Positions 1-64,000 of a stretch of DNA of 64,000 nucleotides are shown in pieces. The translations under genes were made by a program, and so were the position numbers. The DNA is from Ruegeria marina (GTDB lineage Bacteria > Pseudomonadota > Alphaproteobacteria > Rhodobacterales > Rhodobacteraceae), in NCBI RefSeq assembly GCF_900101475.1, contig NZ_FMZV01000001.1:62001-126000 (forward strand). The letters are read 5' to 3'. Under the pieces are notes generated by a model. It saw only the letters and a list, made by a program, of their open reading frames with translations, was not told the DNA's origin and did no database searches. Numbering within the stretch: position 1 is the first letter of the stretch; every line of letters begins with the position of its first letter.

Positions 1-2
1 CA

Positions 3-1106
3 GCCGAACCGGCGGAGCGGCAGTCCGAAGTCGTGTCGCGGTTGCGGGAGATCTGGTCGGAGGTTCTGGCCTTGCCGGCCGAAAAGGTTACGGGCAACTT
101 CTTCGATCTCGGAGGGTATTCGGTTCTGGCGTTGCGGATGCTGTCAAAGGTCGGCGAATGCTTTGGGGTGCGCCCAAGCCTTAATGCCTTTCTGGCCGAG
201 CCGACAGTCGAGGGCCTTGCGGCTCTGCTGGAAAAAGCGCAGCCGCTGGCCGCTCCGCAAAAGGCCCTGGAGTCGCAACCGGGCGCGATCTGGGATCTGT
301 TCGAGTTGCGGAAGTCTTCGACCGGGGCGCCGGTGCTGATCACGGTGAATCAGCCGTTCATGTATCAGGCCCTGGCGCGTCAGATGACATCGGATTGCGC
401 GGTGGCAAGCCTGAACGTGCCGGGGATGGCCCAGTTGAACACGCTGGAACAGGCGGGCTTTGACAAGGCGGTCGACGAGGCGCTTTCGCCTGTTCTCGAA
501 CGCTATTCCGGGCGGCCCTTGATGCTGTGCGGGCTCTGCGTGGATGGTCGGGTGGCGCTTCGGCTTGCACAAAGGCTGAAGGACAAGGGGCAGACCGTTT
601 CATGCGTAGCGATGATCGATACCTGGGCGCCCGGCGCGATCAAGGCGTTTTCTGCCTTCGAGCGGGGGCTTGACCGGTGGCGGATCCGGCTGAGGCGGCT
701 GCGCTACTATCTGGGCCTGCGGCGGCAGGGCGAGATCGGCTGGGGCGATGTCCTGCGGCAGAATGATTTCGCGGCCAAGCTGCTTTCCATGTTCAGCCGG
801 TCGCCGGCAAAGGATGAAACCGCAATTCTGGTCGATGCGACGGTCGACCGCCTGGTTGAACAGACCAAGGCCTATACATTCGCGCACTATGACGGCGAGG
901 TCGCGCTTTTCGTGACCCGCTCGCAGGGGATGGTCCCGCGCGATGGGGTCCTCGGCTGGTCTGACCTGCTGTTGCCGGATGTGGCGGTCTTCCCCGTCAA
1001 CGGCTGGCACGGGGATGCCTTGATGCGGTCGGGTTTCGGGCGGATCATCGGGGTCCTTGATGTCAAGGCTGCAAGGTTGAACGCGGTCCGAACTTCGGAT
1101 GAGTGA
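3..1106 (+). CDS. NRPS C-terminal fragment: peptidyl carrier protein + thioesterase (5' truncated by window edge)
   Basis: The frame is open to the left edge, so the true start lies outside the window; a GTG at 33 is probably internal. Counted from that GTG, residues 1-70 form a carrier domain with the phosphopantetheine motif DLGGYS (Ser30). The rest resembles a type I thioesterase of alpha/beta-hydrolase fold. Its nucleophile elbow reads GLCVDG, placing Cys169 where most family members have Ser, and GWHGDAL near the end supplies the likely catalytic His. Such domains release or cyclise a thioester-bound peptide or polyketide. Its last 8 bases overlap the next gene, so it is translationally coupled to a glycan-related gene and a glycosidase. 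The convergent megasynthase at 4318-14265 has no thioesterase, so this protein could be its release partner, which is inference. It may be the tail of a larger NRPS or a stand-alone PCP-TE. Confidence 0.82.
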   Translation, partial: AEPAERQSEVVSRLREIWSEVLALPAEKVTGNFFDLGGYSVLALRMLSKVGECFGVRPSLNAFLAEPTVEGLAALLEKAQPLAAPQKALESQPGAIWDLFELRKSSTGAPVLITVNQPFMYQALARQMTSDCAVASLNVPGMAQLNTLEQAGFDKAVDEALSPVLERYSGRPLMLCGLCVDGRVALRLAQRLKDKGQTVSCVAMIDTWAPGAIKAFSAFERGLDRWRIRLRRLRYYLGLRRQGEIGWGDVLRQNDFAAKLLSMFSRSPAKDETAILVDATVDRLVEQTKAYTFAHYDGEVALFVTRSQGMVPRDGVLGWSDLLLPDVAVFPVNGWHGDALMRSGFGRIIGVLDVKAARLNAVRTSDE

Positions 1107-2658
1107 TCCCCTACATCCGCCCTTGCGGATTGTGCTGGTTGTCGATGCGCTGCACGATCTGACTGATGCCGAGGCGCTGTTGATCGACCGGTTGAGCGCG
1201 GACCCGAAGGTCGTGATTTGTGGGCGGATCGCCGGTACGGCTGGCCAGCGGGCTGACCCGCTGCCCATCAGTTTGCGTGGCTTTCTGGGTCTTGAACGGT
1301 TTGTCGTCGGCCGCCGGATTCTTCCCTATGACACCCGGAAGGCTGTGCGCTTGATGGCGGGCTTGCCCGAGGTCGCGCCAGATGCCGGGTCAGGGGCCTT
1401 CGACCTGGCGCTGGTGCTCGGTGCGAAGCGACTGGCGGCCGAGCAGCTTGCACTGGCCCGGTTCGGGGAATGGATGCTGTCCTATGGCGGGGCTGCTGAT
1501 CCAGGCTGGATCTGGACTGTGCCGGACTTGCGCGCGAAACCCCGCGTCGAGGTCGAAATCACGCAGCGGCACAGCGCGTCTCCCGCGCCGGTCACGATCC
1601 GGCGGACAAGCTACAACCCCAAGCCCGGTGCGGTTCTGACCGGAGCTTTCGTTGCGGAAAAATCGGTTCTGTTCCTGCATCATGCCTTGAGCGAACTTGC
1701 CGACAGGCGTGCCGTTCCGCAGGGTTCCGGGACACCCCTGATCGCGCCGGCGCCACCGGCTCTCGGGGATGTACTGTCTTATGCAGGCGCCTTTGCCCGC
1801 ACTTCTTTCCGCAAGTTTTCCGAACGGATACGTGAGCGCCAAAACCGGGCGCGCCAGTTCTGGCGCGTTGCCCATGGCACAGGGTCCGTGACCGCGATCA
1901 ACCCGATGGAGGCGGCGGATCTGCCGGACCGCAGGCAGATCATGGCGGATCCTTTCCTTTTCGAACATCAGGGAGAGCTGTGGGTCTTTTACGAGGCGAT
2001 GAGCGGCGGCGGGGGCAACGGTTGGATCGAGGCGGCCCGGCTTCTGCCAGGAGGCACCGGGCCTTCGGTTACGGCCTTGACGCGCCCCTATCACCTGTCT
2101 TTTCCTTTCGTGTTTTCCGAAGGTTCTGACATCTTCATGATCCCTGAAACGCAGCAGTCCCGCCGTCTCGAGGTTTGGAGGGCGACCGATTTCCCTACCG
2201 AATGGGTTTTGCATGCGACCGCTTTCGAGGGGCAGTACCTGGCTGAATCGAGCCTTTTTCGCGACGATCACGGGCAATGGTGGCTGTTGACGAACCTGTC
2301 CGATCATTACGCGTTCCAGGACCATTCCAGCGAACTCTACCTTTTTGCCGTCGATGGTCCTGATCTGAACTCGATCTCCCCACATCCTAAGAACCCGGTC
2401 GTTTTCGGGGCTGATCTGGCCCGCAACGCCGGGGCCATCATCCGGCACCGGGGGCGCTTGTACCGGCCCTCGCAGAACAACAGCTTTGGCGTCTATGGTT
2501 ATGGCCTGAACCTGATGGAAGTCCTTCGTCTCGATGGCGAGGGCTATGAGGAGCGTCTGGCATGGCAACTGACCCCCAAGGACAAACCGGGCAGTCTGGC
2601 GCTGCATCATCTGAGCGTGGTCGGAGACCAGTATGTTTTCGACTGGTGCGGCGAATGA
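1099..2658 (+). CDS. Polysaccharide-associated protein with C-terminal five-bladed-propeller-like (GINT1-N / formyltransferase-linked) domain
   Basis: This 519-residue protein has no signal peptide. Residues 1-215 begin with a Rossmann-like strand (LRIVLVVDALH) and look like the N-terminal region often fused to such proteins. Residues 285-515 contain repeated blades with motifs DPFLFEHQGELWVFYEA, IFMIPET and SSLFRDDHGQWWLLTN. These resemble the glycosidase-like propeller of the glucosamine inositolphosphorylceramide transferase N-terminal family, seen in bacterial glycan clusters beside formyl- or glycosyltransferases. The biochemical role of that family in bacteria is not settled, and this family call is from memory of the motifs. 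The gene overlaps the upstream PCP-TE gene by 8 bases and the downstream glycosidase by 4 (ATGA), so all three form one operon. A role in assembling or modifying the exopolysaccharide or a glycosylated NRPS product is inferred from this position. Confidence 0.6.
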   Translation: MSDPLHPPLRIVLVVDALHDLTDAEALLIDRLSADPKVVICGRIAGTAGQRADPLPISLRGFLGLERFVVGRRILPYDTRKAVRLMAGLPEVAPDAGSGAFDLALVLGAKRLAAEQLALARFGEWMLSYGGAADPGWIWTVPDLRAKPRVEVEITQRHSASPAPVTIRRTSYNPKPGAVLTGAFVAEKSVLFLHHALSELADRRAVPQGSGTPLIAPAPPALGDVLSYAGAFARTSFRKFSERIRERQNRARQFWRVAHGTGSVTAINPMEAADLPDRRQIMADPFLFEHQGELWVFYEAMSGGGGNGWIEAARLLPGGTGPSVTALTRPYHLSFPFVFSEGSDIFMIPETQQSRRLEVWRATDFPTEWVLHATAFEGQYLAESSLFRDDHGQWWLLTNLSDHYAFQDHSSELYLFAVDGPDLNSISPHPKNPVVFGADLARNAGAIIRHRGRLYRPSQNNSFGVYGYGLNLMEVLRLDGEGYEERLAWQLTPKDKPGSLALHHLSVVGDQYVFDWCGE

Positions 2659-4298
2659 AGGCCGCAAGCGCAATCCTTGCCGGTCTGGCGATGACGCTGG
2701 GGGGAGCGGCCCCGGCCGAAGAGCCAGCGCCAGGTTTCGTTCTTGGTGTGCAGACACATTTTCAGCAGGGCTGGCCGACGCGGCTGATCGGCGAGGCCAA
2801 GCGGCTGGGCGCTCCGGCGGTACGTGACGAACTGAGTTGGTCGCGGGTGGAGGAGGTGAAGGGTTTCTACGACTTTTCCGAGGCTGACCATTACATGAGG
2901 CCGCTGATCGAAATCGGTCTTACGCCCCTGATCGTCATGACCGATGATAACCGGCATTATGACTACGGCAAGACGCCGTATTCGGAGGATGGCATCGCCG
3001 GTCTGGCAGGCTACATCAGCGCCATTTTCGCACATTACGGAGTGGGCAACATCCAGATCGAGATCGGAAACGAGGTGAATTCCGATGATTTCGTCTCGGG
3101 CCCTTTCGTGCGCGACAAGCCAGGCAAACTTGCCGAAACGGTCCGGGCGGTGAGCGACAGGCTGGACCGGGACCATCCGGATGCGCAAATCATCTGCACC
3201 GGGCTGAACACCATCGCCATGGGCTTTCTTCGCGCGTTCTTTCAAAAGGGCGGGTTGCAGGCTTGTGACGGCATATCGGTGCATCCCTATCGTGACAATC
3301 CCGACACGGTCATGATGGAGTTGGACCGGTTGAAGGATCTGATGCGGGAATTCGGCGGTGAAAAGCCGATCCATGTGACCGAGTTTGGAAAATGGTTCGA
3401 CGATGCCGGGGAAGCGCCGGACTATATGGTCAAGATGGTCGCCCAGATGGCTGCGGTGGGTGTGCGCGAGGCCTACTGGTACGCGCTGATAGACGAACCA
3501 TGGTGGCCGAACATGGGGCTGCTGGAGAAGGATGGCGTAACTGCGAAACCCGCGGAGGATGCCTTTCTCCTGCTGCAATCGCGGCTCTTGCCGCTGGGGC
3601 CTGTGAGGTCACGCAGCGATGTGCCGACGGTGCGGCTGTTCGAGTTCGGTACAGGCGGGAGGGGCTTTGTTGCATGGGGCAGCGGCGCGCGGCTGCATGT
3701 CGAGGGGCAGGCAGACTATGTCGATACGCGGGGCAGGCCCATCGCGCCCGTGGCGCAGCTTTCGGACAGGCCGGTCATCCTGTTCGGAGAGGGGCTTCGG
3801 GTTTCGGTCGAGGATCCGCAAGTGGTCGCAGACACCAAGTATCAGTTCAGCCAACCGCCCTGGAGCTATCTTGCCCTGCTTCCGTGGGGCGAGTTGACGA
3901 CGCTCGAGATGATGGACTGGAACTGGACCAGTTATCGCGGTGCGCCTGATCTGAGGCCCCTGCAAATCGGCGACAAATGGATCACCACGGCCCGGTTTCA
4001 AGGCGAACCCTATCACGCCATTGAACGCTTCACCGCGCCCAGGGGAGGCGCCTATCGTGTCGAGGGGTGGTGGCAGGCTTCACCCAAGACCGAGCGTTCA
4101 CGGTTGATCATCCGCCACAATGGCGAGGTGGTGCTGGACGTACCCAAGATCACACCAGAGCGGTTTTCGCTGGGCGGCCTGTCGGTGATGCTCGATGCCG
4201 GGGACACTCTGGATTTCGAATTGGCGCCCACGGGTCCGGACGGGGACGGATCGGTACAGCGCCGCATTCGGGTGTTTGGCCCGCCCTCATCCGGTTGA
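2655..4298 (+). CDS. Secreted clan GH-A glycoside hydrolase (GH39-like)
   Basis: The start is placed at ATG 2655, in an ATGA overlap with the previous gene, because a clear signal peptide follows (MKAASAILAGLAMTLGGAAPAEE); 547 residues. The N-terminal ~340 residues form a TIM-barrel glycosidase: IEIGNEVN carries the acid/base Glu after Asn, and HVTEFGKWF carries the candidate nucleophile Glu, the two-glutamate pattern of clan GH-A. It resembles GH39-type enzymes and periplasmic glycosidases such as PslG that are encoded in exopolysaccharide operons. The C-terminal ~200 residues look beta-rich and could be an accessory or carbohydrate-binding domain. Periplasmic trimming or release of the locus polysaccharide is the likely role. 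The stop codon lies inside the hairpin shared with the convergent megasynthase. The exact GH family is uncertain. Confidence 0.82.
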   Translation: MKAASAILAGLAMTLGGAAPAEEPAPGFVLGVQTHFQQGWPTRLIGEAKRLGAPAVRDELSWSRVEEVKGFYDFSEADHYMRPLIEIGLTPLIVMTDDNRHYDYGKTPYSEDGIAGLAGYISAIFAHYGVGNIQIEIGNEVNSDDFVSGPFVRDKPGKLAETVRAVSDRLDRDHPDAQIICTGLNTIAMGFLRAFFQKGGLQACDGISVHPYRDNPDTVMMELDRLKDLMREFGGEKPIHVTEFGKWFDDAGEAPDYMVKMVAQMAAVGVREAYWYALIDEPWWPNMGLLEKDGVTAKPAEDAFLLLQSRLLPLGPVRSRSDVPTVRLFEFGTGGRGFVAWGSGARLHVEGQADYVDTRGRPIAPVAQLSDRPVILFGEGLRVSVEDPQVVADTKYQFSQPPWSYLALLPWGELTTLEMMDWNWTSYRGAPDLRPLQIGDKWITTARFQGEPYHAIERFTAPRGGAYRVEGWWQASPKTERSRLIIRHNGEVVLDVPKITPERFSLGGLSVMLDAGDTLDFELAPTGPDGDGSVQRRIRVFGPPSSG

Positions 4299-4306
4299 GG
4301 GCGGGC
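4279..4306. terminator. Bidirectional hairpin between convergent glycosidase and NRPS-PKS genes
   Basis: A perfect 11-bp inverted repeat (4279-4289 against 4296-4306, arm GCCCGCCCTCA) encloses a 6-base loop. It includes the stop codon of the plus-strand glycosidase and ends 11 bases before the stop of the minus-strand megasynthase. No T-tract follows on either side, so it may act as a stable barrier or 3'-end stabiliser rather than a classical intrinsic terminator. Confidence 0.65.
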
Positions 4307-4317
4307 ACGTAGCAGGT

Positions 4318-7300
4318 TCAGTTCGCCGCCGGCCGGGCCGTCCGGCGATAGGATTTCAGCGACGGCTTCTTCGGCCCGCCGGTTTCTCCTTCGTTGCTGT
4401 CCGCGAATGCCGCCAGCCGCGCAATCGACGGGTATTGCAGCAAGTGGCGAGCTTCGAGGTTCAGGCCAGCATCGATCAGCCGTGCCGCGATGCGGAACAC
4501 GGTGAGCGAGTCCGCTCCCAGCGAGAACAACGTCTGAGAGGTGCTGACCTTGTCGAGTCCAAGCACTTCTCTCCAGATCTCTGCCATCTTGGTTTCGGTC
4601 GGTGTTTTCGGGTCCGTATGGAGCGCCGTCACCGTCGCCGAGACCTCGGGGTCGGGCAGGGCCTTCCGGTCAAGTTTGCCATTTGCCGTTTGCGGCAAGG
4701 TGCTGAGAAACACCCAGGCCGAAGGTACCATATAGCCCGGAAGCCTTTCGGACAGGTATTGGGCAAGGGCATCTGGTCCGGGGTCGCGTCCGGCTTCGGC
4801 GACGACATAGCCGACCAGTTGTTGGTCGCCCCGTGGCGAGGGTTTCAGGGCGACAGCCGCCAGCTTGACATTGGCATGCGCGCGCAAGGCGGCTTCGACT
4901 TCGCCCAGTTCGATACGGAACCCTCTGAGCTTGATCTGGCCATCATTGCGGCCGAGCACCTGGATCGACCCATCTGGCAAGCGTCGGGCCAGGTCACCGG
5001 TCTTGTAGAGTGTTTCGGTCTTGCCGTTCACCGTCACCTGGCGGAAGGCCTCGGCTGTCAGGTCCGGGCGGCGGAAATAGCCCTTTGCAAGACCGGCCCC
5101 ACCAATGTTGAGTTCGCCAATGGCGCCAATGGGAAGCAGGCGGTTCTGCGGGTCGAGAACATGCAGCGAGGTATTTGCGATCGGATGTCCTATGGTGACA
5201 GGCGCTTCGGGTTCGATCCGCGCAATAGCCGACCAGATCGTGGTTTCGGTCGGGCCATAGACATTCCAGACTGCGCCGCCGCCAGCCGTCAGCTTGCCGG
5301 CAAGATCGGCGGGCAGGGGTTCCCCCCCGGCCAGCATGGTGAATCCCGGCGTGGGGGTGAAACCGGCCTCGAGCATCATCTGCCAGAGGGTCGGAGTGGC
5401 CTGCATATGGGTGATGTCGCCCATCTTCAGGCGATTGACCAGCCGGAAGCCATCCAGCACGTCCTCATGCGACGCAATTACAGTCCGGCCGCCCTGGATC
5501 AGTGGCAGGAATATCTCGAGCACCGAGATGTCGAACATCGTCGTCGTGACCGCCAGGAGAACATCGTTCTGGCCGAACCCGGGTTCTCGTGCCATCGAGG
5601 TCAGAAGGTTGACGACAGAGCGATGGCTGATCTCGACCCCTTTTGGTGTTCCGGTCGAGCCTGAGGTGAACATCACATAGGCCGTGGCATCGCCACCAAC
5701 CTTGACGGGCGCGGGCGCGCCGCCGGTATCGAGCGAGTGCAGCGGGATCGCGGGAAGATCGAGCCCTGCTGCGAATTCCGGCATGCCAGGCTGATCGTGG
5801 ACAATGCCTGACACGTCGGCATTTTCCAGGATCATGCGCAGCCTGGCCATGGGCTGGGACGGGTCTATCGGAACATAGGCGTTTCCGGATTTCATCACGC
5901 CCAGCAAAGCGGCCACGCAGTCTGTCGAACGCGGAAGGGCAACTGCGATACGTCCGCCCGGGGCAAGGTCCAGATCCTGGATGGCCTTCGCCATGGCGTC
6001 GCTTCGCTCCGCCAGCTGCCGATAGGTCATCTGCTGGACGCCGCATTCCAGCGCCACCTTGTCGGGTCGTTCGGCGGTGCGCTGGCCAATCAGCTGATGC
6101 ACGGTCTGGACGGTTGGCAGGTCCTGTGTGGTTCGGTTCGTTGCTTCGGCAATCCACGCGGCCTGATCGGCTGTTAGAACGGACAGATCCGCCAAGGGCC
6201 GGCCTGTATCGGCCGCGATTTCGGACAGGACGGTTTCCAGATGCCCGATCCAGCGCTGAACGGTTTCCGCATCGAAGACATCTGAGTTGTAGTCCACATC
6301 AACGCGCAGACCGTCGCGGCGCTCGACGATGTTGAAGAACAGGTCGAAATTCACCGCCGTCTTCGGGTTCGGCGCGACGGTCATCCGCACCGGGCCCATC
6401 TCGACACTTTCGCTCAGCCGTTCCAGGTTGAACTGGATCTCGGTCAGCGGAAGGCGGTTGAGCGACCGTTCGACATTCAGATCCCGGACCAGGGTGCCAT
6501 AGGTATAATCCTGATGATCGAAGGCGTTCATCACCTGATCGCTCACATGGCTGAGGTGATCCGCAATCGATCCGCCTTCAGTCTGTTTTGCCCGGATCGG
6601 AAGGAAGTTGACGCAATGCCCGACCATATCGCTGTTTTCAAGCAGGGCCTGGCCGCCCGTCGGAACGCCCAGCACGATATCGTCCGAGCCGCTGAGCCGG
6701 CTCATGACGATTTGCAGCCCGGCAAACAGCGTGGTGAACAGCGTGCAGCCCAGCGATGCGCCGGCCTTGCGGGCTGCGCGCATCACATCGCCCGGAATAT
6801 GCGCCGTGCATGTCGCGCCGTGATAGGTCTTCAGGGCTGGCCGGGGCCGATCGGTGGGAAGCTCGGGCAGGTCAGGGACATCCGCATATTGCGCGCGCCA
6901 GAAGTCGCGGGTTTCGACCGAGGGTTCGACGCCGGATTTGCGCTTGGCCAAGGCAGCGAAAGAAGGGGCCGGGGGCAGGTTGGCCGGGGTTCCGTCAACC
7001 TCCTGACGATAGAGGGCGGCAAGTTCCCTGGACAGCACGTTGTAAGACCAGCCGTCGCACACGATGTGATGTGCATTGATAACCAGAACATGGTCTTCGA
7101 CAGAACGTCGCACCAGGAAGGCGCGGAAAGGCGGGCCGGAAACGATGTCGATCTCGGTGGCCGAATCCTCCTCCAGAAGCTGCCGCAGCGCCGCTTCGGG
7201 ATCGTCCTCGCCGCTCAGGTCGTGTAGTGCGAGCGGTAGAGTAAAGGGTTCGAGGATATCGAAGGTTTCGCCATTTCGCGCAAAGACCTGCCGCAGCCCG

Positions 7301-10300
7301 TCATGGCGTGCGATCAGGGTATCGAACGCGGTCTGAAGCGCTTTGGTATCCAGAGGCCCGCGCAAGTCGAAGGACGCGCTTTCGTTGAAGCTGCACGATG
7401 CAGCGGCACCTTGCTGGCTCGTCATCCAGATTTCACGCTGTGCCTCGGTCAGCGGGATGTCTGTTGTTGGCGGAGTTTCCCGCTGAACGGGGGCCATTGC
7501 GGCTGGTCGTGCCACGGTTGCCGTTTCGGACGGCTGGCCGGAGGCCAGAATGCCCACGCTGCGCAGCGCGTCGATGGATTGCTCGAACACCTCGACCACT
7601 CTCTGATAATCGGCCGGGGCATGGGCGGTTGTGAAGATGCAGGGATAGCCGATCTGAACGTGAATGCCTGCAGATCGCATCAGTGGGAAAAGCAGCGCGG
7701 CATTGGCGTCATGGTCGGTCACATGCGGGACGAACCAGCTCGAATAGGTCTCGATCATGGCGGGAAGGCCACGCGCGGCAAGGACGGCGTTCATCTTGGC
7801 GACGGCCTCGGCAGTGCGGTTCGCGGTTTCGGTCCAGAGCGCATCGCCATGGTTTTCGAGATATTCGAGTGTTGCGTCGACTGCGGCGACAACCAGCGGG
7901 TGCCGCACGAAGGTTCCGGCAAAGAAAGTCGGCATCGCTTCGGGAACCGAGTCATCGCCGAATTGCCACATGCCGCCGTCGAGGGCATCCATGAACCGGG
8001 CCGAACCGGCAAGCATGCCGATGGGCATGCCGCCTCCGACAACCTTGCCATAAGTCGCCATATCGCCCTGGATATCCCAAACGCCCTGCATGCCGCGTGG
8101 CCCGACCCGGAAGCCGGTCACGACCTCGTCAAAGACCAGGGCCGCGCCCCCGTCGCGCGTGATTTCGCGGAGAGCCAGAACGAAGTCGCGCGGGCGCAGG
8201 TCTGGGTGGCGGCTTTGGACCGGTTCGACCACGACGCCTGCGACACTTGCGATATTCGCGCGGATCCAGTCAAGACTGGCCTGGCTGTCGTAGGGCAGGA
8301 CCACCATGTTCGACAGGCTTGATCGCGGAATGCCGGGGGCAATCGGGAGGGCGGCGGGCTCTCCCGTGCCTTTCTTGCCCTTGACGAGTACCTCGTCGAA
8401 CTGGCCGTGATAGTCGTTGGAAAAGACGACGATCTTTTCCCGACCGGTTACGGTGCGGGCCACCCGCATGGCGGCCATGACTGCCTCGGAACCGGTGTTG
8501 CAGAAGGTCGCGCGTTCGTGACCCACGAACCTGGCGAACCGTTCGGCGACCGGGCCTGCATTATCGCTCTGCGGACCGATGGCAAAACCGCGTTCCATCT
8601 GGCGGGTGATGGCCTCGATCAGGAAATCCGGCGAATGGCCGAAAGCGGTCTGGCCGAAGCCGTTGACCAGATCGATGTATTCGTTGCCGTCTATGTCCCA
8701 GAGGCGGGCGCCCTTGGAGCGTTCGCATACCACGGGAAAGACCAGTTCCTTCCATTCCGCACGGAAGCCGGAAGCGGTTCTGGGGTCGGCCAGGACATGG
8801 CGGTATTTCTGTACATAAGCCTTTGATTTCGGGCTGCGTTCGCTGTAGCGCCTTGCCAGATCCTGGGCAAAAACCAGCTGTTCCGGCGTCAGATCTCCGC
8901 CTGCGGCGTTGGTGGCCCGTCCGATCGAGAAGACGCGTTTGGGCGCGGGCTTGTCCTGGGCGCTTTCCTCGGGCGCTTGGTCCTGCTGCTGGGCCGGGGC
9001 CGGTATTGCGGCAGGCATCGCGGCAGGTGCAGCGGCGGGCTGCGCCGGTGTCGGCGAGGCGGCGAATTGCGCCGGGCTGACCGTCGCCTGAACGCCGCCG
9101 GAAAGCGCCGAAATCTGTTGCGAGATGATCTGCTGCATCGTCGCAAGCTGCATCTGCATAAGCGAGGCGACCGAACCATCCGCGGGCAGGGGCGTCGACG
9201 TCGCGGCGGGGGCAGGCACGGCGACGCCGGCCTGCTCGGGTAGGGGCGCCTGCTGTGCGGGCTGGGCCACCGGCTGGGCTGCTTCCGCGACGGCGGCAGG
9301 CTCGGGCGGAAGGTTCTCGTCCAGATAGGCGGCCACGGCGTTGGTTGTCGGGTAATTGGCCAGCAACTGGCGGAAGGTCAGGTCAACGCCGTAATCCGCT
9401 GTGAGTTTCTGGCTGACCTGTCCAAGAAACAGCGAGTCGAAACCGAGATCGAGGAAGGAAACGTCGGCATCCTCGGGCGAAAGGTCCTCGCCGGATATGT
9501 CGCTCAGCATGGCGAGAAGTTCGGCCGCGAGCCGCGGTTTGCGGTCGGCAGTCGGGGCAGGGGCAGGGGCAGCAGTGGCCATCGGAGGCACCTCGGAGGA
9601 AATGGATTGGGTCGTTGCAATGGCGGAGGCCGGGAGAGCGGCGTCCGGAACGGATTGTTCTGTCACGGCTTCGGCGCCGGGGCGGGGCGGCTCGATCCAA
9701 TGCAGTTTGCGTTGGAATGCATATGTGGGCAGCGGCACCCGCCGGGTTCCGCGCGGACCAAGTTTGCGCCAGTCTACCTGGCCGCCGGCGCACCAGATCT
9801 GACCGAAGCCCTTTGCCATTGAAATGTCGTCGCTTTCGGTGCGGGTGTGGTCCGGAAGGGACTGGACGATCGCCACCTCCGCGTCGCGCGGCAGGGTTTG
9901 CCTTGCAAAGGCCGACAGGGTGTTTCCTGCCCCGACTTCCAGAAGAATGGCTGGGGTCTCCGCGGTCAGGGTGCTGACGGCATCCTGAAAATTGACCGTC
10001 GCGCGGGCTTGATGCGCCCAATAGGATGGATCGGTGCATTCGGCATCCGTGATCCATTTCCCCGTCACGCAACTGACATAAGGAATGCCGGCCGGGTTGA
10101 GGCGGACCCCGGACAGGGCTGTTGCCAGGGCGGAACAGACAGGGTCCATCATGTTCGAATGGAACGCATGCGAGGTGTGCAGGCGCGAGCAGGCAATGCC
10201 TGCTGCCTTGAGCCGTCCTTCCATCCGGTCGATCGCGTCGAAACCGCCGGCCAGCACATTCAGTTGCGGCGCGTTTCGGGCCGCGATATCGACGCTGCCG

Positions 10301-13300
10301 TCCAGATGGGGCGTCAGGGCATCCAAGGGAGCACGAACCGACAGCATCGCCCCACCCGGCTGCGACTGCATCAGTTCTCCGCGCTGCGCGATGATGCCGA
10401 GACCGGTTTCGAAATCCATCACGCCGGCAAGCGCGGCTGCGGTGAACTCGCCCACGGAATGGCCGATCATCGCCTTCGGATGTACGCCGCGCGCCATCCA
10501 GAGTTTGGCGCAGGCGAACTGGGTCAGGAACAGGGCGGGCTGGGTCAGCCGGGTCTCTCGCAGGGCGCGAGCGGCGCTTTCATCGCTGGGATCGCCGAAA
10601 CAGAGCATGGTCTTGACATCGAGCCCCAGGATCGGACGCAGGATCTCGGCGCCTGCGTCGATCCATCGGGCGAATTCCGGCTCGCTGCTGTAAAGTCCGC
10701 TTCCCATGCCGGGGTATTGCGAACCCTGACCAGGAAACATGAACGAAACCGGTGGGTTGCCTGCCAAAGCCGGCTTGCGCGGTACGGCTGCGCCGCGCAG
10801 GGCCGAGGCGATGGATGCGTGATCCTTGCCCGCAACGGAAGTTCGATATTCGAACGTGGCGCGGCCCTCCTGAAGGGTAAAGGCGGCGTCGGCGAGGGAC
10901 GGCGGGTTTTCTGCTTCGAGCGTATCCGCCAATCTGCCTTGCATTTCGGACAGGGCCTCGGGCGTCTTGGCCGAGAGCACGATGGCCTGGACAGTCTCTG
11001 GCTCTTCCACGGCGGGCAGCCTCGGTGCTTCTTCCATGATCAGATGGGCATTTGTCCCGCCGACCCCGAATGAACTGACCCCGGCGCGCAACGGGTGCGG
11101 AGCGTCCCATGGCGCCAGACCGGTGGGAATCCGGAAGGGCGTATCGGCGAGGTTTATGTTCTTGTTCATCGTCTTGAAATTCGCTACCGGCGGCAGCTCG
11201 CGATGGGTCAGCATCAACGCGGTCTTGATGACGCTGACAACTCCTGCGGCGGCATCCATATGGCCGATGTTGCCTTTCACCGAACCGAGGGTGCAGCTCG
11301 CCTCGGGCAGGCCATTTCCGAAAGCCTGGCGCAGCCCGCTGATTTCGATCGGGTCGCCCAACGGGGTCGCGGTGCCGTGGCATTCGACATAGGAAACAGT
11401 TCCGGCCGCGATATCGGCATCCTTGTGAGCCAGTGCGATGGCGGCGGCCTGACCGGAAACCGAAGGCGCGGTATAAGAGATCTTGTCCGCGCCATCATTG
11501 TTGATCCCGGCACCACGGATGACGGCATAGATGTGATCGCCATCCGCGACCGCGTCTTTCAGGCGGCGCAGGACAACCACGCCGGCGCCGCTCGAGAAGA
11601 CAGTGCCGGAGGCTTCGGCGTCGAACGGGCGGCAGGTGCCATCGTCCGATGCAAGACCGCCCTCTTGCGTCAGGTATCCGCGGCGTTGCGGGAAGGTGAT
11701 GGAGACACCGCCGGCCAGCGCGGTGTCGCACTGTCCCGAGCGGAGGTTCAGCATCGCCTGCGCAATCGCCGTCAGAGAGGTGGAACAGGCCGTCTGCACG
11801 GTCATCGCCGGACCGCGAAGGTTCAGTTTGTAGGAAACCCGCGTTGACAGGCAATCGTTGAGATTGCCTGTCATTTCGGCAAATTTACCGGTCTGGTAAT
11901 TCGAGGTGAACTCCTCGGCCTGGCTGCGGTCACCCAAAAGATTGTGGATCAGGTAGGTGCTCATCGAACAGCCTGCAAAGACTCCGACCGGCACCTTCAT
12001 GTGCAGCGGATCGCGCCCGCTGTCTTCCAACGCCTCATAGCAGATTTCGAGAAAGACGCGGGCCTGCGGATCGGTGACGGCAGCTTCGCGCGGGTACATC
12101 GAGAAGAACTTGGCGTCGAAAAGTCCGGCATCGGGCAGGCCGGGCCGGACCGGGACGTAGTTGCCGCCGGACCGCTGGGTTGCGGTAAAGCTGTCCTCAA
12201 GCTCCTCCGGGGCAAAGGGACGGATCAGGTTCGTGCCCTTGCGCAGGTGCTCCCAGAATTCGGGAATCGAGTTGACGCCGGGCAGTCGCGCCGCCATGCC
12301 GACGATGGCAATGGCATTCTCCGGAAGATCCGCCGGCGTTTCCTTTCGGTCGCCGGGTGCGGGGCGGGGAGTTGCGGCGGTCAGGAGCAGGGGGTCGGCC
12401 GGAGCGCTTTCGTTGACGATCTGGGCCAGCTTCGCTGAAAGCGCCCCCAGCCGGGGCACCTCGAACATGATGGTGATGTCGAAGCTGGTGCCCAGCTTTT
12501 TCATGAGCGCCGCGTGTACATCGACCAGTTGCAGTGACGTGCCCCCGGCTTCGAAGAAGGTCATGTCGTCGGGGACCGGGCCACAGCCCAAGGCCTCGTC
12601 CCAAAGCCGGGCGACAATCGCTTCGGCCTGTCTGGCGGTCATTTTCACCCGTTGGCTGTGGAAGGTGGGGCGCGCGGGGCTCTGCGCCGGCGCGTCTTCG
12701 GTCTCGAGCAGGCGAAGCAGCGCCTTGCGGTCGACCTTGCTGTTCACGGTCAGTGGGAAATCGGCGACCACACGGTTCACCCGGGGCAACATGCCGTCGG
12801 GCAGGACCTTGCCCAATTCGCGCATGACCTCGCGGATATAGACGGTATGATCCTCGGGCATCGGGCCTTCGGGTTTCAGGAATGAGGCGATGCGCTTCTC
12901 GCCCGTCCTGGCCGTGACCAACACGACGGCGGCATCGACCAGCATGGGAAGGGCACGGAGGTTGTGTTCAATTTCATCCAGTTCGATGCGGCGACCGCCG
13001 AGCTTGACCTGCCGGTCGACCCGTCCGTGGAACTCATAGACCCCGTCTTTGCGGCGCCGCACAAGATCCCCCGTCAGATAGACCCGGCCGGTTTTCCCGG
13101 GGCGGGGATCTTCGATGAAGGACTCTGCCGTGCGGTCAGGCTGGTTGAGATAGCCAAGCGCCACGCTGGGACCAGCGGCGACGAGTTGCCCAAGCTCTCC
13201 TTCGCCCAGAACCGCATGGTTTTCATCGATCACGAAACATTCGCAATGCCCGGTCGGAACCCCGATCGGGATCGAGCCGGCATCGAGATCGGCGGCGGTC

Positions 13301-14265
13301 ACCAGATGCATGGTTGTGAAGACGGAGTTTTCGGTCGGCCCATAGCCGTTTAGGATCGCGATCCGGGGATTTGCCTGCATCAATCGGCGGGTCAGCGGCA
13401 CCGACATCACGTCGCCGCCGGCGCGGAACTGCCGCAGGCCCACAAGAGTGTCGAGGTGATGCTCGATCATCAGGTGGGCGAGACCGGTATAGAAAAAGGC
13501 GACGGTGACCTTTTCCTGTTGAATGGTCCGGGCCAGAACATCGAGCGCGGGTTTCGGCTGGCTCACCACGACGACTGCGGCGCCGATCAGCAGCGGAGCC
13601 CAGATTTCCCAGGTCGATCCGTCACACGCGATCGTCGAATTGGCGAGGCAAACGTCGGTAGGAAAAAACGGGTCGAACGGCTGATCGTAGCCCAACCGCG
13701 CAATCGCCCGGTGCGGCAAGACTACGCCTTTGGGTTTGCCGGTCGAGCCCGAGGTGTACATGATATAGCAGGCATCTTCGCCGCCGCGCTGCGGGAAATC
13801 AGGCGTGGCCGATGGTGCTTTGCGCAGGACGTCCTTGATGGCAAGGCGCGCCGTGCCCTGAATGGTCAGGCTTTCGGCCAGGTCCAGATAGGGATCGTCC
13901 CAGAGGATGGCCGAGGGGCGGGAGTCATCGATGACATATGCGAGCTGCTTGGAATCATAGGCAGGGTCGAGCGGAACATAGGCTCCCCCGGCCCGCATGA
14001 TCCCCGCCATGGCGAGCACGGATTCAGGTGTTCTGTCGGTGATCAGGGCGACATTGTCCCCTGGTTTTACCCCGTTGGCGATCAGATGCCAGGCAATGCG
14101 GTCCGCGGCATCGGCCATTTCGGCATAGCTGTACCGCCTTCCATCGCCGGTGAGGGCGAGATTGTCCGGAAACAGTGCGCATGCGCGAAGAAAATGGGAA
14201 TACAGATCCGAATTGGGATCGTATTTCAGATTTGAAAAGTCATCGCGTTCAATCGTGTCTATCAT
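4318..14265 (-). CDS. Hybrid NRPS-PKS megasynthase with embedded aminotransferase (A-PCP-KS-AT-ACP-AMT-C-A-PCP)
   Basis: The start is taken at ATG 14265 (3315 residues) because GGGGA lies 6 bases upstream; an in-frame start at 14328 lacks such a site. Domains, with rough residues: A1 (20-545, TSGSTGKPKG ~170), PCP1 (FEAGGTSLQL ~575), KS (645-1075; TACSTSL ~826, HGTAT ~963, KGNIGH ~998), AT (~1175-1420; GHSVGE ~1270, HAFHS ~1367), ACP (LGFDSL ~1608), an Ala/Pro/Gln linker with an amphipathic helix (~1650-1790), PLP class III aminotransferase (~1790-2220; TYGKVVGGG ~2073), C (~2265-2700; HHIVCDG ~2398), A2 (~2705-3190), PCP3 (LGADSL ~3250). HAFHS indicates malonyl-CoA. The A2 pocket reads D-I-L-Q-L-G-V-I-W-K, one position from the usual Gly code; A1 reads D-G-W-F-R-G-G-V-F-K, unassigned. 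No KR, DH or TE is present. Predicted action: amino acid plus malonyl, then transamination to a beta,gamma-diaminoacyl unit, then an amide to Gly. AMT fusions of this sort occur in McyE and mycosubtilin/iturin synthases. Confidence 0.95.
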   Translation of the reverse strand: MIDTIERDDFSNLKYDPNSDLYSHFLRACALFPDNLALTGDGRRYSYAEMADAADRIAWHLIANGVKPGDNVALITDRTPESVLAMAGIMRAGGAYVPLDPAYDSKQLAYVIDDSRPSAILWDDPYLDLAESLTIQGTARLAIKDVLRKAPSATPDFPQRGGEDACYIMYTSGSTGKPKGVVLPHRAIARLGYDQPFDPFFPTDVCLANSTIACDGSTWEIWAPLLIGAAVVVVSQPKPALDVLARTIQQEKVTVAFFYTGLAHLMIEHHLDTLVGLRQFRAGGDVMSVPLTRRLMQANPRIAILNGYGPTENSVFTTMHLVTAADLDAGSIPIGVPTGHCECFVIDENHAVLGEGELGQLVAAGPSVALGYLNQPDRTAESFIEDPRPGKTGRVYLTGDLVRRRKDGVYEFHGRVDRQVKLGGRRIELDEIEHNLRALPMLVDAAVVLVTARTGEKRIASFLKPEGPMPEDHTVYIREVMRELGKVLPDGMLPRVNRVVADFPLTVNSKVDRKALLRLLETEDAPAQSPARPTFHSQRVKMTARQAEAIVARLWDEALGCGPVPDDMTFFEAGGTSLQLVDVHAALMKKLGTSFDITIMFEVPRLGALSAKLAQIVNESAPADPLLLTAATPRPAPGDRKETPADLPENAIAIVGMAARLPGVNSIPEFWEHLRKGTNLIRPFAPEELEDSFTATQRSGGNYVPVRPGLPDAGLFDAKFFSMYPREAAVTDPQARVFLEICYEALEDSGRDPLHMKVPVGVFAGCSMSTYLIHNLLGDRSQAEEFTSNYQTGKFAEMTGNLNDCLSTRVSYKLNLRGPAMTVQTACSTSLTAIAQAMLNLRSGQCDTALAGGVSITFPQRRGYLTQEGGLASDDGTCRPFDAEASGTVFSSGAGVVVLRRLKDAVADGDHIYAVIRGAGINNDGADKISYTAPSVSGQAAAIALAHKDADIAAGTVSYVECHGTATPLGDPIEISGLRQAFGNGLPEASCTLGSVKGNIGHMDAAAGVVSVIKTALMLTHRELPPVANFKTMNKNINLADTPFRIPTGLAPWDAPHPLRAGVSSFGVGGTNAHLIMEEAPRLPAVEEPETVQAIVLSAKTPEALSEMQGRLADTLEAENPPSLADAAFTLQEGRATFEYRTSVAGKDHASIASALRGAAVPRKPALAGNPPVSFMFPGQGSQYPGMGSGLYSSEPEFARWIDAGAEILRPILGLDVKTMLCFGDPSDESAARALRETRLTQPALFLTQFACAKLWMARGVHPKAMIGHSVGEFTAAALAGVMDFETGLGIIAQRGELMQSQPGGAMLSVRAPLDALTPHLDGSVDIAARNAPQLNVLAGGFDAIDRMEGRLKAAGIACSRLHTSHAFHSNMMDPVCSALATALSGVRLNPAGIPYVSCVTGKWITDAECTDPSYWAHQARATVNFQDAVSTLTAETPAILLEVGAGNTLSAFARQTLPRDAEVAIVQSLPDHTRTESDDISMAKGFGQIWCAGGQVDWRKLGPRGTRRVPLPTYAFQRKLHWIEPPRPGAEAVTEQSVPDAALPASAIATTQSISSEVPPMATAAPAPAPTADRKPRLAAELLAMLSDISGEDLSPEDADVSFLDLGFDSLFLGQVSQKLTADYGVDLTFRQLLANYPTTNAVAAYLDENLPPEPAAVAEAAQPVAQPAQQAPLPEQAGVAVPAPAATSTPLPADGSVASLMQMQLATMQQIISQQISALSGGVQATVSPAQFAASPTPAQPAAAPAAMPAAIPAPAQQQDQAPEESAQDKPAPKRVFSIGRATNAAGGDLTPEQLVFAQDLARRYSERSPKSKAYVQKYRHVLADPRTASGFRAEWKELVFPVVCERSKGARLWDIDGNEYIDLVNGFGQTAFGHSPDFLIEAITRQMERGFAIGPQSDNAGPVAERFARFVGHERATFCNTGSEAVMAAMRVARTVTGREKIVVFSNDYHGQFDEVLVKGKKGTGEPAALPIAPGIPRSSLSNMVVLPYDSQASLDWIRANIASVAGVVVEPVQSRHPDLRPRDFVLALREITRDGGAALVFDEVVTGFRVGPRGMQGVWDIQGDMATYGKVVGGGMPIGMLAGSARFMDALDGGMWQFGDDSVPEAMPTFFAGTFVRHPLVVAAVDATLEYLENHGDALWTETANRTAEAVAKMNAVLAARGLPAMIETYSSWFVPHVTDHDANAALLFPLMRSAGIHVQIGYPCIFTTAHAPADYQRVVEVFEQSIDALRSVGILASGQPSETATVARPAAMAPVQRETPPTTDIPLTEAQREIWMTSQQGAAASCSFNESASFDLRGPLDTKALQTAFDTLIARHDGLRQVFARNGETFDILEPFTLPLALHDLSGEDDPEAALRQLLEEDSATEIDIVSGPPFRAFLVRRSVEDHVLVINAHHIVCDGWSYNVLSRELAALYRQEVDGTPANLPPAPSFAALAKRKSGVEPSVETRDFWRAQYADVPDLPELPTDRPRPALKTYHGATCTAHIPGDVMRAARKAGASLGCTLFTTLFAGLQIVMSRLSGSDDIVLGVPTGGQALLENSDMVGHCVNFLPIRAKQTEGGSIADHLSHVSDQVMNAFDHQDYTYGTLVRDLNVERSLNRLPLTEIQFNLERLSESVEMGPVRMTVAPNPKTAVNFDLFFNIVERRDGLRVDVDYNSDVFDAETVQRWIGHLETVLSEIAADTGRPLADLSVLTADQAAWIAEATNRTTQDLPTVQTVHQLIGQRTAERPDKVALECGVQQMTYRQLAERSDAMAKAIQDLDLAPGGRIAVALPRSTDCVAALLGVMKSGNAYVPIDPSQPMARLRMILENADVSGIVHDQPGMPEFAAGLDLPAIPLHSLDTGGAPAPVKVGGDATAYVMFTSGSTGTPKGVEISHRSVVNLLTSMAREPGFGQNDVLLAVTTTMFDISVLEIFLPLIQGGRTVIASHEDVLDGFRLVNRLKMGDITHMQATPTLWQMMLEAGFTPTPGFTMLAGGEPLPADLAGKLTAGGGAVWNVYGPTETTIWSAIARIEPEAPVTIGHPIANTSLHVLDPQNRLLPIGAIGELNIGGAGLAKGYFRRPDLTAEAFRQVTVNGKTETLYKTGDLARRLPDGSIQVLGRNDGQIKLRGFRIELGEVEAALRAHANVKLAAVALKPSPRGDQQLVGYVVAEAGRDPGPDALAQYLSERLPGYMVPSAWVFLSTLPQTANGKLDRKALPDPEVSATVTALHTDPKTPTETKMAEIWREVLGLDKVSTSQTLFSLGADSLTVFRIAARLIDAGLNLEARHLLQYPSIARLAAFADSNEGETGGPKKPSLKSYRRTARPAAN

Positions 14266-15006
14266 TCGGCGTCCCCAATAAAAACTTGGGGGTGCGAAAT
14301 CCTTCGCGCGTGAGTGTAATGGCTGCAAAAGAACCTTGCCGTATCGGCTTGGCCCGCTCCCCCAAGACTTTGAACAAACAGCGAAATCGTACCTTGATAG
14401 GTCGAGCGTAAGAGAAGGATTGGGAAATTGTAAACTGGATTTTGGTTTTTCAAGCTGGACGGGGTCCCGAACCCCACCCGGTTTGCGAAGGTTTTTTTAC
14501 GGGAATTGGCTTGATGTTTCGCGCAGACGGTATTTGCGGATCTCGATACCACAAAATGTTGGGGAGAGTAATAATCCGAAGATTCAACCTGCGTGAAATT
14601 GTGTTGCCTCAAATTCCTGCCGTGCCGATGGTCTGATCACACAGTTTCCGGGATTTTTCGGCCTAGGAAAGAATCATCCAGAGAATAGCGCCCCAGGCGG
14701 TTGTGCAAAACCCGATGACCACCCAGCGCAATGCCCGCCCGCTGGCCGGTAGGCACATGCGCTGTGACTGCCATTTATGGCCCTGTGCAGGCGACGCGTT
14801 ACGTGAGGCTTCGATCTCGCTGTCCATGCCGCGTTATATCGTGCTTTCCTTGCATCTTTACAAATTCGGTAGATTTGAGTGTGGGTTGGCGAAAAACGGC
14901 TTACCGAACGGCTGCTTGATGCGGACTTGCCATCATGGCCCAGTGGTGGCGAACTCGTCGCCCGAACGCGGCGGGCCCTGGTTGCAGGGTTTTCGTGGGA
15001 TGGTGC
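14266..15006. other. 741-bp intergenic region upstream of the megasynthase
   Basis: This stretch separates two minus-strand genes, the flippase (ends 15007) and the megasynthase (starts 14265). The part nearest the megasynthase (about 14380-14640) is clearly more AT-rich than its surroundings and probably holds its promoter, but no convincing -35/-10 pair or operator could be picked out. The far part contains a candidate small membrane peptide (14663-14758, possibly to 14827). Longer plus-strand open frames here show no recognisable protein features. Confidence 0.5.
14663..14758 (-). CDS. Candidate 31-residue single-TM peptide (longer 54-residue form from 14827 possible)
   Basis: An ATG at 14758 followed by TGC gives a 31-residue peptide beginning MCLPASGRALR and continuing into one hydrophobic helix rich in Trp, ending WMILS. 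An in-frame ATG at 14827 would add 23 polar residues. Support is comparative: the peptide aligns without gaps to another tiny minus-strand frame in the same locus (27399-27506), both starting Met-Cys and sharing the pattern ALR-x-x-V-[IV]-x-x-C-x-x-x-W-x-A. It lies about 250 bases downstream of the flippase gene on the same strand. No good ribosome binding site is visible for either start, and the function is unknown; a small regulator or accessory subunit of a membrane glycan enzyme is one guess. Confidence 0.3.
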   Translation of the reverse strand: MCLPASGRALRWVVIGFCTTAWGAILWMILS

Positions 15007-16476
15007 CTATCGCCGCCGTGCAAGGGCACCACGGATTGAGCCGTTCAGGTTCCTGTCCAGGATAAGAAGGACCGGAATGTAGACGAGCAGGATACACAGG
15101 CAGAGCAGAAGGAAGCGTGCCAGGGGGGACATATGCTGCATCACTCCGGTATGTTGCACCAGCAGCGGCAATGCCAGAGCCGCGAGAAGTGCGGGGAAGA
15201 TCCGCCAGCTTTGGAAAAGGATCCGGGCCCAGTTGATGTTGAGCTGCCGGCGCATCACCACGGCGCTGATAATGAAGACCATGATCGCGGCGACGACCTC
15301 GGCCAGGGCGGTTGTCACAAGCCCGAACCTAGCGCCGATCGTGACGCAACTTATGGAAATGACCGAGTAGATCAAGATCAGGCGCGGCAGCAGTTCCGTC
15401 TTGCCGCTCAATGACATGATCGGAACAGTGGCGTGACCCGGTATCCGGATCAGGCTCGCGAGGGCAAGAATTTGCACGACGGGCGCGGCCGGGGCCCAAT
15501 CGGCGCCCAGCAGTGCGTCAACCAGGATTGGTGCAAGCACGGCCACACCGACAAAGATCGGGGTTGCGGCGTAGAGTTGAATGCGGAAGAAGACCTGCGA
15601 AAACCCATCGAACCCGTCGCCTTGTGTCTCACGGTTGCGGACCTTGCGAAACAGGTTCCAAGCCAGTACGCGGGTCGGTTCGCCGACGATCTCCTCGAAG
15701 GCCGAGACAATGCGTTGGCCCGCCCGGAAATACCCGACAGCCGCGGCCCCCATGAACCCGGCAATGACGAATGTCGCGGCATAGATACGCAGGTTGACCA
15801 GGATGCGTGTCGCGATGATGTGTTTTGAAAATTGGGCCATCTCGCCCACAAGGGACAGCGGTATCTGCCGGACCGGACTGAGGCGCGAGGCCACGGCCGC
15901 GGACAGGCACCATGTAAACGAATTGGCCAAACGTCCATAGGCGAGAGCCAGGACGCCATGACCTGCGTAAAGCGCCCAGATTGCGACCACGAGATTGACC
16001 GCCTCTCCGATCATGACGCTCAAGGCCGAGGCGGTCAGTTTGTTCTGGTGGTTGAGAACACCTCCGTAAGCGGCCCCAGTCGAGGAAAAGAAGACGCTGA
16101 AGGCAAGCACCAGGCCGACCCTGGTGGCATCGGGCGCGTCGGTCGCCACATGGGCGAAAAGAGAAATCACCACGCCCAGGATCACCACCGCCCCGCCGCT
16201 GAGCATGGCGACCAGCAGTGTGCCGCGCAAGCGATAGACATCGTCTTCGCATTGCATGATGTATTCCGGCCACCCTGCGGTCGCCAACTGGTTCAATATG
16301 ACGATGAAGGCCGCGACAAAGGCGAAGAGGCCAAATTCCTCCGGCGACATCATACGAGCGGCGAAGATCAGGATCGTGAACTGGGCGAGTTGTACAAAGA
16401 CGCGGGAAACGACGGTCCAACTGCCGCCGCTCAAAGCCGTTTCCGGTTTTTTCTGCGGTTCGTGAGATTTGGTCAT
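15007..16476 (-). CDS. Polysaccharide flippase, Wzx-like (MOP/MATE superfamily)
   Basis: This 489-residue protein is built almost entirely of hydrophobic helices, about 12-14 predicted by eye. It has the typical opening of oligosaccharide flippases: a short cytosolic tail, then SWTVVSRVFVQLAQ and AARMMSPEEFGLFAFV. The family moves undecaprenyl-pyrophosphate-linked repeat units from the cytosolic to the periplasmic face of the inner membrane. With the Wzy-like protein (24915-26330), the co-polymerase (18112-20328) and the export protein (16850-18115) it completes a Wzx/Wzy-type pathway. It is divergent from the export gene across a 373-bp gap. Length is normal for WzxC/AmsL-type members; substrate identity cannot be read from the sequence. 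Confidence 0.88.
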   Translation of the reverse strand: MTKSHEPQKKPETALSGGSWTVVSRVFVQLAQFTILIFAARMMSPEEFGLFAFVAAFIVILNQLATAGWPEYIMQCEDDVYRLRGTLLVAMLSGGAVVILGVVISLFAHVATDAPDATRVGLVLAFSVFFSSTGAAYGGVLNHQNKLTASALSVMIGEAVNLVVAIWALYAGHGVLALAYGRLANSFTWCLSAAVASRLSPVRQIPLSLVGEMAQFSKHIIATRILVNLRIYAATFVIAGFMGAAAVGYFRAGQRIVSAFEEIVGEPTRVLAWNLFRKVRNRETQGDGFDGFSQVFFRIQLYAATPIFVGVAVLAPILVDALLGADWAPAAPVVQILALASLIRIPGHATVPIMSLSGKTELLPRLILIYSVISISCVTIGARFGLVTTALAEVVAAIMVFIISAVVMRRQLNINWARILFQSWRIFPALLAALALPLLVQHTGVMQHMSPLARFLLLCLCILLVYIPVLLILDRNLNGSIRGALARRR

Positions 16477-16849
16477 ACCGGTCTTTGCATTTTCGCCGGC
16501 GGGAAAAACGAGGCGCGAAGGATGCCCGCAAGAACCCGCTCATTCAATCAAGGTGCCTGAAATTCGGATGAGGTGTCGATAACAGTTTGGCTCCGAGTAT
16601 GGTCGGTGCAATCCAGTATTCAAGCGAAACTTGGTGTGGCGCGATCCGGCAGGACGCCTGCCTTGTTGATTGCGGTGGCGGCCTGCAAAACGGATATTGG
16701 CAAGATCAAATTGACCGGCTGCGAAAACAATGGGCGGGCCAGGAAGGCACGCACCCGGGGAGCAATTTTCGCCTAGTTGTAGCGTAATGCCTTGGAGGTG
16801 CTATCCTTGAGACACTTGAAAGAAACCATGTGATTCGAAACGTATAGAT
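16477..16849. other. Divergent intergenic region between flippase and export genes
   Basis: This 373-bp region separates the divergent starts of the flippase (minus) and the ExoF/Wza-like gene (plus), so it should contain two promoters. Two short plus-strand frames of about 66 codons overlap here, but neither shows a domain, a signal sequence or a ribosome binding site. No clear operator palindrome was found. Confidence 0.4.
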
Positions 16850-18115
16850 ATGTCAGGCATTAAGCAGCCAAGGTTCCATCGGTTCATGGCCGGTGTTCGG
16901 GCGGTTTCGGTCGCCTTCTGCGGCGTGCTTGGAGCGGTGTCGATTGCGCTTGCTGCGACGCCCGATAGTTACCTGATCAATGTCGGTGACGAGTTGGAGA
17001 TGGATATCCTTGACGACAATGACCCGCCCCAGCGGTTCACGGTCGGGCGGGATGGGGCGGTGCAGCTTCCGTTCATCGGTACATTTGAAGTTGCCGCCAT
17101 CCCTGTCGGCGAAGCGCGTGTTCTGATCGAGCGAAGTTATGTCGAGCGCGAGATATTCGTGAATCCGTCCATCGAGCTTTCGATCGCGAGTTTTCGTCCG
17201 ATTTCCGTTCTGGGAGATGTTCGCAGGCCCGGAAACTTCGATTACCAGCCCTTCATGACGACCGAGCAAGCGGTGGGCCTTGCCGGTGGGCCAGCGATTT
17301 CCGCCAATAATGAAGAGGCACGAATATTGGAGCGGCGTGATCTGGAAGGGCGTCTGAACGGGCTGGAGTTCGACCTGGCACTGGCCGCGGCGCAATATGC
17401 CCGGGTGCAGGCCCAGATGGCCGGCAAGGACGCTGCGGAATGGAACGATGTGCCCCCCGACCTCAGGGCAGACATCAACCGGGAGCTTTTTGACGAACAC
17501 AAGGCCAAGGAAGACCAGGTGATCACTCTTGCATCGCAGGACGTGACCACGCGACGCAAGCTCCTGACGGATGCGGCCGATGAGGCCAGGACACGCATCA
17601 AGCTGCTGGAAGAGCGCGAAGCGGTGCAAAAACAGGTTCAGGAGGTAACCCTCAGGGAACTTGATCGTGTCAAGGAAATGGCTGAGCGCGGTTTGGTGCC
17701 GAAATCCAGCATCAATGAGAACGAGCTAAGGGCCAAGCAGGTCGAAAGCCAGTTGCTGCAACTCAAGGAGCAACGGTCCGCGGCGCGGGTCCAGCTTGCG
17801 GATCTGGCCAGCCAGCTTTCGCAGTTCGATTCCGACCGTGAAAAGAATCTGCTGAACGACTCGCAGGTTTATTGGAGCGAAATCAACAAGCTGAGATCGG
17901 CCCGCGTGTCTCTGGAAGATCGGATGCACCTTCTGGAGCAATGGATGAATGCGGCGCGCGGCCTGGATACCGAAATGTTGCTGGAATACCAGGTCCGGCG
18001 CCGCGAGGACGGGCGGATCAAGGACGTGGTGGTCAAACCCTATGACGAGCTTTTGCCCGGCGACCTGCTGGTCGTCGTCGTGCGCTCTCCGGAAACGCTG
18101 GAGGCCGGGCAATGA
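16850..18115 (+). CDS. Polysaccharide export protein, ExoF/Wza-like (poly_export + SLBB + coiled coil)
   Basis: The 421-residue product has an N-terminal hydrophobic signal (FCGVLGAVSIALAA). A polysaccharide-export domain follows (DSYLINVGDELEMDIL ... FTVGRDGAVQLPFIGTFEVAAIPV), then an SLBB-like segment (ISVLGDVRRPGNFDY). Residues ~160-370 form a long helical coiled-coil region. There is no lipobox cysteine, so unlike Wza it is not expected to be lipidated; the coiled-coil layout is closer to rhizobial ExoF. It would form or contact the outer-membrane/periplasmic channel for the polymer. It overlaps the co-polymerase gene by 4 bases (ATGA), consistent with a one-complex partnership. The ribosome binding site before 16850 is weak; an internal start at 16886 would still keep the signal peptide. 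Confidence 0.86.
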   Translation: MSGIKQPRFHRFMAGVRAVSVAFCGVLGAVSIALAATPDSYLINVGDELEMDILDDNDPPQRFTVGRDGAVQLPFIGTFEVAAIPVGEARVLIERSYVEREIFVNPSIELSIASFRPISVLGDVRRPGNFDYQPFMTTEQAVGLAGGPAISANNEEARILERRDLEGRLNGLEFDLALAAAQYARVQAQMAGKDAAEWNDVPPDLRADINRELFDEHKAKEDQVITLASQDVTTRRKLLTDAADEARTRIKLLEEREAVQKQVQEVTLRELDRVKEMAERGLVPKSSINENELRAKQVESQLLQLKEQRSAARVQLADLASQLSQFDSDREKNLLNDSQVYWSEINKLRSARVSLEDRMHLLEQWMNAARGLDTEMLLEYQVRRREDGRIKDVVVKPYDELLPGDLLVVVVRSPETLEAGQ

Positions 18116-20328
18116 ACTCGCACCAGCAGTCCAAGCGTGTCTCGGGCTATGATTACGGCGAACAACCCGCCTTCGATCACGGCTACCAGCCGTTACACAC
18201 GATCGACCTTTGGGGCCTCTTTTCGGTCCTGCGGGTGAACCTCAAACTGATCGTGGCGATCACCCTTGCCTGCGTCATCGGGATGTTCGTTTATCTTCAG
18301 ACGCTTCCGCCTATATATACAGCCTATGCACAGGTCATCCTCGACACCCGGGAAGAGAGGGTGACGCCGGTGCAGGAGGTCATGTCGAACCTCAATGTGA
18401 CCAACTCGGTCGTCGCGGGCGAGATCGTCACCATCCGGTCAAACATCCTTGTGGGGCAGGTGGTCGATGAAATGAGGCTTGTCGATGCGCCCGAATTCGA
18501 CCCGCGCGTACCGCGGGGCGAAAGCCCCATGGGTTTCGTGAAACGGGTCTTGCGAAGAGGTGAAAAGCCGCATGAGGTAGCCGCGCGATTGCCGGAAGAA
18601 ACCCTGCGTTCCTGGGTGATCGACGCATTGCGGCGCAAGATGTCGGTTTCGCAGATCGGCGTGTCCTATGCCATCGGGATCAGTGTCGAGAATGGCAATC
18701 CGAAGCTGGCGGCGGACATCGCCAATGCCATCGCCGCCAAATATATCGACAGCCAGCTTGATGCCAAGATGCAGGCGACGTTGCGGGCCAATTCCTGGCT
18801 GGGTGAACGCCTGACCGAGTTGAGTGCGCAAGTCGAGGATGCAGACGCCGCCGTGGTACGTTTCAAGGCCGAGATGATCGACACCGCCGGCGGAAACGAG
18901 GAGAGCATCAACCAGCTTCTGGCCGAACTGAACACCAAACTGGTGGGCAGCTCGACCGAGCGCGCCGATGCGGAAGTGCGCCTGAGCCAGGTCGAGGCGC
19001 TGGAGAATAGCGGTGGCCTGGAATCGGTCGCCTTTGTCCTGACCTCTCCGTTGCTGGAAACACTGCAACGTCAGCGCGCGGAATTGGCGGCCTCGAAGGC
19101 GCAGATGGCCAGTACCCTGGGACGCAGGCACCCTGACATGATCCGCATAACCGCGCAGATCGCGGATATCGATCGCAGTATCGAAACCGAACTGCGCCGG
19201 CGCATCGAAGAAATGCGCAGCGATGTGAGCGTGACGCAAAACAGGGAAGACGCATTGCGGCTTCAGATCGAAGCTGTCTCGGAACGCGCCGACAGCCTTG
19301 CCAAGGATTCCGTTCGCCTGGGGCAACTGGAGCGTACGGCCCAAGCGACGCGCCTGGTTTATGAGAACTTCCTGGCGCGCTACAAGGAAACCAGTGCACA
19401 GGCCGATTACCAGACGCCCGAAGCCCGTGTCATCGGAGCGGCGACTGTTCCGTCCGTGCCGTCGGGCCCGAGGAAGACGATGATGATGATCGCCTCGGTC
19501 GTATTGGGCGGAGCCATCGCGGTCGCGGTTGTCTTCATTCGCAACCTCGTCAGGGCGCCGGTTACCACCGCGACCGAACTGCGGGCACTAACCCAGCTTC
19601 CCACACTCGCCTCGTTGCCTTACGTCGGAGGCATCTTCGACAGGAAGCGCTGGCTGAAGCGAGAACTCGCCACAGAGAGGGGTTCACCCTTTCTGGAACG
19701 CATCAGGTCGATCCGGACTCATCTTTACAACGCGTCGCTGAACAGCGAGCCAAAGGTGATCATGATCACCTCTTCGGTCCCGGACGAGGGCAAGACCTCG
19801 CTCAGCTGCGCCCTTGCGAAAGTGCTGGCTCAGCCCAAGAAGAAGGTCCTCCTGCTTGACGGGGACTTGCGACGCCCGGATATCCGGATCGCGCTGGGTT
19901 TGCCGCTGGAGGGGGGCTGTTTGATCGATTATCTTGAAAGGAAGGTGAAGTTCACCGAGATCGTCCAGACCTCGGAACTTTTGGGGGCCGACGTGATCTC
20001 GCCTGCGAAGTCGGCCAACAATGCGGCTGACCTTCTGGCCTCAAACGACTTTTCGGGTCTGCTGACGCGGATGTCGGCGAAATATGATGTGATCATCATG
20101 AATGCGCCGCCCGTGCTGCATCTGTCGGACACCATCCTGCTTGGGAACCTGGCTGACGCGACCCTGCTTGCGGTTCAGTGTGACAAGACACCTTCCGATG
20201 TGGTCAGCGTCTCGCTCAAGCATCTGCAAAAATCCAGCAAGGCGCCAGTGGTCGGAACGGTCCTTACGATGGTGCGCCGGTCCCATGCCGCGCGCAACGA
20301 GCTTGAAATGTACAGCTACGAGTACTGA
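18112..20328 (+). CDS. Polysaccharide co-polymerase with BY-kinase domain (Wzz-Wzc / GumC / ExoP type)
   Basis: The 738-residue inner-membrane protein has a Wzz domain: TM1 near residues 40-60 (LIVAITLACVIGMFVYL), a large periplasmic alpha-helical part and TM2 near 460-480. A cytosolic tyrosine autokinase domain follows. Walker A is SSVPDEGKTS, the A' motif is LLLDGDLRRPD and Walker B is VIIMNAPP. The C-terminus carries two tyrosines (MYSYEY), a short version of the Tyr cluster that is autophosphorylated in Wzc. The family controls chain length and couples polymerisation to export. The start overlaps the upstream export gene stop, and the next glycosyltransferase begins 14 bases after its end, so the three genes are one operon. 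Confidence 0.93.
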   Translation: MNSHQQSKRVSGYDYGEQPAFDHGYQPLHTIDLWGLFSVLRVNLKLIVAITLACVIGMFVYLQTLPPIYTAYAQVILDTREERVTPVQEVMSNLNVTNSVVAGEIVTIRSNILVGQVVDEMRLVDAPEFDPRVPRGESPMGFVKRVLRRGEKPHEVAARLPEETLRSWVIDALRRKMSVSQIGVSYAIGISVENGNPKLAADIANAIAAKYIDSQLDAKMQATLRANSWLGERLTELSAQVEDADAAVVRFKAEMIDTAGGNEESINQLLAELNTKLVGSSTERADAEVRLSQVEALENSGGLESVAFVLTSPLLETLQRQRAELAASKAQMASTLGRRHPDMIRITAQIADIDRSIETELRRRIEEMRSDVSVTQNREDALRLQIEAVSERADSLAKDSVRLGQLERTAQATRLVYENFLARYKETSAQADYQTPEARVIGAATVPSVPSGPRKTMMMIASVVLGGAIAVAVVFIRNLVRAPVTTATELRALTQLPTLASLPYVGGIFDRKRWLKRELATERGSPFLERIRSIRTHLYNASLNSEPKVIMITSSVPDEGKTSLSCALAKVLAQPKKKVLLLDGDLRRPDIRIALGLPLEGGCLIDYLERKVKFTEIVQTSELLGADVISPAKSANNAADLLASNDFSGLLTRMSAKYDVIIMNAPPVLHLSDTILLGNLADATLLAVQCDKTPSDVVSVSLKHLQKSSKAPVVGTVLTMVRRSHAARNELEMYSYEY

Positions 20329-20341
20329 AGGTAAAATCGGC

Positions 20342-21451
20342 TTGAAGGTCGCTCTGGTCCATTACTGGCTCGTCGGTATGCGCGGCGGCGAACGCGTGCT
20401 GGAAGAACTCGTCCGGCTCTATCCGGATGCCGATCTCTTTACCCATGTAGCCGACCCCGACAGGCTTTCACCGCTGCTGGCCAACAGGCCGATCACGGAA
20501 AGTTTCATCGCGCGCTTGCCGGGCGCGAAGAGGCATTATCAGAAATATCTGGGGCTGATGCCGCGGGCGCTGGAGGAACTGGACCTGTCGGGCTATGATC
20601 TTGTCATCTCATCCGAAAGCGGACCCGCCAAGGGCGTGATCGTGCCGCCCGGCACACCGCATATCTGCTACGTCCATACGCCCATGCGGTATATCTGGGA
20701 TCACTACGTGTCCTACAGCGCCCTGTTGGGGCGCGTGGGGCGCATGTATTTCTCGCGCCTTGCGCACCGGTTGCGGATATGGGACGTGACCACCGCCGCG
20801 CGGGTCGATCATTTCGTGGCGAATTCGAACTTCGTCGCCGAGCGAATCCGGCGCTTCTATCGCCGCGACGCGGATGTGGTGCATCCGCCGGTCGATCTTG
20901 ATGCCTATCGATTGCCGAACGCACCGAGCACACGCGCTGCCTATCTCTTCGTTTCGCAGCTTGTGCCCTACAAACGTGCGGACCTCGTGATCGAGGCCTT
21001 CCGCGGGCTGGACCATCCGCTGCTGGTTGTCGGCGATGGCAGCCAGCGTGCCGAACTGGAGCGCAATCTGCCCCGGAACGTGACGCTGCTGGGCAAGGTG
21101 CCGGCTGCCGACCTGCCCGGCCTCTATCAGAATGCCCGGGCACTGATCTTTCCCGCCGAGGAGGACTTCGGCATCGTCCCGGTCGAGGCGATGGCCTGTG
21201 GCACGCCGGTGCTGGCCTATGGCCGCGGTGGCGCGCTGGACAGCGTGATCGACGGCAAGACCGGTCTCTTCTTCGACGACCAGAGCCCGGAGGCGATCCG
21301 CGAGGCGGTGTTGTCCTTTGAAACCCGGCAATCGCAATTCGATCCCGAATACATCAGCGCCCATGCGGCCGGATTCGGTGCCGAGCGCTTCCGGCGCGAG
21401 TTTTCCGCCGTTGTCGAGCGTGTCATTGCCAGTCAGTCCGGAAAGGCGTGA
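20342..21451 (+). CDS. Glycosyltransferase family 4 (GT-B)
   Basis: Translation is assigned to TTG 20342 (369 residues): it gives the expected first strand MKVALVHYWLVGMRGGERVLEEL and has GAAGG 10 bases upstream. The larger open frame upstream overlaps the kinase gene in another phase and is not coding. The C-terminal domain holds the nucleotide-sugar motif EEDFGIVPVEAMACGTPVLAYGRGG with the conserved E-x7-E arrangement of retaining GT4 enzymes. It would add a sugar to the lipid-linked repeat unit at the cytosolic face of the membrane. Donor and acceptor are not predictable. Its last 19 bases overlap the end of the convergent CocE-like hydrolase gene. Confidence 0.9.
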   Translation: MKVALVHYWLVGMRGGERVLEELVRLYPDADLFTHVADPDRLSPLLANRPITESFIARLPGAKRHYQKYLGLMPRALEELDLSGYDLVISSESGPAKGVIVPPGTPHICYVHTPMRYIWDHYVSYSALLGRVGRMYFSRLAHRLRIWDVTTAARVDHFVANSNFVAERIRRFYRRDADVVHPPVDLDAYRLPNAPSTRAAYLFVSQLVPYKRADLVIEAFRGLDHPLLVVGDGSQRAELERNLPRNVTLLGKVPAADLPGLYQNARALIFPAEEDFGIVPVEAMACGTPVLAYGRGGALDSVIDGKTGLFFDDQSPEAIREAVLSFETRQSQFDPEYISAHAAGFGAERFRREFSAVVERVIASQSGKA

Positions 21452-23211
21452 AGCACCAGCGCCGATGGCGCGTCAGGGGACGAGTGCAGTGTGATCTCTG
21501 CGGTGCGCATCCGGGTTTCGGAATGGTTCGGGCCGCCCGTGTTGAGGTTGCGCTCGAGCCGGGGAAAGCTGGTGCCGGCAACATGCAGTCGGATACGGTG
21601 CCCTGCATCGAAGCGATAGGCGATGTCGCGCAGAGAGACGTCGATGTCGTAGATCTCGCCCGGTTGCAGCAGGCTGGGCTGAGCAAATCCGTTCCTGTAG
21701 CGAAGCCGGAGGGCCCCTTCCTGAACCAAGAGCGCATTCCCCGCGGGATCGACATCTATGAGGCGCAGGACCAGATCCGTGTCGGGCGTGCTTGCTGAAA
21801 CGCGCAGTTTTGCCCGCACAGCACCGGCGATGCGCAAGGGCGCGTCCAGAGGGGGCGAGGAATAGAGCAGCACGTCGGCCCGGTCTTCGATGGCGTTCTG
21901 ATGGACCGGGCCGCTACGTTCATCGGGATCGCCGGTACAGCAGATCGCCCCGCCGATCGAAGGGACAGGGTTCGACGGGTCCGACAGAAACCGGCGCGCG
22001 GCGGCATCTATCAATGCGCGGCCCTGTTCCAGACTGCCTGAACCGCTCAGGAAAAATCGTGTCTCGGCCGTGTCTGCGGGGGGCCAGGTTTCGGACCGGT
22101 GCCATTTGTCCTCGGCCAGGGAATAGAAACTGAGATACGGCAGGTCGGGAGCAGGGCCGTCCGCCAGGTGATGCCAAAGAAACCGGACGATGCTTTCGAC
22201 AAAGCCGAAGGTTTCTTGAGGTGAGACAGCGAGGTCGCCGACCATTGTGGCCTGATCGCTGCCCAGGTAGCCGCAATGGGTGCCCGCAGCGATAATCGTG
22301 CTGACTGGCGCCTCGGCGCGGCGCAGTGTATCGGCCAGCACCAGGGTGGAACTGACCCCGGGGTCGTGCCAAGTGTCGATGAAAAGGGCCGGCGTCTTGA
22401 AGGTTTCTTGCCCGGTCACATAGCCTAGGCTCTTCCAATAATCGGCGTCCTCGAAATTCTTCAGGAAATCCTCGAAATCCGTGGGGTCAGGGCGCATGTG
22501 GCGCACCACGTCGATGACCGGCAGGCTGGTGAGAGCTTCGGGAACAAGCGGCCGGTGTCCCGAGGTCGCGGGCGTCTTTCCGCCTTCGGTGCCGAACCAG
22601 CCGGCGGCAGTCGACAGATTGAGGATTCCGCCTTCGAAGACGCTGAAATAGGCATTGCGCCCGCCTGCGGTGCCGATCGCGCCTCCAGCGGCGATGGGCA
22701 CCATGGCGCGATGTGCCGGATGGGCCTGGGCCGCCAGCATCAACTGTGTCTCGCCCAGCGCGGAGCAGCCCAAGGTACCGACCTTGCCGTTTGACCAGGG
22801 TTGAGCGACGATCCAGTCGAGGGTTTCGACGCCGTCCGTTCCGGCGTTGGGGTAGGGCGTAAACACGCCATCGGACCCGTGACGGCCGCGCATGTCCTGG
22901 GCTACGACAGCAAAGCCGCGCGACACGAGCTCCTTGACCCAAAAGCGAACCTCTCCATAGCTGCGCTTGCCATATGGCAGGCGCATCAGCACCGTCGGAG
23001 CCGGGGCATTGCCCTTGGGAAGGTAGATATCGGTCGCTAGCTCAATGCCGTCCTGCATGGTAATCCTGACATCGGCGAGGTCGGGGGAGCCGGCCTGAAC
23101 CTGCCAGGCCAGCTTGTTGCGCATGGACCCGGCAAAATCGTCCAACGGCCATATCGGGGCAATAATGAGACCTGTCAGAACAATCCCGAGCATGATCGTT
23201 AACCGCTTCAT
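21433..23211 (-). CDS. CocE/NonD-family serine hydrolase (X-Pro dipeptidyl-peptidase-like), exported
   Basis: The start is placed at ATG 23211 (592 residues): GAGGA lies 10 bases upstream and a signal-anchor follows (MKRLTIMLGIVLTGLIIAPIW). The alpha/beta-hydrolase domain (residues ~55-350) contains VVAQDMRGRHGSDGVF, the nucleophile region GTLGCSALGET and the late motif IAAGTHCGY with the likely catalytic His. The last ~200 residues form the jelly-roll domain characteristic of CocE/XPP enzymes. Members hydrolyse esters or amides of acyl or aminoacyl substrates. Placed among glycan and NRPS genes, it could deacylate the product or cleave an aminoacyl decoration, which is inference. It is convergent with the GT4 gene and divergent from the PPTase gene, whose start is 62 bases away. 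Confidence 0.88.
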   Translation of the reverse strand: MKRLTIMLGIVLTGLIIAPIWPLDDFAGSMRNKLAWQVQAGSPDLADVRITMQDGIELATDIYLPKGNAPAPTVLMRLPYGKRSYGEVRFWVKELVSRGFAVVAQDMRGRHGSDGVFTPYPNAGTDGVETLDWIVAQPWSNGKVGTLGCSALGETQLMLAAQAHPAHRAMVPIAAGGAIGTAGGRNAYFSVFEGGILNLSTAAGWFGTEGGKTPATSGHRPLVPEALTSLPVIDVVRHMRPDPTDFEDFLKNFEDADYWKSLGYVTGQETFKTPALFIDTWHDPGVSSTLVLADTLRRAEAPVSTIIAAGTHCGYLGSDQATMVGDLAVSPQETFGFVESIVRFLWHHLADGPAPDLPYLSFYSLAEDKWHRSETWPPADTAETRFFLSGSGSLEQGRALIDAAARRFLSDPSNPVPSIGGAICCTGDPDERSGPVHQNAIEDRADVLLYSSPPLDAPLRIAGAVRAKLRVSASTPDTDLVLRLIDVDPAGNALLVQEGALRLRYRNGFAQPSLLQPGEIYDIDVSLRDIAYRFDAGHRIRLHVAGTSFPRLERNLNTGGPNHSETRMRTAEITLHSSPDAPSALVLHAFPD

Positions 23212-23273
23212 ATCTGTTGGGTCCTCGGTTGTTGTGGCAAAAATCACATTAACGATGGCGGGGGTGGTCGCAT

Positions 23274-23954
23274 TTGTATAGGGCGGATGTCTGGCTCTGG
23301 TCGCTTGATGCTCCGGCAGACCGTGTGATGGCGGCACGGGCGCTCTTGTCCGAGGACGAAATCGGGCGCGCCGCGCGATTTGTCCGGCAGGTCCACCGAG
23401 ACCGCTATATATTGGGACGGGCGCGGCTGCGTCGGCTTCTCGGCGCGGAAACGGGCCGGGATCCGCGCGACATCTCGTTTACCTATGGCGAAAATGGCAA
23501 GCCCCTTCTTCGCGATGGCCCCCATTTCAATCTCAGCCATTCCGAGGACACCGCGGCTCTCGCCATAAGCCGCGATCTTGCTCTGGGCATCGACATCGAG
23601 AAGCACAGGCCAATCGAAGACAGCGTCGCGCGTTACCATTTTTCTCCTGACGAATACGCTGAACTTGGCTGTTTGGACGGGGGGCGCTGGCTTGAAGGGT
23701 TCTATCGCTGCTGGACGCGGAAAGAGGCCATCATCAAGACGGACGGCCAAGGATTGTCGAGGCCGCTGGACAGTTTCGACGTATCCCTGACCCCGGGCAC
23801 GCCCGCGCGGCTGATCCGGATTGAAGGAGATGAGCCCGAGCAATGGCGTCTGCTGCATTTCGATCCTGGTCCGGGCTGGTCGGGTGCAGTTGCCGCGCGG
23901 ACGGGCGGCGAAGAAATCCGGCTGAACTGGCGTACCGCACATTCCTTCGAGTAA
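23274..23954 (+). CDS. Sfp-type 4'-phosphopantetheinyl transferase
   Basis: The enzyme transfers phosphopantetheine from CoA to the conserved Ser of carrier domains. At 226 residues the length is usual for the Sfp class. Signature motifs are GENGKPLL, FNLSHSEDTAALAI (CoA binding), LGIDIEKHRP (Mg-binding Asp/Glu) and FYRCWTRKEAIIKTDGQG (the W-x-x-KEA motif). The start is a TTG at 23274, supported by the Shine-Dalgarno-like GGGGGTGG 7-14 bases upstream; the first residues then read YRADVWLWSLD, the normal beginning for the family. Three carrier domains in the megasynthase and one in the PCP-TE protein are the obvious targets, so this gene ties the two synthase parts into one functional cluster. 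Confidence 0.93.
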   Translation: MYRADVWLWSLDAPADRVMAARALLSEDEIGRAARFVRQVHRDRYILGRARLRRLLGAETGRDPRDISFTYGENGKPLLRDGPHFNLSHSEDTAALAISRDLALGIDIEKHRPIEDSVARYHFSPDEYAELGCLDGGRWLEGFYRCWTRKEAIIKTDGQGLSRPLDSFDVSLTPGTPARLIRIEGDEPEQWRLLHFDPGPGWSGAVAARTGGEEIRLNWRTAHSFE

Positions 23955-23961
23955 GCAGCGT

Positions 23962-24768
23962 TCATTCCGCACGTTCGAGGACATAACCCCGGCTGGTGCT
24001 CGCTCCCAGCGATGGATGCGTGGCGATAGTTCTGGCCAGGCTTGGAATGTGCCAGCTGTCGCGGATCCGATAGCCCATTGCGGCAATACCGTGTTCGAAC
24101 TCCGCCCGGTTTCTGATCTGATAGGGAATCCGGCCCGAGCCGATCTTTTCCAGGGTCACAACGGTGGGGCCATTGGTTGTTGCCACCTTGTTGAGCAGAA
24201 TATGCTTCGGTGGACTGGGCAGGCTATCCACCAGTTCGTGAAACCCGATATCCAGATATTGCAGCAGCCCCGAAGCCAGAAGGACATCGGGGGCTTGTGC
24301 TTTCGAAAGGTCATCGAAGAACTTGATCTGATCCGGAACCTTGCCGGATTGCTGCAATCTGAGCGCGGCGCGGATCGTCGCCGGAACATCGTAGACGTTC
24401 CAGTCAACCTGACCGAGGTCGATACGGTCGCGGAAGGCGATGAACTTGGTGCCGAAATGCCCGCCGGCATCCAGCACGTTCAGCCCGGGCTGCATAAGGC
24501 GTTCCAGCCAGAACATGATCGGATAGTCCCAGATGTGGGTTTCGCTCATCAGTTCGAAGTTGAGCGGCGCGATCTTATCATTATCGTAGCTGCTTGGCGT
24601 GCCCTTGCTGACCTGGGCAACCGCCGTATTCCGGTCGGGATAGGCGCCGATGAAGGCCGGCGGGCGAATCCCGAGCGCCATAATCCTTGCCCAGAGCGCA
24701 GAAACCGGCCAACCGATGCGGCGTTTGAGTGTTCCGAGCAGGGCCTTTGCGATTGATCGAATGGACAT
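23962..24768 (-). CDS. Putative methyltransferase, TIGR04325 (LIC12133) family
   Basis: The start is set at ATG 24768 (268 residues), with GGAG 5 bases upstream; the longer open frame upstream looks non-coding. The protein opens with a basic helix (KALLGTLKRRIGWPVSALW). The class I SAM-binding loop is NVLDAGGHFGTKFIAF (~107-122), followed by DWNVYDVPATI and DVLLASGLLQYLD, a layout typical of TIGR04325 proteins found in O-antigen and exopolysaccharide clusters. It would methylate a sugar or lipid-linked intermediate; no target has been defined that I can use here. It is convergent with the PPTase gene (7-base gap) and divergent from the Wzy-like gene. Confidence 0.8.
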   Translation of the reverse strand: MSIRSIAKALLGTLKRRIGWPVSALWARIMALGIRPPAFIGAYPDRNTAVAQVSKGTPSSYDNDKIAPLNFELMSETHIWDYPIMFWLERLMQPGLNVLDAGGHFGTKFIAFRDRIDLGQVDWNVYDVPATIRAALRLQQSGKVPDQIKFFDDLSKAQAPDVLLASGLLQYLDIGFHELVDSLPSPPKHILLNKVATTNGPTVVTLEKIGSGRIPYQIRNRAEFEHGIAAMGYRIRDSWHIPSLARTIATHPSLGASTSRGYVLERAE

Positions 24769-24914
24769 GGCTTCTCCGGTGCATCTTGCTTGCGTCTGGA
24801 TGATTGACGGTCGGTTGGCGCCAGACGGACGAGACAATTCTCTGTGCCGGTCGAAGCAACTTGGAACCAGCAACGCATGATGTAGACTGCGATCAAACAC
24901 GGGCGGACGCAAGA

Positions 24915-26330
24915 ATGGCTTTATACCCCGCGGCCGGAGTCTTTTTGTTGTTATGGCTTTGGTCGGTTATCCGGAATGCAGATAACGGCGTGCCCTTGGT
25001 CATGGCCATGTTGCCGTTCGGCATGTTTGCAGCTCTGGCCCTTGGCGGGCTGTCTCTGCTGTTGGCAAATCTGTTGGCCATGATGACCATCGGAATCTTG
25101 TTGGTGCGCCGCTTGAGTTGGCGGGGCAGGCGGGAGCCGTTCCATATTCCACCGGCTGGACTCTATCTGCTGGCTTTTGCGCTCTATTCCCTGTTCGCGG
25201 GCTTTGTCATGGTTCGGATCTTTCAGGGGCAGTTCCTGGTCTTCCCCATGAATGTTACCTACAAGTCCACTCAGGTCAGCGTGTTCTTCCCGTCCACAAT
25301 GTGGCCTCTGCATCCGACCAAGTCGAATATTTCCCAGTCTTTCTATATTCTGCTTTCATGTGGGTTCTTCCTGGCTGCGGTTCTCGTCCTGCGCAGGCGA
25401 GGCCCCCGGTTTGCCGAGACCGGGCTGGTCTGGGCTGGCGGTCTAAATATCCTGCTGGGGCTGCTTGACTTGCTGGGGCTCGACAGCCTGCTCGGCGTGA
25501 TCCGGACCGCCGACTATTCGCTGGCCAACGAGCACACGGTCGCAGGCATGGCCCGCGTGATCGGAGGGTTTTCCGAAGCATCGGTCTTCGGCGCGGCCTC
25601 GGCGGCGTTTGCCGGGTATTTCCTTATGTCATTTCTGATCGGCCGCCGCGGCCGCGACGGGTTCCTGGCACTTGGCAACATGGCTTTTGCGGCTCTGGCG
25701 CTGTCCAGCACGGCCTTTCTGGCGCTTGCGGTGGCGGTGGTGCTGGTCGTGTTGCACGCCCGCACGTACCTTCACGGCGCCATTTCGCGCACCGCCGGGC
25801 ATGTCTTTGTCATCGGACTGGCCGTATTGGTGTCATTGCTTTGTGTCGCGGTCATGCTCACACCCGTGCTCGACCTGGCCGCAGACCTTCTCGACCGCTT
25901 GTTCTTGTCCAAACGCGGAACATTGTCCGGCATGGAGCGCTCGGCTTGGGCCGGGGCCGGCTTCAACGCCTTCTTTCAGACCTGGGGTTTCGGGGCCGGT
26001 CCCGGGTCATTGCGGGGCAGCGGGTTGGCCTCGGTCATGCTGGGCAGTGTCGGCCTTCCGGGGACGATATGCTTCCTGGGATTCCTGTATTACGCTGTTG
26101 GAAAACCGATCGGTGAGGCCGGTCTCGAGATGCGCCGCATCTATTATGCAAGCCGTGTGAGCGCGCTGACCTTGCTGACTTCGATGATGGTGTCGGCTAC
26201 CGTGCCCGATCCCACCTTGTTGCTGATGTCGGTCACAGCGCTTGCTGTTTCGGCGCGTGACGCGTCGTGGATAAGTCACCAGGTCAATCCGAGACGCGCA
26301 GTCCGCGAAATGGCAGTGGAACAGACGTAG
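24915..26330 (+). CDS. Wzy/O-antigen-ligase-like polysaccharide polymerase candidate
   Basis: The start is placed at ATG 24915 (471 residues) because it begins directly with a membrane helix; the in-frame TTG at 24804 adds non-hydrophobic sequence and lies close to the divergent gene. About ten hydrophobic helices surround a periplasmic loop at residues ~340-400, containing FLSKRGTLSGMERSAW and the glycine-rich FGAGPGSLRGSG. That layout (helices, one large loop late in the protein) is usual for Wzy polymerases and O-antigen ligases, whose sequence conservation is poor. As the only such protein in a locus that has flippase, co-polymerase and exporter, it is the best candidate for the polymerase. 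The assignment rests on topology and context rather than a diagnostic motif. Confidence 0.72.
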   Translation: MALYPAAGVFLLLWLWSVIRNADNGVPLVMAMLPFGMFAALALGGLSLLLANLLAMMTIGILLVRRLSWRGRREPFHIPPAGLYLLAFALYSLFAGFVMVRIFQGQFLVFPMNVTYKSTQVSVFFPSTMWPLHPTKSNISQSFYILLSCGFFLAAVLVLRRRGPRFAETGLVWAGGLNILLGLLDLLGLDSLLGVIRTADYSLANEHTVAGMARVIGGFSEASVFGAASAAFAGYFLMSFLIGRRGRDGFLALGNMAFAALALSSTAFLALAVAVVLVVLHARTYLHGAISRTAGHVFVIGLAVLVSLLCVAVMLTPVLDLAADLLDRLFLSKRGTLSGMERSAWAGAGFNAFFQTWGFGAGPGSLRGSGLASVMLGSVGLPGTICFLGFLYYAVGKPIGEAGLEMRRIYYASRVSALTLLTSMMVSATVPDPTLLLMSVTALAVSARDASWISHQVNPRRAVREMAVEQT

Positions 26331-26670
26331 AATTGCAGCGCCCCGGCTATCCGTGGACTGAGTAATGTCCGGAGCATTTTCGCTTGGGTCGCGTCGTTTG
26401 ATTGAGTGGGATTAAGGCAATAGGTGCATGGGTTGTGTCATAATTTTGTCAATTTCATATAGACGAAAATTTTTTGAGTTATCCACAAGCTATCCCCCTT
26501 ATTTTCTGCGGGTTTGGGGCGGAATGCCTAAATAACTGAAGAATTACAAAGATTTTCCCTGTCGTCGTCGATTTTCACCTATAATCGGAATGCTGCATAT
26601 GATTCGCCTTCGCCCAATATTTGGGGCGAAATTTTCGTTTTGTAACAACCTATGTTTGTTCGGTGGGGTT
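26331..26670. promoter_or_regulatory. AT-rich 340-bp promoter region of the ExoY-like gene, with a DnaA-box-like sequence
   Basis: No gene is seen. The stretch 26430-26620 is far richer in A and T than the surroundings, as expected for a strong or regulated promoter ahead of the priming sugar transferase. It includes TTATCCACA at 26479-26487, a match to the nine-base DnaA box consensus. A single box does not make an origin; DnaA- or DnaA-like regulation, or coincidence, are both possible. No reliable -35/-10 pair was assigned. Confidence 0.45.
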
Positions 26671-27378
26671 ATGACTATAAATACGAAGGTTCATCCCGGA
26701 TCAGAATCCGGATTTGCAGTGGTGCACAAAGCCGTATCTGACACGGTGATCAGATATGAGATGCAAGTCGATAGTCTGGCACGTTCGATTTTCGAGAAGG
26801 GCTTCGCCATGGTTGCGCTTCTTTTCTTTGCGCCATTCTTCTTGAGCATCGCAATGCTGATCTGGCTTACCGAGGGCGGGCCGGTTTTCTTCGGGCACAA
26901 GAGGGTTGGCCGGAATGGCAAGACCTTCAATTGCCTCAAGTTCCGGACCATGGCTCTGGACGCTGAAGAACAGCTTCAGAAACTGCTCGATCGGGACCCG
27001 GAAGCTCGGGCGCAGTGGGAAGCCAACCAGAAGCTGGATGACGACCCCCGTATTACCTGCATCGGCGAGTTCTTCCGCAAGACCAGCCTGGATGAGCTGC
27101 CGCAGTTCTGGAATGTCTTGAAGGGTGAAATGGCCATCGTGGGGCCTCGGCCGATTGTGGCGTCAGAAATGCATCACTATGGCGACCACATTGCCGAATA
27201 CCTGTCGGTGAAGCCTGGGATTACCGGTGCTTGGCAGGTCAACGGACGCAGCAAGACCACTTACGATGAACGTGTTCAAATGGATGTGGAATACGTCCAC
27301 ACGCGGACCTTCAAGAAGGATCTGGCAATCATCGCAAAGACGGTGAAGGTCATGCTTCTTGGGGATGGGGCGAAGTGA
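26671..27378 (+). CDS. Undecaprenyl-phosphate sugar phosphotransferase (priming glycosyltransferase, ExoY/WcaJ C-terminal type)
   Basis: The 235-residue form from ATG 26671 is chosen because GGTGGGG lies just upstream; an in-frame start at 26590 would add unlike sequence. One re-entrant or TM helix at ~48-68 (GFAMVALLFFAPFFLSIAML) is followed by the catalytic bacterial sugar-transferase domain. Motifs are VFFGHKRVGRNGKTFNCLKFRTM, FFRKTSLDELPQFWNVLKGEM, IVGPRP and GITGAWQVNGRS. It moves a hexose-1-phosphate to undecaprenyl phosphate, the first step of repeat-unit assembly. It is the short ExoY form without the four-helix N-terminal part of WcaJ. It stands behind its own AT-rich promoter region and is followed by two glycosyltransferase genes on the same strand. 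Confidence 0.94.
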   Translation: MTINTKVHPGSESGFAVVHKAVSDTVIRYEMQVDSLARSIFEKGFAMVALLFFAPFFLSIAMLIWLTEGGPVFFGHKRVGRNGKTFNCLKFRTMALDAEEQLQKLLDRDPEARAQWEANQKLDDDPRITCIGEFFRKTSLDELPQFWNVLKGEMAIVGPRPIVASEMHHYGDHIAEYLSVKPGITGAWQVNGRSKTTYDERVQMDVEYVHTRTFKKDLAIIAKTVKVMLLGDGAK

Positions 27379-27398
27379 GCCTGAGGCGCTGAACCGGC

Positions 27399-27506
27399 TT
27401 ATTCGGCGATGATGCTGACCGCCGCAATCCAAGTGAAACAGCATCCGAGCACCACAGCGACCCTGAGGGCACTTGGCGAAAGGCGGCTTAAAACGCGTTC
27501 GCACAT
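27399..27506 (-). CDS. Candidate 35-residue single-TM peptide antisense in the polysaccharide locus
   Basis: An ATG-TGC start at 27506 opens a 35-residue frame: a basic/polar head (MCERVLSRLSPSALR), one hydrophobic helix with two Cys and a Trp, and the end SIIAE. It lies in the 285-bp gap between the sugar transferase and the GT2 gene, on the opposite strand to both. Its pattern ALR-x-x-V-[IV]-x-x-C-x-x-x-W-x-A matches, ungapped, the small frame at 14663-14758. No Shine-Dalgarno sequence is visible. The remaining gap (27507-27663) is AT-rich and probably holds the promoter for the downstream genes. Confidence 0.3.
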   Translation of the reverse strand: MCERVLSRLSPSALRVAVVLGCCFTWIAAVSIIAE

Positions 27507-27663
27507 CAAGCGAGAAGTAGTGTTTTGAAAATTCATTGGAATCTGCTCGGCATCTTATTTTTACTGGTTTATTATCGCCCTGATCCGTTAATTTGTCAAT
27601 ATCTAGCGCGCGGGGCATGGCAAGTGCCAACAACTTGTGTGCAAATGGGAAGTGATAAGCGTG

Positions 27664-28548
27664 ATGCGCTTGATAGTCTCAATTCCGACAACCAATCGCG
27701 CAGCAGTTGTCGCGCTGACGATTCAGGATATTGCGCGACAATCGCGGTTGCCTGATCTGGTTCTGGTCGTGGTCGCCGACGAGTCGGATATCGATCCGGC
27801 TGCAATCGAGGGTCTGCCATTTCCTGTTGCGGTCCAGAAAAGCGAGCGCGGGTTGACCTGTCAGCGTAATGTCGCGCTGGGTATGCTCGAAGCCGACGAT
27901 TTGGCGCTGTTCCTGGACGATGATTTCGTGATGGCGCCCGACTATCTGGCCAATTTGGAACGCCTGTTCAGGGAGTACCCGGATGTGGTCATGGCCACCG
28001 GCACCGTCCTTGCAGATGGCATTCACGGGCCGGGTTTGAGCTATGAATACGGACGGAATCTGACCATGAACGTGGCCTTGCCTGGCGCGACTGCCCTGAG
28101 CCCGAAGGACATCTATAACTGTTATGGCTGCAACATGGCGCTCAGGGCGTCGTATGTGGTGGCCCACGGGGTGAGGTTCGACCAGAGATTGAAGCTGTAT
28201 GGCTGGCTGGAAGACGTTGATTTTTCGCGCCAGATGGCGGCATACGGGCGGATCGTCAAATCGGCGGCATTGCGGGGGGTGCATCTGGGAACCAAGACGG
28301 GGCGCAGCAGCGGCTTGAGATTGGGCTATTCACAGGTTGCAAATCCGCTCTACCTGAACCGAAAGGGCACGATGGCGCCGATACGAGTGTTGAACATTGT
28401 CGGGCGCAATCTGATCAGCAACCTGGTCAAGTCCGTAAGGCCCGAGCCGGAAGTCGACCGGTTGGGACGATTGAAGGGAAATCTGCAGGCATTCGGCGAT
28501 CTGATGCGCGGCCGGTTGCAGCCTGAGCGGATTCTGACGTTTGAATGA
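27664..28548 (+). CDS. Glycosyltransferase family 2 (GT-A)
   Basis: The start is ATG 27664 (294 residues), with GGAAGTGA a short distance upstream; in-frame starts at 27637 and 27652 add a few residues only. The GT-A fold shows MRLIVSIPTTNR at the N-terminus, the metal-binding motif LFLDDDFVMAPDYL (D-x-D) near residue 90, and a C-terminal YGWLEDVDFSRQM with the ED acceptor-site pair. It would add a sugar to the lipid-linked intermediate in the cytosol. It overlaps the following GT4 gene by 4 bases (ATGA), so both are expressed together. Confidence 0.9.
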   Translation: MRLIVSIPTTNRAAVVALTIQDIARQSRLPDLVLVVVADESDIDPAAIEGLPFPVAVQKSERGLTCQRNVALGMLEADDLALFLDDDFVMAPDYLANLERLFREYPDVVMATGTVLADGIHGPGLSYEYGRNLTMNVALPGATALSPKDIYNCYGCNMALRASYVVAHGVRFDQRLKLYGWLEDVDFSRQMAAYGRIVKSAALRGVHLGTKTGRSSGLRLGYSQVANPLYLNRKGTMAPIRVLNIVGRNLISNLVKSVRPEPEVDRLGRLKGNLQAFGDLMRGRLQPERILTFE

Positions 28549-29786
28549 CAGGCGCAGGTCCGGGCCGGGTGGTCATACTGAGTGATTTCGCAACCGTCCG
28601 GGGCGGTGCGTCCAAGCTGGCGGTTATGCAGGCCGGGCAACTGACGCGCCAAGGGGTGCCGGTCACCTTCTTTACCGGCGATAGCGAGGCCGATCTGCCG
28701 GCCGGTGTCGATCTGGTCAGCCTCGGCGGGCGCAGATTGCTGGATCAGGGCAAGCTGGAGGCGGCGATCGCCGGCTTGTGGAACCGAAAGGCCGAAGTCC
28801 TGCTACGCGACTGGATTGCGTCAAATGACACGCCGGCCACGATCTATCATGTCCACGGCTATCATCAGACGCTGTCACCATCTGTCCTGGCCCCTCTTAA
28901 GCGCGTCAGGAATAGAACCGTCATGCATGCGCACGACTATTTTCTTGCATGTCCCAATGGCGCCTTCTTCGACTTCCGGGCTGCAAGGACCTGCAATCGC
29001 CAGGCGCTGTCATGGCCGTGCATCGCGCGCAATTGCGACAAGCGGAACTATGGTCACAAGCTCTGGCGCGTGGCGCGGCAGACACTCCAGAACCGGGCAA
29101 GATCCCGTCTGCTGCCGGAGGTGGGTACGATCCTGCTGCACGACGGGATGCAAAGGCGCCTGTTTCCGCAGGGTGGCGGCGGGCAGGTGTTTTCGATTGC
29201 AAACCCTGCCGATCCGATGCTGGCAAACCCCGTCGCGGCCGAGCGCAACCGCGCGCTGGTTTTCGTTGGTGACATCCACGAATACAAGGGTGTGTTCGTG
29301 TTGGCCGAGGCGGGCCGGCGCGCCGGGCTGTCCGTTGTGTTCGCAGGAGCCGGTCAGGATCTTTCGCGCCTTCGGGAGGAGTATCCCGAGCATCACTATG
29401 CAGGGTGGCAGGACCGGGAGGGCCTGTGCCGGATATTGGCCGAGGCGCGGCTGCTGGTGGCGCCGACTCTTGGACCCGAACCCTTCGGCCTGGCGCCTGT
29501 CGAAGCTTTGTTGTCCGGCGTGCCGGTTATCATTTCGGATGAAATGCTTCTGGGTCGGGAAATCGAAACGAGGGACATGGGGCGGGTATTCAGGGCGGGC
29601 GATAGTGAGGCTTTGGCAAAGCTGCTTGCCGAACTTGCCGGGGACGATGCGCGCGTTGCCCTGATGTCGCGGAATGCTGTGGCCAGGGGGCGGGAACTGT
29701 CGCTGAGTTCCGAAGCCTGGTGTGCTGCATTGACGGAGATCTACGAAAGACTTCTTGAAGACGCGGGCAGAGATGCAAGGGCCTGA
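28545..29786 (+). CDS. Glycosyltransferase family 4 (GT-B)
   Basis: This 413-residue enzyme has a Rossmann start (VVILSDFATVRGGASKLAVMQAGQL), a mid-protein HAHDYFLACPNGAFFDF segment as found in many wall and exopolysaccharide GT4 proteins, and the donor-binding region PEPFGLAPVEALLSGVPVI with the conserved Glu pair. A short insert (residues ~145-180) is rich in Cys and basic residues. It is translationally coupled to the GT2 gene. Together with the GT4 at 20342-21451 and the priming enzyme, it implies a repeat unit of at least four sugars if each acts once. It is convergent with the acyltransferase across a 60-bp gap that shows no terminator. Confidence 0.9.
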   Translation: MTGAGPGRVVILSDFATVRGGASKLAVMQAGQLTRQGVPVTFFTGDSEADLPAGVDLVSLGGRRLLDQGKLEAAIAGLWNRKAEVLLRDWIASNDTPATIYHVHGYHQTLSPSVLAPLKRVRNRTVMHAHDYFLACPNGAFFDFRAARTCNRQALSWPCIARNCDKRNYGHKLWRVARQTLQNRARSRLLPEVGTILLHDGMQRRLFPQGGGGQVFSIANPADPMLANPVAAERNRALVFVGDIHEYKGVFVLAEAGRRAGLSVVFAGAGQDLSRLREEYPEHHYAGWQDREGLCRILAEARLLVAPTLGPEPFGLAPVEALLSGVPVIISDEMLLGREIETRDMGRVFRAGDSEALAKLLAELAGDDARVALMSRNAVARGRELSLSSEAWCAALTEIYERLLEDAGRDARA

Positions 29787-29846
29787 ATCCGGTGGCCGCG
29801 CAAATGTATCTGATGATGGATCAGTAAAGGGCAGGTTTGCCGGGCG

Positions 29847-30977
29847 TCAGGCTGCTGTCGCCCTGACCCGCGTTCTGGCCAACTGCCGCAGATTCCGCCT
29901 GAGTGGTGCTTCGATCCAGAGCGTCAGAGTGATCGCCAGGACAAGCAGGCCGGCTTGAATCAACAACATCAGGATAACGCCAGAGACAGCGGTTTTCGCC
30001 GAAAGAAAGCCGAGCAGTGCCATGCCGGCGTTCTGGTGAAGCAGATAATAGGCGTAGGAGGCATATCCGCCCAGGACCATGAGCCTGGAAGACAGGAACG
30101 GAAAAGACCTATGTGCAAGCATGGCATGGCTCGCCAATGCGAAAACGAAGATCAGCCCCAGGATGTGCGAGGGTGTTATCCCGCTTGCCGAGTTCAGCAC
30201 CGCATAGGTGAAGGCCTGTAGAATGGCAACGGCAAGAAGCACCCTTGCCAGTCTGGGATGGGGGTTGCGTCGCAGAACCGCCAAGGCGATCCCGGCCGAG
30301 AAATACGGTTGATGCTCGGCAAAGAGCAGCCGGGAAAGGGCGTCGAAAGCGCCGCCCCACACCGTGCCGACAAGAAAGATTGCAGAACAGACCAGCGCGA
30401 AACCGAACCACAGCGCAAGAAAGCGGTTGCGGCCAAGGAAGAAGAGCACCGCAGCCACGGTATAGAACCTCACTTCTGTCCAAAGTGACCAATAAGCGCC
30501 ATCCAGCCACTCGAAACCGTCTTGCCCGATGATCTTGCCCACATGTGCGGGGGGCAAGAAAGTGAGACTGATCAGATATTCGGCAACCGAGCGTTCCAGC
30601 GGAGCCGGCCCCAGCAGTGAAGTCAGTCCAAAGGTCAGCGAGCCGCAGATCAGAAGGGTCGGCCACAATCGGATGCCGCGCATCAAGGCGAAATCCATCG
30701 GCCCCTTGCTGCGTTCGAGGCTGAGAAAGATCACGAAGCCCGATACGACGAAAAAGAGGTAGACGCCGAAATAACCGACATCGGCCATTGGTATCCATGC
30801 CAAGGCATCGCCATAGGGCAACAGGGGGAGCCCCTTGCCCGATGGGGTCCAGAAAACGGCATAGTGGAACAGGCTTACCCACAAGATCGCAATCGTACGC
30901 AAGCCATCAATCTGAAGAAGGCGTTTGTCCCGGAGGCCTTTGGTATTTCCTGCGTTCAATATTCCATCCGCATGCAA
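29847..30977 (-). CDS. Membrane acyltransferase 3 family (OafA/ExoZ-like)
   Basis: This 376-residue polytopic protein of about ten helices opens with the family signature LLQIDGLRTIAILWVSLFHYAVFW, which includes the catalytic His. It continues with FFVVSGFVIFLSLERS and the conserved YWSLWTEVRFY segment (WSL-x-x-E). Such enzymes O-acetylate or otherwise acylate extracytoplasmic sugars, so it probably decorates the locus polysaccharide. Alternatively it might transfer a different acyl group, which is relevant because a carrier-bound aminoacyl product is made nearby. The start is a TTG at 30977 without a clear Shine-Dalgarno sequence, so the exact N-terminus is uncertain. It ends 60 bases from the convergent GT4 gene. 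Confidence 0.88.
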   Translation of the reverse strand: MHADGILNAGNTKGLRDKRLLQIDGLRTIAILWVSLFHYAVFWTPSGKGLPLLPYGDALAWIPMADVGYFGVYLFFVVSGFVIFLSLERSKGPMDFALMRGIRLWPTLLICGSLTFGLTSLLGPAPLERSVAEYLISLTFLPPAHVGKIIGQDGFEWLDGAYWSLWTEVRFYTVAAVLFFLGRNRFLALWFGFALVCSAIFLVGTVWGGAFDALSRLLFAEHQPYFSAGIALAVLRRNPHPRLARVLLAVAILQAFTYAVLNSASGITPSHILGLIFVFALASHAMLAHRSFPFLSSRLMVLGGYASYAYYLLHQNAGMALLGFLSAKTAVSGVILMLLIQAGLLVLAITLTLWIEAPLRRNLRQLARTRVRATAA

Positions 30978-31505
30978 GACATCAAAAGAAATGCAAAAGC
31001 TTCTGCTCTCACCGGGTGCCGTTTCAGACTATGTCGTCATTGCCTGCAACGGCAACCCTTGTTTTCTGTCAGTGGTTTCGGCCCGGATCTTGTCAGATCA
31101 AACGGGCTTGCGCCGGGGAGCGGGCTTTGGGGGCTTCGTGCAATATCCTGCGAGGTTCCTGGCCCTGATCCAATCCATTCGGCGATGTTTCAAGGTGTCA
31201 ACTTGTAACGGTCCCGGTTCACTCCAACCCGCACGCAGGGGCCCCCACGACCGACCTTGCGGATTTTGGTGCAGGCGTCAGGTAATGTGGACGATGAACG
31301 CACCGTTGGTGGCGTAGCGAACTTTGTCACGTGTATGTGACGGGCGGAGGGCCCGGCCGGGAGCATTCGGCATAATTATGTAATTTCAATTTCTTATGTT
31401 GTTGCGTTCAACTGTTTCCGGACATTGGTGGCCGCCTTTCGATCAGAGTATTTGTCAATTTCGACTTTCGCGATAGTCTCGCTCCACCAACGGGAGGAGA
31501 GAGAC
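30978..31505. other. 528-bp gap separating the polysaccharide locus from the TRAP operon
   Basis: No gene with protein-like features is seen. The left part should contain the acyltransferase promoter (minus strand), the right part the TRAP operon promoter. Two palindromes lie near the right side: GTCAC-N6-GTGAC at 31326-31341 and CATAATTATG at 31371-31380, followed by an AT-rich stretch to about 31480. GGGAGGAGAGAG at 31491-31502 is the ribosome binding site of the TRAP binding protein. Confidence 0.5.
31326..31341. promoter_or_regulatory. Candidate operator: perfect inverted repeat upstream of the TRAP operon
   Basis: GTCAC and GTGAC arms are separated by six bases, about 165 bases before the start codon of the TRAP binding protein. 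The size and symmetry fit a dimeric regulator (GntR, LacI or CRP-like). A second short palindrome, CATAATTATG, lies at 31371-31380. No regulator gene sits beside this operon in the window, so the ligand is unknown. Confidence 0.4.
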
Positions 31506-32486
31506 ATGATGAATACGTTCCTGGGCACCGCTCTGGGCCTGACCCTGATGGCATCCGCCGCAAGCGCTACCGAAAAGATGCGCATTTCCTTGCAATTGCC
31601 ACTGAAAAGCCACCTGGGCCAGAATCTGCAACTGTTCGAGAAAGAGGTCGAGGCCCGCACCGGCGGCGCCATCGACGTCGAGATCTACGACAGCGCAACG
31701 CTCTACAAGGACAAGGAAGTGCCCGCCGCTGTCGGCTCCGGTGCGATCGAGGCCGGGGTGGCCTCGCTGACGCGCTATGTGGGCGATGCGCCGGTGGTCG
31801 ATGTCTTCTACATGCCGTTCCTGTTCAATTCCGAGGACAAGGTGCGCGCAGCCGTCGCCGAGGGCAGCCCGATTCGCACCGCGATCGAGACCGAGGTGGC
31901 CAAGACCGGCGGCCAGATCCTCTATTGGCAGGCCTATGGCGGCGCGGTGATGCTGTCCCAGGGCGGGCCGATCAAGACGCCCGAGGACCTCAAGGGCAAG
32001 AAGGTGCGGGTCTTCGGCAAGACGCTCGGCGATTTTGTCACCGCCGCCGGCGGGGCGCCGACCCTGGTATCGGGTTCCGAGCAATACCTGGCCTATCAGC
32101 GTGGCACCGTCGATGTCGGCATGACCGGCGTGTCCGGCGTCAAGTCGCGCAAACTGTGGGAGGTGATGGATACGATCACCGTGACCAACCATGCCGATAT
32201 CGAATTCGTCGTGGTGGTCAACACCGACTGGTGGAACGGCCTTTCGCCCGAGATCCAGAGCCAGATCGCCGAGGCCGCCAGCATCGCGCAAGAGGACGTG
32301 CGCAACCGCATGTCCGAGATCGAGGCCGAAGCCTATGCGGCCGCCAGAGATAATGGCATGACCGTGGTCGAACTCAGCGACGAGGATCTCGCCGCCTGGA
32401 AGGCCGTGGCGCAGCCGGTCTATGACGCCTACCTGGCCGCGACGGGCGATGTGGGCAAGTCGATCCTTGCCGCCGCGGGCAACTGA
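31506..32486 (+). CDS. TRAP transporter substrate-binding protein (DctP family)
   Basis: The start is ATG 31506 (326 residues), directly after a strong GGAGGAGAGAG site; the next codon is also ATG. A cleavable signal peptide (MNTFLGTALGLTLMASAASA) leads to a periplasmic DctP fold. Conserved parts are MRISLQLPLKSHLGQNLQLFEKEVE, the GKKVRVFGKTLGDF region and SEQYLAYQRGTVDVGMTG. The protein delivers a ligand, usually an organic acid or acidic sugar, to the QM membrane subunits encoded next. The downstream kinase and NagA genes suggest an amino sugar or a related acid as ligand, but binding residues do not identify it. Confidence 0.93.
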   Translation: MMNTFLGTALGLTLMASAASATEKMRISLQLPLKSHLGQNLQLFEKEVEARTGGAIDVEIYDSATLYKDKEVPAAVGSGAIEAGVASLTRYVGDAPVVDVFYMPFLFNSEDKVRAAVAEGSPIRTAIETEVAKTGGQILYWQAYGGAVMLSQGGPIKTPEDLKGKKVRVFGKTLGDFVTAAGGAPTLVSGSEQYLAYQRGTVDVGMTGVSGVKSRKLWEVMDTITVTNHADIEFVVVVNTDWWNGLSPEIQSQIAEAASIAQEDVRNRMSEIEAEAYAAARDNGMTVVELSDEDLAAWKAVAQPVYDAYLAATGDVGKSILAAAGN

Positions 32487-32533
32487 ACCGATCCATTAGG
32501 GGCGGCTGGCAACGGCCGCCCAAGGGGCTTGCC

Positions 32534-33031
32534 ATGACACTGGTTACCACCATCTCCCGTTGGGCGGGCGTCTTTGGCGCATGCCTGTTGACAGCCACAG
32601 GCGTTATGCTGACCTACGAGGTCGTCGCGCGCTATTTCTTCGTAAAACCAACAATCTGGGCGGCAGAGCTCAGCCAGCTCTGCCTGATCTGGGGGTGCCT
32701 GCTAGCGATAGCCTGGGTGCTGAATATGCGCCGTCATATCACGGTGAACGCTGTCACCGCCCTGTTGCCGCCAGCGGTTCAAAAGCTGTGCGTGGCGCTG
32801 TCCCTTCTGGCGGTGATCGTGTTTTCGATCATCGTCACCATCTGGGGCTGGGACATCTTCCATGACAGTTTCACGCGCGGCCGCACCACCGGATCCTTGC
32901 TCGACCTGCCCAGCTGGGTGGCGGAACTGTCGGTTCCGGTCGGGTTTGCCCTGCTGACGGCGCAGGCGCTGGTGGAACTGGCGGCCCTTCGGCATGGCGA
33001 CATTGCCTCACTGGGAAGCAGCCACGAATGA
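32534..33031 (+). CDS. TRAP transporter small permease (DctQ)
   Basis: A 165-residue protein with four hydrophobic helices and the DctQ hallmarks: YEVVARYFFVKPTIWAAELSQLCLIWGCLLA in the first half and a RRHITVNAV segment between helices 2 and 3. It forms the TRAP membrane complex with the large permease. The gene begins 47 bases after the binding protein and overlaps the large permease by 4 bases (ATGA). Confidence 0.93.
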   Translation: MTLVTTISRWAGVFGACLLTATGVMLTYEVVARYFFVKPTIWAAELSQLCLIWGCLLAIAWVLNMRRHITVNAVTALLPPAVQKLCVALSLLAVIVFSIIVTIWGWDIFHDSFTRGRTTGSLLDLPSWVAELSVPVGFALLTAQALVELAALRHGDIASLGSSHE

Positions 33032-34302
33032 CCATTATCCTGATTCTCGTCTGTCTCTTCGTACTGCTGCTGGTCGGCGTGCCTGTTGCCTTTGCTCTGG
33101 GCGGGCTGGGTCTTGGCATGCTTATTCTGGGCGGGTTCTCGCCGCTGATGGCGCCGCAGGCGGTGCTCTCCACGCTCGATGGGTTCATCCTGCTGGCGGT
33201 GCCGCTGTTCCTGCTGATGTCGAACATCCTGCTCAAGGGCGGCGTCGGGCGCGACCTGTTTGCCGCGGTGCAGGCCTGGGTCGGGCACTGGCCCGGCGGG
33301 CTGGCGGTGGCCACGATCCTCAGCTGCGGCCTGTTCGCCGCCATCTCGGGCTCCTCGGTGGCCACGGCGGCCACCATCGGCACCGTCGCCATCCCCGAGA
33401 TGGTCAGCCGCGGCTATGACCGGCGCTTCGTCTACGGGCTGCTGGCTGCCGGCGGCACGCTGGGCATCCTGATCCCGCCGTCGATCCCGATGATCGTCTT
33501 CGGTTTCGTGGCCGAGGAATCCGTCATCGCGCTGTTCCTGGCCGGGATCGGTCCGGGCATCCTGCTGGTGGCGATGTTCATCGTCTTCGCGATGATCCAT
33601 GCGCGTGTCTCATCCAGCTACACGCCCATGCCCAAGGCCTCGGCGGCTGAACGCATGTCCGCCACCCTGCGCGCGCTGCCGTCGCTGGGGCTGGCGCTGC
33701 TGATCGTGCTGGGCCTCTATTCCGGCGCCTTCACCCCGACTGAGGCGGCCGCCGTCGGTTTCGCCGCCGCGCTGGTCATCACCGGCCTGGGCCTCAGGAC
33801 CCTGACCTGGGTCAAGCTGTGGGAGGCGGTGCGCGACAGCGCCATCACCACCACCGCCATCCTTCTGATCATCGCCGGGGCCAAGATCTTCGGCAAGGCG
33901 ATCGCGCTCTACCGTATTCCGCAGGACATTTCGGCCTTCATCGCCGCCCATATCGACGGGCCGGTGGTGTTCATCCTGCTGGTTTCCGTCGTGCTGCTGC
34001 TGATGGGGCTGGTGTTCGAGGCGCTGTCGATGATCCTGATCATGACGCCCGTGCTGTTGCCCGCGGCAATGGCGCTGGGGTTCGACCCGATCTGGTTCGG
34101 CATCTTCATGGTGATCATGGTCGAATGCGCCCTGATCACGCCGCCCGTCGGGCTGAACCTCTACGTGATCCAGGCGGTGGCCCGCGTCTCGCTGGGCGAG
34201 GTGGCGCGCGGGGTCTGGCCATTCCTGCTTTTGATGCTGCTGACGGTCGTGGTTCTGTTCATCTGGCCCGACCTCGCCCTTTACATTCCCTTCAAGTGGT
34301 AA
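33028..34302 (+). CDS. TRAP transporter large permease (DctM)
   Basis: This 424-residue protein with about a dozen helices carries the DctM signatures VPLFLLMSNILLKGG, ISGSSVATAATIGTVAIPEM and GGTLGILIPPSIPMIVFG. The second repeat ends with ALITPPVGLNLYVI. It is the sodium-coupled elevator-type transport subunit. The length is normal and there is no fusion with DctQ. The isocitrate-lyase-family gene starts 4 bases after its stop, so all four genes are probably co-transcribed. Confidence 0.95.
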   Translation: MTIILILVCLFVLLLVGVPVAFALGGLGLGMLILGGFSPLMAPQAVLSTLDGFILLAVPLFLLMSNILLKGGVGRDLFAAVQAWVGHWPGGLAVATILSCGLFAAISGSSVATAATIGTVAIPEMVSRGYDRRFVYGLLAAGGTLGILIPPSIPMIVFGFVAEESVIALFLAGIGPGILLVAMFIVFAMIHARVSSSYTPMPKASAAERMSATLRALPSLGLALLIVLGLYSGAFTPTEAAAVGFAAALVITGLGLRTLTWVKLWEAVRDSAITTTAILLIIAGAKIFGKAIALYRIPQDISAFIAAHIDGPVVFILLVSVVLLLMGLVFEALSMILIMTPVLLPAAMALGFDPIWFGIFMVIMVECALITPPVGLNLYVIQAVARVSLGEVARGVWPFLLLMLLTVVVLFIWPDLALYIPFKW

Positions 34303-34306
34303 CCCC

Positions 34307-35206
34307 ATGATACAAGCACAGAAATTGAGAACCTTGCTGGCCGAGGACCGCTGCCACGTGATGCCCTGCTGCTATGATGCGCTCTCGGCCCGGCTCATCG
34401 CGCAGGAAGGTTACGCGCTGACCTTCATGTCCGGGTTCGCGACCTCGGCTAGCCGGATCGGCGCGCCGGACCTCGGACTGATGAGCTATGGCGAGGTGGT
34501 CGACCAGGCCCGCAACATCACCGAGGCGATCGACATCCCCCTGATCGGCGATGGCGACACCGGCTATGGCAACGCGATGAACGTGCGCCGCACGGTGACC
34601 GGCTTCGCCCGCGCGGGCTGCGCCGCGGTGATGATCGAGGACCAGCTGGCGCCCAAACGCTGCGGTCATACGCCCGGCAAGGCGGTGGTGGGGCGCGACG
34701 AGGCCTTCGATCGCATCCGTGCCGCTGTCGATGCGCGCGAGGAACTGCGTGCCGCGGGCGGCGATATCCTGATCCTCGCCCGCACCGACGCGCGCCACGA
34801 ACACGGCCTGGCCGAGGCCATCGCCCGCGCCGAACGCTTTGCCGAACTGGGGGCCGACATCCTGTTTGTCGAGGCGCCACGCAACGAGGCCGAGATGCGG
34901 CAGGTCTGCGCCGACCTGCCGGGACCGAAGATGGCCAATATCGTCGAAGGCGGGGAAACCCCCGACCTGCCCAATGCCGCGCTGCACGACATCGGCTATT
35001 CCATCGCCGCCTATCCGCTGTCGCTGATGGCGGCAGCCATGCAGGCGATGGTCACCTGCCTTCGGCAGATGCGGGGCGACACGCGGACCGGGTTGATGAA
35101 TTTTGCCGAACTGCGCCAGCGCATCGGGTTCGACGATTATTACCAGGCATCCGAGCGCTATGCCTCATCGAAACGCGATCATGGCCCCGGCGGCAAAACA
35201 CGTTGA
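34307..35206 (+). CDS. Isocitrate lyase / PEP mutase superfamily enzyme (2-methylisocitrate-lyase-like C-C lyase)
   Basis: The 299-residue TIM barrel has the superfamily signature with catalytic Cys, KRCGH, at 117-121, and the Mg/substrate loop GDGDTGYGN at 81-89. KRCGH marks true lyases (isocitrate, 2-methylisocitrate, dimethylmalate, oxaloacetate-type) rather than phosphonate mutases. The length is that of short prokaryotic members such as PrpB. The operon lacks PrpC or PrpD, which argues against the methylcitrate cycle. With a TRAP transporter and GlcNAc-type genes it more likely cleaves a 2-oxo or branched dicarboxylate arising from the imported compound. Several proteins of this group are mis-annotated as carboxyvinyl-carboxyphosphonate mutase. 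Confidence 0.85.
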   Translation: MIQAQKLRTLLAEDRCHVMPCCYDALSARLIAQEGYALTFMSGFATSASRIGAPDLGLMSYGEVVDQARNITEAIDIPLIGDGDTGYGNAMNVRRTVTGFARAGCAAVMIEDQLAPKRCGHTPGKAVVGRDEAFDRIRAAVDAREELRAAGGDILILARTDARHEHGLAEAIARAERFAELGADILFVEAPRNEAEMRQVCADLPGPKMANIVEGGETPDLPNAALHDIGYSIAAYPLSLMAAAMQAMVTCLRQMRGDTRTGLMNFAELRQRIGFDDYYQASERYASSKRDHGPGGKTR

Positions 35207-35236
35207 CCGGCAGCGCCCGGTCTGAAAGGTGGAGAC

Positions 35237-36127
35237 ATGACCGAGTCTCCTTCGCATCCAGTCATCGCCGTCGATGGTGGCGGCACATCCTGCCGGTTCG
35301 CGCTGGTTTCGGCGGGTGTCCGGCATGAGGTAAAACTCGGCAGCGCCAATGTGTTCTCCGATTTCGAAAGCGCCTTGACGGTCGTGAATACCGGCCTCTC
35401 CGGATTGCTCGCGCAGGCCGGACTGCCCGCACAGGCGATTGCCGAAATACCGGTGTTCGCCGGTCTTGCGGGGGTGATCGACCCCGACATGGCCCGAAAG
35501 GTAGCCATGCTCATCGACGCACCTGTCGTCGAAGTGGCCGATGACCGGGTTCCGGCCGTCGTCGGGGCGCTCGGCGATGCGGATGGCGCGCTGATCAGCG
35601 CCGGAACCGGTTCCTTTGTCGGCTGCCAGTCCGCGGGCAGGATCACCCTGATCGGCGGTCACGGCTGGCTCCTGGGGGACGACGCCTCGGGCGGCTGGCT
35701 TGGGCAGGCGCTGCTGCGCCGCTGCCTGCGCGCGCTGGACGGTATCGACGCACGAACGGAACTGATCGACTTCACCTTGCGGGAATTCGATAACAATGCC
35801 TCACAAGTCATTATTTTCTCGGCATCTGCGCGCCCGAAGGATTTCGCCCGGCTCGCGCCGCCGATATTCGACGCGGCCGATACCGGTGATCCGGTTGCGG
35901 TTTCGCTGGTGCGCTCGGGCGCAGATTACCTGGTCGACGCGCTGCGGGCGCTCGGACAGGCTGACACCGGGCCGGTGCATCTGCACGGCAGCGTTGCGCC
36001 GCGTTACCTGCGCTATCTGCCAGAGACAATCGCGGCGCGTGTGACCCCGGCCACCGGCACGGCACTTGACGGCGGGTTGATCCTGGCCCGGCGGCTGGCG
36101 CAGCGGATGGCAGGAGGCCCGGCATGA
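35237..36127 (+). CDS. BadF/BadG-type kinase, N-acetylglucosamine-kinase-like
   Basis: This 296-residue member of the ASKHA superfamily has phosphate-1 motif VIAVDGGGTSCRFALV near residue 10, GTGSFVG near 122 (phosphate 2), LLGDDASGGWLG, and an adenosine-binding HLHGSVAPRYL toward the end. Relatives in this family phosphorylate GlcNAc or glucosamine. It overlaps NagA by 4 bases, so the pair should work in sequence: kinase gives GlcNAc-6-phosphate and NagA deacetylates it. That fits import of unphosphorylated sugar through the TRAP system rather than a PTS. No NagB deaminase is seen in the window. Confidence 0.85.
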   Translation: MTESPSHPVIAVDGGGTSCRFALVSAGVRHEVKLGSANVFSDFESALTVVNTGLSGLLAQAGLPAQAIAEIPVFAGLAGVIDPDMARKVAMLIDAPVVEVADDRVPAVVGALGDADGALISAGTGSFVGCQSAGRITLIGGHGWLLGDDASGGWLGQALLRRCLRALDGIDARTELIDFTLREFDNNASQVIIFSASARPKDFARLAPPIFDAADTGDPVAVSLVRSGADYLVDALRALGQADTGPVHLHGSVAPRYLRYLPETIAARVTPATGTALDGGLILARRLAQRMAGGPA

Positions 36128-37269
36128 CACGGGCCTTGACCGGTGCGCGCATCCTGACCCCAGGTGGCATGGTGGACGGGCAGGCGCTGGTGATGGAGGC
36201 GGGCAGGATCGCCGCCGTGATCCCCGAGGCCGACATTCCCGCAACGGCGGAGCGCGTCGCTCTGGGCGGCGGTCTGCTGGCGCCGGGATTCGTCGATCTC
36301 CAGGTCAATGGCGGCGGTGGCGTGATGCTGAACAATGCCCCAACATTCGAGACCCTGCGCCGCATGGCGGAGGCGCATGCGCGCATCGGCGCAACGACGA
36401 TCCTGCCCACCCTGATCACCGACACGCCCGAGGTTGTGGCGCACGCCGTAGCCGCGGTGCGCGATGCGGTGGCGCGGGGCGTTCCCGGGATTGCCGGCCT
36501 GCATCTCGAAGGGCCGCACCTGGCGGTGGCCCGAAAGGGCGCGCATAACGCATCCCTGATCCGGGCGATGACCCCGGAGGATCTGGCGATGCTGCTGGAC
36601 GCGGCGCGCAGCCTGCCCTTGCTGAAGGTGACGCTGGCGCCGGAAAGCGCCACATCCGCCCAGATCGAGCGCCTGTCGCAGGCGGGTGTCCTGGTGTCCC
36701 TGGGGCATACGGACGCCAGCTATGAGCAATGCCGGGCGGCAGTCGCGGCGGGCGCGCGCTGTGTCACGCATCTGTTCAATGCGCAAGGCCAATTGGGCAG
36801 CCGTGAACCCGGCACGGTTGGTGCGGCGCTGACCCTCGGCGAGCTGTCGGCGGGGATCATCGCGGACGGGATCCATGTGCATCCGGCCACGCTGGCGGTG
36901 GCGATCCGCGCCAAGACGGGGCCGGGGCGGCTGTTCCTTGTCAGCGATTCCATGGCGACGGCCGGGTCGGATATCGACAGGTTCCGGCTGAACGGCCGCG
37001 AGATCCGCCGCAGCGGGGACCGGCTGACGCTGGCGGATGGCACCCTGGCCGGGGCGCATCTGGAACTGGCGCAGGCGGTGAGAAACGTTGTCAGAATGGC
37101 GGGACTGTCACAGGAGCAGGCGCTGGAAATGGCGAGCCTGCACCCGGCAGGGTTGATCGGCCGGCGCGACCTGGGCCGGCTTGTCCCCGGCGCGCGGGCG
37201 GATGTGCTTCACCTCGATCCCGCGCTGGTGCTGCGCCGGGTCTGGCGAGACGGGGCCGAACTCGGCTGA
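36124..37269 (+). CDS. nagA: N-acetylglucosamine-6-phosphate deacetylase
   Basis: The 381-residue amidohydrolase has the NagA landmarks: FVDLQVNGGGGV where many relatives have H-x-H (Gln replaces the first His, as in the E. coli type), GLHLEGPHLA (metal-binding Glu), SLGHTDASYEQC, THLFNAQGQLG, IADGIHVHP, and the catalytic Asp in LVSDSMATAG. It produces glucosamine-6-phosphate and acetate in the cytosol. It is the last gene of the TRAP operon and is followed at once by a terminator hairpin. Confidence 0.93.
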   Translation: MTRALTGARILTPGGMVDGQALVMEAGRIAAVIPEADIPATAERVALGGGLLAPGFVDLQVNGGGGVMLNNAPTFETLRRMAEAHARIGATTILPTLITDTPEVVAHAVAAVRDAVARGVPGIAGLHLEGPHLAVARKGAHNASLIRAMTPEDLAMLLDAARSLPLLKVTLAPESATSAQIERLSQAGVLVSLGHTDASYEQCRAAVAAGARCVTHLFNAQGQLGSREPGTVGAALTLGELSAGIIADGIHVHPATLAVAIRAKTGPGRLFLVSDSMATAGSDIDRFRLNGREIRRSGDRLTLADGTLAGAHLELAQAVRNVVRMAGLSQEQALEMASLHPAGLIGRRDLGRLVPGARADVLHLDPALVLRRVWRDGAELG

Positions 37270-37274
37270 AGGGG

Positions 37275-37299
37275 GGCTCCCGCCCGCCGGAGCCGTTTT
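37275..37299 (+). terminator. Rho-independent terminator after nagA
   Basis: A 6-bp G+C-rich stem (GGCTCC, 37275-37280, against GGAGCC, 37289-37294) with an 8-base loop is followed by GTTTT. It lies 5 bases past the nagA stop and closes the TRAP/amino-sugar operon. Confidence 0.7.
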
Positions 37300-37329
37300 C
37301 TGGCGAACCGCCGCCGGTGGTTGGGCCGG

Positions 37330-37350
37330 GCGCCGCGCGATGCGCGGCGC
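37330..37350. repeat. GC palindrome and adjoining CCCCCGGAGTATTT intergenic motif
   Basis: A perfect 9-bp inverted repeat with a 3-base loop (GCGCCGCGC / GCGCGGCGC) is followed at about 37384-37420 by CTCCCCCGGAGTATTTCG and an A/G-rich tail. From memory, similar CCGGAGTATTT strings recur between genes in Rhodobacterales genomes; no second copy was found in this window. It separates the convergent nagA and molybdopterin oxidoreductase genes. Confidence 0.35.
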
Positions 37351-37431
37351 GAGGGGGCGCTGCCCACGTCGCCCGTGCCGGGCGACTCCCCCGGAGTATT
37401 TCGAACCAGAAAGAAGCCCCTGTGGGTGGTC

Positions 37432-39522
37432 TCAGGCCGGGTGCAGGGCGACGGGCAGGCCGTTGAAGGCGGCATTGCCGCTGAGCGGGTCAGTGCGGCT
37501 GTCATCGGTCAGGTCGTTGATCGAGACGGTGGCGGTTTGCGTGGCGGCGCCGAGGCGGCCGTTTTTCTGGCCCCAGCCCTGGGGAATGGAGACCACGCCC
37601 GGCGCCATCGCCGCGGTGATCTCGACCGGCAGGGTCACAGAGCCGGCGGTGCTGGTCACCACCGCATCCGCCCCGTCGCGCAGGCCGAGGCGGGCGGCAT
37701 CCTCGGGATTGACTTCGACCGTGCAACGGTTGCGGCCCTTGACCAGGCGGGGGCTGTTCTGGGTCCAGCTGTTGTGGCTGCGCGCCTGCCTGCGGCCGAT
37801 CAGGGCAAAGGGGCGTTGCACAGTGCGGGCATCGGTCTGTGTCAGAAGGCGGGGCAGGTCGTCGAGAAACATCTGCGGCGCGAGGTGCAGCCGTCCGTCC
37901 GGGGTTTCCAGCCTTGTGCCGAGGTTGGGCACCAGCGGGCCAAGGTCGACAGGGCGCCCCCCGGACCGCAGCTTATCGAGCGTGATCCGGTCGCCGTGAA
38001 AGCCCTGCGGCAGCAACATCGCAAGCACCTGTTCCGGGGTCGGGCCGATGCTGTTGGCGCCGGTCAGGCGGGCGGCGAGCCGGGCGATCACCTCCCATTC
38101 GGGCGGGTTGCCGTGGGGCGGGGCAAACAGCGCGGGCGCATATCCCACCGTGTTGCGCACCGCGAAGCTGTGGAACACCATGTCATACATGGGTTCCTCC
38201 AGCGCCACGGTGCCGGGCAGGATCAGTTCTGCGTGGCGGGTGGTGTCGTTTACATGAATGTCGAGCGACAGCATGAAATCGAGCCCTTCGAGCGCCCGTT
38301 CGATCCGCCGCCCGTTGGGCGCGGTCAGCACCGGGTTGCCGGCCACTGTCACAAGCGCGCGGATCTGGCCCGCACCGGGTGTCTCGATCTCCTCGGCCAG
38401 TGTCGAGACCGGAAATTCGCCGTTATAGAGCGGTTGCCCCGACACCCGCGAGCGGCGCTCGGGATAGCTCCGCTGCTTGCCCTTGCGCGAGGTGAGCCCG
38501 ACATAGTCGAGCGCCGGCGTGGTGAACATGGCGCCGCCCTCGGCATCGAAATTGCCGGTCACAATGTTGAGCGCATTGGCCGCCCATTGGCAAAGCGTGC
38601 CAAAGCTTTGTGTCGAGGCGCCCATTCGTGCGTAGCAGACGGCGCGCGGCGCGGCGGCGAAATCGCGGGCCAGCGCGCGGATGGTGCCAGCGTCAATACC
38701 GGTTGCCTCTGCGGCGGCCTCGGGCGTGAACGGGCGCACCGCCTGCGCCAGCGCGTCGAGCCCGTCGACCAGCGGCGCCAGGTGGCCGAGGCGGGCAGGG
38801 CCGTCCGACAGGATCACATGGATCATCGACAGGATCAGCCAGGCGTCGCTTTCGGGGCGGATGAAATGATGCTCGCCGGCGCGCTCGGCGGTTTCGGTCC
38901 GGCGCGGGTCGATCACCACCACCCGCCCGCCGCGCGCCTTGATCGCGTCCATGCGGCGGCCATAACCCGGCGCGGTCATCATCGACCCGTTCGAGATCAC
39001 CGGATTGCCGCCGATGATCAGCAGGAAATCGGTCCGGTCTATATCGGGGATCGGCATCAGCATCGGATGGCCCAGCATGTGGATCGCTGCCACGTGATGC
39101 GGGATCTGGTCGGCGGTCGATGAACTATAACGGTTGCGGGTGCCGATCGCCTTGATCAGGCCGGGCAGGTTCAGCATGTTGCCGAACTTGTGCGCGTTGG
39201 GATTGCCCAGGTAGACGGCGACCGAGTCCGGACCATGCGCGGCCTGTACCGCGCGGATGCGTTCGGCGGCATGGTCGAAGGCCGCGTCCCAGGTGATTTC
39301 CTCGAAATCGCCGCCGCGTTTCAGCAAGGGTTTCGTCACCCGGTCGGGATCGGTGCGGAAATCCTGCAGGGCGACCGCCTTGGGGCAGATATGGCCGCGC
39401 GACAGCGGATCTTCGGGATCGGGCCGGATCGACAACACGTCCTGGCCGTCATGGGCCACGATCAGGCCGCACATCGCTTCGCATATGTTGCAACTGCGGT
39501 ACTGGACCATCGACTCAGTCAT
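37432..39522 (-). CDS. Molybdopterin-dependent oxidoreductase, single-subunit 4Fe-4S (DMSO reductase family)
   Basis: The start is ATG 39522 (697 residues), preceded by GAGAGGAG; the upstream extension of the frame crosses the intergenic terminator and is not coding. The Fe-S site appears at once: CNICEAMC and, later, GHICPKA (C-x2-C-x3-C ... C). Molybdopterin-dinucleotide binding regions include FLLIIGGNPVISNG, VVVIDPRRTET and a C-terminal domain with ARSHNSWTQNSPRLVKGRNRC. No Tat signal is present, so it is cytosolic. No electron-transfer subunits or cofactor genes adjoin it. It resembles formate-dehydrogenase/thiosulfate-reductase-like proteins, and the substrate cannot be assigned. It follows the ABC/acyl-CoA ligase operon but is separated from it by a strong terminator. 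Confidence 0.88.
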   Translation of the reverse strand: MTESMVQYRSCNICEAMCGLIVAHDGQDVLSIRPDPEDPLSRGHICPKAVALQDFRTDPDRVTKPLLKRGGDFEEITWDAAFDHAAERIRAVQAAHGPDSVAVYLGNPNAHKFGNMLNLPGLIKAIGTRNRYSSSTADQIPHHVAAIHMLGHPMLMPIPDIDRTDFLLIIGGNPVISNGSMMTAPGYGRRMDAIKARGGRVVVIDPRRTETAERAGEHHFIRPESDAWLILSMIHVILSDGPARLGHLAPLVDGLDALAQAVRPFTPEAAAEATGIDAGTIRALARDFAAAPRAVCYARMGASTQSFGTLCQWAANALNIVTGNFDAEGGAMFTTPALDYVGLTSRKGKQRSYPERRSRVSGQPLYNGEFPVSTLAEEIETPGAGQIRALVTVAGNPVLTAPNGRRIERALEGLDFMLSLDIHVNDTTRHAELILPGTVALEEPMYDMVFHSFAVRNTVGYAPALFAPPHGNPPEWEVIARLAARLTGANSIGPTPEQVLAMLLPQGFHGDRITLDKLRSGGRPVDLGPLVPNLGTRLETPDGRLHLAPQMFLDDLPRLLTQTDARTVQRPFALIGRRQARSHNSWTQNSPRLVKGRNRCTVEVNPEDAARLGLRDGADAVVTSTAGSVTLPVEITAAMAPGVVSIPQGWGQKNGRLGAATQTATVSINDLTDDSRTDPLSGNAAFNGLPVALHPA

Positions 39523-39552
39523 CGGGCATCTCCTCTCGGGCGCGGCAGACAC

Positions 39553-39582
39553 AAAAAGGGCGCCCGTTTCGCACGGGCGCCC
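39553..39582 (-). terminator. Rho-independent terminator of the ABC transporter / acyl-CoA ligase operon
   Basis: A perfect 10-bp stem (39558-39567 against 39573-39582, GGGCGCCCGT) with a 5-base loop is followed, on the minus strand, by TTTTTGTG. It starts 10 bases after the stop of the substrate-binding protein gene and separates that operon from the molybdopterin enzyme. Confidence 0.88.
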
Positions 39583-39592
39583 CTGTCGCGGA

Positions 39593-40753
39593 TTACTCCT
39601 CGTGGATATTCTTCCAGCCGCCGTTCTCGACAACGAAGACATAGACCGAGTTCGCGCCCTGGTGGTCATCCGGGCCATAGTCGATGTGGTTGCCGACCAG
39701 GTCGTCCTGATAATCGAGCGTTTCCATCGCGGCGATGAAGCTTTCCTGCGTCAGGTCGGGGCCGGCGGCCTCGAGCGCCATCACCATCTGCTTGGCGGCG
39801 GCATAGCCCAGCATCGCAAAGCCCTGCGGGTCTTCGCCGGTTGCGGCCTTGTATTCCTCGATGAACGCCTTGACGACGGGCTCCTCTGCCCGCGCCCACA
39901 GGTCCTGCCAGCTGGCCGCGGCATAGAAGCCCTCGGTCACGCCGCCCGGAACCTGCGCCACCACGGTCAGGAAACTGGCCGAGGTGCCCATGAATTTCAT
40001 GTCGGTCAGGCCCATCTTCTTGGCGGTGCCGACGATGGTGATCGCCTGGCGCACGCCCAGCGCGATGGTCACGATCTCGCAGCCGGCATCCTTGAGCTTG
40101 CTGAGCGAGCCCACGAAATCGGTCTCGTCAGGCTTGTGCGTGGTTTCGGCGGCAAATGTCAGACCCGCTTCCTCGACACCGGCCTTGGTCCCCTCAAGGA
40201 TCTCCTCGCCAAAGTCGGTGGGCAGGTACATGGTGCAGACGTTCTTGGCGCCAAACGCGCCGGCCAGATATTTCACGCCCACCCGGCTCTGGTCGAAGTA
40301 GCTCGAGAACGAGGTGAACTTGTTGTGCATCGGATCCTGGATCATCTGGCGCGCGGCCGACAGCGGCGCGATGTTCGGGATGCCCATCGGATCGATCAGC
40401 TTGAACCCGGCCAGGTTCATCGGGGTGCCGAGGTTCTGCATCATCGCAAACACCTTGTCGCGGTTCAGCAGCTTGTTGAAGCCCTGCATCGCGCGCGGCA
40501 TCTGATAGCCGTGGTCCTCGACCACGTAGCGGATCTTGCGACCGTGGACGCCGCCTGCCGCGTTGACCTTGTCGAAATAGACGTTGGCGCCCTTGGTGGC
40601 GGGCACGCCGACCGCAGCGAAAATGCCGCTCAGGTCGTTGACCGCGCCGATGACGATCTCGTCGTCGGTCACGCCCTGTGCCTGGGCGTTGGCCAAAGTG
40701 GCCGCGGCCGTCAGCGCCGATGCGGCGACCAGACGTTTGATGAGTGTTTTCAT
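39593..40753 (-). CDS. ABC transporter substrate-binding protein, branched-chain-type (LivJ/K family)
   Basis: The start is ATG 40753 (386 residues) with GGAGGAAAAC directly upstream; the larger frame running to 41596 is a read-through into the ligase gene in another phase. A signal peptide (MKTLIKRLVAASALTAAATLANAQA) leads to a type I periplasmic binding fold: VIGAVNDLSGIFAAVGVPATKGANVYFDKVNAAGG, then a central YLPTDFGEEILEGTK. Relatives bind branched-chain amino acids but also aromatic and other acids. It supplies the LivHMGF-like permease encoded upstream in the same operon. The adjoining acyl-CoA ligase suggests a carboxylic acid ligand rather than an amino acid (inference). Confidence 0.92.
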   Translation of the reverse strand: MKTLIKRLVAASALTAAATLANAQAQGVTDDEIVIGAVNDLSGIFAAVGVPATKGANVYFDKVNAAGGVHGRKIRYVVEDHGYQMPRAMQGFNKLLNRDKVFAMMQNLGTPMNLAGFKLIDPMGIPNIAPLSAARQMIQDPMHNKFTSFSSYFDQSRVGVKYLAGAFGAKNVCTMYLPTDFGEEILEGTKAGVEEAGLTFAAETTHKPDETDFVGSLSKLKDAGCEIVTIALGVRQAITIVGTAKKMGLTDMKFMGTSASFLTVVAQVPGGVTEGFYAAASWQDLWARAEEPVVKAFIEEYKAATGEDPQGFAMLGYAAAKQMVMALEAAGPDLTQESFIAAMETLDYQDDLVGNHIDYGPDDHQGANSVYVFVVENGGWKNIHEE

Positions 40754-40785
40754 AGTTTTCCTCCCTATGGATAACCCATTTGATA

Positions 40786-42669
<1,884 letters not shown>

Positions 42670-42686
42670 CTTGCTCACCTCTCCGG

Positions 42687-43460
42687 TTATCGCCATGTCT
42701 TCTTGCGTTTCCAGCGGCGGTTCTCCCGCGCGCCTTCCTCCTGAACCCCCAGATAGAAGTTCTGGATGTCCTCGGATGCCATCAGCGCCTGCGCCGAGCC
42801 GTCCATCACGATCCGCCCGACCTCCATCACATAGCCATGATGGGCCAGGTTCAGCGCGGCGCTGGCGTTCTGTTCCACCAGCATCATGGTCATGTTCTGC
42901 TCTTCGTTCAACCGTTTGAGAATGGCAAAGATTTCCTGAACCAGAATGGGCGATAGGCCGAGGCTCGGTTCGTCCAGCAGCATGATCCTGGGGTTCGCCA
43001 TCAGCCCCCGGCCGATCGCCAGCATCTGCTGCTGCCCGCCCGAGAGCGTGCCCGCCTCCTGATTGCGGCGCTCCTTCAGGATCGGGAAATAATTGAACAC
43101 CAGTTCCCGGTCGCGCTCGACCTGCGCCTTGTCGGTGGCGGTATAGGCGCCCAGCGTCAGGTTTTCGTCCACGGTCAGCAGCGGGAATACCTCGCGCCCC
43201 TCGGGCACATGCACGATGCCCTTCTGCACCACCTTGTGCGGCTCCCAGCCCTGGATGTCCTCGCCGTCAAACGTGATGGTGCCCTTTTCCGGGTCCATCA
43301 CGCCCGAGATCGTCTTCATCAGCGTGGTCTTGCCCGCGCCATTGGCCCCCAGGATCGACACGATCTGGCCCGGCCGCACCTCCAGCGAGACGCCCCGGAT
43401 CGCCATGATCGGCCCATAAAAGCTTTCGATGTTGCGGACCTTGAGTATTGCTTCGCTCAT
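42687..43460 (-). CDS. livF: Branched-chain-type ABC transporter ATP-binding protein (LivF)
   Basis: The 257-residue ATPase has Walker A LGANGAGKTT, signature LSGGQQQM and Walker B IMLLDEPSLGLSP; VPEGREVFPLLTVDENL is the LivF-type segment after the Q-loop. The last ~20 residues are an unusually basic tail (ENRRWKRKKTWR). It overlaps LivG by 4 bases. It powers import together with LivG. Confidence 0.94.
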   Translation of the reverse strand: MSEAILKVRNIESFYGPIMAIRGVSLEVRPGQIVSILGANGAGKTTLMKTISGVMDPEKGTITFDGEDIQGWEPHKVVQKGIVHVPEGREVFPLLTVDENLTLGAYTATDKAQVERDRELVFNYFPILKERRNQEAGTLSGGQQQMLAIGRGLMANPRIMLLDEPSLGLSPILVQEIFAILKRLNEEQNMTMMLVEQNASAALNLAHHGYVMEVGRIVMDGSAQALMASEDIQNFYLGVQEEGARENRRWKRKKTWR

Positions 43461-44221
43461 GACGCCTTCCCCAGATAGGCTTCGATCACCGCCGGGTGCG
43501 ACTGCACCTCCGAGGGCGTTCCCAGCGCCAGCTTGGCGCCGTCCGCCATCGCCAGCACCCGGTCGCTCACGCCCGAGACCAGCCCCATGTCATGTTCCAC
43601 CATCAGCACGGTGATGCCCATCTGGCGGCGGATGTCGTCGATCCACCAGCGCATGTCGTTGGTTTCCTCGACCGACAGACCCGAGGCGGGCTCATCCAGC
43701 AAGAGCAGCTTTGGGTCGGTGGCCAGCGCGCGCGCCACCTCGACCACCTTGCGTACGCCATAGGGCAGGCCGGCGATCATCTTGTCGCGATAGGCCTGCA
43801 GGTCGAGAAAGTCGATCACCTGTTCGACCTTTTCGCGGTTCTCCAGCTCCTGCCGGCGTACCGACGGGGTAAAGAACAGTTCGGACACCACGTTGCTCCT
43901 GCGGTGGCGGTGCCGGCCGACCAGCAGGTTCTGCAACACCGTCGCATGTTCGAACAGTTCGATGTTCTGGAACGTGCGCGCGACGCCATAGGCCGCCACG
44001 CCCGAGGGCTTGACCGCCAGCAGATCGTGCCCGTCGAACCGGATGCTGCCTGCATAGGGGTCGTAGAACCGTGAAATCAGGTTGAACACCGTCGATTTCC
44101 CGGCCCCGTTCGGCCCCACGATGGCAAAGACCTCGCCCTTTTCGACCGAGAAGGACAGGTTGTCGACCGCAGTCAGCCCGCCGAACTTCAGGGTGACGTT
44201 CTCAATCTCCAGCAGGCTCAT
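43457..44221 (-). CDS. livG: Branched-chain-type ABC transporter ATP-binding protein (LivG)
   Basis: The start is ATG 44221, giving 254 residues and an ATGA overlap with LivM. Walker A is GPNGAGKST, the signature region is the LivG-typical degenerate LPYGVRKVVEVARAL, and Walker B is LLLLDEPASGL. GVARTFQNIELFEHATVLQNLLVGRH is the expected helical-domain stretch. It pairs with LivF as the ATPase heterodimer. Confidence 0.94.
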   Translation of the reverse strand: MSLLEIENVTLKFGGLTAVDNLSFSVEKGEVFAIVGPNGAGKSTVFNLISRFYDPYAGSIRFDGHDLLAVKPSGVAAYGVARTFQNIELFEHATVLQNLLVGRHRHRRSNVVSELFFTPSVRRQELENREKVEQVIDFLDLQAYRDKMIAGLPYGVRKVVEVARALATDPKLLLLDEPASGLSVEETNDMRWWIDDIRRQMGITVLMVEHDMGLVSGVSDRVLAMADGAKLALGTPSEVQSHPAVIEAYLGKAS

Positions 44222-45315
44222 CTCAGGCGCTCCGTCTTCAGATAGGACTTCTGCCGCTTGAACATGTCCTTGCGGTAGAAGGGGAACAGCTCGAAGAAGG
44301 TCCGGATCTTGAGCCATCGCCCATAGATGCCCATCGGTTCGAGCAGGATGAAGGCGATCAGGATCATGCCGAAGATGCCGAATTCAAGGCCCGGAATGGC
44401 GACCGTGCTGCCGCCAAAGACCGCGCCCACATATTCCTTGGAGATCGACAGGAACTGCGGCAGAAAGCCGATCACGATGGCGCCGAAAAACGCCCCGTGG
44501 ATCGAACCCAGGCCGCCGATCACGATCATCATCAACAGTTCGATCGAGATCACCACGCTGAAGGTCTCATTGTTGAAGGCGCCCGCGAACATGCCCATGA
44601 ACGCACCGGCCCAGCCGGTGACCATGCACGACAGGCCGAACGAGATCGTCTTGGTCCGGGCGATATCGACCCCCATCGCCTGCGCCGAAACCTGGCTGTC
44701 GCGCACCGCGATGAAACTGCGCCCCAGCGGCGACCGCAGCAGGTTGATGTACCCCAGCGCCACGATCACCGTAACCGTCAGCACCATCCAGTAGAACAGC
44801 GTCGGCGTGCCCCAGCGGTCGATGGTCAGGCCAAAGATATCCACCCCGGCAATATACTTGCCCGAGACGCCGCCGCTCCAGGGTTCGGTCAGCACGATGA
44901 TGTCATCGACCAGGATCGACATCGCTAGCGTGAAGATCGCCAGGTAGATGCCATGCAGCCTGAGCGCGGGGATCGCCACCAATGCCCCGATCGCACCGGT
45001 GATGAGCCCCGCCAGCGGAAAGGCCAGGATGAAAGGCACTCCGGCCTCCAGCAGGATCACGTTGGAGTAACAGCCAAAGGCGAGGAAGGCCGCATGCCCC
45101 AGGCTCGCCTGACCGGTGTGCCCCGTCAGCACCATCAGCCCCATGCCGGCGATGGCCCAGATCAGCACGTTGGTCAGTTCGCCCAGGTAGAAGACGTCCA
45201 GCACCCACGGCGCGGCGGCCACGATGGCCAGCAGGATCAGGTAGAGGCTCAGCTGATACCCGTCCTTCCAGGGGCGGATATCCTGCATGTAATCGGTCTT
45301 GAATACGATGCGCAT
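44218..45315 (-). CDS. livM: Branched-chain-type ABC transporter permease (LivM)
   Basis: The start is ATG 45315 (365 residues), 4 bases after the LivH stop. About ten helices are seen, with the family motifs LTGHTGQASLGHAAFLAFG and, late in the protein, IVIGGLGSIHGAFFGAIVIGFLPQFL. It forms the membrane channel with LivH. A basic C-terminal extension (YRKDMFKRQKSYLKTERLR) reaches into the cytosol. Confidence 0.93.
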   Translation of the reverse strand: MRIVFKTDYMQDIRPWKDGYQLSLYLILLAIVAAAPWVLDVFYLGELTNVLIWAIAGMGLMVLTGHTGQASLGHAAFLAFGCYSNVILLEAGVPFILAFPLAGLITGAIGALVAIPALRLHGIYLAIFTLAMSILVDDIIVLTEPWSGGVSGKYIAGVDIFGLTIDRWGTPTLFYWMVLTVTVIVALGYINLLRSPLGRSFIAVRDSQVSAQAMGVDIARTKTISFGLSCMVTGWAGAFMGMFAGAFNNETFSVVISIELLMMIVIGGLGSIHGAFFGAIVIGFLPQFLSISKEYVGAVFGGSTVAIPGLEFGIFGMILIAFILLEPMGIYGRWLKIRTFFELFPFYRKDMFKRQKSYLKTERLR

Positions 45316-45319
45316 GGGC

Positions 45320-46195
45320 TCAGACCTTCTTGACGCGGACCTGACTGAACAGGCCGTGGGGACGGAAGACCAGCACCGCCAGCAGCAGCGCATAGGGTGC
45401 GATCTGGCTGTAACCGGCGGCGATGTAGCGGCTGGCAAAGGGTTCGATGACGCCCACGATCAGCCCGCCGGCCAATGCGCCGGGCAAGCTGCCGAAACCG
45501 CCGATCACCGCCGCGGCAAAGGCCTTGATCCCCAGAAGCCCGGTAGCGGGATCGACCGAGCCCTTGGCCGCGAACAGGATGCCGGCGATGGCCGCGACAG
45601 CGCCCGCCAATGCCCAGATGAACCCCTGCACCCGCTTGACCGGGATGCCCATGTAATAGGCCGCCAGCTGGTTCTGCGATGCGCCCTGCATGGCCAGACC
45701 CAGCTTTGTGCGGCTGAAGAACACGAACAGGCCGCCGGTCAGCAGCAGGGTCACGACGATGACCGCGACGTCCTCCATGCCCAGCACCAGCCCGCCGAAC
45801 GAGATCTCGCGCCCCGCCAGCGGGTTTTGCAGTGTTTGCGGTTCGTGCCCCCAGATCAGCCCGGCGACAAAGCGGATGACGAAGCCCAGCGCGATGGTCA
45901 GGATCACCACTGCCGTCTGGCTTTGGCCGAACATGCGCCGGATCAGCAACCGGTCGAGCAGATAGCCAAGAATGGCCATGATCCCCACCGAGATCGGCAG
46001 CGCCATCCAGAACGGCAGTCCCATGTATTCGGTATTGGTCAATCCGATGGTGACAAAGGCGCCCAGCATCATGAAATCGCCCTGCGCGAAGTTCACTGCC
46101 TCGGTCGCCTTGTAGATCAGAACAAAGCCGAGCGCGATCAGGCCGTAGACACAGCCATTCGCCAGCCCGCTGATCAGCAGCTGTACGTTGTCCAA
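45320..46195 (-). CDS. livH: Branched-chain-type ABC transporter permease (LivH)
   Basis: The start is assigned to TTG 46195 (291 residues) because AGGGAGGAAAAC directly precedes it; upstream in-frame codons give a polar non-homologous stretch. Motifs are LANGCVYGLIALGFVLIYKATEAVNFAQGDF at the N-terminus and VIGGFGSLPGALAGGLIVGVIE near the end. It is the first transporter gene after the MDR oxidoreductase, across a 77-bp gap. Confidence 0.93.
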   Translation of the reverse strand: MDNVQLLISGLANGCVYGLIALGFVLIYKATEAVNFAQGDFMMLGAFVTIGLTNTEYMGLPFWMALPISVGIMAILGYLLDRLLIRRMFGQSQTAVVILTIALGFVIRFVAGLIWGHEPQTLQNPLAGREISFGGLVLGMEDVAVIVVTLLLTGGLFVFFSRTKLGLAMQGASQNQLAAYYMGIPVKRVQGFIWALAGAVAAIAGILFAAKGSVDPATGLLGIKAFAAAVIGGFGSLPGALAGGLIVGVIEPFASRYIAAGYSQIAPYALLLAVLVFRPHGLFSQVRVKKV

Positions 46196-46272
46196 GTTTT
46201 CCTCCCTGCACCGGTATCCCGGCGTCCCGTTCTTTTGGCCCGGCAGCGTGTCGGCTGCCGGGCCTCGCCTCA

Positions 46273-47301
46273 CTATGGCGTGATCATCACCTTTCCGTCA
46301 GTCTTTTTCAGCGCCCCGGCCAAACCTGACACAACGTCACGCAGTCGAAGGTATCCTGATACATCGGTTTTCCAACGCCCATCGGCAAAGCGCGCTTGGA
46401 CCTCGGCCACCACGCGGGCCTGATCGGCGGGCGGTGTGGTCATCATCCATTGGGTGAGCCAGAACCCCTCGATTCGCTTGCCCATGAAGATCAGCTGCCC
46501 CATCTGGGTCAGCACTGGTTGTTCGGCATCGAGCTTGCCATAGGATATCCAGCGCGCGCCGTTGGGCATGGCGGCAAAGACGCGTTCCGAGGTCTGGTCC
46601 GACACCGCATCCAGGAACACGCGCGGTTTCAGCGCCCGGCTGATCGTGGCGAATTTCTGCCCCATCCCGGGGTCCGAGGTCACCAGCACCTCGGCCGCGC
46701 CCAGCGCCTTCAGCGGCTCCACCGCCTCGGCCCGGCGCACCAGCGCGATGGGGTGTAGCCCCAGGTCGCGGCCCAGCGCGATCATCAGCTTGCCCAGCTG
46801 GCTGGTCGCCGCCGACACGACGAAGGCCGCGCCCTCGGACCGCGCGATGTCGACCATGGCCATGGCCGTCATCGGGTTGACGATCTGCGCCGCGCCATCC
46901 TCGTCGCTGATATCCGGGCGCAGCGGGATGCACATCTGCGCCTGCGTCAGCGCAAATTCGGCCCAGGCGCCCGAGTCCGAGGCGACAAAGGCCACGCGTT
47001 GGCCCACCAGCCCCTCGGCGCCTTTTCCGGCAGCAACAACGTCTCCGCAGCCTTCAAAGCCCGCCGGTGCGCCCTTGACCCGGGGCTGGCCGTATTCGCC
47101 CTTGATGAAATGCAGGTCCGACGGGTTGACCGAGGCCATGCGCAGACGGATCAGCACCTGGCCGGGACCCGGGGTCGGCACCGCCACCTCACCCGGCTCC
47201 AGCCACTCGGCGGCATCGTCAATCGCCGGCCCGGTGGCCTTGCCGGAATAGCCATCGCCCGTTTGCAGCACGGCAAACATCTTTTCGGGAATCTCGGTCA
47301 T
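46273..47301 (-). CDS. MDR-superfamily oxidoreductase (zinc-less alcohol dehydrogenase / quinone-oxidoreductase-like)
   Basis: The start is ATG 47301 (342 residues), with GAGGA 6 bases upstream. The GroES-like N-terminal half has MASVNPSDLHFIKGEYG and PAGFEGCGDVVAAG. The Rossmann half has a Ser/Ala-rich dinucleotide motif (VVSAATSQLGKLMIALG). The Cys and His zinc ligands of classical alcohol dehydrogenases are not evident, so an NADPH-dependent enone, quinone or enoyl-thioester reductase is more likely. It is the first structural gene after the TetR regulator (19-base gap) and probably acts on the compound imported by the Liv-like system. Confidence 0.85.
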   Translation of the reverse strand: MTEIPEKMFAVLQTGDGYSGKATGPAIDDAAEWLEPGEVAVPTPGPGQVLIRLRMASVNPSDLHFIKGEYGQPRVKGAPAGFEGCGDVVAAGKGAEGLVGQRVAFVASDSGAWAEFALTQAQMCIPLRPDISDEDGAAQIVNPMTAMAMVDIARSEGAAFVVSAATSQLGKLMIALGRDLGLHPIALVRRAEAVEPLKALGAAEVLVTSDPGMGQKFATISRALKPRVFLDAVSDQTSERVFAAMPNGARWISYGKLDAEQPVLTQMGQLIFMGKRIEGFWLTQWMMTTPPADQARVVAEVQARFADGRWKTDVSGYLRLRDVVSGLAGALKKTDGKVMITP

Positions 47302-47320
47302 CTTTGTCCTCGTCAACGGG

Positions 47321-47995
47321 TCAGGAGGGCAGGGCGCGCAGGCCCTGCATCGCAAAGCGCACGATCTCTTCGGCGATCGCGTCGAATTTTTCCGGCGTGT
47401 CGCCGGGACGCGGGCGGAACCAGGCCACCGGCCCGTTCAGCGCGCTCATGAAGGTCTGCACGGTGATCGCCGGATCGGGACCGGCCCGCAGGCTGCCTTC
47501 GGCAAGCCCCTTGGCCAGCAATTCGCGGAACCGCGCCTCGTAGGCATCACGCCGGGCGATGTGCTGGGCCAGCGATTCCTTCTGGAACTCGGTCGTGGTG
47601 GTGTACCGGCGCATCAGCAACCCGTCCTTGAGCACCAGCATGAAGGAATGGTGTTGCAGCATTGCGCGTACATGGCCGCGCGCCATGGCCTCCAGTCGGT
47701 CAAGCACCGGCAGATCCGCAAAATACCCCGGGTCGGTGGCCTGGAACACGATATCCATGCCCCGGTCCCGCACCGCGTTGAACAGGTCCATCTTGGAGGG
47801 GAAATAGTGATAGACGCGCCCCTTGGTCGCCCCCAGGTGCCGCGCCACCGTGTCGATCGAGGTCGCATCGAAGCCGCGACTCTGGAAACACTCCGCGGCC
47901 GCCGTCAGCAGTTCCTCATACCTGTCGTTGCGGGCGTTGGTCGCGATATCGGTCACCGGCGGGGTCTCCTCTGAACGTGCAGCGGACATACTCAT
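47321..47995 (-). CDS. TetR-family transcriptional regulator, probable local repressor
   Basis: The product is about 224 residues from ATG 47995 (alternatives at 48007 and 47989). The N-terminal helix-turn-helix reads FDATSIDTVARHLGATKGRVYHYFPSKMDLF, with a short flexible tail before it; the C-terminal ~150 residues are the helical ligand-binding part. It heads the minus-strand operon of MDR enzyme, LivHMGF, acyl-CoA ligase and binding protein. Two palindromes with the same CATAC/GTATG half-sites cover its start codon and the 30 bases upstream, which strongly suggests autoregulation and control of the whole operon. The ligand may be the transported acid or its CoA ester. Confidence 0.9.
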   Translation of the reverse strand: MSMSAARSEETPPVTDIATNARNDRYEELLTAAAECFQSRGFDATSIDTVARHLGATKGRVYHYFPSKMDLFNAVRDRGMDIVFQATDPGYFADLPVLDRLEAMARGHVRAMLQHHSFMLVLKDGLLMRRYTTTTEFQKESLAQHIARRDAYEARFRELLAKGLAEGSLRAGPDPAITVQTFMSALNGPVAWFRPRPGDTPEKFDAIAEEIVRFAMQGLRALPS

Positions 47996-48025
47996 GGGTA
48001 TGATCAAACATACCGCCGGGTATGT
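47987..48025. promoter_or_regulatory. Tandem TetR operator: two CATAC...GTATG palindromes over the regulator start
   Basis: Site 1 at 48008-48025 is a perfect inverted repeat, ACATACC-GCCG-GGTATGT. Site 2 at 47987-48002 is CATAC-N6-GTATG and spans the ATG at 47993-47995. The centres are about 22 bases apart, roughly two helical turns, so two dimers could bind on one face. Position and symmetry fit a TetR autoregulatory operator. Confidence 0.7.
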
Positions 48026-48086
48026 CTGTCAACCGAACGTATTCGTGACGTGGCGGCAGGAGAAGGAATGGAATCCGACTGGGTGT

Positions 48087-48110
48087 GAAAACCCCCGCCG
48101 AAGCGGGGGT
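48087..48110 (-). terminator. Rho-independent terminator with UUCG tetraloop
   Basis: A perfect 8-bp stem (ACCCCCGC, 48091-48098, against 48103-48110) reads on the minus strand with loop TTCG and is followed by TTTTCAC. It is 25 bases past the stop of the interrupted coiled-coil gene and before the TetR operator. Confidence 0.8.
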
Positions 48111-48135
48111 CTGGACCGGCGACGGAATCGCCTGA

Positions 48136-48762
48136 TCAGTTGCTGATCAGGGCCCGCAGCGCCTGCGCCTGGACAGCAAGGGTCTCGGGCGCGGCCTTGA
48201 TGTCTTCCAGAATGCCCAAAATGCCGGTCCTGAGTGTGTCGTTCAGCGCGCTGTCCTCCAAGGCGGCGACCATCGTGTCATAGTCGAAACCCGATTGGGT
48301 CAGCATTCCTTCACTTTCCCAGCGGTCGATCAGATCACGGGCCGAGTCCAGTGCAGCCGACGTTTCCCCGATCGCTGCGCTAAACCCGTTGTCGACCGCT
48401 TGGAGTGCGTCATCCGCCGTGGCCGTCGCGACCTCGCCTGCGGCTTCGGCGGCTCGGGATTCTGCCTCTGTTGCGCGTTCAACCACGGAATCGATTGCCG
48501 CCGTGACGGTTTCGACCGCTGCATCGCGGGCTTCTCAAGCCTGTTCCAGGACCTGGCCGGTCGCCGTCCCAACCTCCTCACGCAGGGCTTCGGCAGACTG
48601 TTCAAGCTGTTGACCAAGCGTTGGCGAGGTACTGACTTCAGGTGTCACCTCGGCTGTGCCCGGTTTTTCGACGGCAGTCCGAGAGGGCTCGGTCCCGACG
48701 GTGAAGTAATAGGCGGCAGCACCTGCCGCAAGCAATCCGACAATGGCAAGAACGCGTGTCAT
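48136..48762 (-). pseudogene. Membrane-anchored Ala/Glu-rich coiled-coil protein interrupted by one in-frame TGA
   Basis: The frame starts at ATG 48762 (GGAGG 5 bases upstream; ATG 48765 also possible) with a TM/signal segment (VLAIVGLLAAGAAAYYFTVG) and a helical region, LGQQLEQSAEALREEVGTATG. It meets TGA at 48535-48537 and continues in the same phase without another stop to 48136: EARDAAVETVTAAIDSVVERATEAESRAAEAAG and so on, ending LRALISN. Upstream and downstream pieces share composition and heptad-like helical character, so one ~208-residue protein with a nonsense mutation is the simplest reading. A shortened ~75-residue product, or a sequencing error, remains possible. No family is recognised. 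The intact terminator downstream suggests recent damage. Confidence 0.7.
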
Positions 48763-48950
48763 CATGACCTCCAATGCATTTCTCTGGGATAGATGGAGAG
48801 GCGCGTTCTTGTCTGCCAGAGCGAAAACGCCGCTCGGTTCCAAGGTTGGCGAACCCCGGCGCTTTTTCGCCCGCCGATCGGGCGCAAAGCGGCAACCCCC
48901 CGCCATTACGTGCGCCATCGCAGAGCGATCAAGTACGCCAGAACAGACAA

Positions 48951-48981
48951 AAAAGCCCTTGAGCACGGCTCAAGGGCTTTT
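48951..48981 (-). terminator. Terminator downstream of tRNA-Asn
   Basis: A perfect 14-bp inverted repeat (AAAAGCCCTTGAGC, 48951-48964, against 48968-48981) with a 3-base loop begins 3 bases after the tRNA 3' end. The A/T ends of the stem provide a T-run in either direction. Confidence 0.85.
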
Positions 48982-48983
48982 CA

Positions 48984-49058
48984 TGGCTCCGGCGGTAGGG
49001 ATCGAACCTACGACCAATTGATTAACAGTCAACTGCTCTACCGCTGAGCTACGCCGGA
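48984..49058 (-). tRNA. tRNA-Asn (anticodon GTT), CCA encoded
   Basis: The 75-nt minus-strand sequence folds into a full cloverleaf. The acceptor arm pairs TCCGGCG with CGCCGGA, the anticodon loop is CTGTTAA, the T-loop is GTTCGATCC, and the gene ends with discriminator G and CCA. A terminator follows directly. Confidence 0.97.
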
Positions 49059-49136
49059 ACGGTTCGCGCCGTATAGCAACAGCGATTCCGGGCGTCCAGA
49101 GGGTTGGGCGGAATTTCATGCAATAATTGCGCCCCC

Positions 49137-50054
49137 TTAACCGAGGCGTTCAAACGTCGCGTCAGCGGCCAATTCGCCAATCGGCCTGATCCGGTCTTTT
49201 CCATAAAGATCAACCAGATGTGCAAAGACATTCCGTTCCGCCGCAGGCAGCAGGGCGCGCGGGGTGTCGGTATATATGCGCTCGGCCAGCAGGCGCGCGG
49301 TTGCCGCGCCGTCCGCCAGGGCGTCGAGGATCGCGGCTTCGCGTCCCATGCGGTGTTCGATCAGCCAGTCAAGCCGGGCCGCGGGCGCGTCGACAGGGGC
49401 GCCATGTCCGGGGTGAAACCTTCGCCAGTCCCGGGCGCGCAGACGGGCACAGGCGGCCATGAAATCCGTCAGGTCCCCATCGGGAGGCGAGACCAGCGAA
49501 CTGGCCCATCCCATCACGTGATCGGCGGTGAAACAGATGTCCTCCCAGGCCAGGGCGATATGGTTTCCCAGGTGGCCGGGCGTATGGATGACCTCCAGGG
49601 TCCAACCGTCGCCTGCTATGGTCTCGCCATCGGCGACGGTCCGGTCGGGGAGGAACCCGTGGTCTATCCCCTCGCCGCCGCCGGCCAGACCGCTGTTGGC
49701 CAGCGCTTGCATGACCGCACTGCGCCCCGCCTCGGGCCCGCCATAGGCCAGCACGGGCGCGCCGGTGCGTTCGGACAGGGGCCGGGCCAGCGGGGAATGA
49801 TCCAGATGCGTGTGCGTGACCAGGATATGGCTGATGCTCTGCCCCGGACCGAGCGCGGCCAGTATCGCTTCCAGATGCGCGGCGCTGTCGGGGCCGGGAT
49901 CGATCACCGCCAGTTCGCGGGTTCCCACCAGGTAGGTATTGGTGCCGCGATAGGTCATCGGCGAGGGATTGGGCGCCACGATCCGGCGCAGACCGGATGC
50001 CAGGTCGATGGCGGCGCCTACGGGCGGATCGAAATCGTCGGGTGGCTGCATCAT
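49137..50054 (-). CDS. Metallo-beta-lactamase-fold hydrolase (LACTB2-like)
   Basis: The 305-residue protein has the MBL metal motifs in order: LVTHTHLDHSPLARPL (H-x-H-x-D-H), HTPGHLGNH, FTADHVMGW and FHPGHGAPV. A C-terminal winged-helix-like segment (LARLDWLIEHRMGREAAILDAL) is typical of LACTB2-type hydrolases and endoribonuclease-like members. It is cytosolic, with no signal peptide. The actual substrate (RNA, thioester or other) is not predictable. It is divergent from the histidine kinase with only 41 bases between starts. Confidence 0.88.
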   Translation of the reverse strand: MMQPPDDFDPPVGAAIDLASGLRRIVAPNPSPMTYRGTNTYLVGTRELAVIDPGPDSAAHLEAILAALGPGQSISHILVTHTHLDHSPLARPLSERTGAPVLAYGGPEAGRSAVMQALANSGLAGGGEGIDHGFLPDRTVADGETIAGDGWTLEVIHTPGHLGNHIALAWEDICFTADHVMGWASSLVSPPDGDLTDFMAACARLRARDWRRFHPGHGAPVDAPAARLDWLIEHRMGREAAILDALADGAATARLLAERIYTDTPRALLPAAERNVFAHLVDLYGKDRIRPIGELAADATFERLG

Positions 50055-50095
50055 ATCCGTCTTTTGCTCTTTCGGGCTGCGGGTTACGCTTAGCC

Positions 50096-51424
50096 ATGAA
50101 ATTCCGTGGGCTCAAACATTATTCTCCGCGCAGCATCTATACCCGCGCCGCGATCATCATCGTGGTGCCGGTGATCGTCGTGCAGGTCGTGGTCTCATTC
50201 GTCTTCCTGCAACGCCATCTGGAAGACGTCACCAAGCAGATGACGCTGACCGTAGTGCGCGAGATCCAGATGATCGTACGACAGGCGCCGGAGGCATCGG
50301 ACCAGGAGCAATTGCTGGCGGCGCTCGCGCCGTTCCTTTCGCCCTTGCAAATCGATGTGCGCTTTGTCACACGCGATCAGGTTCCCGCTGCCGATCTTTT
50401 GCCCTGGATCGACTACACGGGCCGCCAGGTGCAACGCACCATCCGGGGCCGGCTGCCGGAGGTTCTGGCGGTGGAACTGCCGGACACCCGCCAGGCGCGG
50501 CTGTTTCTCGATACCGATCTCGGTCCGGTGGAACTCAGCTTCGATCGCCGCCGCATGTCGCCAGCCGCGCCACACCAGTTGATCGTGACGATGGTGTTCT
50601 TCGGTTTCCTGATGACGGCCATCGCTTTTCTTTACATGCGCAACCAGTTGCGCCCGCTCAAGCGCCTGGCGGATGCGGCCCAGGCTTTCGGGCGCGGCCA
50701 CACGGTGCCCTACAGCCCTTCGGGCGCGATCGAGATCAGGGCCGCCGGCAGCGCCTTTCTGGATATGCGCGCCCGGATCGAACGGCAAATCGAACAGCGC
50801 ACATTGATGCTCTCTGGAGTCAGCCATGACCTGCGCACGCCGTTGACCCGATTGAAACTGGGCCTGTCCATGCTTGATGAAGTGGACGCAGAGCCGATGC
50901 TTCAGGATGTGAACGAGATGCAGCAGATGCTTGATGGCTTTCTCGATTTTTCACGGGGTGCTACGGAAACGGCGCCCGAACCGGTAAACCTTGCCGATTT
51001 ACTGGGGCAGATCGTCGAGGACGCCCGCAGGGGCGGTGCCAGCGTCGAACTGATCGCTTGCGTGGGCTGCGAGGAAGGAACGAAGATCATGCTCCGCCCC
51101 ATGGCGCTGCGCCGCGCGGTCGAGAACCTGATCGGCAATGCCCTGCGCTATGGCAACCGGGCCGAGGTCAGCCTGGCCATGACCTCGAAATTCCTGCGCA
51201 TCCGGGTCGAGGATGACGGCCCCGGCATTCCCGCCGACAAACGGGCCGAGGCGATCAAGCCGTTCCAGCGTCTGGATCCGGCGCGCAACCAGAACAAGGG
51301 CGGCGGCGTGGGCCTGGGCCTTGCCATCGTGGCCGATGTCGCCCGCGCCCATGGCGGCGCGCTCCGGCTGGGCGACAGCCAACGCCTTGGCGGGCTATGT
51401 GCGGATATCGTGATCGGGCGGTGA
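50096..51424 (+). CDS. Sensor histidine kinase, EnvZ-like
   Basis: The start at ATG 50096 gives 442 residues beginning MKFRGLKHYSPRSIYTRAAI, with TM1 at ~20-42. A periplasmic part (~43-160), TM2 (~163-185), a HAMP segment (RNQLRPLKRLADAAQAFGRG), the H-box LSGVSHDLRTPLTRLKLGL, the N-box ENLIGNALRYGNR and the ATP-lid boxes VEDDGPGIP and GVGLGLAIV follow. The layout matches EnvZ/OmpR-class kinases. No response-regulator gene adjoins it here, so the partner is encoded elsewhere. It ends 4 bases before a convergent tRNA gene. Confidence 0.92.
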   Translation: MKFRGLKHYSPRSIYTRAAIIIVVPVIVVQVVVSFVFLQRHLEDVTKQMTLTVVREIQMIVRQAPEASDQEQLLAALAPFLSPLQIDVRFVTRDQVPAADLLPWIDYTGRQVQRTIRGRLPEVLAVELPDTRQARLFLDTDLGPVELSFDRRRMSPAAPHQLIVTMVFFGFLMTAIAFLYMRNQLRPLKRLADAAQAFGRGHTVPYSPSGAIEIRAAGSAFLDMRARIERQIEQRTLMLSGVSHDLRTPLTRLKLGLSMLDEVDAEPMLQDVNEMQQMLDGFLDFSRGATETAPEPVNLADLLGQIVEDARRGGASVELIACVGCEEGTKIMLRPMALRRAVENLIGNALRYGNRAEVSLAMTSKFLRIRVEDDGPGIPADKRAEAIKPFQRLDPARNQNKGGGVGLGLAIVADVARAHGGALRLGDSQRLGGLCADIVIGR

Positions 51425-51428
51425 GGCG

Positions 51429-51504
51429 TGGTAGGCCCGGCAGGATTCGAACCTGCAACCAAAGCGTTATGAGCGCTCTGCTCTAACCGTTGAGCTACAG
51501 GCCC
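51429..51504 (-). tRNA. tRNA with CAU anticodon, probably tRNA-Ile2 (lysidine type)
   Basis: The 76-nt minus-strand cloverleaf carries an encoded CCA, anticodon loop CTCATAA and T-loop GTTCGAATC. The anticodon arm and its flanks (GTTAGAGCAGAGCGCTCATA) resemble the minor tRNA-Ile whose C34 is modified to lysidine, rather than initiator tRNA. Elongator tRNA-Met cannot be excluded by eye. Confidence 0.9.
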
Positions 51505-51609
51505 GCCATGGGCCATGCCTAACACGATCTACACCCGCGTCAAGCCTGACCGTTGCAAGCGCGGGCACAATCGAATAACCCCCGCGCAAGCAATCGTGAG
51601 GATGGACCG

Positions 51610-52656
51610 ATGACAGCGGGCAAGAACGGCATCACCTATGCCGAGGCAGGCGTGGACATTGATGCGGGTAACGCGCTGGTGGACCGGATCAAGCCGGCCG
51701 CGAAACGCACCAACCGCCCCGGCGTGGCCAGCGGGCTGGGGGGCTTCGGCGCGCTCTTCGACCTCAAGGCGGCCGGGTATCAGGACCCGATCCTGGTCGC
51801 CGCAACCGATGGGGTAGGCACCAAGCTGCGCATCGCCATCGACACCGGCCTGGTTGGCGGCGTCGGCATCGACCTCGTAGCCATGTGTGTCAACGACCTG
51901 GTCTGCCAGGGGGCGGAGCCACTGTTTTTCCTTGATTATTTCGCAACCGGCAAGCTGGAAACCGATCAGGCCGCCCGCATCATCGAAGGCATCGCCGAGG
52001 GCTGCGTGCAGTCTGGCTGCGCCCTGATCGGCGGCGAGACGGCGGAAATGCCGGGCATGTACCCGGCGGGCGATTTCGACCTCGCGGGATTTGCCGTCGG
52101 CGCGATGGAACGTGGCTCCGCTCTGCCCGAAGGCGTGACCGAGGGCGACGTGCTGTTGGGGCTGGCCTCGAACGGGGTGCATTCCAATGGCTATTCGCTG
52201 GTGCGCAAGCTGGTCGAGATTTCGGGCAACACATGGGAATCGGATTGCCCCTTTGGCCCCGGCAAGCTGGGCGAGGCGCTGCTGACGCCGACCCGGCTCT
52301 ATGTCACCCAGGTGCTGGCCGCGATCCGGGCCGGTGGCGTGCATGCGCTTGCGCATATCACCGGCGGCGGGCTGACCGAGAACCTGCCGCGCGTGCTGCC
52401 CGAGGGGATGGGGGCGACGATCGACCTCGATACATGGGATCTCCCGCCCGTGTTCCGCTGGATGGCCGAAACCGGTGGTATCGCCGAGGGTGAGATGCTC
52501 AAGACCTTCAACTGCGGCATCGGCATGATCGTGGTCTGCGCCGCAGATCGGGCCGAGGCGCTGGCCGGGTTGCTGACCGAGCAGGGCGAGACCGTCGCGC
52601 GCATTGGCACCGTCACCACCACGTCGGGCATCGCCTATACGGGCAAGCTGCTGTGA
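51610..52656 (+). CDS. purM: Phosphoribosylformylglycinamidine cyclo-ligase (AIR synthetase)
   Basis: ATG 51610 has GAGGA upstream and gives 348 residues. Family motifs are [12 protein letters not shown], the glycine-rich [66 protein letters not shown] and [15 protein letters not shown]. It catalyses ATP-dependent ring closure of FGAM to AIR in purine synthesis. The stop overlaps the GTG start of purN, the usual alphaproteobacterial purMN pair. Confidence 0.98.
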
Positions 52657-53249
52657 ATCCAAAGCGCGTCGCCATCCTGATTTCGGGCGGCGGGTCCAAC
52701 ATGGTCACGCTGGTCGACAGCATGACCGGCGACCATCCCGCGCGACCCTGTCTGGTGCTCTCGAACGAGGCAAGCGCCGGCGGTCTGGCCAAGGCCGCCG
52801 CGCGGAGTGTGCCCACGGCCGTGGTCGATCACCGGCCCTTCGGCAAGGACCGCGCCGCCTTCGAGGCGGAACTGATCAAACCCATTCTGGAAGCCGGGGC
52901 CGATATCGTGTGCCTCGCCGGCTTCATGCGGGTACTGACTGCCGGTTTTGTCGACCGGTTCCAGGGCCGGATGCTGAATATTCACCCCTCGCTCCTGCCG
53001 AAATACAAGGGGCTGCACACACACGCGCGCGCACTGGCGGCAGGGGATACCGAACATGGCTGTACCGTACACGAGGTGACGTCCGAGCTTGACGACGGCC
53101 CGATCCTGGGTCAGGCCCGGGTCGCCATCGAACCGGGCGACACGCCCGAGACCCTGGCTGCCCGCGTGCTGATTTGGGAACACAAGCTTTATCCTGCGGT
53201 GCTGCGGCGATTCGCGGCCGGAGACCGTCGCCCGGTCTGGTTGCCCTGA
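52653..53249 (+). CDS. purN: Phosphoribosylglycinamide formyltransferase (GART)
   Basis: The 198-residue enzyme starts with GTG inside the purM stop (GTGA). Motifs are [13 protein letters not shown], the catalytic Asn/His region [17 protein letters not shown] and [11 protein letters not shown] with the catalytic Asp. It transfers a formyl group from 10-formyl-THF to GAR. A weak AAACCC/GGGTTT hairpin lies just after the stop (53253-53279). Confidence 0.98.
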
Positions 53250-53375
53250 TGTAAACCCGATATCGCCGAATGGGGGTTTGCAGTTCTGCAGGTATGATCC
53301 TAATCTCATCGAACCCAGGCCGATCGCAGGGCAGGGACCGGATGCATAGAAAAGCAAGAGCAAGACATTAGCCGA

Positions 53376-54533
53376 ATGAAAACCCTGACCACGACGCAAG
53401 AGCTGGCCGATTTCTGCGCCACCGCCGCAACCCACGCTTATGTGACTGTCGATACCGAGTTTCTGCGCGAGCGTACGTATTACTCCAAGCTCTGTCTTGT
53501 CCAGCTGGCCTATCCCGGTGAAGGCGAGGAGAGCGCGGTGCTGGTCGATCCGCTTGCCGAGGATCTGTCGCTGGAGCCGCTCTACGAGCTTTTTCGCAAT
53601 GAAGCTGTGGTCAAGGTGTTTCACGCCGCGCGGCAGGACCTGGAAATCTTCTGGGTGGATGCAGGGGTCTTTCCTCAGCCGCTGTTCGACACGCAGGTCG
53701 CCGCGATGGTGTGCGGTTTTGGCGAACAGGTCGGATACGAAACGCTGGTACGCAAGATCTGCCGGCAGGGCGTGGACAAGACCTCGCGTTTTACCGACTG
53801 GTCGAGGCGGCCGCTGACCGACGCACAAAAGAGTTATGCGCTGGCTGATGTCACCCATCTGCGCCGGATCTACGAACATCTTTCCGCCGAGCTCGAGAAA
53901 TCCGGCCGCAAGCACTGGGTCGCGGAGGAACTGCAAACCCTGACCGACCCGGCCGTTTATGACATCCGGCCCGAAGAGGCGTGGCGGCGTATCAAGACCC
54001 GCACCACCTCGGGCAAGTTCCTTGCCGTGGTGCGTGAACTGGCGCAGTTCAGGGAAAGTTTTGCCCAGACCAACAATGTCCCGCGCAGCCGGGTGTTCAA
54101 GGACGACGCGCTGATCGAACTGGCGTCGACCAAACCGCGCACCCCGGCCGATCTGAGCGGCTCTCGCCTTCTGCTGCGCGAGGCCCGCAAGGGCGCCATC
54201 GCCGACGGTATCCTCGAAGCGGTCAAGCGCGGCGTCGAATGCCCGCCCGAGCGGATGCCCAAGGTCGAGAACGAGCGCGAAAATCTCCAGGTCAACCCGG
54301 CCCTCGCCGACCTTCTGCGAGTGCTTCTGAAAGCCAAGACAGAGAACGAGGGCGTGGCCGCCAAGCTGATCGCCTCAAGCGCCGATCTCGACATGATCGC
54401 GGCGGGTGAGCGCGGCGTTCCCGCGCTGTCCGGCTGGCGTTACGAGGTCTTTGGCGAGGATGCGATCAGGCTGTGCGACGGCAAGGTGGCGCTGGCCGCC
54501 AAGGGCCAGTCCATCCGGCTGGTTCAGCTTTAG
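53376..54533 (+). CDS. rnd: Ribonuclease D
   Basis: The 385-residue 3'-5' exoribonuclease has the DEDDy residues in YVTVDTEFLRERTYY, VFHAARQDLEIFW and QKSYALADVTHL. A helical HRDC domain follows (~210-290), with a second HRDC-like part near the end. It trims tRNA 3' ends. The gene stands alone, 126 bases after purN. Confidence 0.96.
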   Translation: MKTLTTTQELADFCATAATHAYVTVDTEFLRERTYYSKLCLVQLAYPGEGEESAVLVDPLAEDLSLEPLYELFRNEAVVKVFHAARQDLEIFWVDAGVFPQPLFDTQVAAMVCGFGEQVGYETLVRKICRQGVDKTSRFTDWSRRPLTDAQKSYALADVTHLRRIYEHLSAELEKSGRKHWVAEELQTLTDPAVYDIRPEEAWRRIKTRTTSGKFLAVVRELAQFRESFAQTNNVPRSRVFKDDALIELASTKPRTPADLSGSRLLLREARKGAIADGILEAVKRGVECPPERMPKVENERENLQVNPALADLLRVLLKAKTENEGVAAKLIASSADLDMIAAGERGVPALSGWRYEVFGEDAIRLCDGKVALAAKGQSIRLVQL

Positions 54534-54623
54534 GGATTGCCGCGCAATAGCGGGAAACGATCTTGCGCGTCCCGGACATGCGACATCAAGCAGGCCGAGC
54601 ATGCCTGGTGAATGCGTCGCGCT

Positions 54624-55148
54624 CTAGCGGCGTCGGGACTCCAGCGCGCCCTGCTGGCCCTCGACCCGGATCAGCTTGATGCCGGCAAGATCCTTGCGTG
54701 ACAGGTTGGCCGCCGCGCGAACGGTACGCGTGTTCTCCGGACCCTGCGGCGTTGCCTCCCTGGGATAGTTCACGCGGAACGTGTAGGCGATTATCCCGGC
54801 TTCGGTGTTCTCGTCGCTGATCACCCGGCGCAGCTCGGCATCATAGGCGCCCTGTCGATTGGCAACTCCCACCGCGTAGACAATGGCGCCGGTGGTGGTG
54901 GGTTCGACCTTCAACTCGGTCACGCGGGTGATCGGGACGGTGGCATCCACTGCATCGGGACGGTCGAACAGGCCCTTGCCGGAATTGCGCGGGATCAGCG
55001 GATTGACCTCGCCTTCGGTCGCGGTCGCCACCGGTGCGGGGTTCGAGGGGCCGAACCAGTTCGACGGGTTCACCCGCGACTCCCGCCAGCCACCGCAGGC
55101 ACTCAGCATCATCCCGGCAAAGACAAGAACGGTCAGTGGTTTCTGCAT
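54624..55148 (-). CDS. Conserved lipoprotein
   Basis: The start at ATG 55148 gives 174 residues with a lipobox (VLVFAGMMLSACGG), so the mature protein is lipid-anchored at Cys. The rest has an acidic, Pro-rich linker and then a beta-rich domain (VTELKVEPTTTGAIVYAVGVANRQGAYDAELRRV). I recognise no named domain, though similar lipoproteins are common in Rhodobacterales. It is convergent with rnd (90-bp gap without features) and divergent from sufE. Confidence 0.8.
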   Translation of the reverse strand: MQKPLTVLVFAGMMLSACGGWRESRVNPSNWFGPSNPAPVATATEGEVNPLIPRNSGKGLFDRPDAVDATVPITRVTELKVEPTTTGAIVYAVGVANRQGAYDAELRRVISDENTEAGIIAYTFRVNYPREATPQGPENTRTVRAAANLSRKDLAGIKLIRVEGQQGALESRRR

Positions 55149-55291
55149 GATGTGCGCGCGCCCCGTTTCGCATTTTCTCCGTTGTCTATCGGTTAGCGCA
55201 TCCCGGCCTGCTTGAAAAGCCATGCCGGGGGTGGACAGGCCGGGTCGGGCACCTTACCTCACAAGTGACCCGGTCAACAGAGCAGGAGCAA

Positions 55292-55705
55292 ATGATGGCA
55301 AGCGCCGCCTTCGAAGAGATTGTCGAGGATTTCGAATTCCTTGACGACTGGGAGGACCGCTATCGCCACGTGATCGAGCTGGGCAAGGCGATGGAGCCCC
55401 TGGACGACGCCTTCAAGGTACCGGCCAACAAGGTGCATGGCTGCGCCAGCCAGGTCTGGCTGCAACCCGCGATCGAGAACGGCGTATTCCGGTTCGACGG
55501 CGACAGCGACGCGATGATCGTGCGCGGGCTGATCGCGGTTCTCAGGGCGCTCTACAACGGGGTTGCCGTGACCGAGGTCGGAGGCATCGACGCCCGCGCC
55601 GAACTGGGCCGTCTTGGTCTACACGATCATTTGTCGGCGCAGCGATCGAACGGGGTGAGGGCAATGATTGAACGTATCCGCGATGTCTCGGTCGAGCGAA
55701 CCTGA
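55292..55705 (+). CDS. sufE: SufE-family sulfur acceptor protein
   Basis: ATG 55292 follows AGGAGCAA and gives 137 residues. The family core is FLDDWEDRYRHVIELGKAMEPLDD and the sulfur-accepting Cys sits in VHGCASQVWL. It takes persulfide sulfur from a cysteine desulfurase (SufS) for Fe-S assembly. No other suf gene is in the window, so it is a detached copy. Confidence 0.95.
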   Translation: MMASAAFEEIVEDFEFLDDWEDRYRHVIELGKAMEPLDDAFKVPANKVHGCASQVWLQPAIENGVFRFDGDSDAMIVRGLIAVLRALYNGVAVTEVGGIDARAELGRLGLHDHLSAQRSNGVRAMIERIRDVSVERT

Positions 55706-55726
55706 GACGATCAGGGCAGGGCGGCA

Positions 55727-56791
55727 ATGCCCTATCGCCATCGCAAACAAGTAATGAGGCAGCCAGTGAGACGGATCAACCTTGCCCTGCAAGGCGGCGG
55801 TGCGCATGGCGCGTTCACCTGGGGCGTGCTGGACCGGCTTCTGGACGAGCCGGATGTCGAGGTGGCGGCGATCACCGGCACCTCGGCCGGCGCACTGAAC
55901 GGCGCGGCCTTCAAGGCGGGCATGGTGTCCGGAGGACGCGAAGGAGCGCGCAGCCTGCTGGACAGCTTGTGGCGGCGCATGGGCGCACAGGCGGATATGC
56001 GCCTTTCAGCCTGGATGAGGGCGCTGGATGCCTCGCATCTGACGCGGTTTCTTGAACATATGCCGATCTTCGCCGCCGCGGACATGGCGACGCGACTGGT
56101 TTCCCCCTATGCTTATGGCCCGTTCTACACGAACCCCTTGCGACCGGTTGTCGAGGCTTTCGATTTCGACTGCGTCAACGCCTGTTCGGGGCCTGCGCTG
56201 TTCATCTGTGCCACCTGTGTTCGTACCGGCAAGATTCGCGTGTTCGACGGCCCGGAGATCACCACGGATGCGATCCTGGCCTCGGCCTGTCTGCCGACAC
56301 TGTTCCAGGCCGTTCGGATAAGGGACCCGAAATCGGGCCGGCTGGAGGCATATTGGGATGGCGGCTATACCGGCAATCCTGCGCTGTTTCCGTTGTTCAA
56401 CCGTGATCTCCCGGACGACGTGGTGATCGTGAACATCAATCCGCTGGAGCGTGAAGACCTTCCGGTTACCCCGCGTCAGATTCAGAACAGGATCAACGAG
56501 ATCAGTTTCAATTCCTCCCTGTTGCGCGAGTTGCGGGCGATCAGCTTCGTTCAGCGCCTGTTGGAAGACGGGACTTTGGAGCGGGGGCGGATGAGCCGGG
56601 TGCTGGTTCACATGATCGCCGATGACGCCCTGATGAACAGCCTTTCGGTGGCGACCAAACTGGTGCCGGTGCCGCACGTGCTGACAACACTGAAAGAGGC
56701 GGGCCGTGATGCCGCCGACCGGTTCCTGTCAGCCCACAAGGCCGATCTGGGAGAACGTTCCACGGTCGATCTGGCGCGGATGTTCGGCTAA
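55727..56791 (+). CDS. Patatin-like phospholipase
   Basis: The protein is 354 residues from ATG 55727; an ATG at 55754 is also possible and would still keep the domain. The patatin domain has the oxyanion loop LALQGGGAHGAF, the nucleophile elbow ITGTSAGALNG (Ser) and the dyad Asp in YWDGGYTGNPAL. Family members hydrolyse acyl-ester lipids; this one lacks a signal peptide and is expected in the cytosol. Its stop overlaps the stop of the convergent DUF502 gene by 2 bases. Confidence 0.92.
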   Translation: MPYRHRKQVMRQPVRRINLALQGGGAHGAFTWGVLDRLLDEPDVEVAAITGTSAGALNGAAFKAGMVSGGREGARSLLDSLWRRMGAQADMRLSAWMRALDASHLTRFLEHMPIFAAADMATRLVSPYAYGPFYTNPLRPVVEAFDFDCVNACSGPALFICATCVRTGKIRVFDGPEITTDAILASACLPTLFQAVRIRDPKSGRLEAYWDGGYTGNPALFPLFNRDLPDDVVIVNINPLEREDLPVTPRQIQNRINEISFNSSLLRELRAISFVQRLLEDGTLERGRMSRVLVHMIADDALMNSLSVATKLVPVPHVLTTLKEAGRDAADRFLSAHKADLGERSTVDLARMFG

Positions 56792-57489
56792 ATCTGTTCG
56801 GGTTTACTCTTTTCTGGCGGGCGGCTGGGGTCCTTGTCGTTCGGATAGACGAGGCCGGCAGAGATCACCAGTTTTGCGGCATCCTCGACCGTCATGTCGA
56901 GAATGGTGACATCCTCTTCGGGAAAATACAGAAGGAAACCGGAGGTGGGGTTCGGTGTGGTGGGCACGAACACGCTCATCAATCGGCCCGAGGTTTCTGC
57001 CTTGTCCGCGATCTCGCCCTTGGCGGTGGTAGAGACAAAGCCGATGGCCCAGATGCCCCGGCGGGGATACTGGATCAGGCAGGCCTGTTCGAAACTGCGT
57101 TCGGTCTGGGCAAAGACCGTTTCCGAAATCTGCTTGATACCGCTGTAGACCGAGCGCACCACCGGCATCCGGTCGACCAGACGTTCAGCGTAATGGATCA
57201 GCGAGCGGCCGATGATGCCCTTGGCAATCCAGCCCACCAGAACGGTGAACAGGAAAAAGAAGATGACGCCGACACCGCGCAGGTTGATGCCGATATACTG
57301 TTCCGGGCGGAACTGATGCGGCACGAGCGGCAGCACGAAACTGTCGACCCAGCCGACCAGCGACCAGAACAGCCAGATCGTCAGGCCGACGGGTGCGATG
57401 ACCACGATGCCAGTAAGGAATGACGCGCGGAGCCCGGAAAAACGGCTGCGTATCGGGTGGTTGGGTTCTTCGTCGAAAGGTGTGTTCAT
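56788..57489 (-). CDS. DUF502 family membrane protein
   Basis: This 233-residue protein has two TM helices (ASFLTGIVVIAPVGLTIWLFW, ~22-42; GVGVIFFFLFTVLVGWIA, ~73-90). The DUF502 core follows: RMPVVRSVYSGIKQISETV, YPRRGIWAIGFVSTTA and FVPTTPNPTSGFLLYFPEEDV. The family is widely conserved and no biochemical role is established that I can state. Confidence 0.93.
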   Translation of the reverse strand: MNTPFDEEPNHPIRSRFSGLRASFLTGIVVIAPVGLTIWLFWSLVGWVDSFVLPLVPHQFRPEQYIGINLRGVGVIFFFLFTVLVGWIAKGIIGRSLIHYAERLVDRMPVVRSVYSGIKQISETVFAQTERSFEQACLIQYPRRGIWAIGFVSTTAKGEIADKAETSGRLMSVFVPTTPNPTSGFLLYFPEEDVTILDMTVEDAAKLVISAGLVYPNDKDPSRPPEKSKPEQI

Positions 57490-57567
57490 GATTGTCCCGG
57501 CGGGTATTGCTGGAAAAGGTAGTCATTCCGTCACCCGCCCGCAATGGGGTGTCACCCGGTCTCCGTC

Positions 57568-58482
57568 CTAGCTTCCCAAGGCGCTCATTTCCCGGGCGAT
57601 TGCGGCCGCGAGACGTGCATTGTTGCGCACCAGCGCGATGTTTGCGGTCAGGGACCGGCCCGCGGTCGCCTCGAAAATGGCCTGTAACAGAAACGGCGTT
57701 ACCGCCTTGCCCGCGATACCCCTGGCATCGGCCTGTGCCTGCGCGCGTTCGATGATCGGGGCCAGTTCCCCGGCGGCGATCTGATCGGCCTCGGGAATCG
57801 GGTTGGCGACAAGCTGGCCGCCGGGCAATCCCAGTGCGCGCCGCATTGCATGGGCACGGGCGACCGTGGCCGCGTCATCCATCCTCAGCGGCGCCGGCAA
57901 GTCGGAGGTCGCCGACCAGAAGGCCGGAAAACTGTCCTGGCCGAAGGCAATGACCGGTACGCCCAGGGTTTCGAGCACTTCAAGTGTCTTGGGCAGGTCG
58001 AGAATGGCCTTGGCCCCGGCGGCCACGACCGTGACGGGGGTCTGTGCCAGTTCGTGCAGGTCCGCGGAGATGTCGAAACTGGTCTCGGCGCCCTTGTGAA
58101 CGCCGCCAATGCCGCCAGTGGCAAATACTTCGATCCCGGCATAGCGCGCCGCGATCATGGTGGCCGCAACCGTGGTGGCGCCGGTGCCGCCCGACGCCAT
58201 GCAGGCGGCCAGATCGGCGCGCGACAGCTTGGCCACGCCGCTGGCCCGTCCCAGCGCGTCCAGTTGTTCCGTATCCAGGCCGACGTGAAGACGGCCGTCC
58301 ATGACCGCGATCGTCGCGGGCACGGCCCCTGCATCGCGGATATCCTGCTCGACCAGGCGCGCGGTCTCGACATTCTGCGGATAGGGCATGCCATGGGTGA
58401 TAATGGTGCTTTCCAGCGCCACGACAGGTTTGCCGGCGACACGTGCGGCATGAACTTCGGCGGACAGGTGCAGGTCGATCAC
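57568..58482 (-). CDS. psuG: Pseudouridine-5'-phosphate glycosidase
   Basis: The 304-residue enzyme carries PsuG motifs VVALESTIITHGMPYPQN, SGGTGATTVAATM and FATGGIGGVHKGAE. It splits pseudouridine 5'-phosphate to uracil and ribose 5-phosphate with Mn2+. It overlaps the upstream kinase gene by 4 bases, so the two steps of pseudouridine breakdown are coupled. Confidence 0.96.
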   Translation of the reverse strand: MIDLHLSAEVHAARVAGKPVVALESTIITHGMPYPQNVETARLVEQDIRDAGAVPATIAVMDGRLHVGLDTEQLDALGRASGVAKLSRADLAACMASGGTGATTVAATMIAARYAGIEVFATGGIGGVHKGAETSFDISADLHELAQTPVTVVAAGAKAILDLPKTLEVLETLGVPVIAFGQDSFPAFWSATSDLPAPLRMDDAATVARAHAMRRALGLPGGQLVANPIPEADQIAAGELAPIIERAQAQADARGIAGKAVTPFLLQAIFEATAGRSLTANIALVRNNARLAAAIAREMSALGS

Positions 58483-59372
58483 AGAGGGGTTTCTCCTGAA
58501 ACATAGGTGGCGGCGGCCTGCAGCGCGCGGGCCAGCGCGGTTTCGCGATCAGCACCTTTCGCCTCGGCCGCGATATGGGCTGCCATGAACGTATCGCCCG
58601 CGCCGGTCACCCGTGTGACCAGAACGGCAGGCGGGGTCTGTGTGATCAGCCCGGCGTGGTCGCCCTCGGTCGCCGAGCGTCCGCCATCGGTGACAAGAAC
58701 CCGCTGCGCGCCGCGTTCCAGAAGGCGCCGCGCCGCGCTCGCGGAATCGGTGAATTCGGTCTGGCAAAGAAGGCCGGCCTCCTCGAGGTTCACGTAGAGT
58801 GTCGCGCGGCCCTGGCGGACAAAGGGCAACAGACGTTCGGCCTTGCCGGGCGAGGCGGGCGCGACCCTGAGATCTGCCTGAGAAAAGGCGAGCGATTGGG
58901 CGATCTCGTCCAGAAGGGCGAGCGTCAGGTTGCCGTCCAGCGCGACAGGACCGTGATAAGGCGACTGTTCGCTGCCAAGCGTGCCGTTGAACAGGGCGCG
59001 CAGGATCTTGGCGCCTGCCGCCTCAAGCGAATGGGCGTCGGCGATGGCGGCGATCAACCCGTTCGCGCCCTCGACCGCCATGTAGCGGTCGGTCGGCAGG
59101 TCCTCGGAGCGATAGACATGTTCCGTGCGCATCCCCATCTGGGCGCAGGCGCGGACCAACTCGTCGCCCTCGGCATCGCGGCCAATGGCGGACAGCAGCA
59201 CAGGGGTCATGCCGAAGCGCGCCAGTGTCATGGCGATGTTCATAGCCACCCCGCCGGGCAGGCGGGTGATCCGGCCCGGGACGTCCGACCCCTGCCGCAT
59301 GTGGCTGGCCGAACGCCCGATCACGTCCCAAAGGACCGAGCCGATACAAAGGATTTCCGAGGATTGGGTCAT
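58479..59372 (-). CDS. psuK: PfkB-family carbohydrate kinase, pseudouridine kinase
   Basis: The 297-residue ribokinase-like protein has an N-terminal ILCIGSVLWDVIGR, RLPGGVAMNIAMTLARFG and the C-terminal anion-hole motif VTGAGDTFMAAHIA. Its overlap with psuG supports pseudouridine as substrate; the fold alone would allow other nucleosides or sugars. Confidence 0.9.
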   Translation of the reverse strand: MTQSSEILCIGSVLWDVIGRSASHMRQGSDVPGRITRLPGGVAMNIAMTLARFGMTPVLLSAIGRDAEGDELVRACAQMGMRTEHVYRSEDLPTDRYMAVEGANGLIAAIADAHSLEAAGAKILRALFNGTLGSEQSPYHGPVALDGNLTLALLDEIAQSLAFSQADLRVAPASPGKAERLLPFVRQGRATLYVNLEEAGLLCQTEFTDSASAARRLLERGAQRVLVTDGGRSATEGDHAGLITQTPPAVLVTRVTGAGDTFMAAHIAAEAKGADRETALARALQAAATYVSGETPL

Positions 59373-59426
59373 CCTGTCCTCATGCCGCAGGCCGCTGACC
59401 GGTGCAAGCGGGCTCTTTCAAGGGTG

Positions 59427-60230
59427 TCAGGCAAGAACCAGACCAAGCTCGGCGTCCGAGGCGGTGCCGTCGTACTTGCTGCGGGGTGGCCATGGTCGGT
59501 TCCGCCAATCCGGTTCGAACACGAAACTCGAAACCGTCCGCCCCTCGACCAGCGCGCCATTCCCGGCACCAAGCGCATAGTCGTAGTACAGTTTGACGAT
59601 CTCTTCCTGGGTGACTTGTGCGGTGGCCGGGTGCGCCATGCAGGCGCTGCGCCAGTTGCTCACCCTTTCATAATCCGGGCCGTTCGGAAGCGTGAAATCC
59701 TCGTAGTAGTCGAGAAACCAGAATCGCTTGAAGATCGGCGTGTAAACCGTTTCAGCCAGACCAAAATCATCGAACAACCATGTGCCGTCCGGGTTGTGCT
59801 CCAGAAGAAAGTCGTTCAGGCCGCGATAAAGACCAAGAAGCCGATCATGATGCGCGTTTCGCTGCGACGGGTCCTGGTTCATCACGAACAGGTATCCCGC
59901 GGTGACAAAGGGGCCCTCCTTGGCGACCAGCATGGATTCGATGGCATGTTCCAATGGGTCGCGCCGCCGCAAGGCTCCGCCGGGCAAGACCTCGTCAAGA
60001 TAGCGAAGAATGACAAGGCTTTCCTTCAGGATCGCACCGTCCGGCGTTTCAAGCACAGGCAGAGCCGTTGTTCCGCGGGTCTTGGCCAGCAGCGCAGGAT
60101 CACGAGGGCGGGTGATGTCCACGACGCGGAACTCGACCGAGTCAACCTGATCCCGAAGCGCCAGAAGTATTTCAATTCTCTGGGAAAAAGGACAGACAGG
60201 GATGTGATGGATAATGTATTTTCCTGGCAT
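59427..60230 (-). CDS. Glutathione S-transferase family protein
   Basis: The start is set at ATG 60230 (267 residues), with GGAAC upstream; ATG 60257 is possible. The N-terminal thioredoxin-like domain has HHIPVCPFSQRIEILLALRD (CPFS site) and TALPVLETPDGAILKESLVILRYLDE, the usual cis-Pro and Glu-Ser glutathione-binding pattern. A helical C-terminal domain follows, with a longer tail than in typical GSTs. Substrate is unknown. Confidence 0.86.
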   Translation of the reverse strand: MPGKYIIHHIPVCPFSQRIEILLALRDQVDSVEFRVVDITRPRDPALLAKTRGTTALPVLETPDGAILKESLVILRYLDEVLPGGALRRRDPLEHAIESMLVAKEGPFVTAGYLFVMNQDPSQRNAHHDRLLGLYRGLNDFLLEHNPDGTWLFDDFGLAETVYTPIFKRFWFLDYYEDFTLPNGPDYERVSNWRSACMAHPATAQVTQEEIVKLYYDYALGAGNGALVEGRTVSSFVFEPDWRNRPWPPRSKYDGTASDAELGLVLA

Positions 60231-60331
60231 CGGTTCCGTTCCGGTCAATTTAGGCATTGGGATGAGTGAAGAAGAGGGTTTTCAAAGAAGAATGGTCCGA
60301 ACCCGGGCGCGACTCAAGGCCCGGGAACGGA

Positions 60332-61132
60332 TCAGTCGGCAGGAACTGCAAATGTGAGAGCAGCCCAAAGGCTGTGCCAAACCGGCCGACCGCCTTCGGG
60401 AGCGGGGCGCAACACCACCGCGTCGAACATATAGGCATGTCCGGGCTGAACCGGAACGATGGCCTCACCAGCCGCATCGGTGCGCGCCAGGAAAACCGAT
60501 ACCGTCTTGTCCGGGGCCCGGTCGAACACCTCGACCTGCGCACCCGCCCGTGGCCGCCCCTGATAGAGCAGTCGCACCGGCATCCCGTCGGACAGGTCGT
60601 CGGTATAGGGATTTGCCAGCGCCACGAATTCGGTCTCCATCCCGGTTTCGCGATCTTCTCCCTCTGCGCCACCCACGCCGATCAGAACCTTTGCATGGCG
60701 GGTATAGCTTTCAAAGAAATCCTGTCGCGGCAGACCGCGTTCGTCATGCCGGGCCTCGATATCGGGAAAATCCTTGTGCGCGGCAAAGGCGGCAAAGTCC
60801 TCCCATGCCTTGTACTTGAGGGTTGTTGCACGGGTTTCGTGAACCAGGATGAGCAAGCCCGCACCGGGTTCCGCCACCTGTATCGCCGGAACGTCGCCCA
60901 TGCGCCCCTGATAGGGCAGAACATTGCCATCGCGGATCACTTCCGACCGCGTGGCGCGGTCGGGAAAAAACACCTGCGGCGCTCCCTCGAAGTTTTCTCC
61001 CACCAGCAGGTCCGCAACCACCCCTGCGCCGCTTTTCACTTGATATTCATGGGGTTCGATCCAAAACTCATGGGCAACGCCGGGGCAGGCGGCGGCAACG
61101 AGACCAATCAGCAGGGCGAGAACACGCAACAT
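60332..61132 (-). CDS. DUF4198 periplasmic protein (NikK/CbiK-like metal-uptake accessory)
   Basis: The start ATG at 61132 gives 266 residues with a signal peptide (MLRVLALLIGLVAAACPGVAHEFWIEP). HEFWIEPHEYQVKSGAGV right after the cleavage site is the DUF4198 hallmark. Relatives accompany nickel or cobalt transporters, which suits the divergent HupE/UreJ gene. The start codons of the two genes overlap on opposite strands (CATG at 61130-61133). Metal specificity is inferred. Confidence 0.85.
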   Translation of the reverse strand: MLRVLALLIGLVAAACPGVAHEFWIEPHEYQVKSGAGVVADLLVGENFEGAPQVFFPDRATRSEVIRDGNVLPYQGRMGDVPAIQVAEPGAGLLILVHETRATTLKYKAWEDFAAFAAHKDFPDIEARHDERGLPRQDFFESYTRHAKVLIGVGGAEGEDRETGMETEFVALANPYTDDLSDGMPVRLLYQGRPRAGAQVEVFDRAPDKTVSVFLARTDAAGEAIVPVQPGHAYMFDAVVLRPAPEGGRPVWHSLWAALTFAVPAD

Positions 61133-62261
61133 GAGGCGGACCTTTGAAAGACTGATCACCAAACTGCTGCATCTCGTGTTGCTGTCAAGCCTTTGGACCT
61201 TCTCCGCGACAGCGCATGAAGTCACGCCGACAGTTGCGGATTTCCGGGTTGACGGGGACCAGCTGTATTTTGAACTGCGCATGAACGTCGAAGCGTTTGT
61301 TGCCGAAATCGACCTGGACGGACTTGCGGACACCGACGAGTCCGATGCGTCCGACAGTTACGACAGGCTGCGCGCAATGGATGCGTCGAAACTTGAACCC
61401 CTGGTTCGAGAGTTCGCTCCGCGCTGGCTGGATTCTGTCTCGATCGAAGCCGGGGCGCGGTTGCAGATGCATTTCGAAGGCGCGCGCATACCTGTGGTCG
61501 GAAACCCAGAGCTTCCGCGGACATCGATCATACTGTTTACGGCAGAGATCCCCCAAGGCGCAGGCAGTCTGAAAATTGGGTGGCCGGCCGGAGCAGGTGG
61601 TCTGGTTTTGCGGCAGCAGGGTGTCGAGGAGCCCTATACGGGATATCTTCAGGGTGGGGAATCCAGCCCGGCGATCCCGCTGCGGGGCGGCGCTGCGCTG
61701 GGTCCGATGGCAACCTTTCAGTCCTACATCCCGGTCGGGTTCGATCACATCTTGCCCAAGGGATTGGATCACATCCTGTTCGTGCTGGGGCTGTATTTCC
61801 TGTCGTCGCGGCTGCGTCCCCTGATCTGGCAGATCAGCGCCTTTACCCTGGCGCACACGGTCACGCTGGCTCTCGGGGCATCCGGCATGGTGAAGGTCGA
61901 TCCGGGTATTGTCGAACCGCTCATCGCGGCCTCGATCACATTTGTCGCCCTGGAAAACGTCTTCGTGCGACGGTTGCACCCCTGGCGGCCGGTCGTCGTT
62001 TTTGGGTTCGGCCTGTTGCACGGTCTGGGCTTCGCCAGCGTTCTGGGCGAATTCGGCCTGCCCGGCGGGCAGTTCCTGTCCGCGCTCCTGGGCTTCAATA
62101 TTGGCGTGGAACTCGGACAACTGACCGTGGTTGCGCTTGCGTTCCTGACGGTTGGCCTCTGGTTCCGGAACAAGCCCTGGTATCGCGGCCGCATCGCCAT
62201 TCCGGCGTCGATCGTCATCGCCCTGGTGGGCGCCTACTGGTTCGTCGAGCGCGTCCTCTGA
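61131..62261 (+). CDS. HupE/UreJ-2 family membrane protein
   Basis: The 376-residue protein has a signal sequence, then ~200 residues of beta-rich extracytoplasmic domain (starting ATAHEVTPTVADFRVDGDQLYFELRMN). The HupE/UreJ helices follow: YIPVGFDHILPKGLDHILFVLGLYFL, FTLAHTVTLALGASG and VFGFGLLHGLGFASVLGEFG, rich in His/Asp that could bind metal. The family is linked to nickel or cobalt transport, or to cofactor supply for hydrogenase and urease. The ribosome binding site is weak. Confidence 0.88.
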   Translation: MRRTFERLITKLLHLVLLSSLWTFSATAHEVTPTVADFRVDGDQLYFELRMNVEAFVAEIDLDGLADTDESDASDSYDRLRAMDASKLEPLVREFAPRWLDSVSIEAGARLQMHFEGARIPVVGNPELPRTSIILFTAEIPQGAGSLKIGWPAGAGGLVLRQQGVEEPYTGYLQGGESSPAIPLRGGAALGPMATFQSYIPVGFDHILPKGLDHILFVLGLYFLSSRLRPLIWQISAFTLAHTVTLALGASGMVKVDPGIVEPLIAASITFVALENVFVRRLHPWRPVVVFGFGLLHGLGFASVLGEFGLPGGQFLSALLGFNIGVELGQLTVVALAFLTVGLWFRNKPWYRGRIAIPASIVIALVGAYWFVERVL

Positions 62262-62340
62262 TCCGGTGCCACGATCAGCCATTTCGACTGAGACAATATC
62301 TTGACCACCTTCGCCGTGACGCCTAAAAGCACTCGACAGT

Positions 62341-62424
62341 GCGGGTGTGGCGGAATGGTAGACGCGAGGGTCTCAAACACCCTTACCGCAAGGTGTGTCG
62401 GTTCGAGTCCGACCACCCGCACCA
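62341..62424 (+). tRNA. tRNA-Leu (anticodon CAA), CCA encoded
   Basis: The 84-nt cloverleaf has acceptor GCGGGTG/CACCCGC, anticodon stem AGGGT/ACCCT with loop CTCAAAC, a long class II variable arm and T-loop GTTCGAGTCC. It ends with discriminator A and CCA. Confidence 0.96.
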
Positions 62425-62631
62425 CTTTCAAGACAGTGAATGCCATGCCCGCGCCGGGATGAATTGTCTTTTGATCACAAGGGCTTCCCCGCATTTGTCA
62501 AAGCGTTTCCAAAAATGTCCATCGTTGGGCGGCTGATTGCACTTTCAACCCGCGCCGATGACAGTTTTGATGCGAAACGGTGGCGAGGCGTAACGCTTTG
62601 AACCGCGTGATGTCATTTCAGGGACTACCGC

Positions 62632-62661
62632 AAAAAAGAACCCCGCGCTGGATGCACGGGG
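62632..62661 (-). terminator. Rho-independent terminator of the DUF882 protein gene
   Basis: On the minus strand an 8-bp stem with one G-T pair (62654-62661 against 62641-62648) and a 5-base loop is followed by TTCTTTTTT. It begins 30 bases after the stop codon at 62691. Confidence 0.88.
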
Positions 62662-62690
62662 GTCACTTTGCCGACAGGGATTTGGGACGA

Positions 62691-63260
62691 TCAGCCGCCC
62701 CAGGTGCGGACGTCGCCGCAATCCATGTGCACGAAATTGGACCGGTGGTATTTGCCGACGCCGCCTGCGCGGCAGGAACTGGCCGCATTGGCGATCTGGT
62801 TGACCGACCGGGAAGCCAGCCGCAGATCCGCGGCCTGTCCCTGCATATGCAGAGAGTTGCGCGCCACCCCCCGAGATTTGCTGCGCAGCATCGCGTTGGT
62901 CTGCGGGCTGCGATAGCCCGAGAGCAGCATGTAGGGTTCGCTCACGTCGAGAAGGTTGTGAGATGCTGCCATGATGTCAATCGTGCGCAGATCCATGGTC
63001 TTGACCTGATCGACACGCCAGTCGCGCATGAAGAAGTTGATCTCCTTGACCGCGTCCTTGATGTAATCGCCGTCGATCCAGTAGACCATATCGATCCGTT
63101 CGCCGGTACGACCGGAGTACATGCGGATGCGGCGTATGTCGCCGCCGCCCCGCAGGAAGCCTGCGGCCATGGAATATGTGGGTGCAGCTGTTACGGCTGT
63201 CGCCGCGAATGCCCGAAGAAGCGCGCGCCTCGAAAGGCCCGAAGAACTGGTGTTCGCCAT
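62691..63260 (-). CDS. DUF882/YcbK-like peptidase M15 family protein, Tat-exported
   Basis: The start at ATG 63260 gives 189 residues with a twin-arginine signal (LSRRALLRAFAATAVTAAP). The catalytic domain includes MLLSGYRSPQTNAML, SLHMQGQAADLRL (His and Asp zinc ligands) and HRSNFVHMDCGDVRTWG (second His), the M15 D,D-/L,D-carboxypeptidase pattern. It probably trims peptidoglycan in the periplasm. Its neighbour, the L,D-transpeptidase gene, starts 360 bases away on the other strand, a pairing often seen in Rhodobacterales. Confidence 0.92.
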   Translation of the reverse strand: MANTSSSGLSRRALLRAFAATAVTAAPTYSMAAGFLRGGGDIRRIRMYSGRTGERIDMVYWIDGDYIKDAVKEINFFMRDWRVDQVKTMDLRTIDIMAASHNLLDVSEPYMLLSGYRSPQTNAMLRSKSRGVARNSLHMQGQAADLRLASRSVNQIANAASSCRAGGVGKYHRSNFVHMDCGDVRTWGG

Positions 63261-63619
63261 GTGACTTTCTGTCCCGTACGTATCCTGCCTGCACACGATG
63301 TTACGCGTACATTGTTAATCTCCATCCCCCCGGATGGCCGAATTTATGGCACAAGGGGATTCGATCGCCAAGAATTCTTTCGGAATCTTGAGGTTTGAGG
63401 CTGATTTTCGGCAGATTTTCGCCCAAACAGGTGATGTGGATTCATCTATCCACGCAAAAATCCGTTCACCTGAAGGGCGTTCGGCGATGCATCCGCGCAT
63501 CAGATGGGACGAGATTTGGCGAGATAAATAGAATGTGAATGGACTTTTCCATTTGGTTCTTGGGAACATTTCAGGGCTTCGCCAGTTTTGAAAAACGCTT
63601 TGGTTTCAGGAAACACCGC
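63261..63619. other. Divergent promoter region between the DUF882 protein and L,D-transpeptidase genes
   Basis: No gene is seen in these 359 bases. The region from about 63340 to 63620 is more AT-rich than its flanks and should hold the promoters for both genes. No clear operator was identified. Confidence 0.4.
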
Positions 63620-64000
63620 ATGTCTTTGAGCTTTCGACTTCGCTTTCGCCCCTTGATGACGGCCGCCGTGCTTGCCGGTGCGCTTGCCGTCGTTCCGGTC
63701 TCCGCAGCGATGGCGCAGGTCACCGCCTACAAGCAGGCGGTCGCGGAGGCCAGCTTCGGGGACGAAACCGTCGGCGCATTCTACCGGCAGAATGGCTATC
63801 AGCCGGTCTGGACCGGTGAGGGCGAGGCGTTCCTTGCGCGTCGGGCCGCATTGATCGAAGCCTTGTCAATGGCGGATATCCATGGCCTTCCGGCATCTCG
63901 CTACGATGTCGAAGGTCTGATGGCCAGGATGGCGGCCGCGCACACCGTGCGGGACATGGGGCTGCTTGAGGTGGCCATGAGCCGCGTGTTTGCGCGGTTC
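63620..64000 (+). CDS. L,D-transpeptidase, YcbB/LdtD-like (N-terminal part, cut by window end)
   Basis: ATG 63620 is preceded by AGGA. A signal peptide (FRPLMTAAVLAGALAVVPVSAAMA) leads into the N-terminal scaffold domain of YcbB-type murein transpeptidases: VGAFYRQNGYQPVWTGEGEAFLARRAALIEAL and ADIHGLPASRYDVEGL. The frame is open to the window edge (127 codons seen); the catalytic YkuD domain lies outside. It would form 3-3 crosslinks in peptidoglycan. Confidence 0.85.
   Translation, partial: MSLSFRLRFRPLMTAAVLAGALAVVPVSAAMAQVTAYKQAVAEASFGDETVGAFYRQNGYQPVWTGEGEAFLARRAALIEALSMADIHGLPASRYDVEGLMARMAAAHTVRDMGLLEVAMSRVFARF

Follow-up and report, generated by a model that had tools for sequence, protein, structure and literature searches.

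In the Dlt system, which D-alanylates teichoic acids, an adenylation (A) domain and a carrier protein aminoacylate a surface polymer. The locus described here resembles Dlt in having an A domain and a carrier protein, with a surface polymer as the proposed target, but its product would be a multistep peptide-polyketide, and the family matches of the unit's genes include no DltB-like partner. ATP-grasp ligase genes of polysaccharide loci, which we find among the exopolysaccharide (EPS) genes of two synthase-free loci (G193 and G350), encode small ligases, in contrast to the carrier-protein assembly line found here. With Wzx/Wzy-dependent EPS loci, the present locus shares a priming transferase, glycosyltransferases, a flippase, a polymerase candidate, Wzc, Wza, and a glycosidase; it differs from ordinary loci of this type by an added unit comprising a hybrid NRPS-PKS, a release protein, a phosphopantetheinyl transferase (PPTase), an S15 hydrolase, and a TIGR04325 methyltransferase.

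The assembly line itself also has described relatives. MycA, of the mycosubtilin/iturin-type hybrid synthases, reportedly uses a fatty acyl ligase as its starter; its in-line aminotransferase closely resembles the one in our synthase, which, however, starts with an A-PCP pair bearing an amino-acid-type code, continues to glycine, and lies inside an EPS locus. The cysteine thioesterases (TEs) of SulM (sulfazecin) and ObiF (obafluorin) form β-lactams and β-lactones, respectively (PMC11298585). Among the matches listed from the open-licence PMC literature, no title or abstract opening reports decoration of a Wzx/Wzy polysaccharide by an NRPS-PKS. That synthase and EPS genes keep company in several related bacteria suggests that a custom-made peptide is attached to the bacterium's polysaccharide.

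The exopolysaccharide locus and its hybrid synthase

Within the window (the whole 64-kb stretch of DNA that was analyzed), the genes surrounding the synthase form a complete-looking locus of predicted Wzx/Wzy type. It encodes a Wzx flippase (15007..16476, − strand; PF13440/PF01943 over cut-off) that belongs, by its tree position, to the type that tracks the synthase; a Wza/OPX-type exporter (16850..18115, +; Poly_export and SLBB over cut-off); a Wzc-type co-polymerase/tyrosine autokinase (18112..20328, +; Wzz, GNVR, and AAA_31 over cut-off, TIGR01005 below it); a GT4 glycosyltransferase used as our EPS marker (GT4a; 20321..21451, +, start codon tentative; Glycos_transf_1); a priming phospho-glycosyltransferase (26590..27378, +; Bac_transf at 1e-63, WbaP/EPS_sugtrans-like below those models' cut-offs); and GT2 and GT4 (GT4b) glycosyltransferases (27637..28548 and 28545..29786, both +). 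Family matches thus bear out the flippase, exporter, co-polymerase, priming and further glycosyltransferases, and Sfp-type PPTase that the initial annotation had listed. The polymerase that it proposed exists as an open reading frame (24915..26330, +, start tentative) but stays a candidate: it has no Pfam or NCBIfam match, and relatives do occur in other EPS loci. A membrane acyltransferase (Acyl_transf_3 family match; 29847..30977, −) has no relative in the other loci at 1e-10. An Rfam search returned three tRNAs and nothing else.

The synthase (4318..14265, −) has the order A-PCP-KS-AT-PCP-AmT-C-A-PCP by Pfam domains and active-site motifs, and its frame runs from the first ATG (14265) through 3,315 residues with no internal stop. 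Its end and that of the GH-A glycosidase gene, which it faces, lie 19 bases apart, in the convergent arrangement noted at first inspection. KS-AT-ACP followed by a MycA-like aminotransferase is the arrangement present, and the best solved relative of the class III aminotransferase domain (7807..8742, −) is mycosubtilin synthase subunit A (E 1.6e-118). The loading A domain displays 12 specificity codes among 13 loci, all 13 with Asp at the amine-binding position; this count leaves aside G397, G346, G091, and G276, where the search had picked another adenylation domain. Asp at this first code position, which by the code rule we take to mean amino acid activation, argues for an amino acid as the putative substrate. 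The second A domain carries what we take to be a glycine code in 15 of 15 loci, and the HAFH motif of the AT domain presumably denotes malonyl specificity. The predicted chemistry is accordingly a variable first amino acid, malonyl extension, β-transamination, and glycine.

The release protein and neighboring genes

The chain would be released by a second protein (Pfam Condensation, PP-binding, and Thioesterase), of which the window contains the C-terminal 367 residues (3..1106, +). What had been described as a PCP-TE gene, the frame at 3-1106, thus encodes the end of a C-PCP-TE protein of 838 residues (G000:C17:60590-63106), whose start lies 1,410 bases upstream of the window. Its terminal module has no A domain, for which reason we set aside a third amino acid added by this protein, and the condensation histidine is often missing. 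Outside the family, G671 carries a relative with the order C-A-PCP-TE and a cysteine TE, and a weak priming-transferase match is the sole EPS gene match in the 46 kb read there; the EPS-linked group has therefore likely lost the A domain. Only two condensation domains were found by search of the whole genome, both at this locus.

The TE nucleophile is Cys650 (codon 537..539, +; motif GLCVDG), and cysteine occupies this position in 18 of the 18 orthologous TEs read (GLCVDG, GICVHG, GVCVHG, GHCVDG, GQCADG, and similar). The cysteine is common to SulM and ObiF, but here it stands in Leu-Cys-Val or similar, in a terminal module lacking an A domain. Because other cysteine TEs form β-lactams and β-lactones (PMC11298585), a small cyclic product is conceivable for this synthase. 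We rejected a SulM-type β-lactam TE, since its signature Gln-Cys-Asn is absent from the TE motifs read; a different cyclization could still occur. Such chemistry would suit a separate small molecule (a signal, metal binder, antibiotic, or strained lactam) acting with the EPS noncovalently, for example, retained by the matrix or released into it, and the methyltransferase and hydrolase described below could serve as its tailoring enzymes. We nevertheless consider this unlikely, given the behavior of the genes that handle the repeat unit (below).

Three further genes accompany the assembly line: an Sfp/HetI-type PPTase (23274..23954, +; PF01648 over cut-off, a HetI-like match below the cut-off of its own model), an S15/CocE-NonD hydrolase (21433..23211, −, start tentative; TIGR00976 at 315 bits, over cut-off; nucleophile motif GCSALG), and a TIGR04325 family methyltransferase (23962..24771, −, start tentative; 172.7 bits against a cut-off of 80), opposite which an open reading frame (24016-24756, +) has no family match. 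The hydrolase, whose relatives are cocaine esterase and α-amino acid ester hydrolase, has an N-terminal hydrophobic segment and is likely periplasmic, anchored outside the inner membrane. Of the 12 marker loci linked to a synthase, 11 contain at least one of these three genes, as against none of 24 synthase-free marker loci (p 2e-8), and the contrast persists when only synthase-free loci with Wzc are used (11/12 versus 0/19; p 1.4e-7). The hydrolase and methyltransferase, both unnamed in the first reading, belong to the synthase unit. PPTase genes are also present in 5 of 10 control NRPS loci, so that this enzyme is a marker of the synthase, not of the polymer. The predicted product, with two amines and a carboxyl end, might serve as a cross-linker between polymer chains instead of a side-group, but no second ligation enzyme was identified and the S15 gene is found in only 7 of 15 co-located loci; we regard this as very improbable.

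Downstream of the release gene, and overlapping it by 8 bases, lies what the initial annotation called a glycan-family gene, which encodes a GINT1_N protein (1099..2658, +; PF24793, 102 bits), and the likely ATG (2655) of a clan GH-A-like glycosidase (2655..4298, +) overlaps the GINT1_N stop. The glycosidase has a signal-like N terminus (judged by eye), a below-cut-off Glyco_hydro_cc match, a weak β-galactosidase match, and relatives in other EPS loci. From models and fold searches, the GINT1_N protein is predicted to join a formyltransferase-like N-terminal fold to a GH43/GH130-like propeller. Its N-terminal model matches ArnA, Fmt, and WbkC (best Foldseek E 7.4e-7), although the overlay is loose, with TM-scores by query length of 0.36 to 0.55 and rmsd of 5.8 to 12.2 Å among the 50 matches listed; a sequence search gave no solved relative, and a profile search gave one marginal hit. 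Sugar N-formyltransferases carry an HxSLLP-type active-site motif. This motif is absent in full from 10 of 10 GINT1_N proteins, two of which show only HPS or HGS, and we therefore discarded an active formyltransferase despite the matching fold. The coupling of release gene and sugar enzymes, which the initial annotation held to be its strongest clue, is real as an arrangement but carries less weight than was given to it: of the 24 marker loci that lack a synthase, 8 have a GINT1_N gene and 8 a GH-A gene, which removes both as dedicated synthase partners, and GINT1_N directly follows C-PCP-TE in only 6 of 15 co-located loci.

Synthase and exopolysaccharide genes across genomes

Among 394 genomes of the family, the EPS marker GT4a is present in 36. 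An orthologous release module occurs in 14, every one of which also has the marker (chance 1.9e-16, relatedness ignored), and requiring Wzc in addition to the marker (31 genomes) gives a chance of 1.3e-17, again with relatedness ignored. In 12 of the 14, the synthase gene or the release gene has EPS genes next to it, in several gene orders, as against none of 10 control NRPS loci (p 6.7e-5); the control stretches, at 15 to 40 kb, are shorter than most test stretches. EPS genes also adjoin the synthase cassette in G394, G395 (a Rhizobiales record, in which the Wzc and Wzy matches fall below the bit thresholds used), and G397, and gene-order counts draw on 15 co-located loci in total. The association of synthase and EPS is not due to chance, and the idea that the two work together passed this comparison of gene company, which the initial annotation had called for.

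These counts depend on how orthologues were called. A search with C-PCP-TE at 1e-20 matched 31 genomes, and we accepted 14 of them as orthologues: 13 had E values no worse than 1e-118, and the fourteenth, G301 (2.4e-66), is truncated at a contig end. The call for G253 is based on C-PCP-TE, G139 and G301 have the release gene without the synthase on a contig with EPS genes, and the contigs of G091, G139, and G301 end inside the locus. Controls came from 10 of the 17 nonorthologous genomes (unused: G015, G017, G120, G126, G196, G200, and G295). G017, with a diverged C-PCP-TE relative (6e-93), was read as a test locus rather than a control and was left out as an orthologue after the data had been seen, on the grounds that the code of its second A domain is not read as that of glycine and that the EPS marker is missing; when it is included, the marker is present in 14 of 15 genomes (P 2.7e-15) and co-location in 12 of 15 (p 1.1e-4 versus controls).

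Independent occurrence of synthase and polymer genes, named at the outset as what would count against a joint role, is found in part. The marker stands without the synthase in 22 of the 36 genomes that bear it, and in G346, G396, and probably G253 the synthase and the EPS locus are separated, so proximity is not required; yet each of these three has EPS elsewhere in the genome. No Wzc match was obtained at five of the synthase-free marker loci (G276, G318, G123, G345, and G018; 24 in total), which may be another kind of EPS locus. Separation in G346 and G396 would suit a free small molecule. The pattern could also reflect ordinary neighbors, i.e., a secondary-metabolite cluster placed by chance or joint transfer in the region beside an EPS locus, a region we take to be variable: with the release module in only 14 of 394 genomes, joint transfer could inflate the association. 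We give this explanation little credence, considering that the company is kept despite reshuffled gene order, that the control NRPS loci are without any EPS genes, and that the EPS type is still present where the synthase stands apart. Plain hitchhiking was rejected as the leading idea on the controls and the reshuffled gene orders.

In tree-label tests (15 to 24 rows, with shuffles that ignore relatedness), Wzx clusters by synthase presence, and Wzy and GT4b do so more weakly; GT2 is intermediate, and Wzc, GT4a, PGT, and GHA show no such clustering. Exceptions on the Wzx tree, where the neighboring Wzx of G253 was labeled as linked, are G350, with a synthase-type Wzx but no synthase, and G142, with the reverse; in the same-row trees, which omit G123 and G263, the genes of G350 may come from either of its two adjacent EPS loci. 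Since two proteins that handle the repeat unit, Wzx and more weakly Wzy, track the synthase while Wzc does not, decoration of the polymer fits better than a separate exported metabolite, whether the free small molecule above or a glycosylated peptide flipped by Wzx with the EPS as a second product. The latter could account for a Wzx that adjoins the synthase gene start and tracks the synthase. No locus gave more than one Wzx homologue, however, so this flippase must also work for the EPS unless there is a second one elsewhere, and the Wzy candidate tracks the synthase as well; we judge such an exported glycoconjugate to be improbable. Of the two products first envisaged, the aminoacyl or peptidyl decoration is thus favored, and the exported glycosylated metabolite fits less well.

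A proposed decoration cassette

The reading toward which we lean, if only slightly, is a Wzx/Wzy EPS locus with an exchangeable decoration cassette that places a peptidyl substituent on the repeat unit before flipping. The PPTase would activate the carrier domains, and the loading A domain would select an amino acid that differs between strains. KS and AT would then add malonyl, the MycA-type aminotransferase would convert the β-keto group to a β-amine, and the second module would add glycine, giving an aminoacyl-derived β,γ-diamino-acyl-glycine that is handed to the separate C-PCP-TE protein. There, the TE cysteine may hold the acyl group and transfer it to an amine or hydroxyl acceptor, proposed to be the repeat-unit sugar or its nucleotide sugar; no dedicated transferase for attaching peptide to polymer was identified. 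A matching Wzx would flip the altered repeat unit and a matching Wzy polymerize it, with export through the common Wzc (plus Wza where found), and the S15 hydrolase, as kin of α-amino acid ester hydrolases, may trim or edit the substituent. More tentatively, the NRPS-PKS line may be regarded as a glycan-modifying enzyme that makes no free metabolite: its cysteine TE would have exchanged the amino-acid acceptor of its own module for a sugar and would furnish the EPS repeat unit with a peptidyl side-group whose first residue is hypervariable. The cassette would be exchangeable with ATP-grasp cassettes, so that surface chemistry would differ among related bacteria on a common backbone.

If this is true, NRPS/PKS enzymes would gain a second job, the customizing of surface polysaccharides, beyond the making of secreted small molecules. 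Cluster mining would change, as the product would be missed in small-molecule extracts; so would the prediction of exopolysaccharide chemistry, and there would be a testable route to peptide-bearing polymers. For the bacteria themselves, the variability of the first residue would point to a diversified cell surface, perhaps as a defense against phages or grazers.

Gene content of the locus

The window (bases 62001-126000 of contig C17, in a genome of 4.99 Mb), as read from open frames and family scans, begins with the C-PCP-TE release gene, which is truncated by the left edge (its 838-residue product starts 1410 bases upstream), followed by a GINT1_N protein and a GH-A-like glycosidase, with start and stop codons overlapping between neighbors among these first three genes. 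On the opposite strand lie the 3315-residue NRPS-PKS synthase and Wzx; then come a Wza-type exporter, Wzc, a GT4 glycosyltransferase, an S15/CocE hydrolase (minus strand), a PPTase, a TIGR04325 methyltransferase (minus), a Wzy candidate, the priming transferase, a GT2, a second GT4, and an acyltransferase (minus). The protein encoded at 1099-2658 (plus strand), which occurs in EPS loci, fuses a formyltransferase-like fold lacking the usual active-site motif to a glycosidase-like propeller.

The genes 5′ of the C-PCP-TE gene are of unrelated kinds (DUF892, SDR, PhaC, Pta, and acetate kinase), and the 3′ neighbor of the EPS genes is a TRAP transporter operon. The latter, at 31425-37269 (plus strand), encodes DctP/Q/M followed by a PEP-mutase-like protein, a BadF-type ATPase-family protein, and a NagA-like amidohydrolase, and looks like an amino-sugar uptake operon adjoining the EPS locus. 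Across the whole genome, the only condensation domains detected are the two of the synthase and C-PCP-TE, and one of three PPTase-family matches sits in this locus.

Co-occurrence of the synthase and polymer genes

At 1e-20, 31 of the 394 family genomes gave a C-PCP-TE match, and 14 of these were judged to carry orthologues. The marker of this EPS type, the GT4 glycosyltransferase adjoining Wzc (GT4a), was found in 36 of the 394 genomes at 1e-80, and Wzc lies near it in 31 of these 36. All 14 orthologue genomes fall within the 36 (hypergeometric probability of 1.9e-16) and also within the 31 that have Wzc (1.3e-17), although both values ignore relatedness. The remaining 17 NRPS genomes include two with the marker, in both cases on contigs separate from their NRPS. 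None of 10 control NRPS loci contained EPS genes, and five of them had a PPTase.

EPS genes are co-located in 12 of the 14 orthologue genomes: next to the synthase in 10, and next to the release gene alone in two (G139 and G301), because the contig is cut. In the remaining two (G346 and G253), the EPS genes are on a different contig. One further contig of G253 (C106, read as L077) holds a lone C-PCP-TE gene adjoining a Wzx-like gene, apart from both the EPS contig and the other NRPS contig; its other neighbors, by eye, are ubiE-, ubiB-, dnaA-, and dnaN-like genes. Co-location extends beyond the family sample to Ruegeria sp. R14_0 (G394), a Rhizobiales bacterium (G395), and Solirhodobacter olei (G397); in the MAG G396, the EPS genes sit on another contig, outside the 22-kb synthase stretch. 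Gene order varies widely between co-located loci. Since matches better than 1e-90 among 385 genomes of the class were limited to G671 and the window's own genome, the unit is, judging by these searches, centered on the Rhodobacteraceae.

Genes that track the synthase

One group of the Wzx tree (support 98/99) gathers 10 of the 12 synthase-linked rows, with that of G350 as its only synthase-free member; the Wzx of G142 and the one beside the lone C-PCP-TE of G253 fall elsewhere. On the GT4a tree, the synthase label requires nine changes. When labels were shuffled 500 times on nearly identical rows (19-24 per gene; 15 for the glycosidase, GHA), counts as low as observed arose in 1-2 shuffles for Wzx, 8-9 for Wzy, 20-28 for GT4b (the second GT4), 50-53 for GT2, 61-76 for Wzc, 176-197 for GT4a, 215-227 for the priming transferase, and 282-290 for GHA, on row sets that are small and with relatedness ignored. 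Wzx and Wzy act on the finished repeat unit, so their tracking of the synthase is the trace expected of an altered repeat unit.

A gene for the PPTase, S15 hydrolase, or TIGR04325 methyltransferase lies beside the marker in 11 of 12 synthase-linked loci, versus none of 24 synthase-free loci (0 of 19 when only those with Wzc are counted); the one synthase-linked locus with none of the three, G301, runs off the end of its contig. Of the 15 co-located loci, 12 have the PPTase, 8 the methyltransferase, and 7 the S15 hydrolase. All seven S15 proteins, whose relatives include cocaine esterase and alpha-amino acid ester hydrolases, have a GCSALG motif, and six have an N-terminal hydrophobic stretch, as judged by eye.

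In the synthase-free genome G193, GT4a, Wzc, Wza, GT2, the priming transferase, and Wzy are 53-78% identical to those of the window, but Wzx is only about 23% identical, and GT4b, GHA, and the GINT1_N protein are likewise distant (35-44%). Its EPS genes are interspersed with those for an ATP-grasp protein, a CheR-type methyltransferase, an amine oxidase, and a possible radical SAM protein (under Pfam's cut-off). G350 has an ATP-grasp protein, a second one below cut-off, an RraA-like protein, and an Ldh2 dehydrogenase. We read these genes, in the two loci examined, as alternative decoration cassettes. G350 also contains two adjacent EPS loci (L188-L189) with differing Wzc types, one of which pairs a synthase-type Wzx with ATP-grasp genes in place of the synthase.

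Assembly line, release module, and predicted product

The synthase is ordered A-PCP-KS-AT-PCP-AmT-C-A-PCP, and C-PCP-TE forms a second protein. In the window's synthase, the KS, AT, AmT, and C active-site motifs are all intact; among solved relatives, the aminotransferase is closest to that of mycosubtilin synthase subunit A (E value of 1.6e-118), and the AT motif is HAFH, characteristic of malonyl specificity. The second A domain carries the code DILQ-G--W, that of glycine, in all 15 synthases compared, and lacks it in the diverged relative G017. Codes of the first A domain differ, with 12 distinct ones among 13 loci (that of L037 being identical to that of G182). Because the second code is constant and the first is not, the predicted product would have a constant beta-amino/glycine core bearing a variable first residue. 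The loading A-PCP occupies its own open frame, apart from KS onward, in G006 (L094-L096), G310 (L082-L084), and G395 (L035 and L152-L154); the starter unit can thus stand as a separate gene, an arrangement that would make the variable first residue easier to exchange.

The release module has no A domain. The second histidine of its condensation motif is gone in 10 of 17 cases (Asn in five, Gln in four, Arg in one) and retained in seven. The TE nucleophile is a cysteine in all 18 orthologues read, and this cysteine and an aspartate 27 residues after it are both invariant across six aligned sequences. In SulM, whose TE also has a cysteine, a cysteine-to-serine replacement at this site caused the product to be hydrolyzed rapidly (PMC11298585). 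We infer that the EPS-linked module has ceased to add an amino acid and that its TE, through the cysteine, acts by transfer instead of hydrolysis. G671, from another family, ends in C-A-PCP-TE (L207-L209), in which the condensation histidine is intact and the TE again has a cysteine, likely a picture of the release module prior to loss of the A domain; the 46 kb read there matched no EPS gene except a weak priming-transferase one.

Among the matches listed from the open-licence PMC literature, no title or opening of an abstract described an NRPS-PKS that decorates a Wzx/Wzy polysaccharide. That the synthase and the polymer locus are partners, as proposed in the initial annotation, is well supported and very probable. 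As the best single explanation we lean toward the repeat unit being covalently decorated before it is flipped. Amino-acid decoration of polysaccharides is already known and only the means would be unusual here; we therefore regard this as a variant Wzx/Wzy locus and not as something new in kind.
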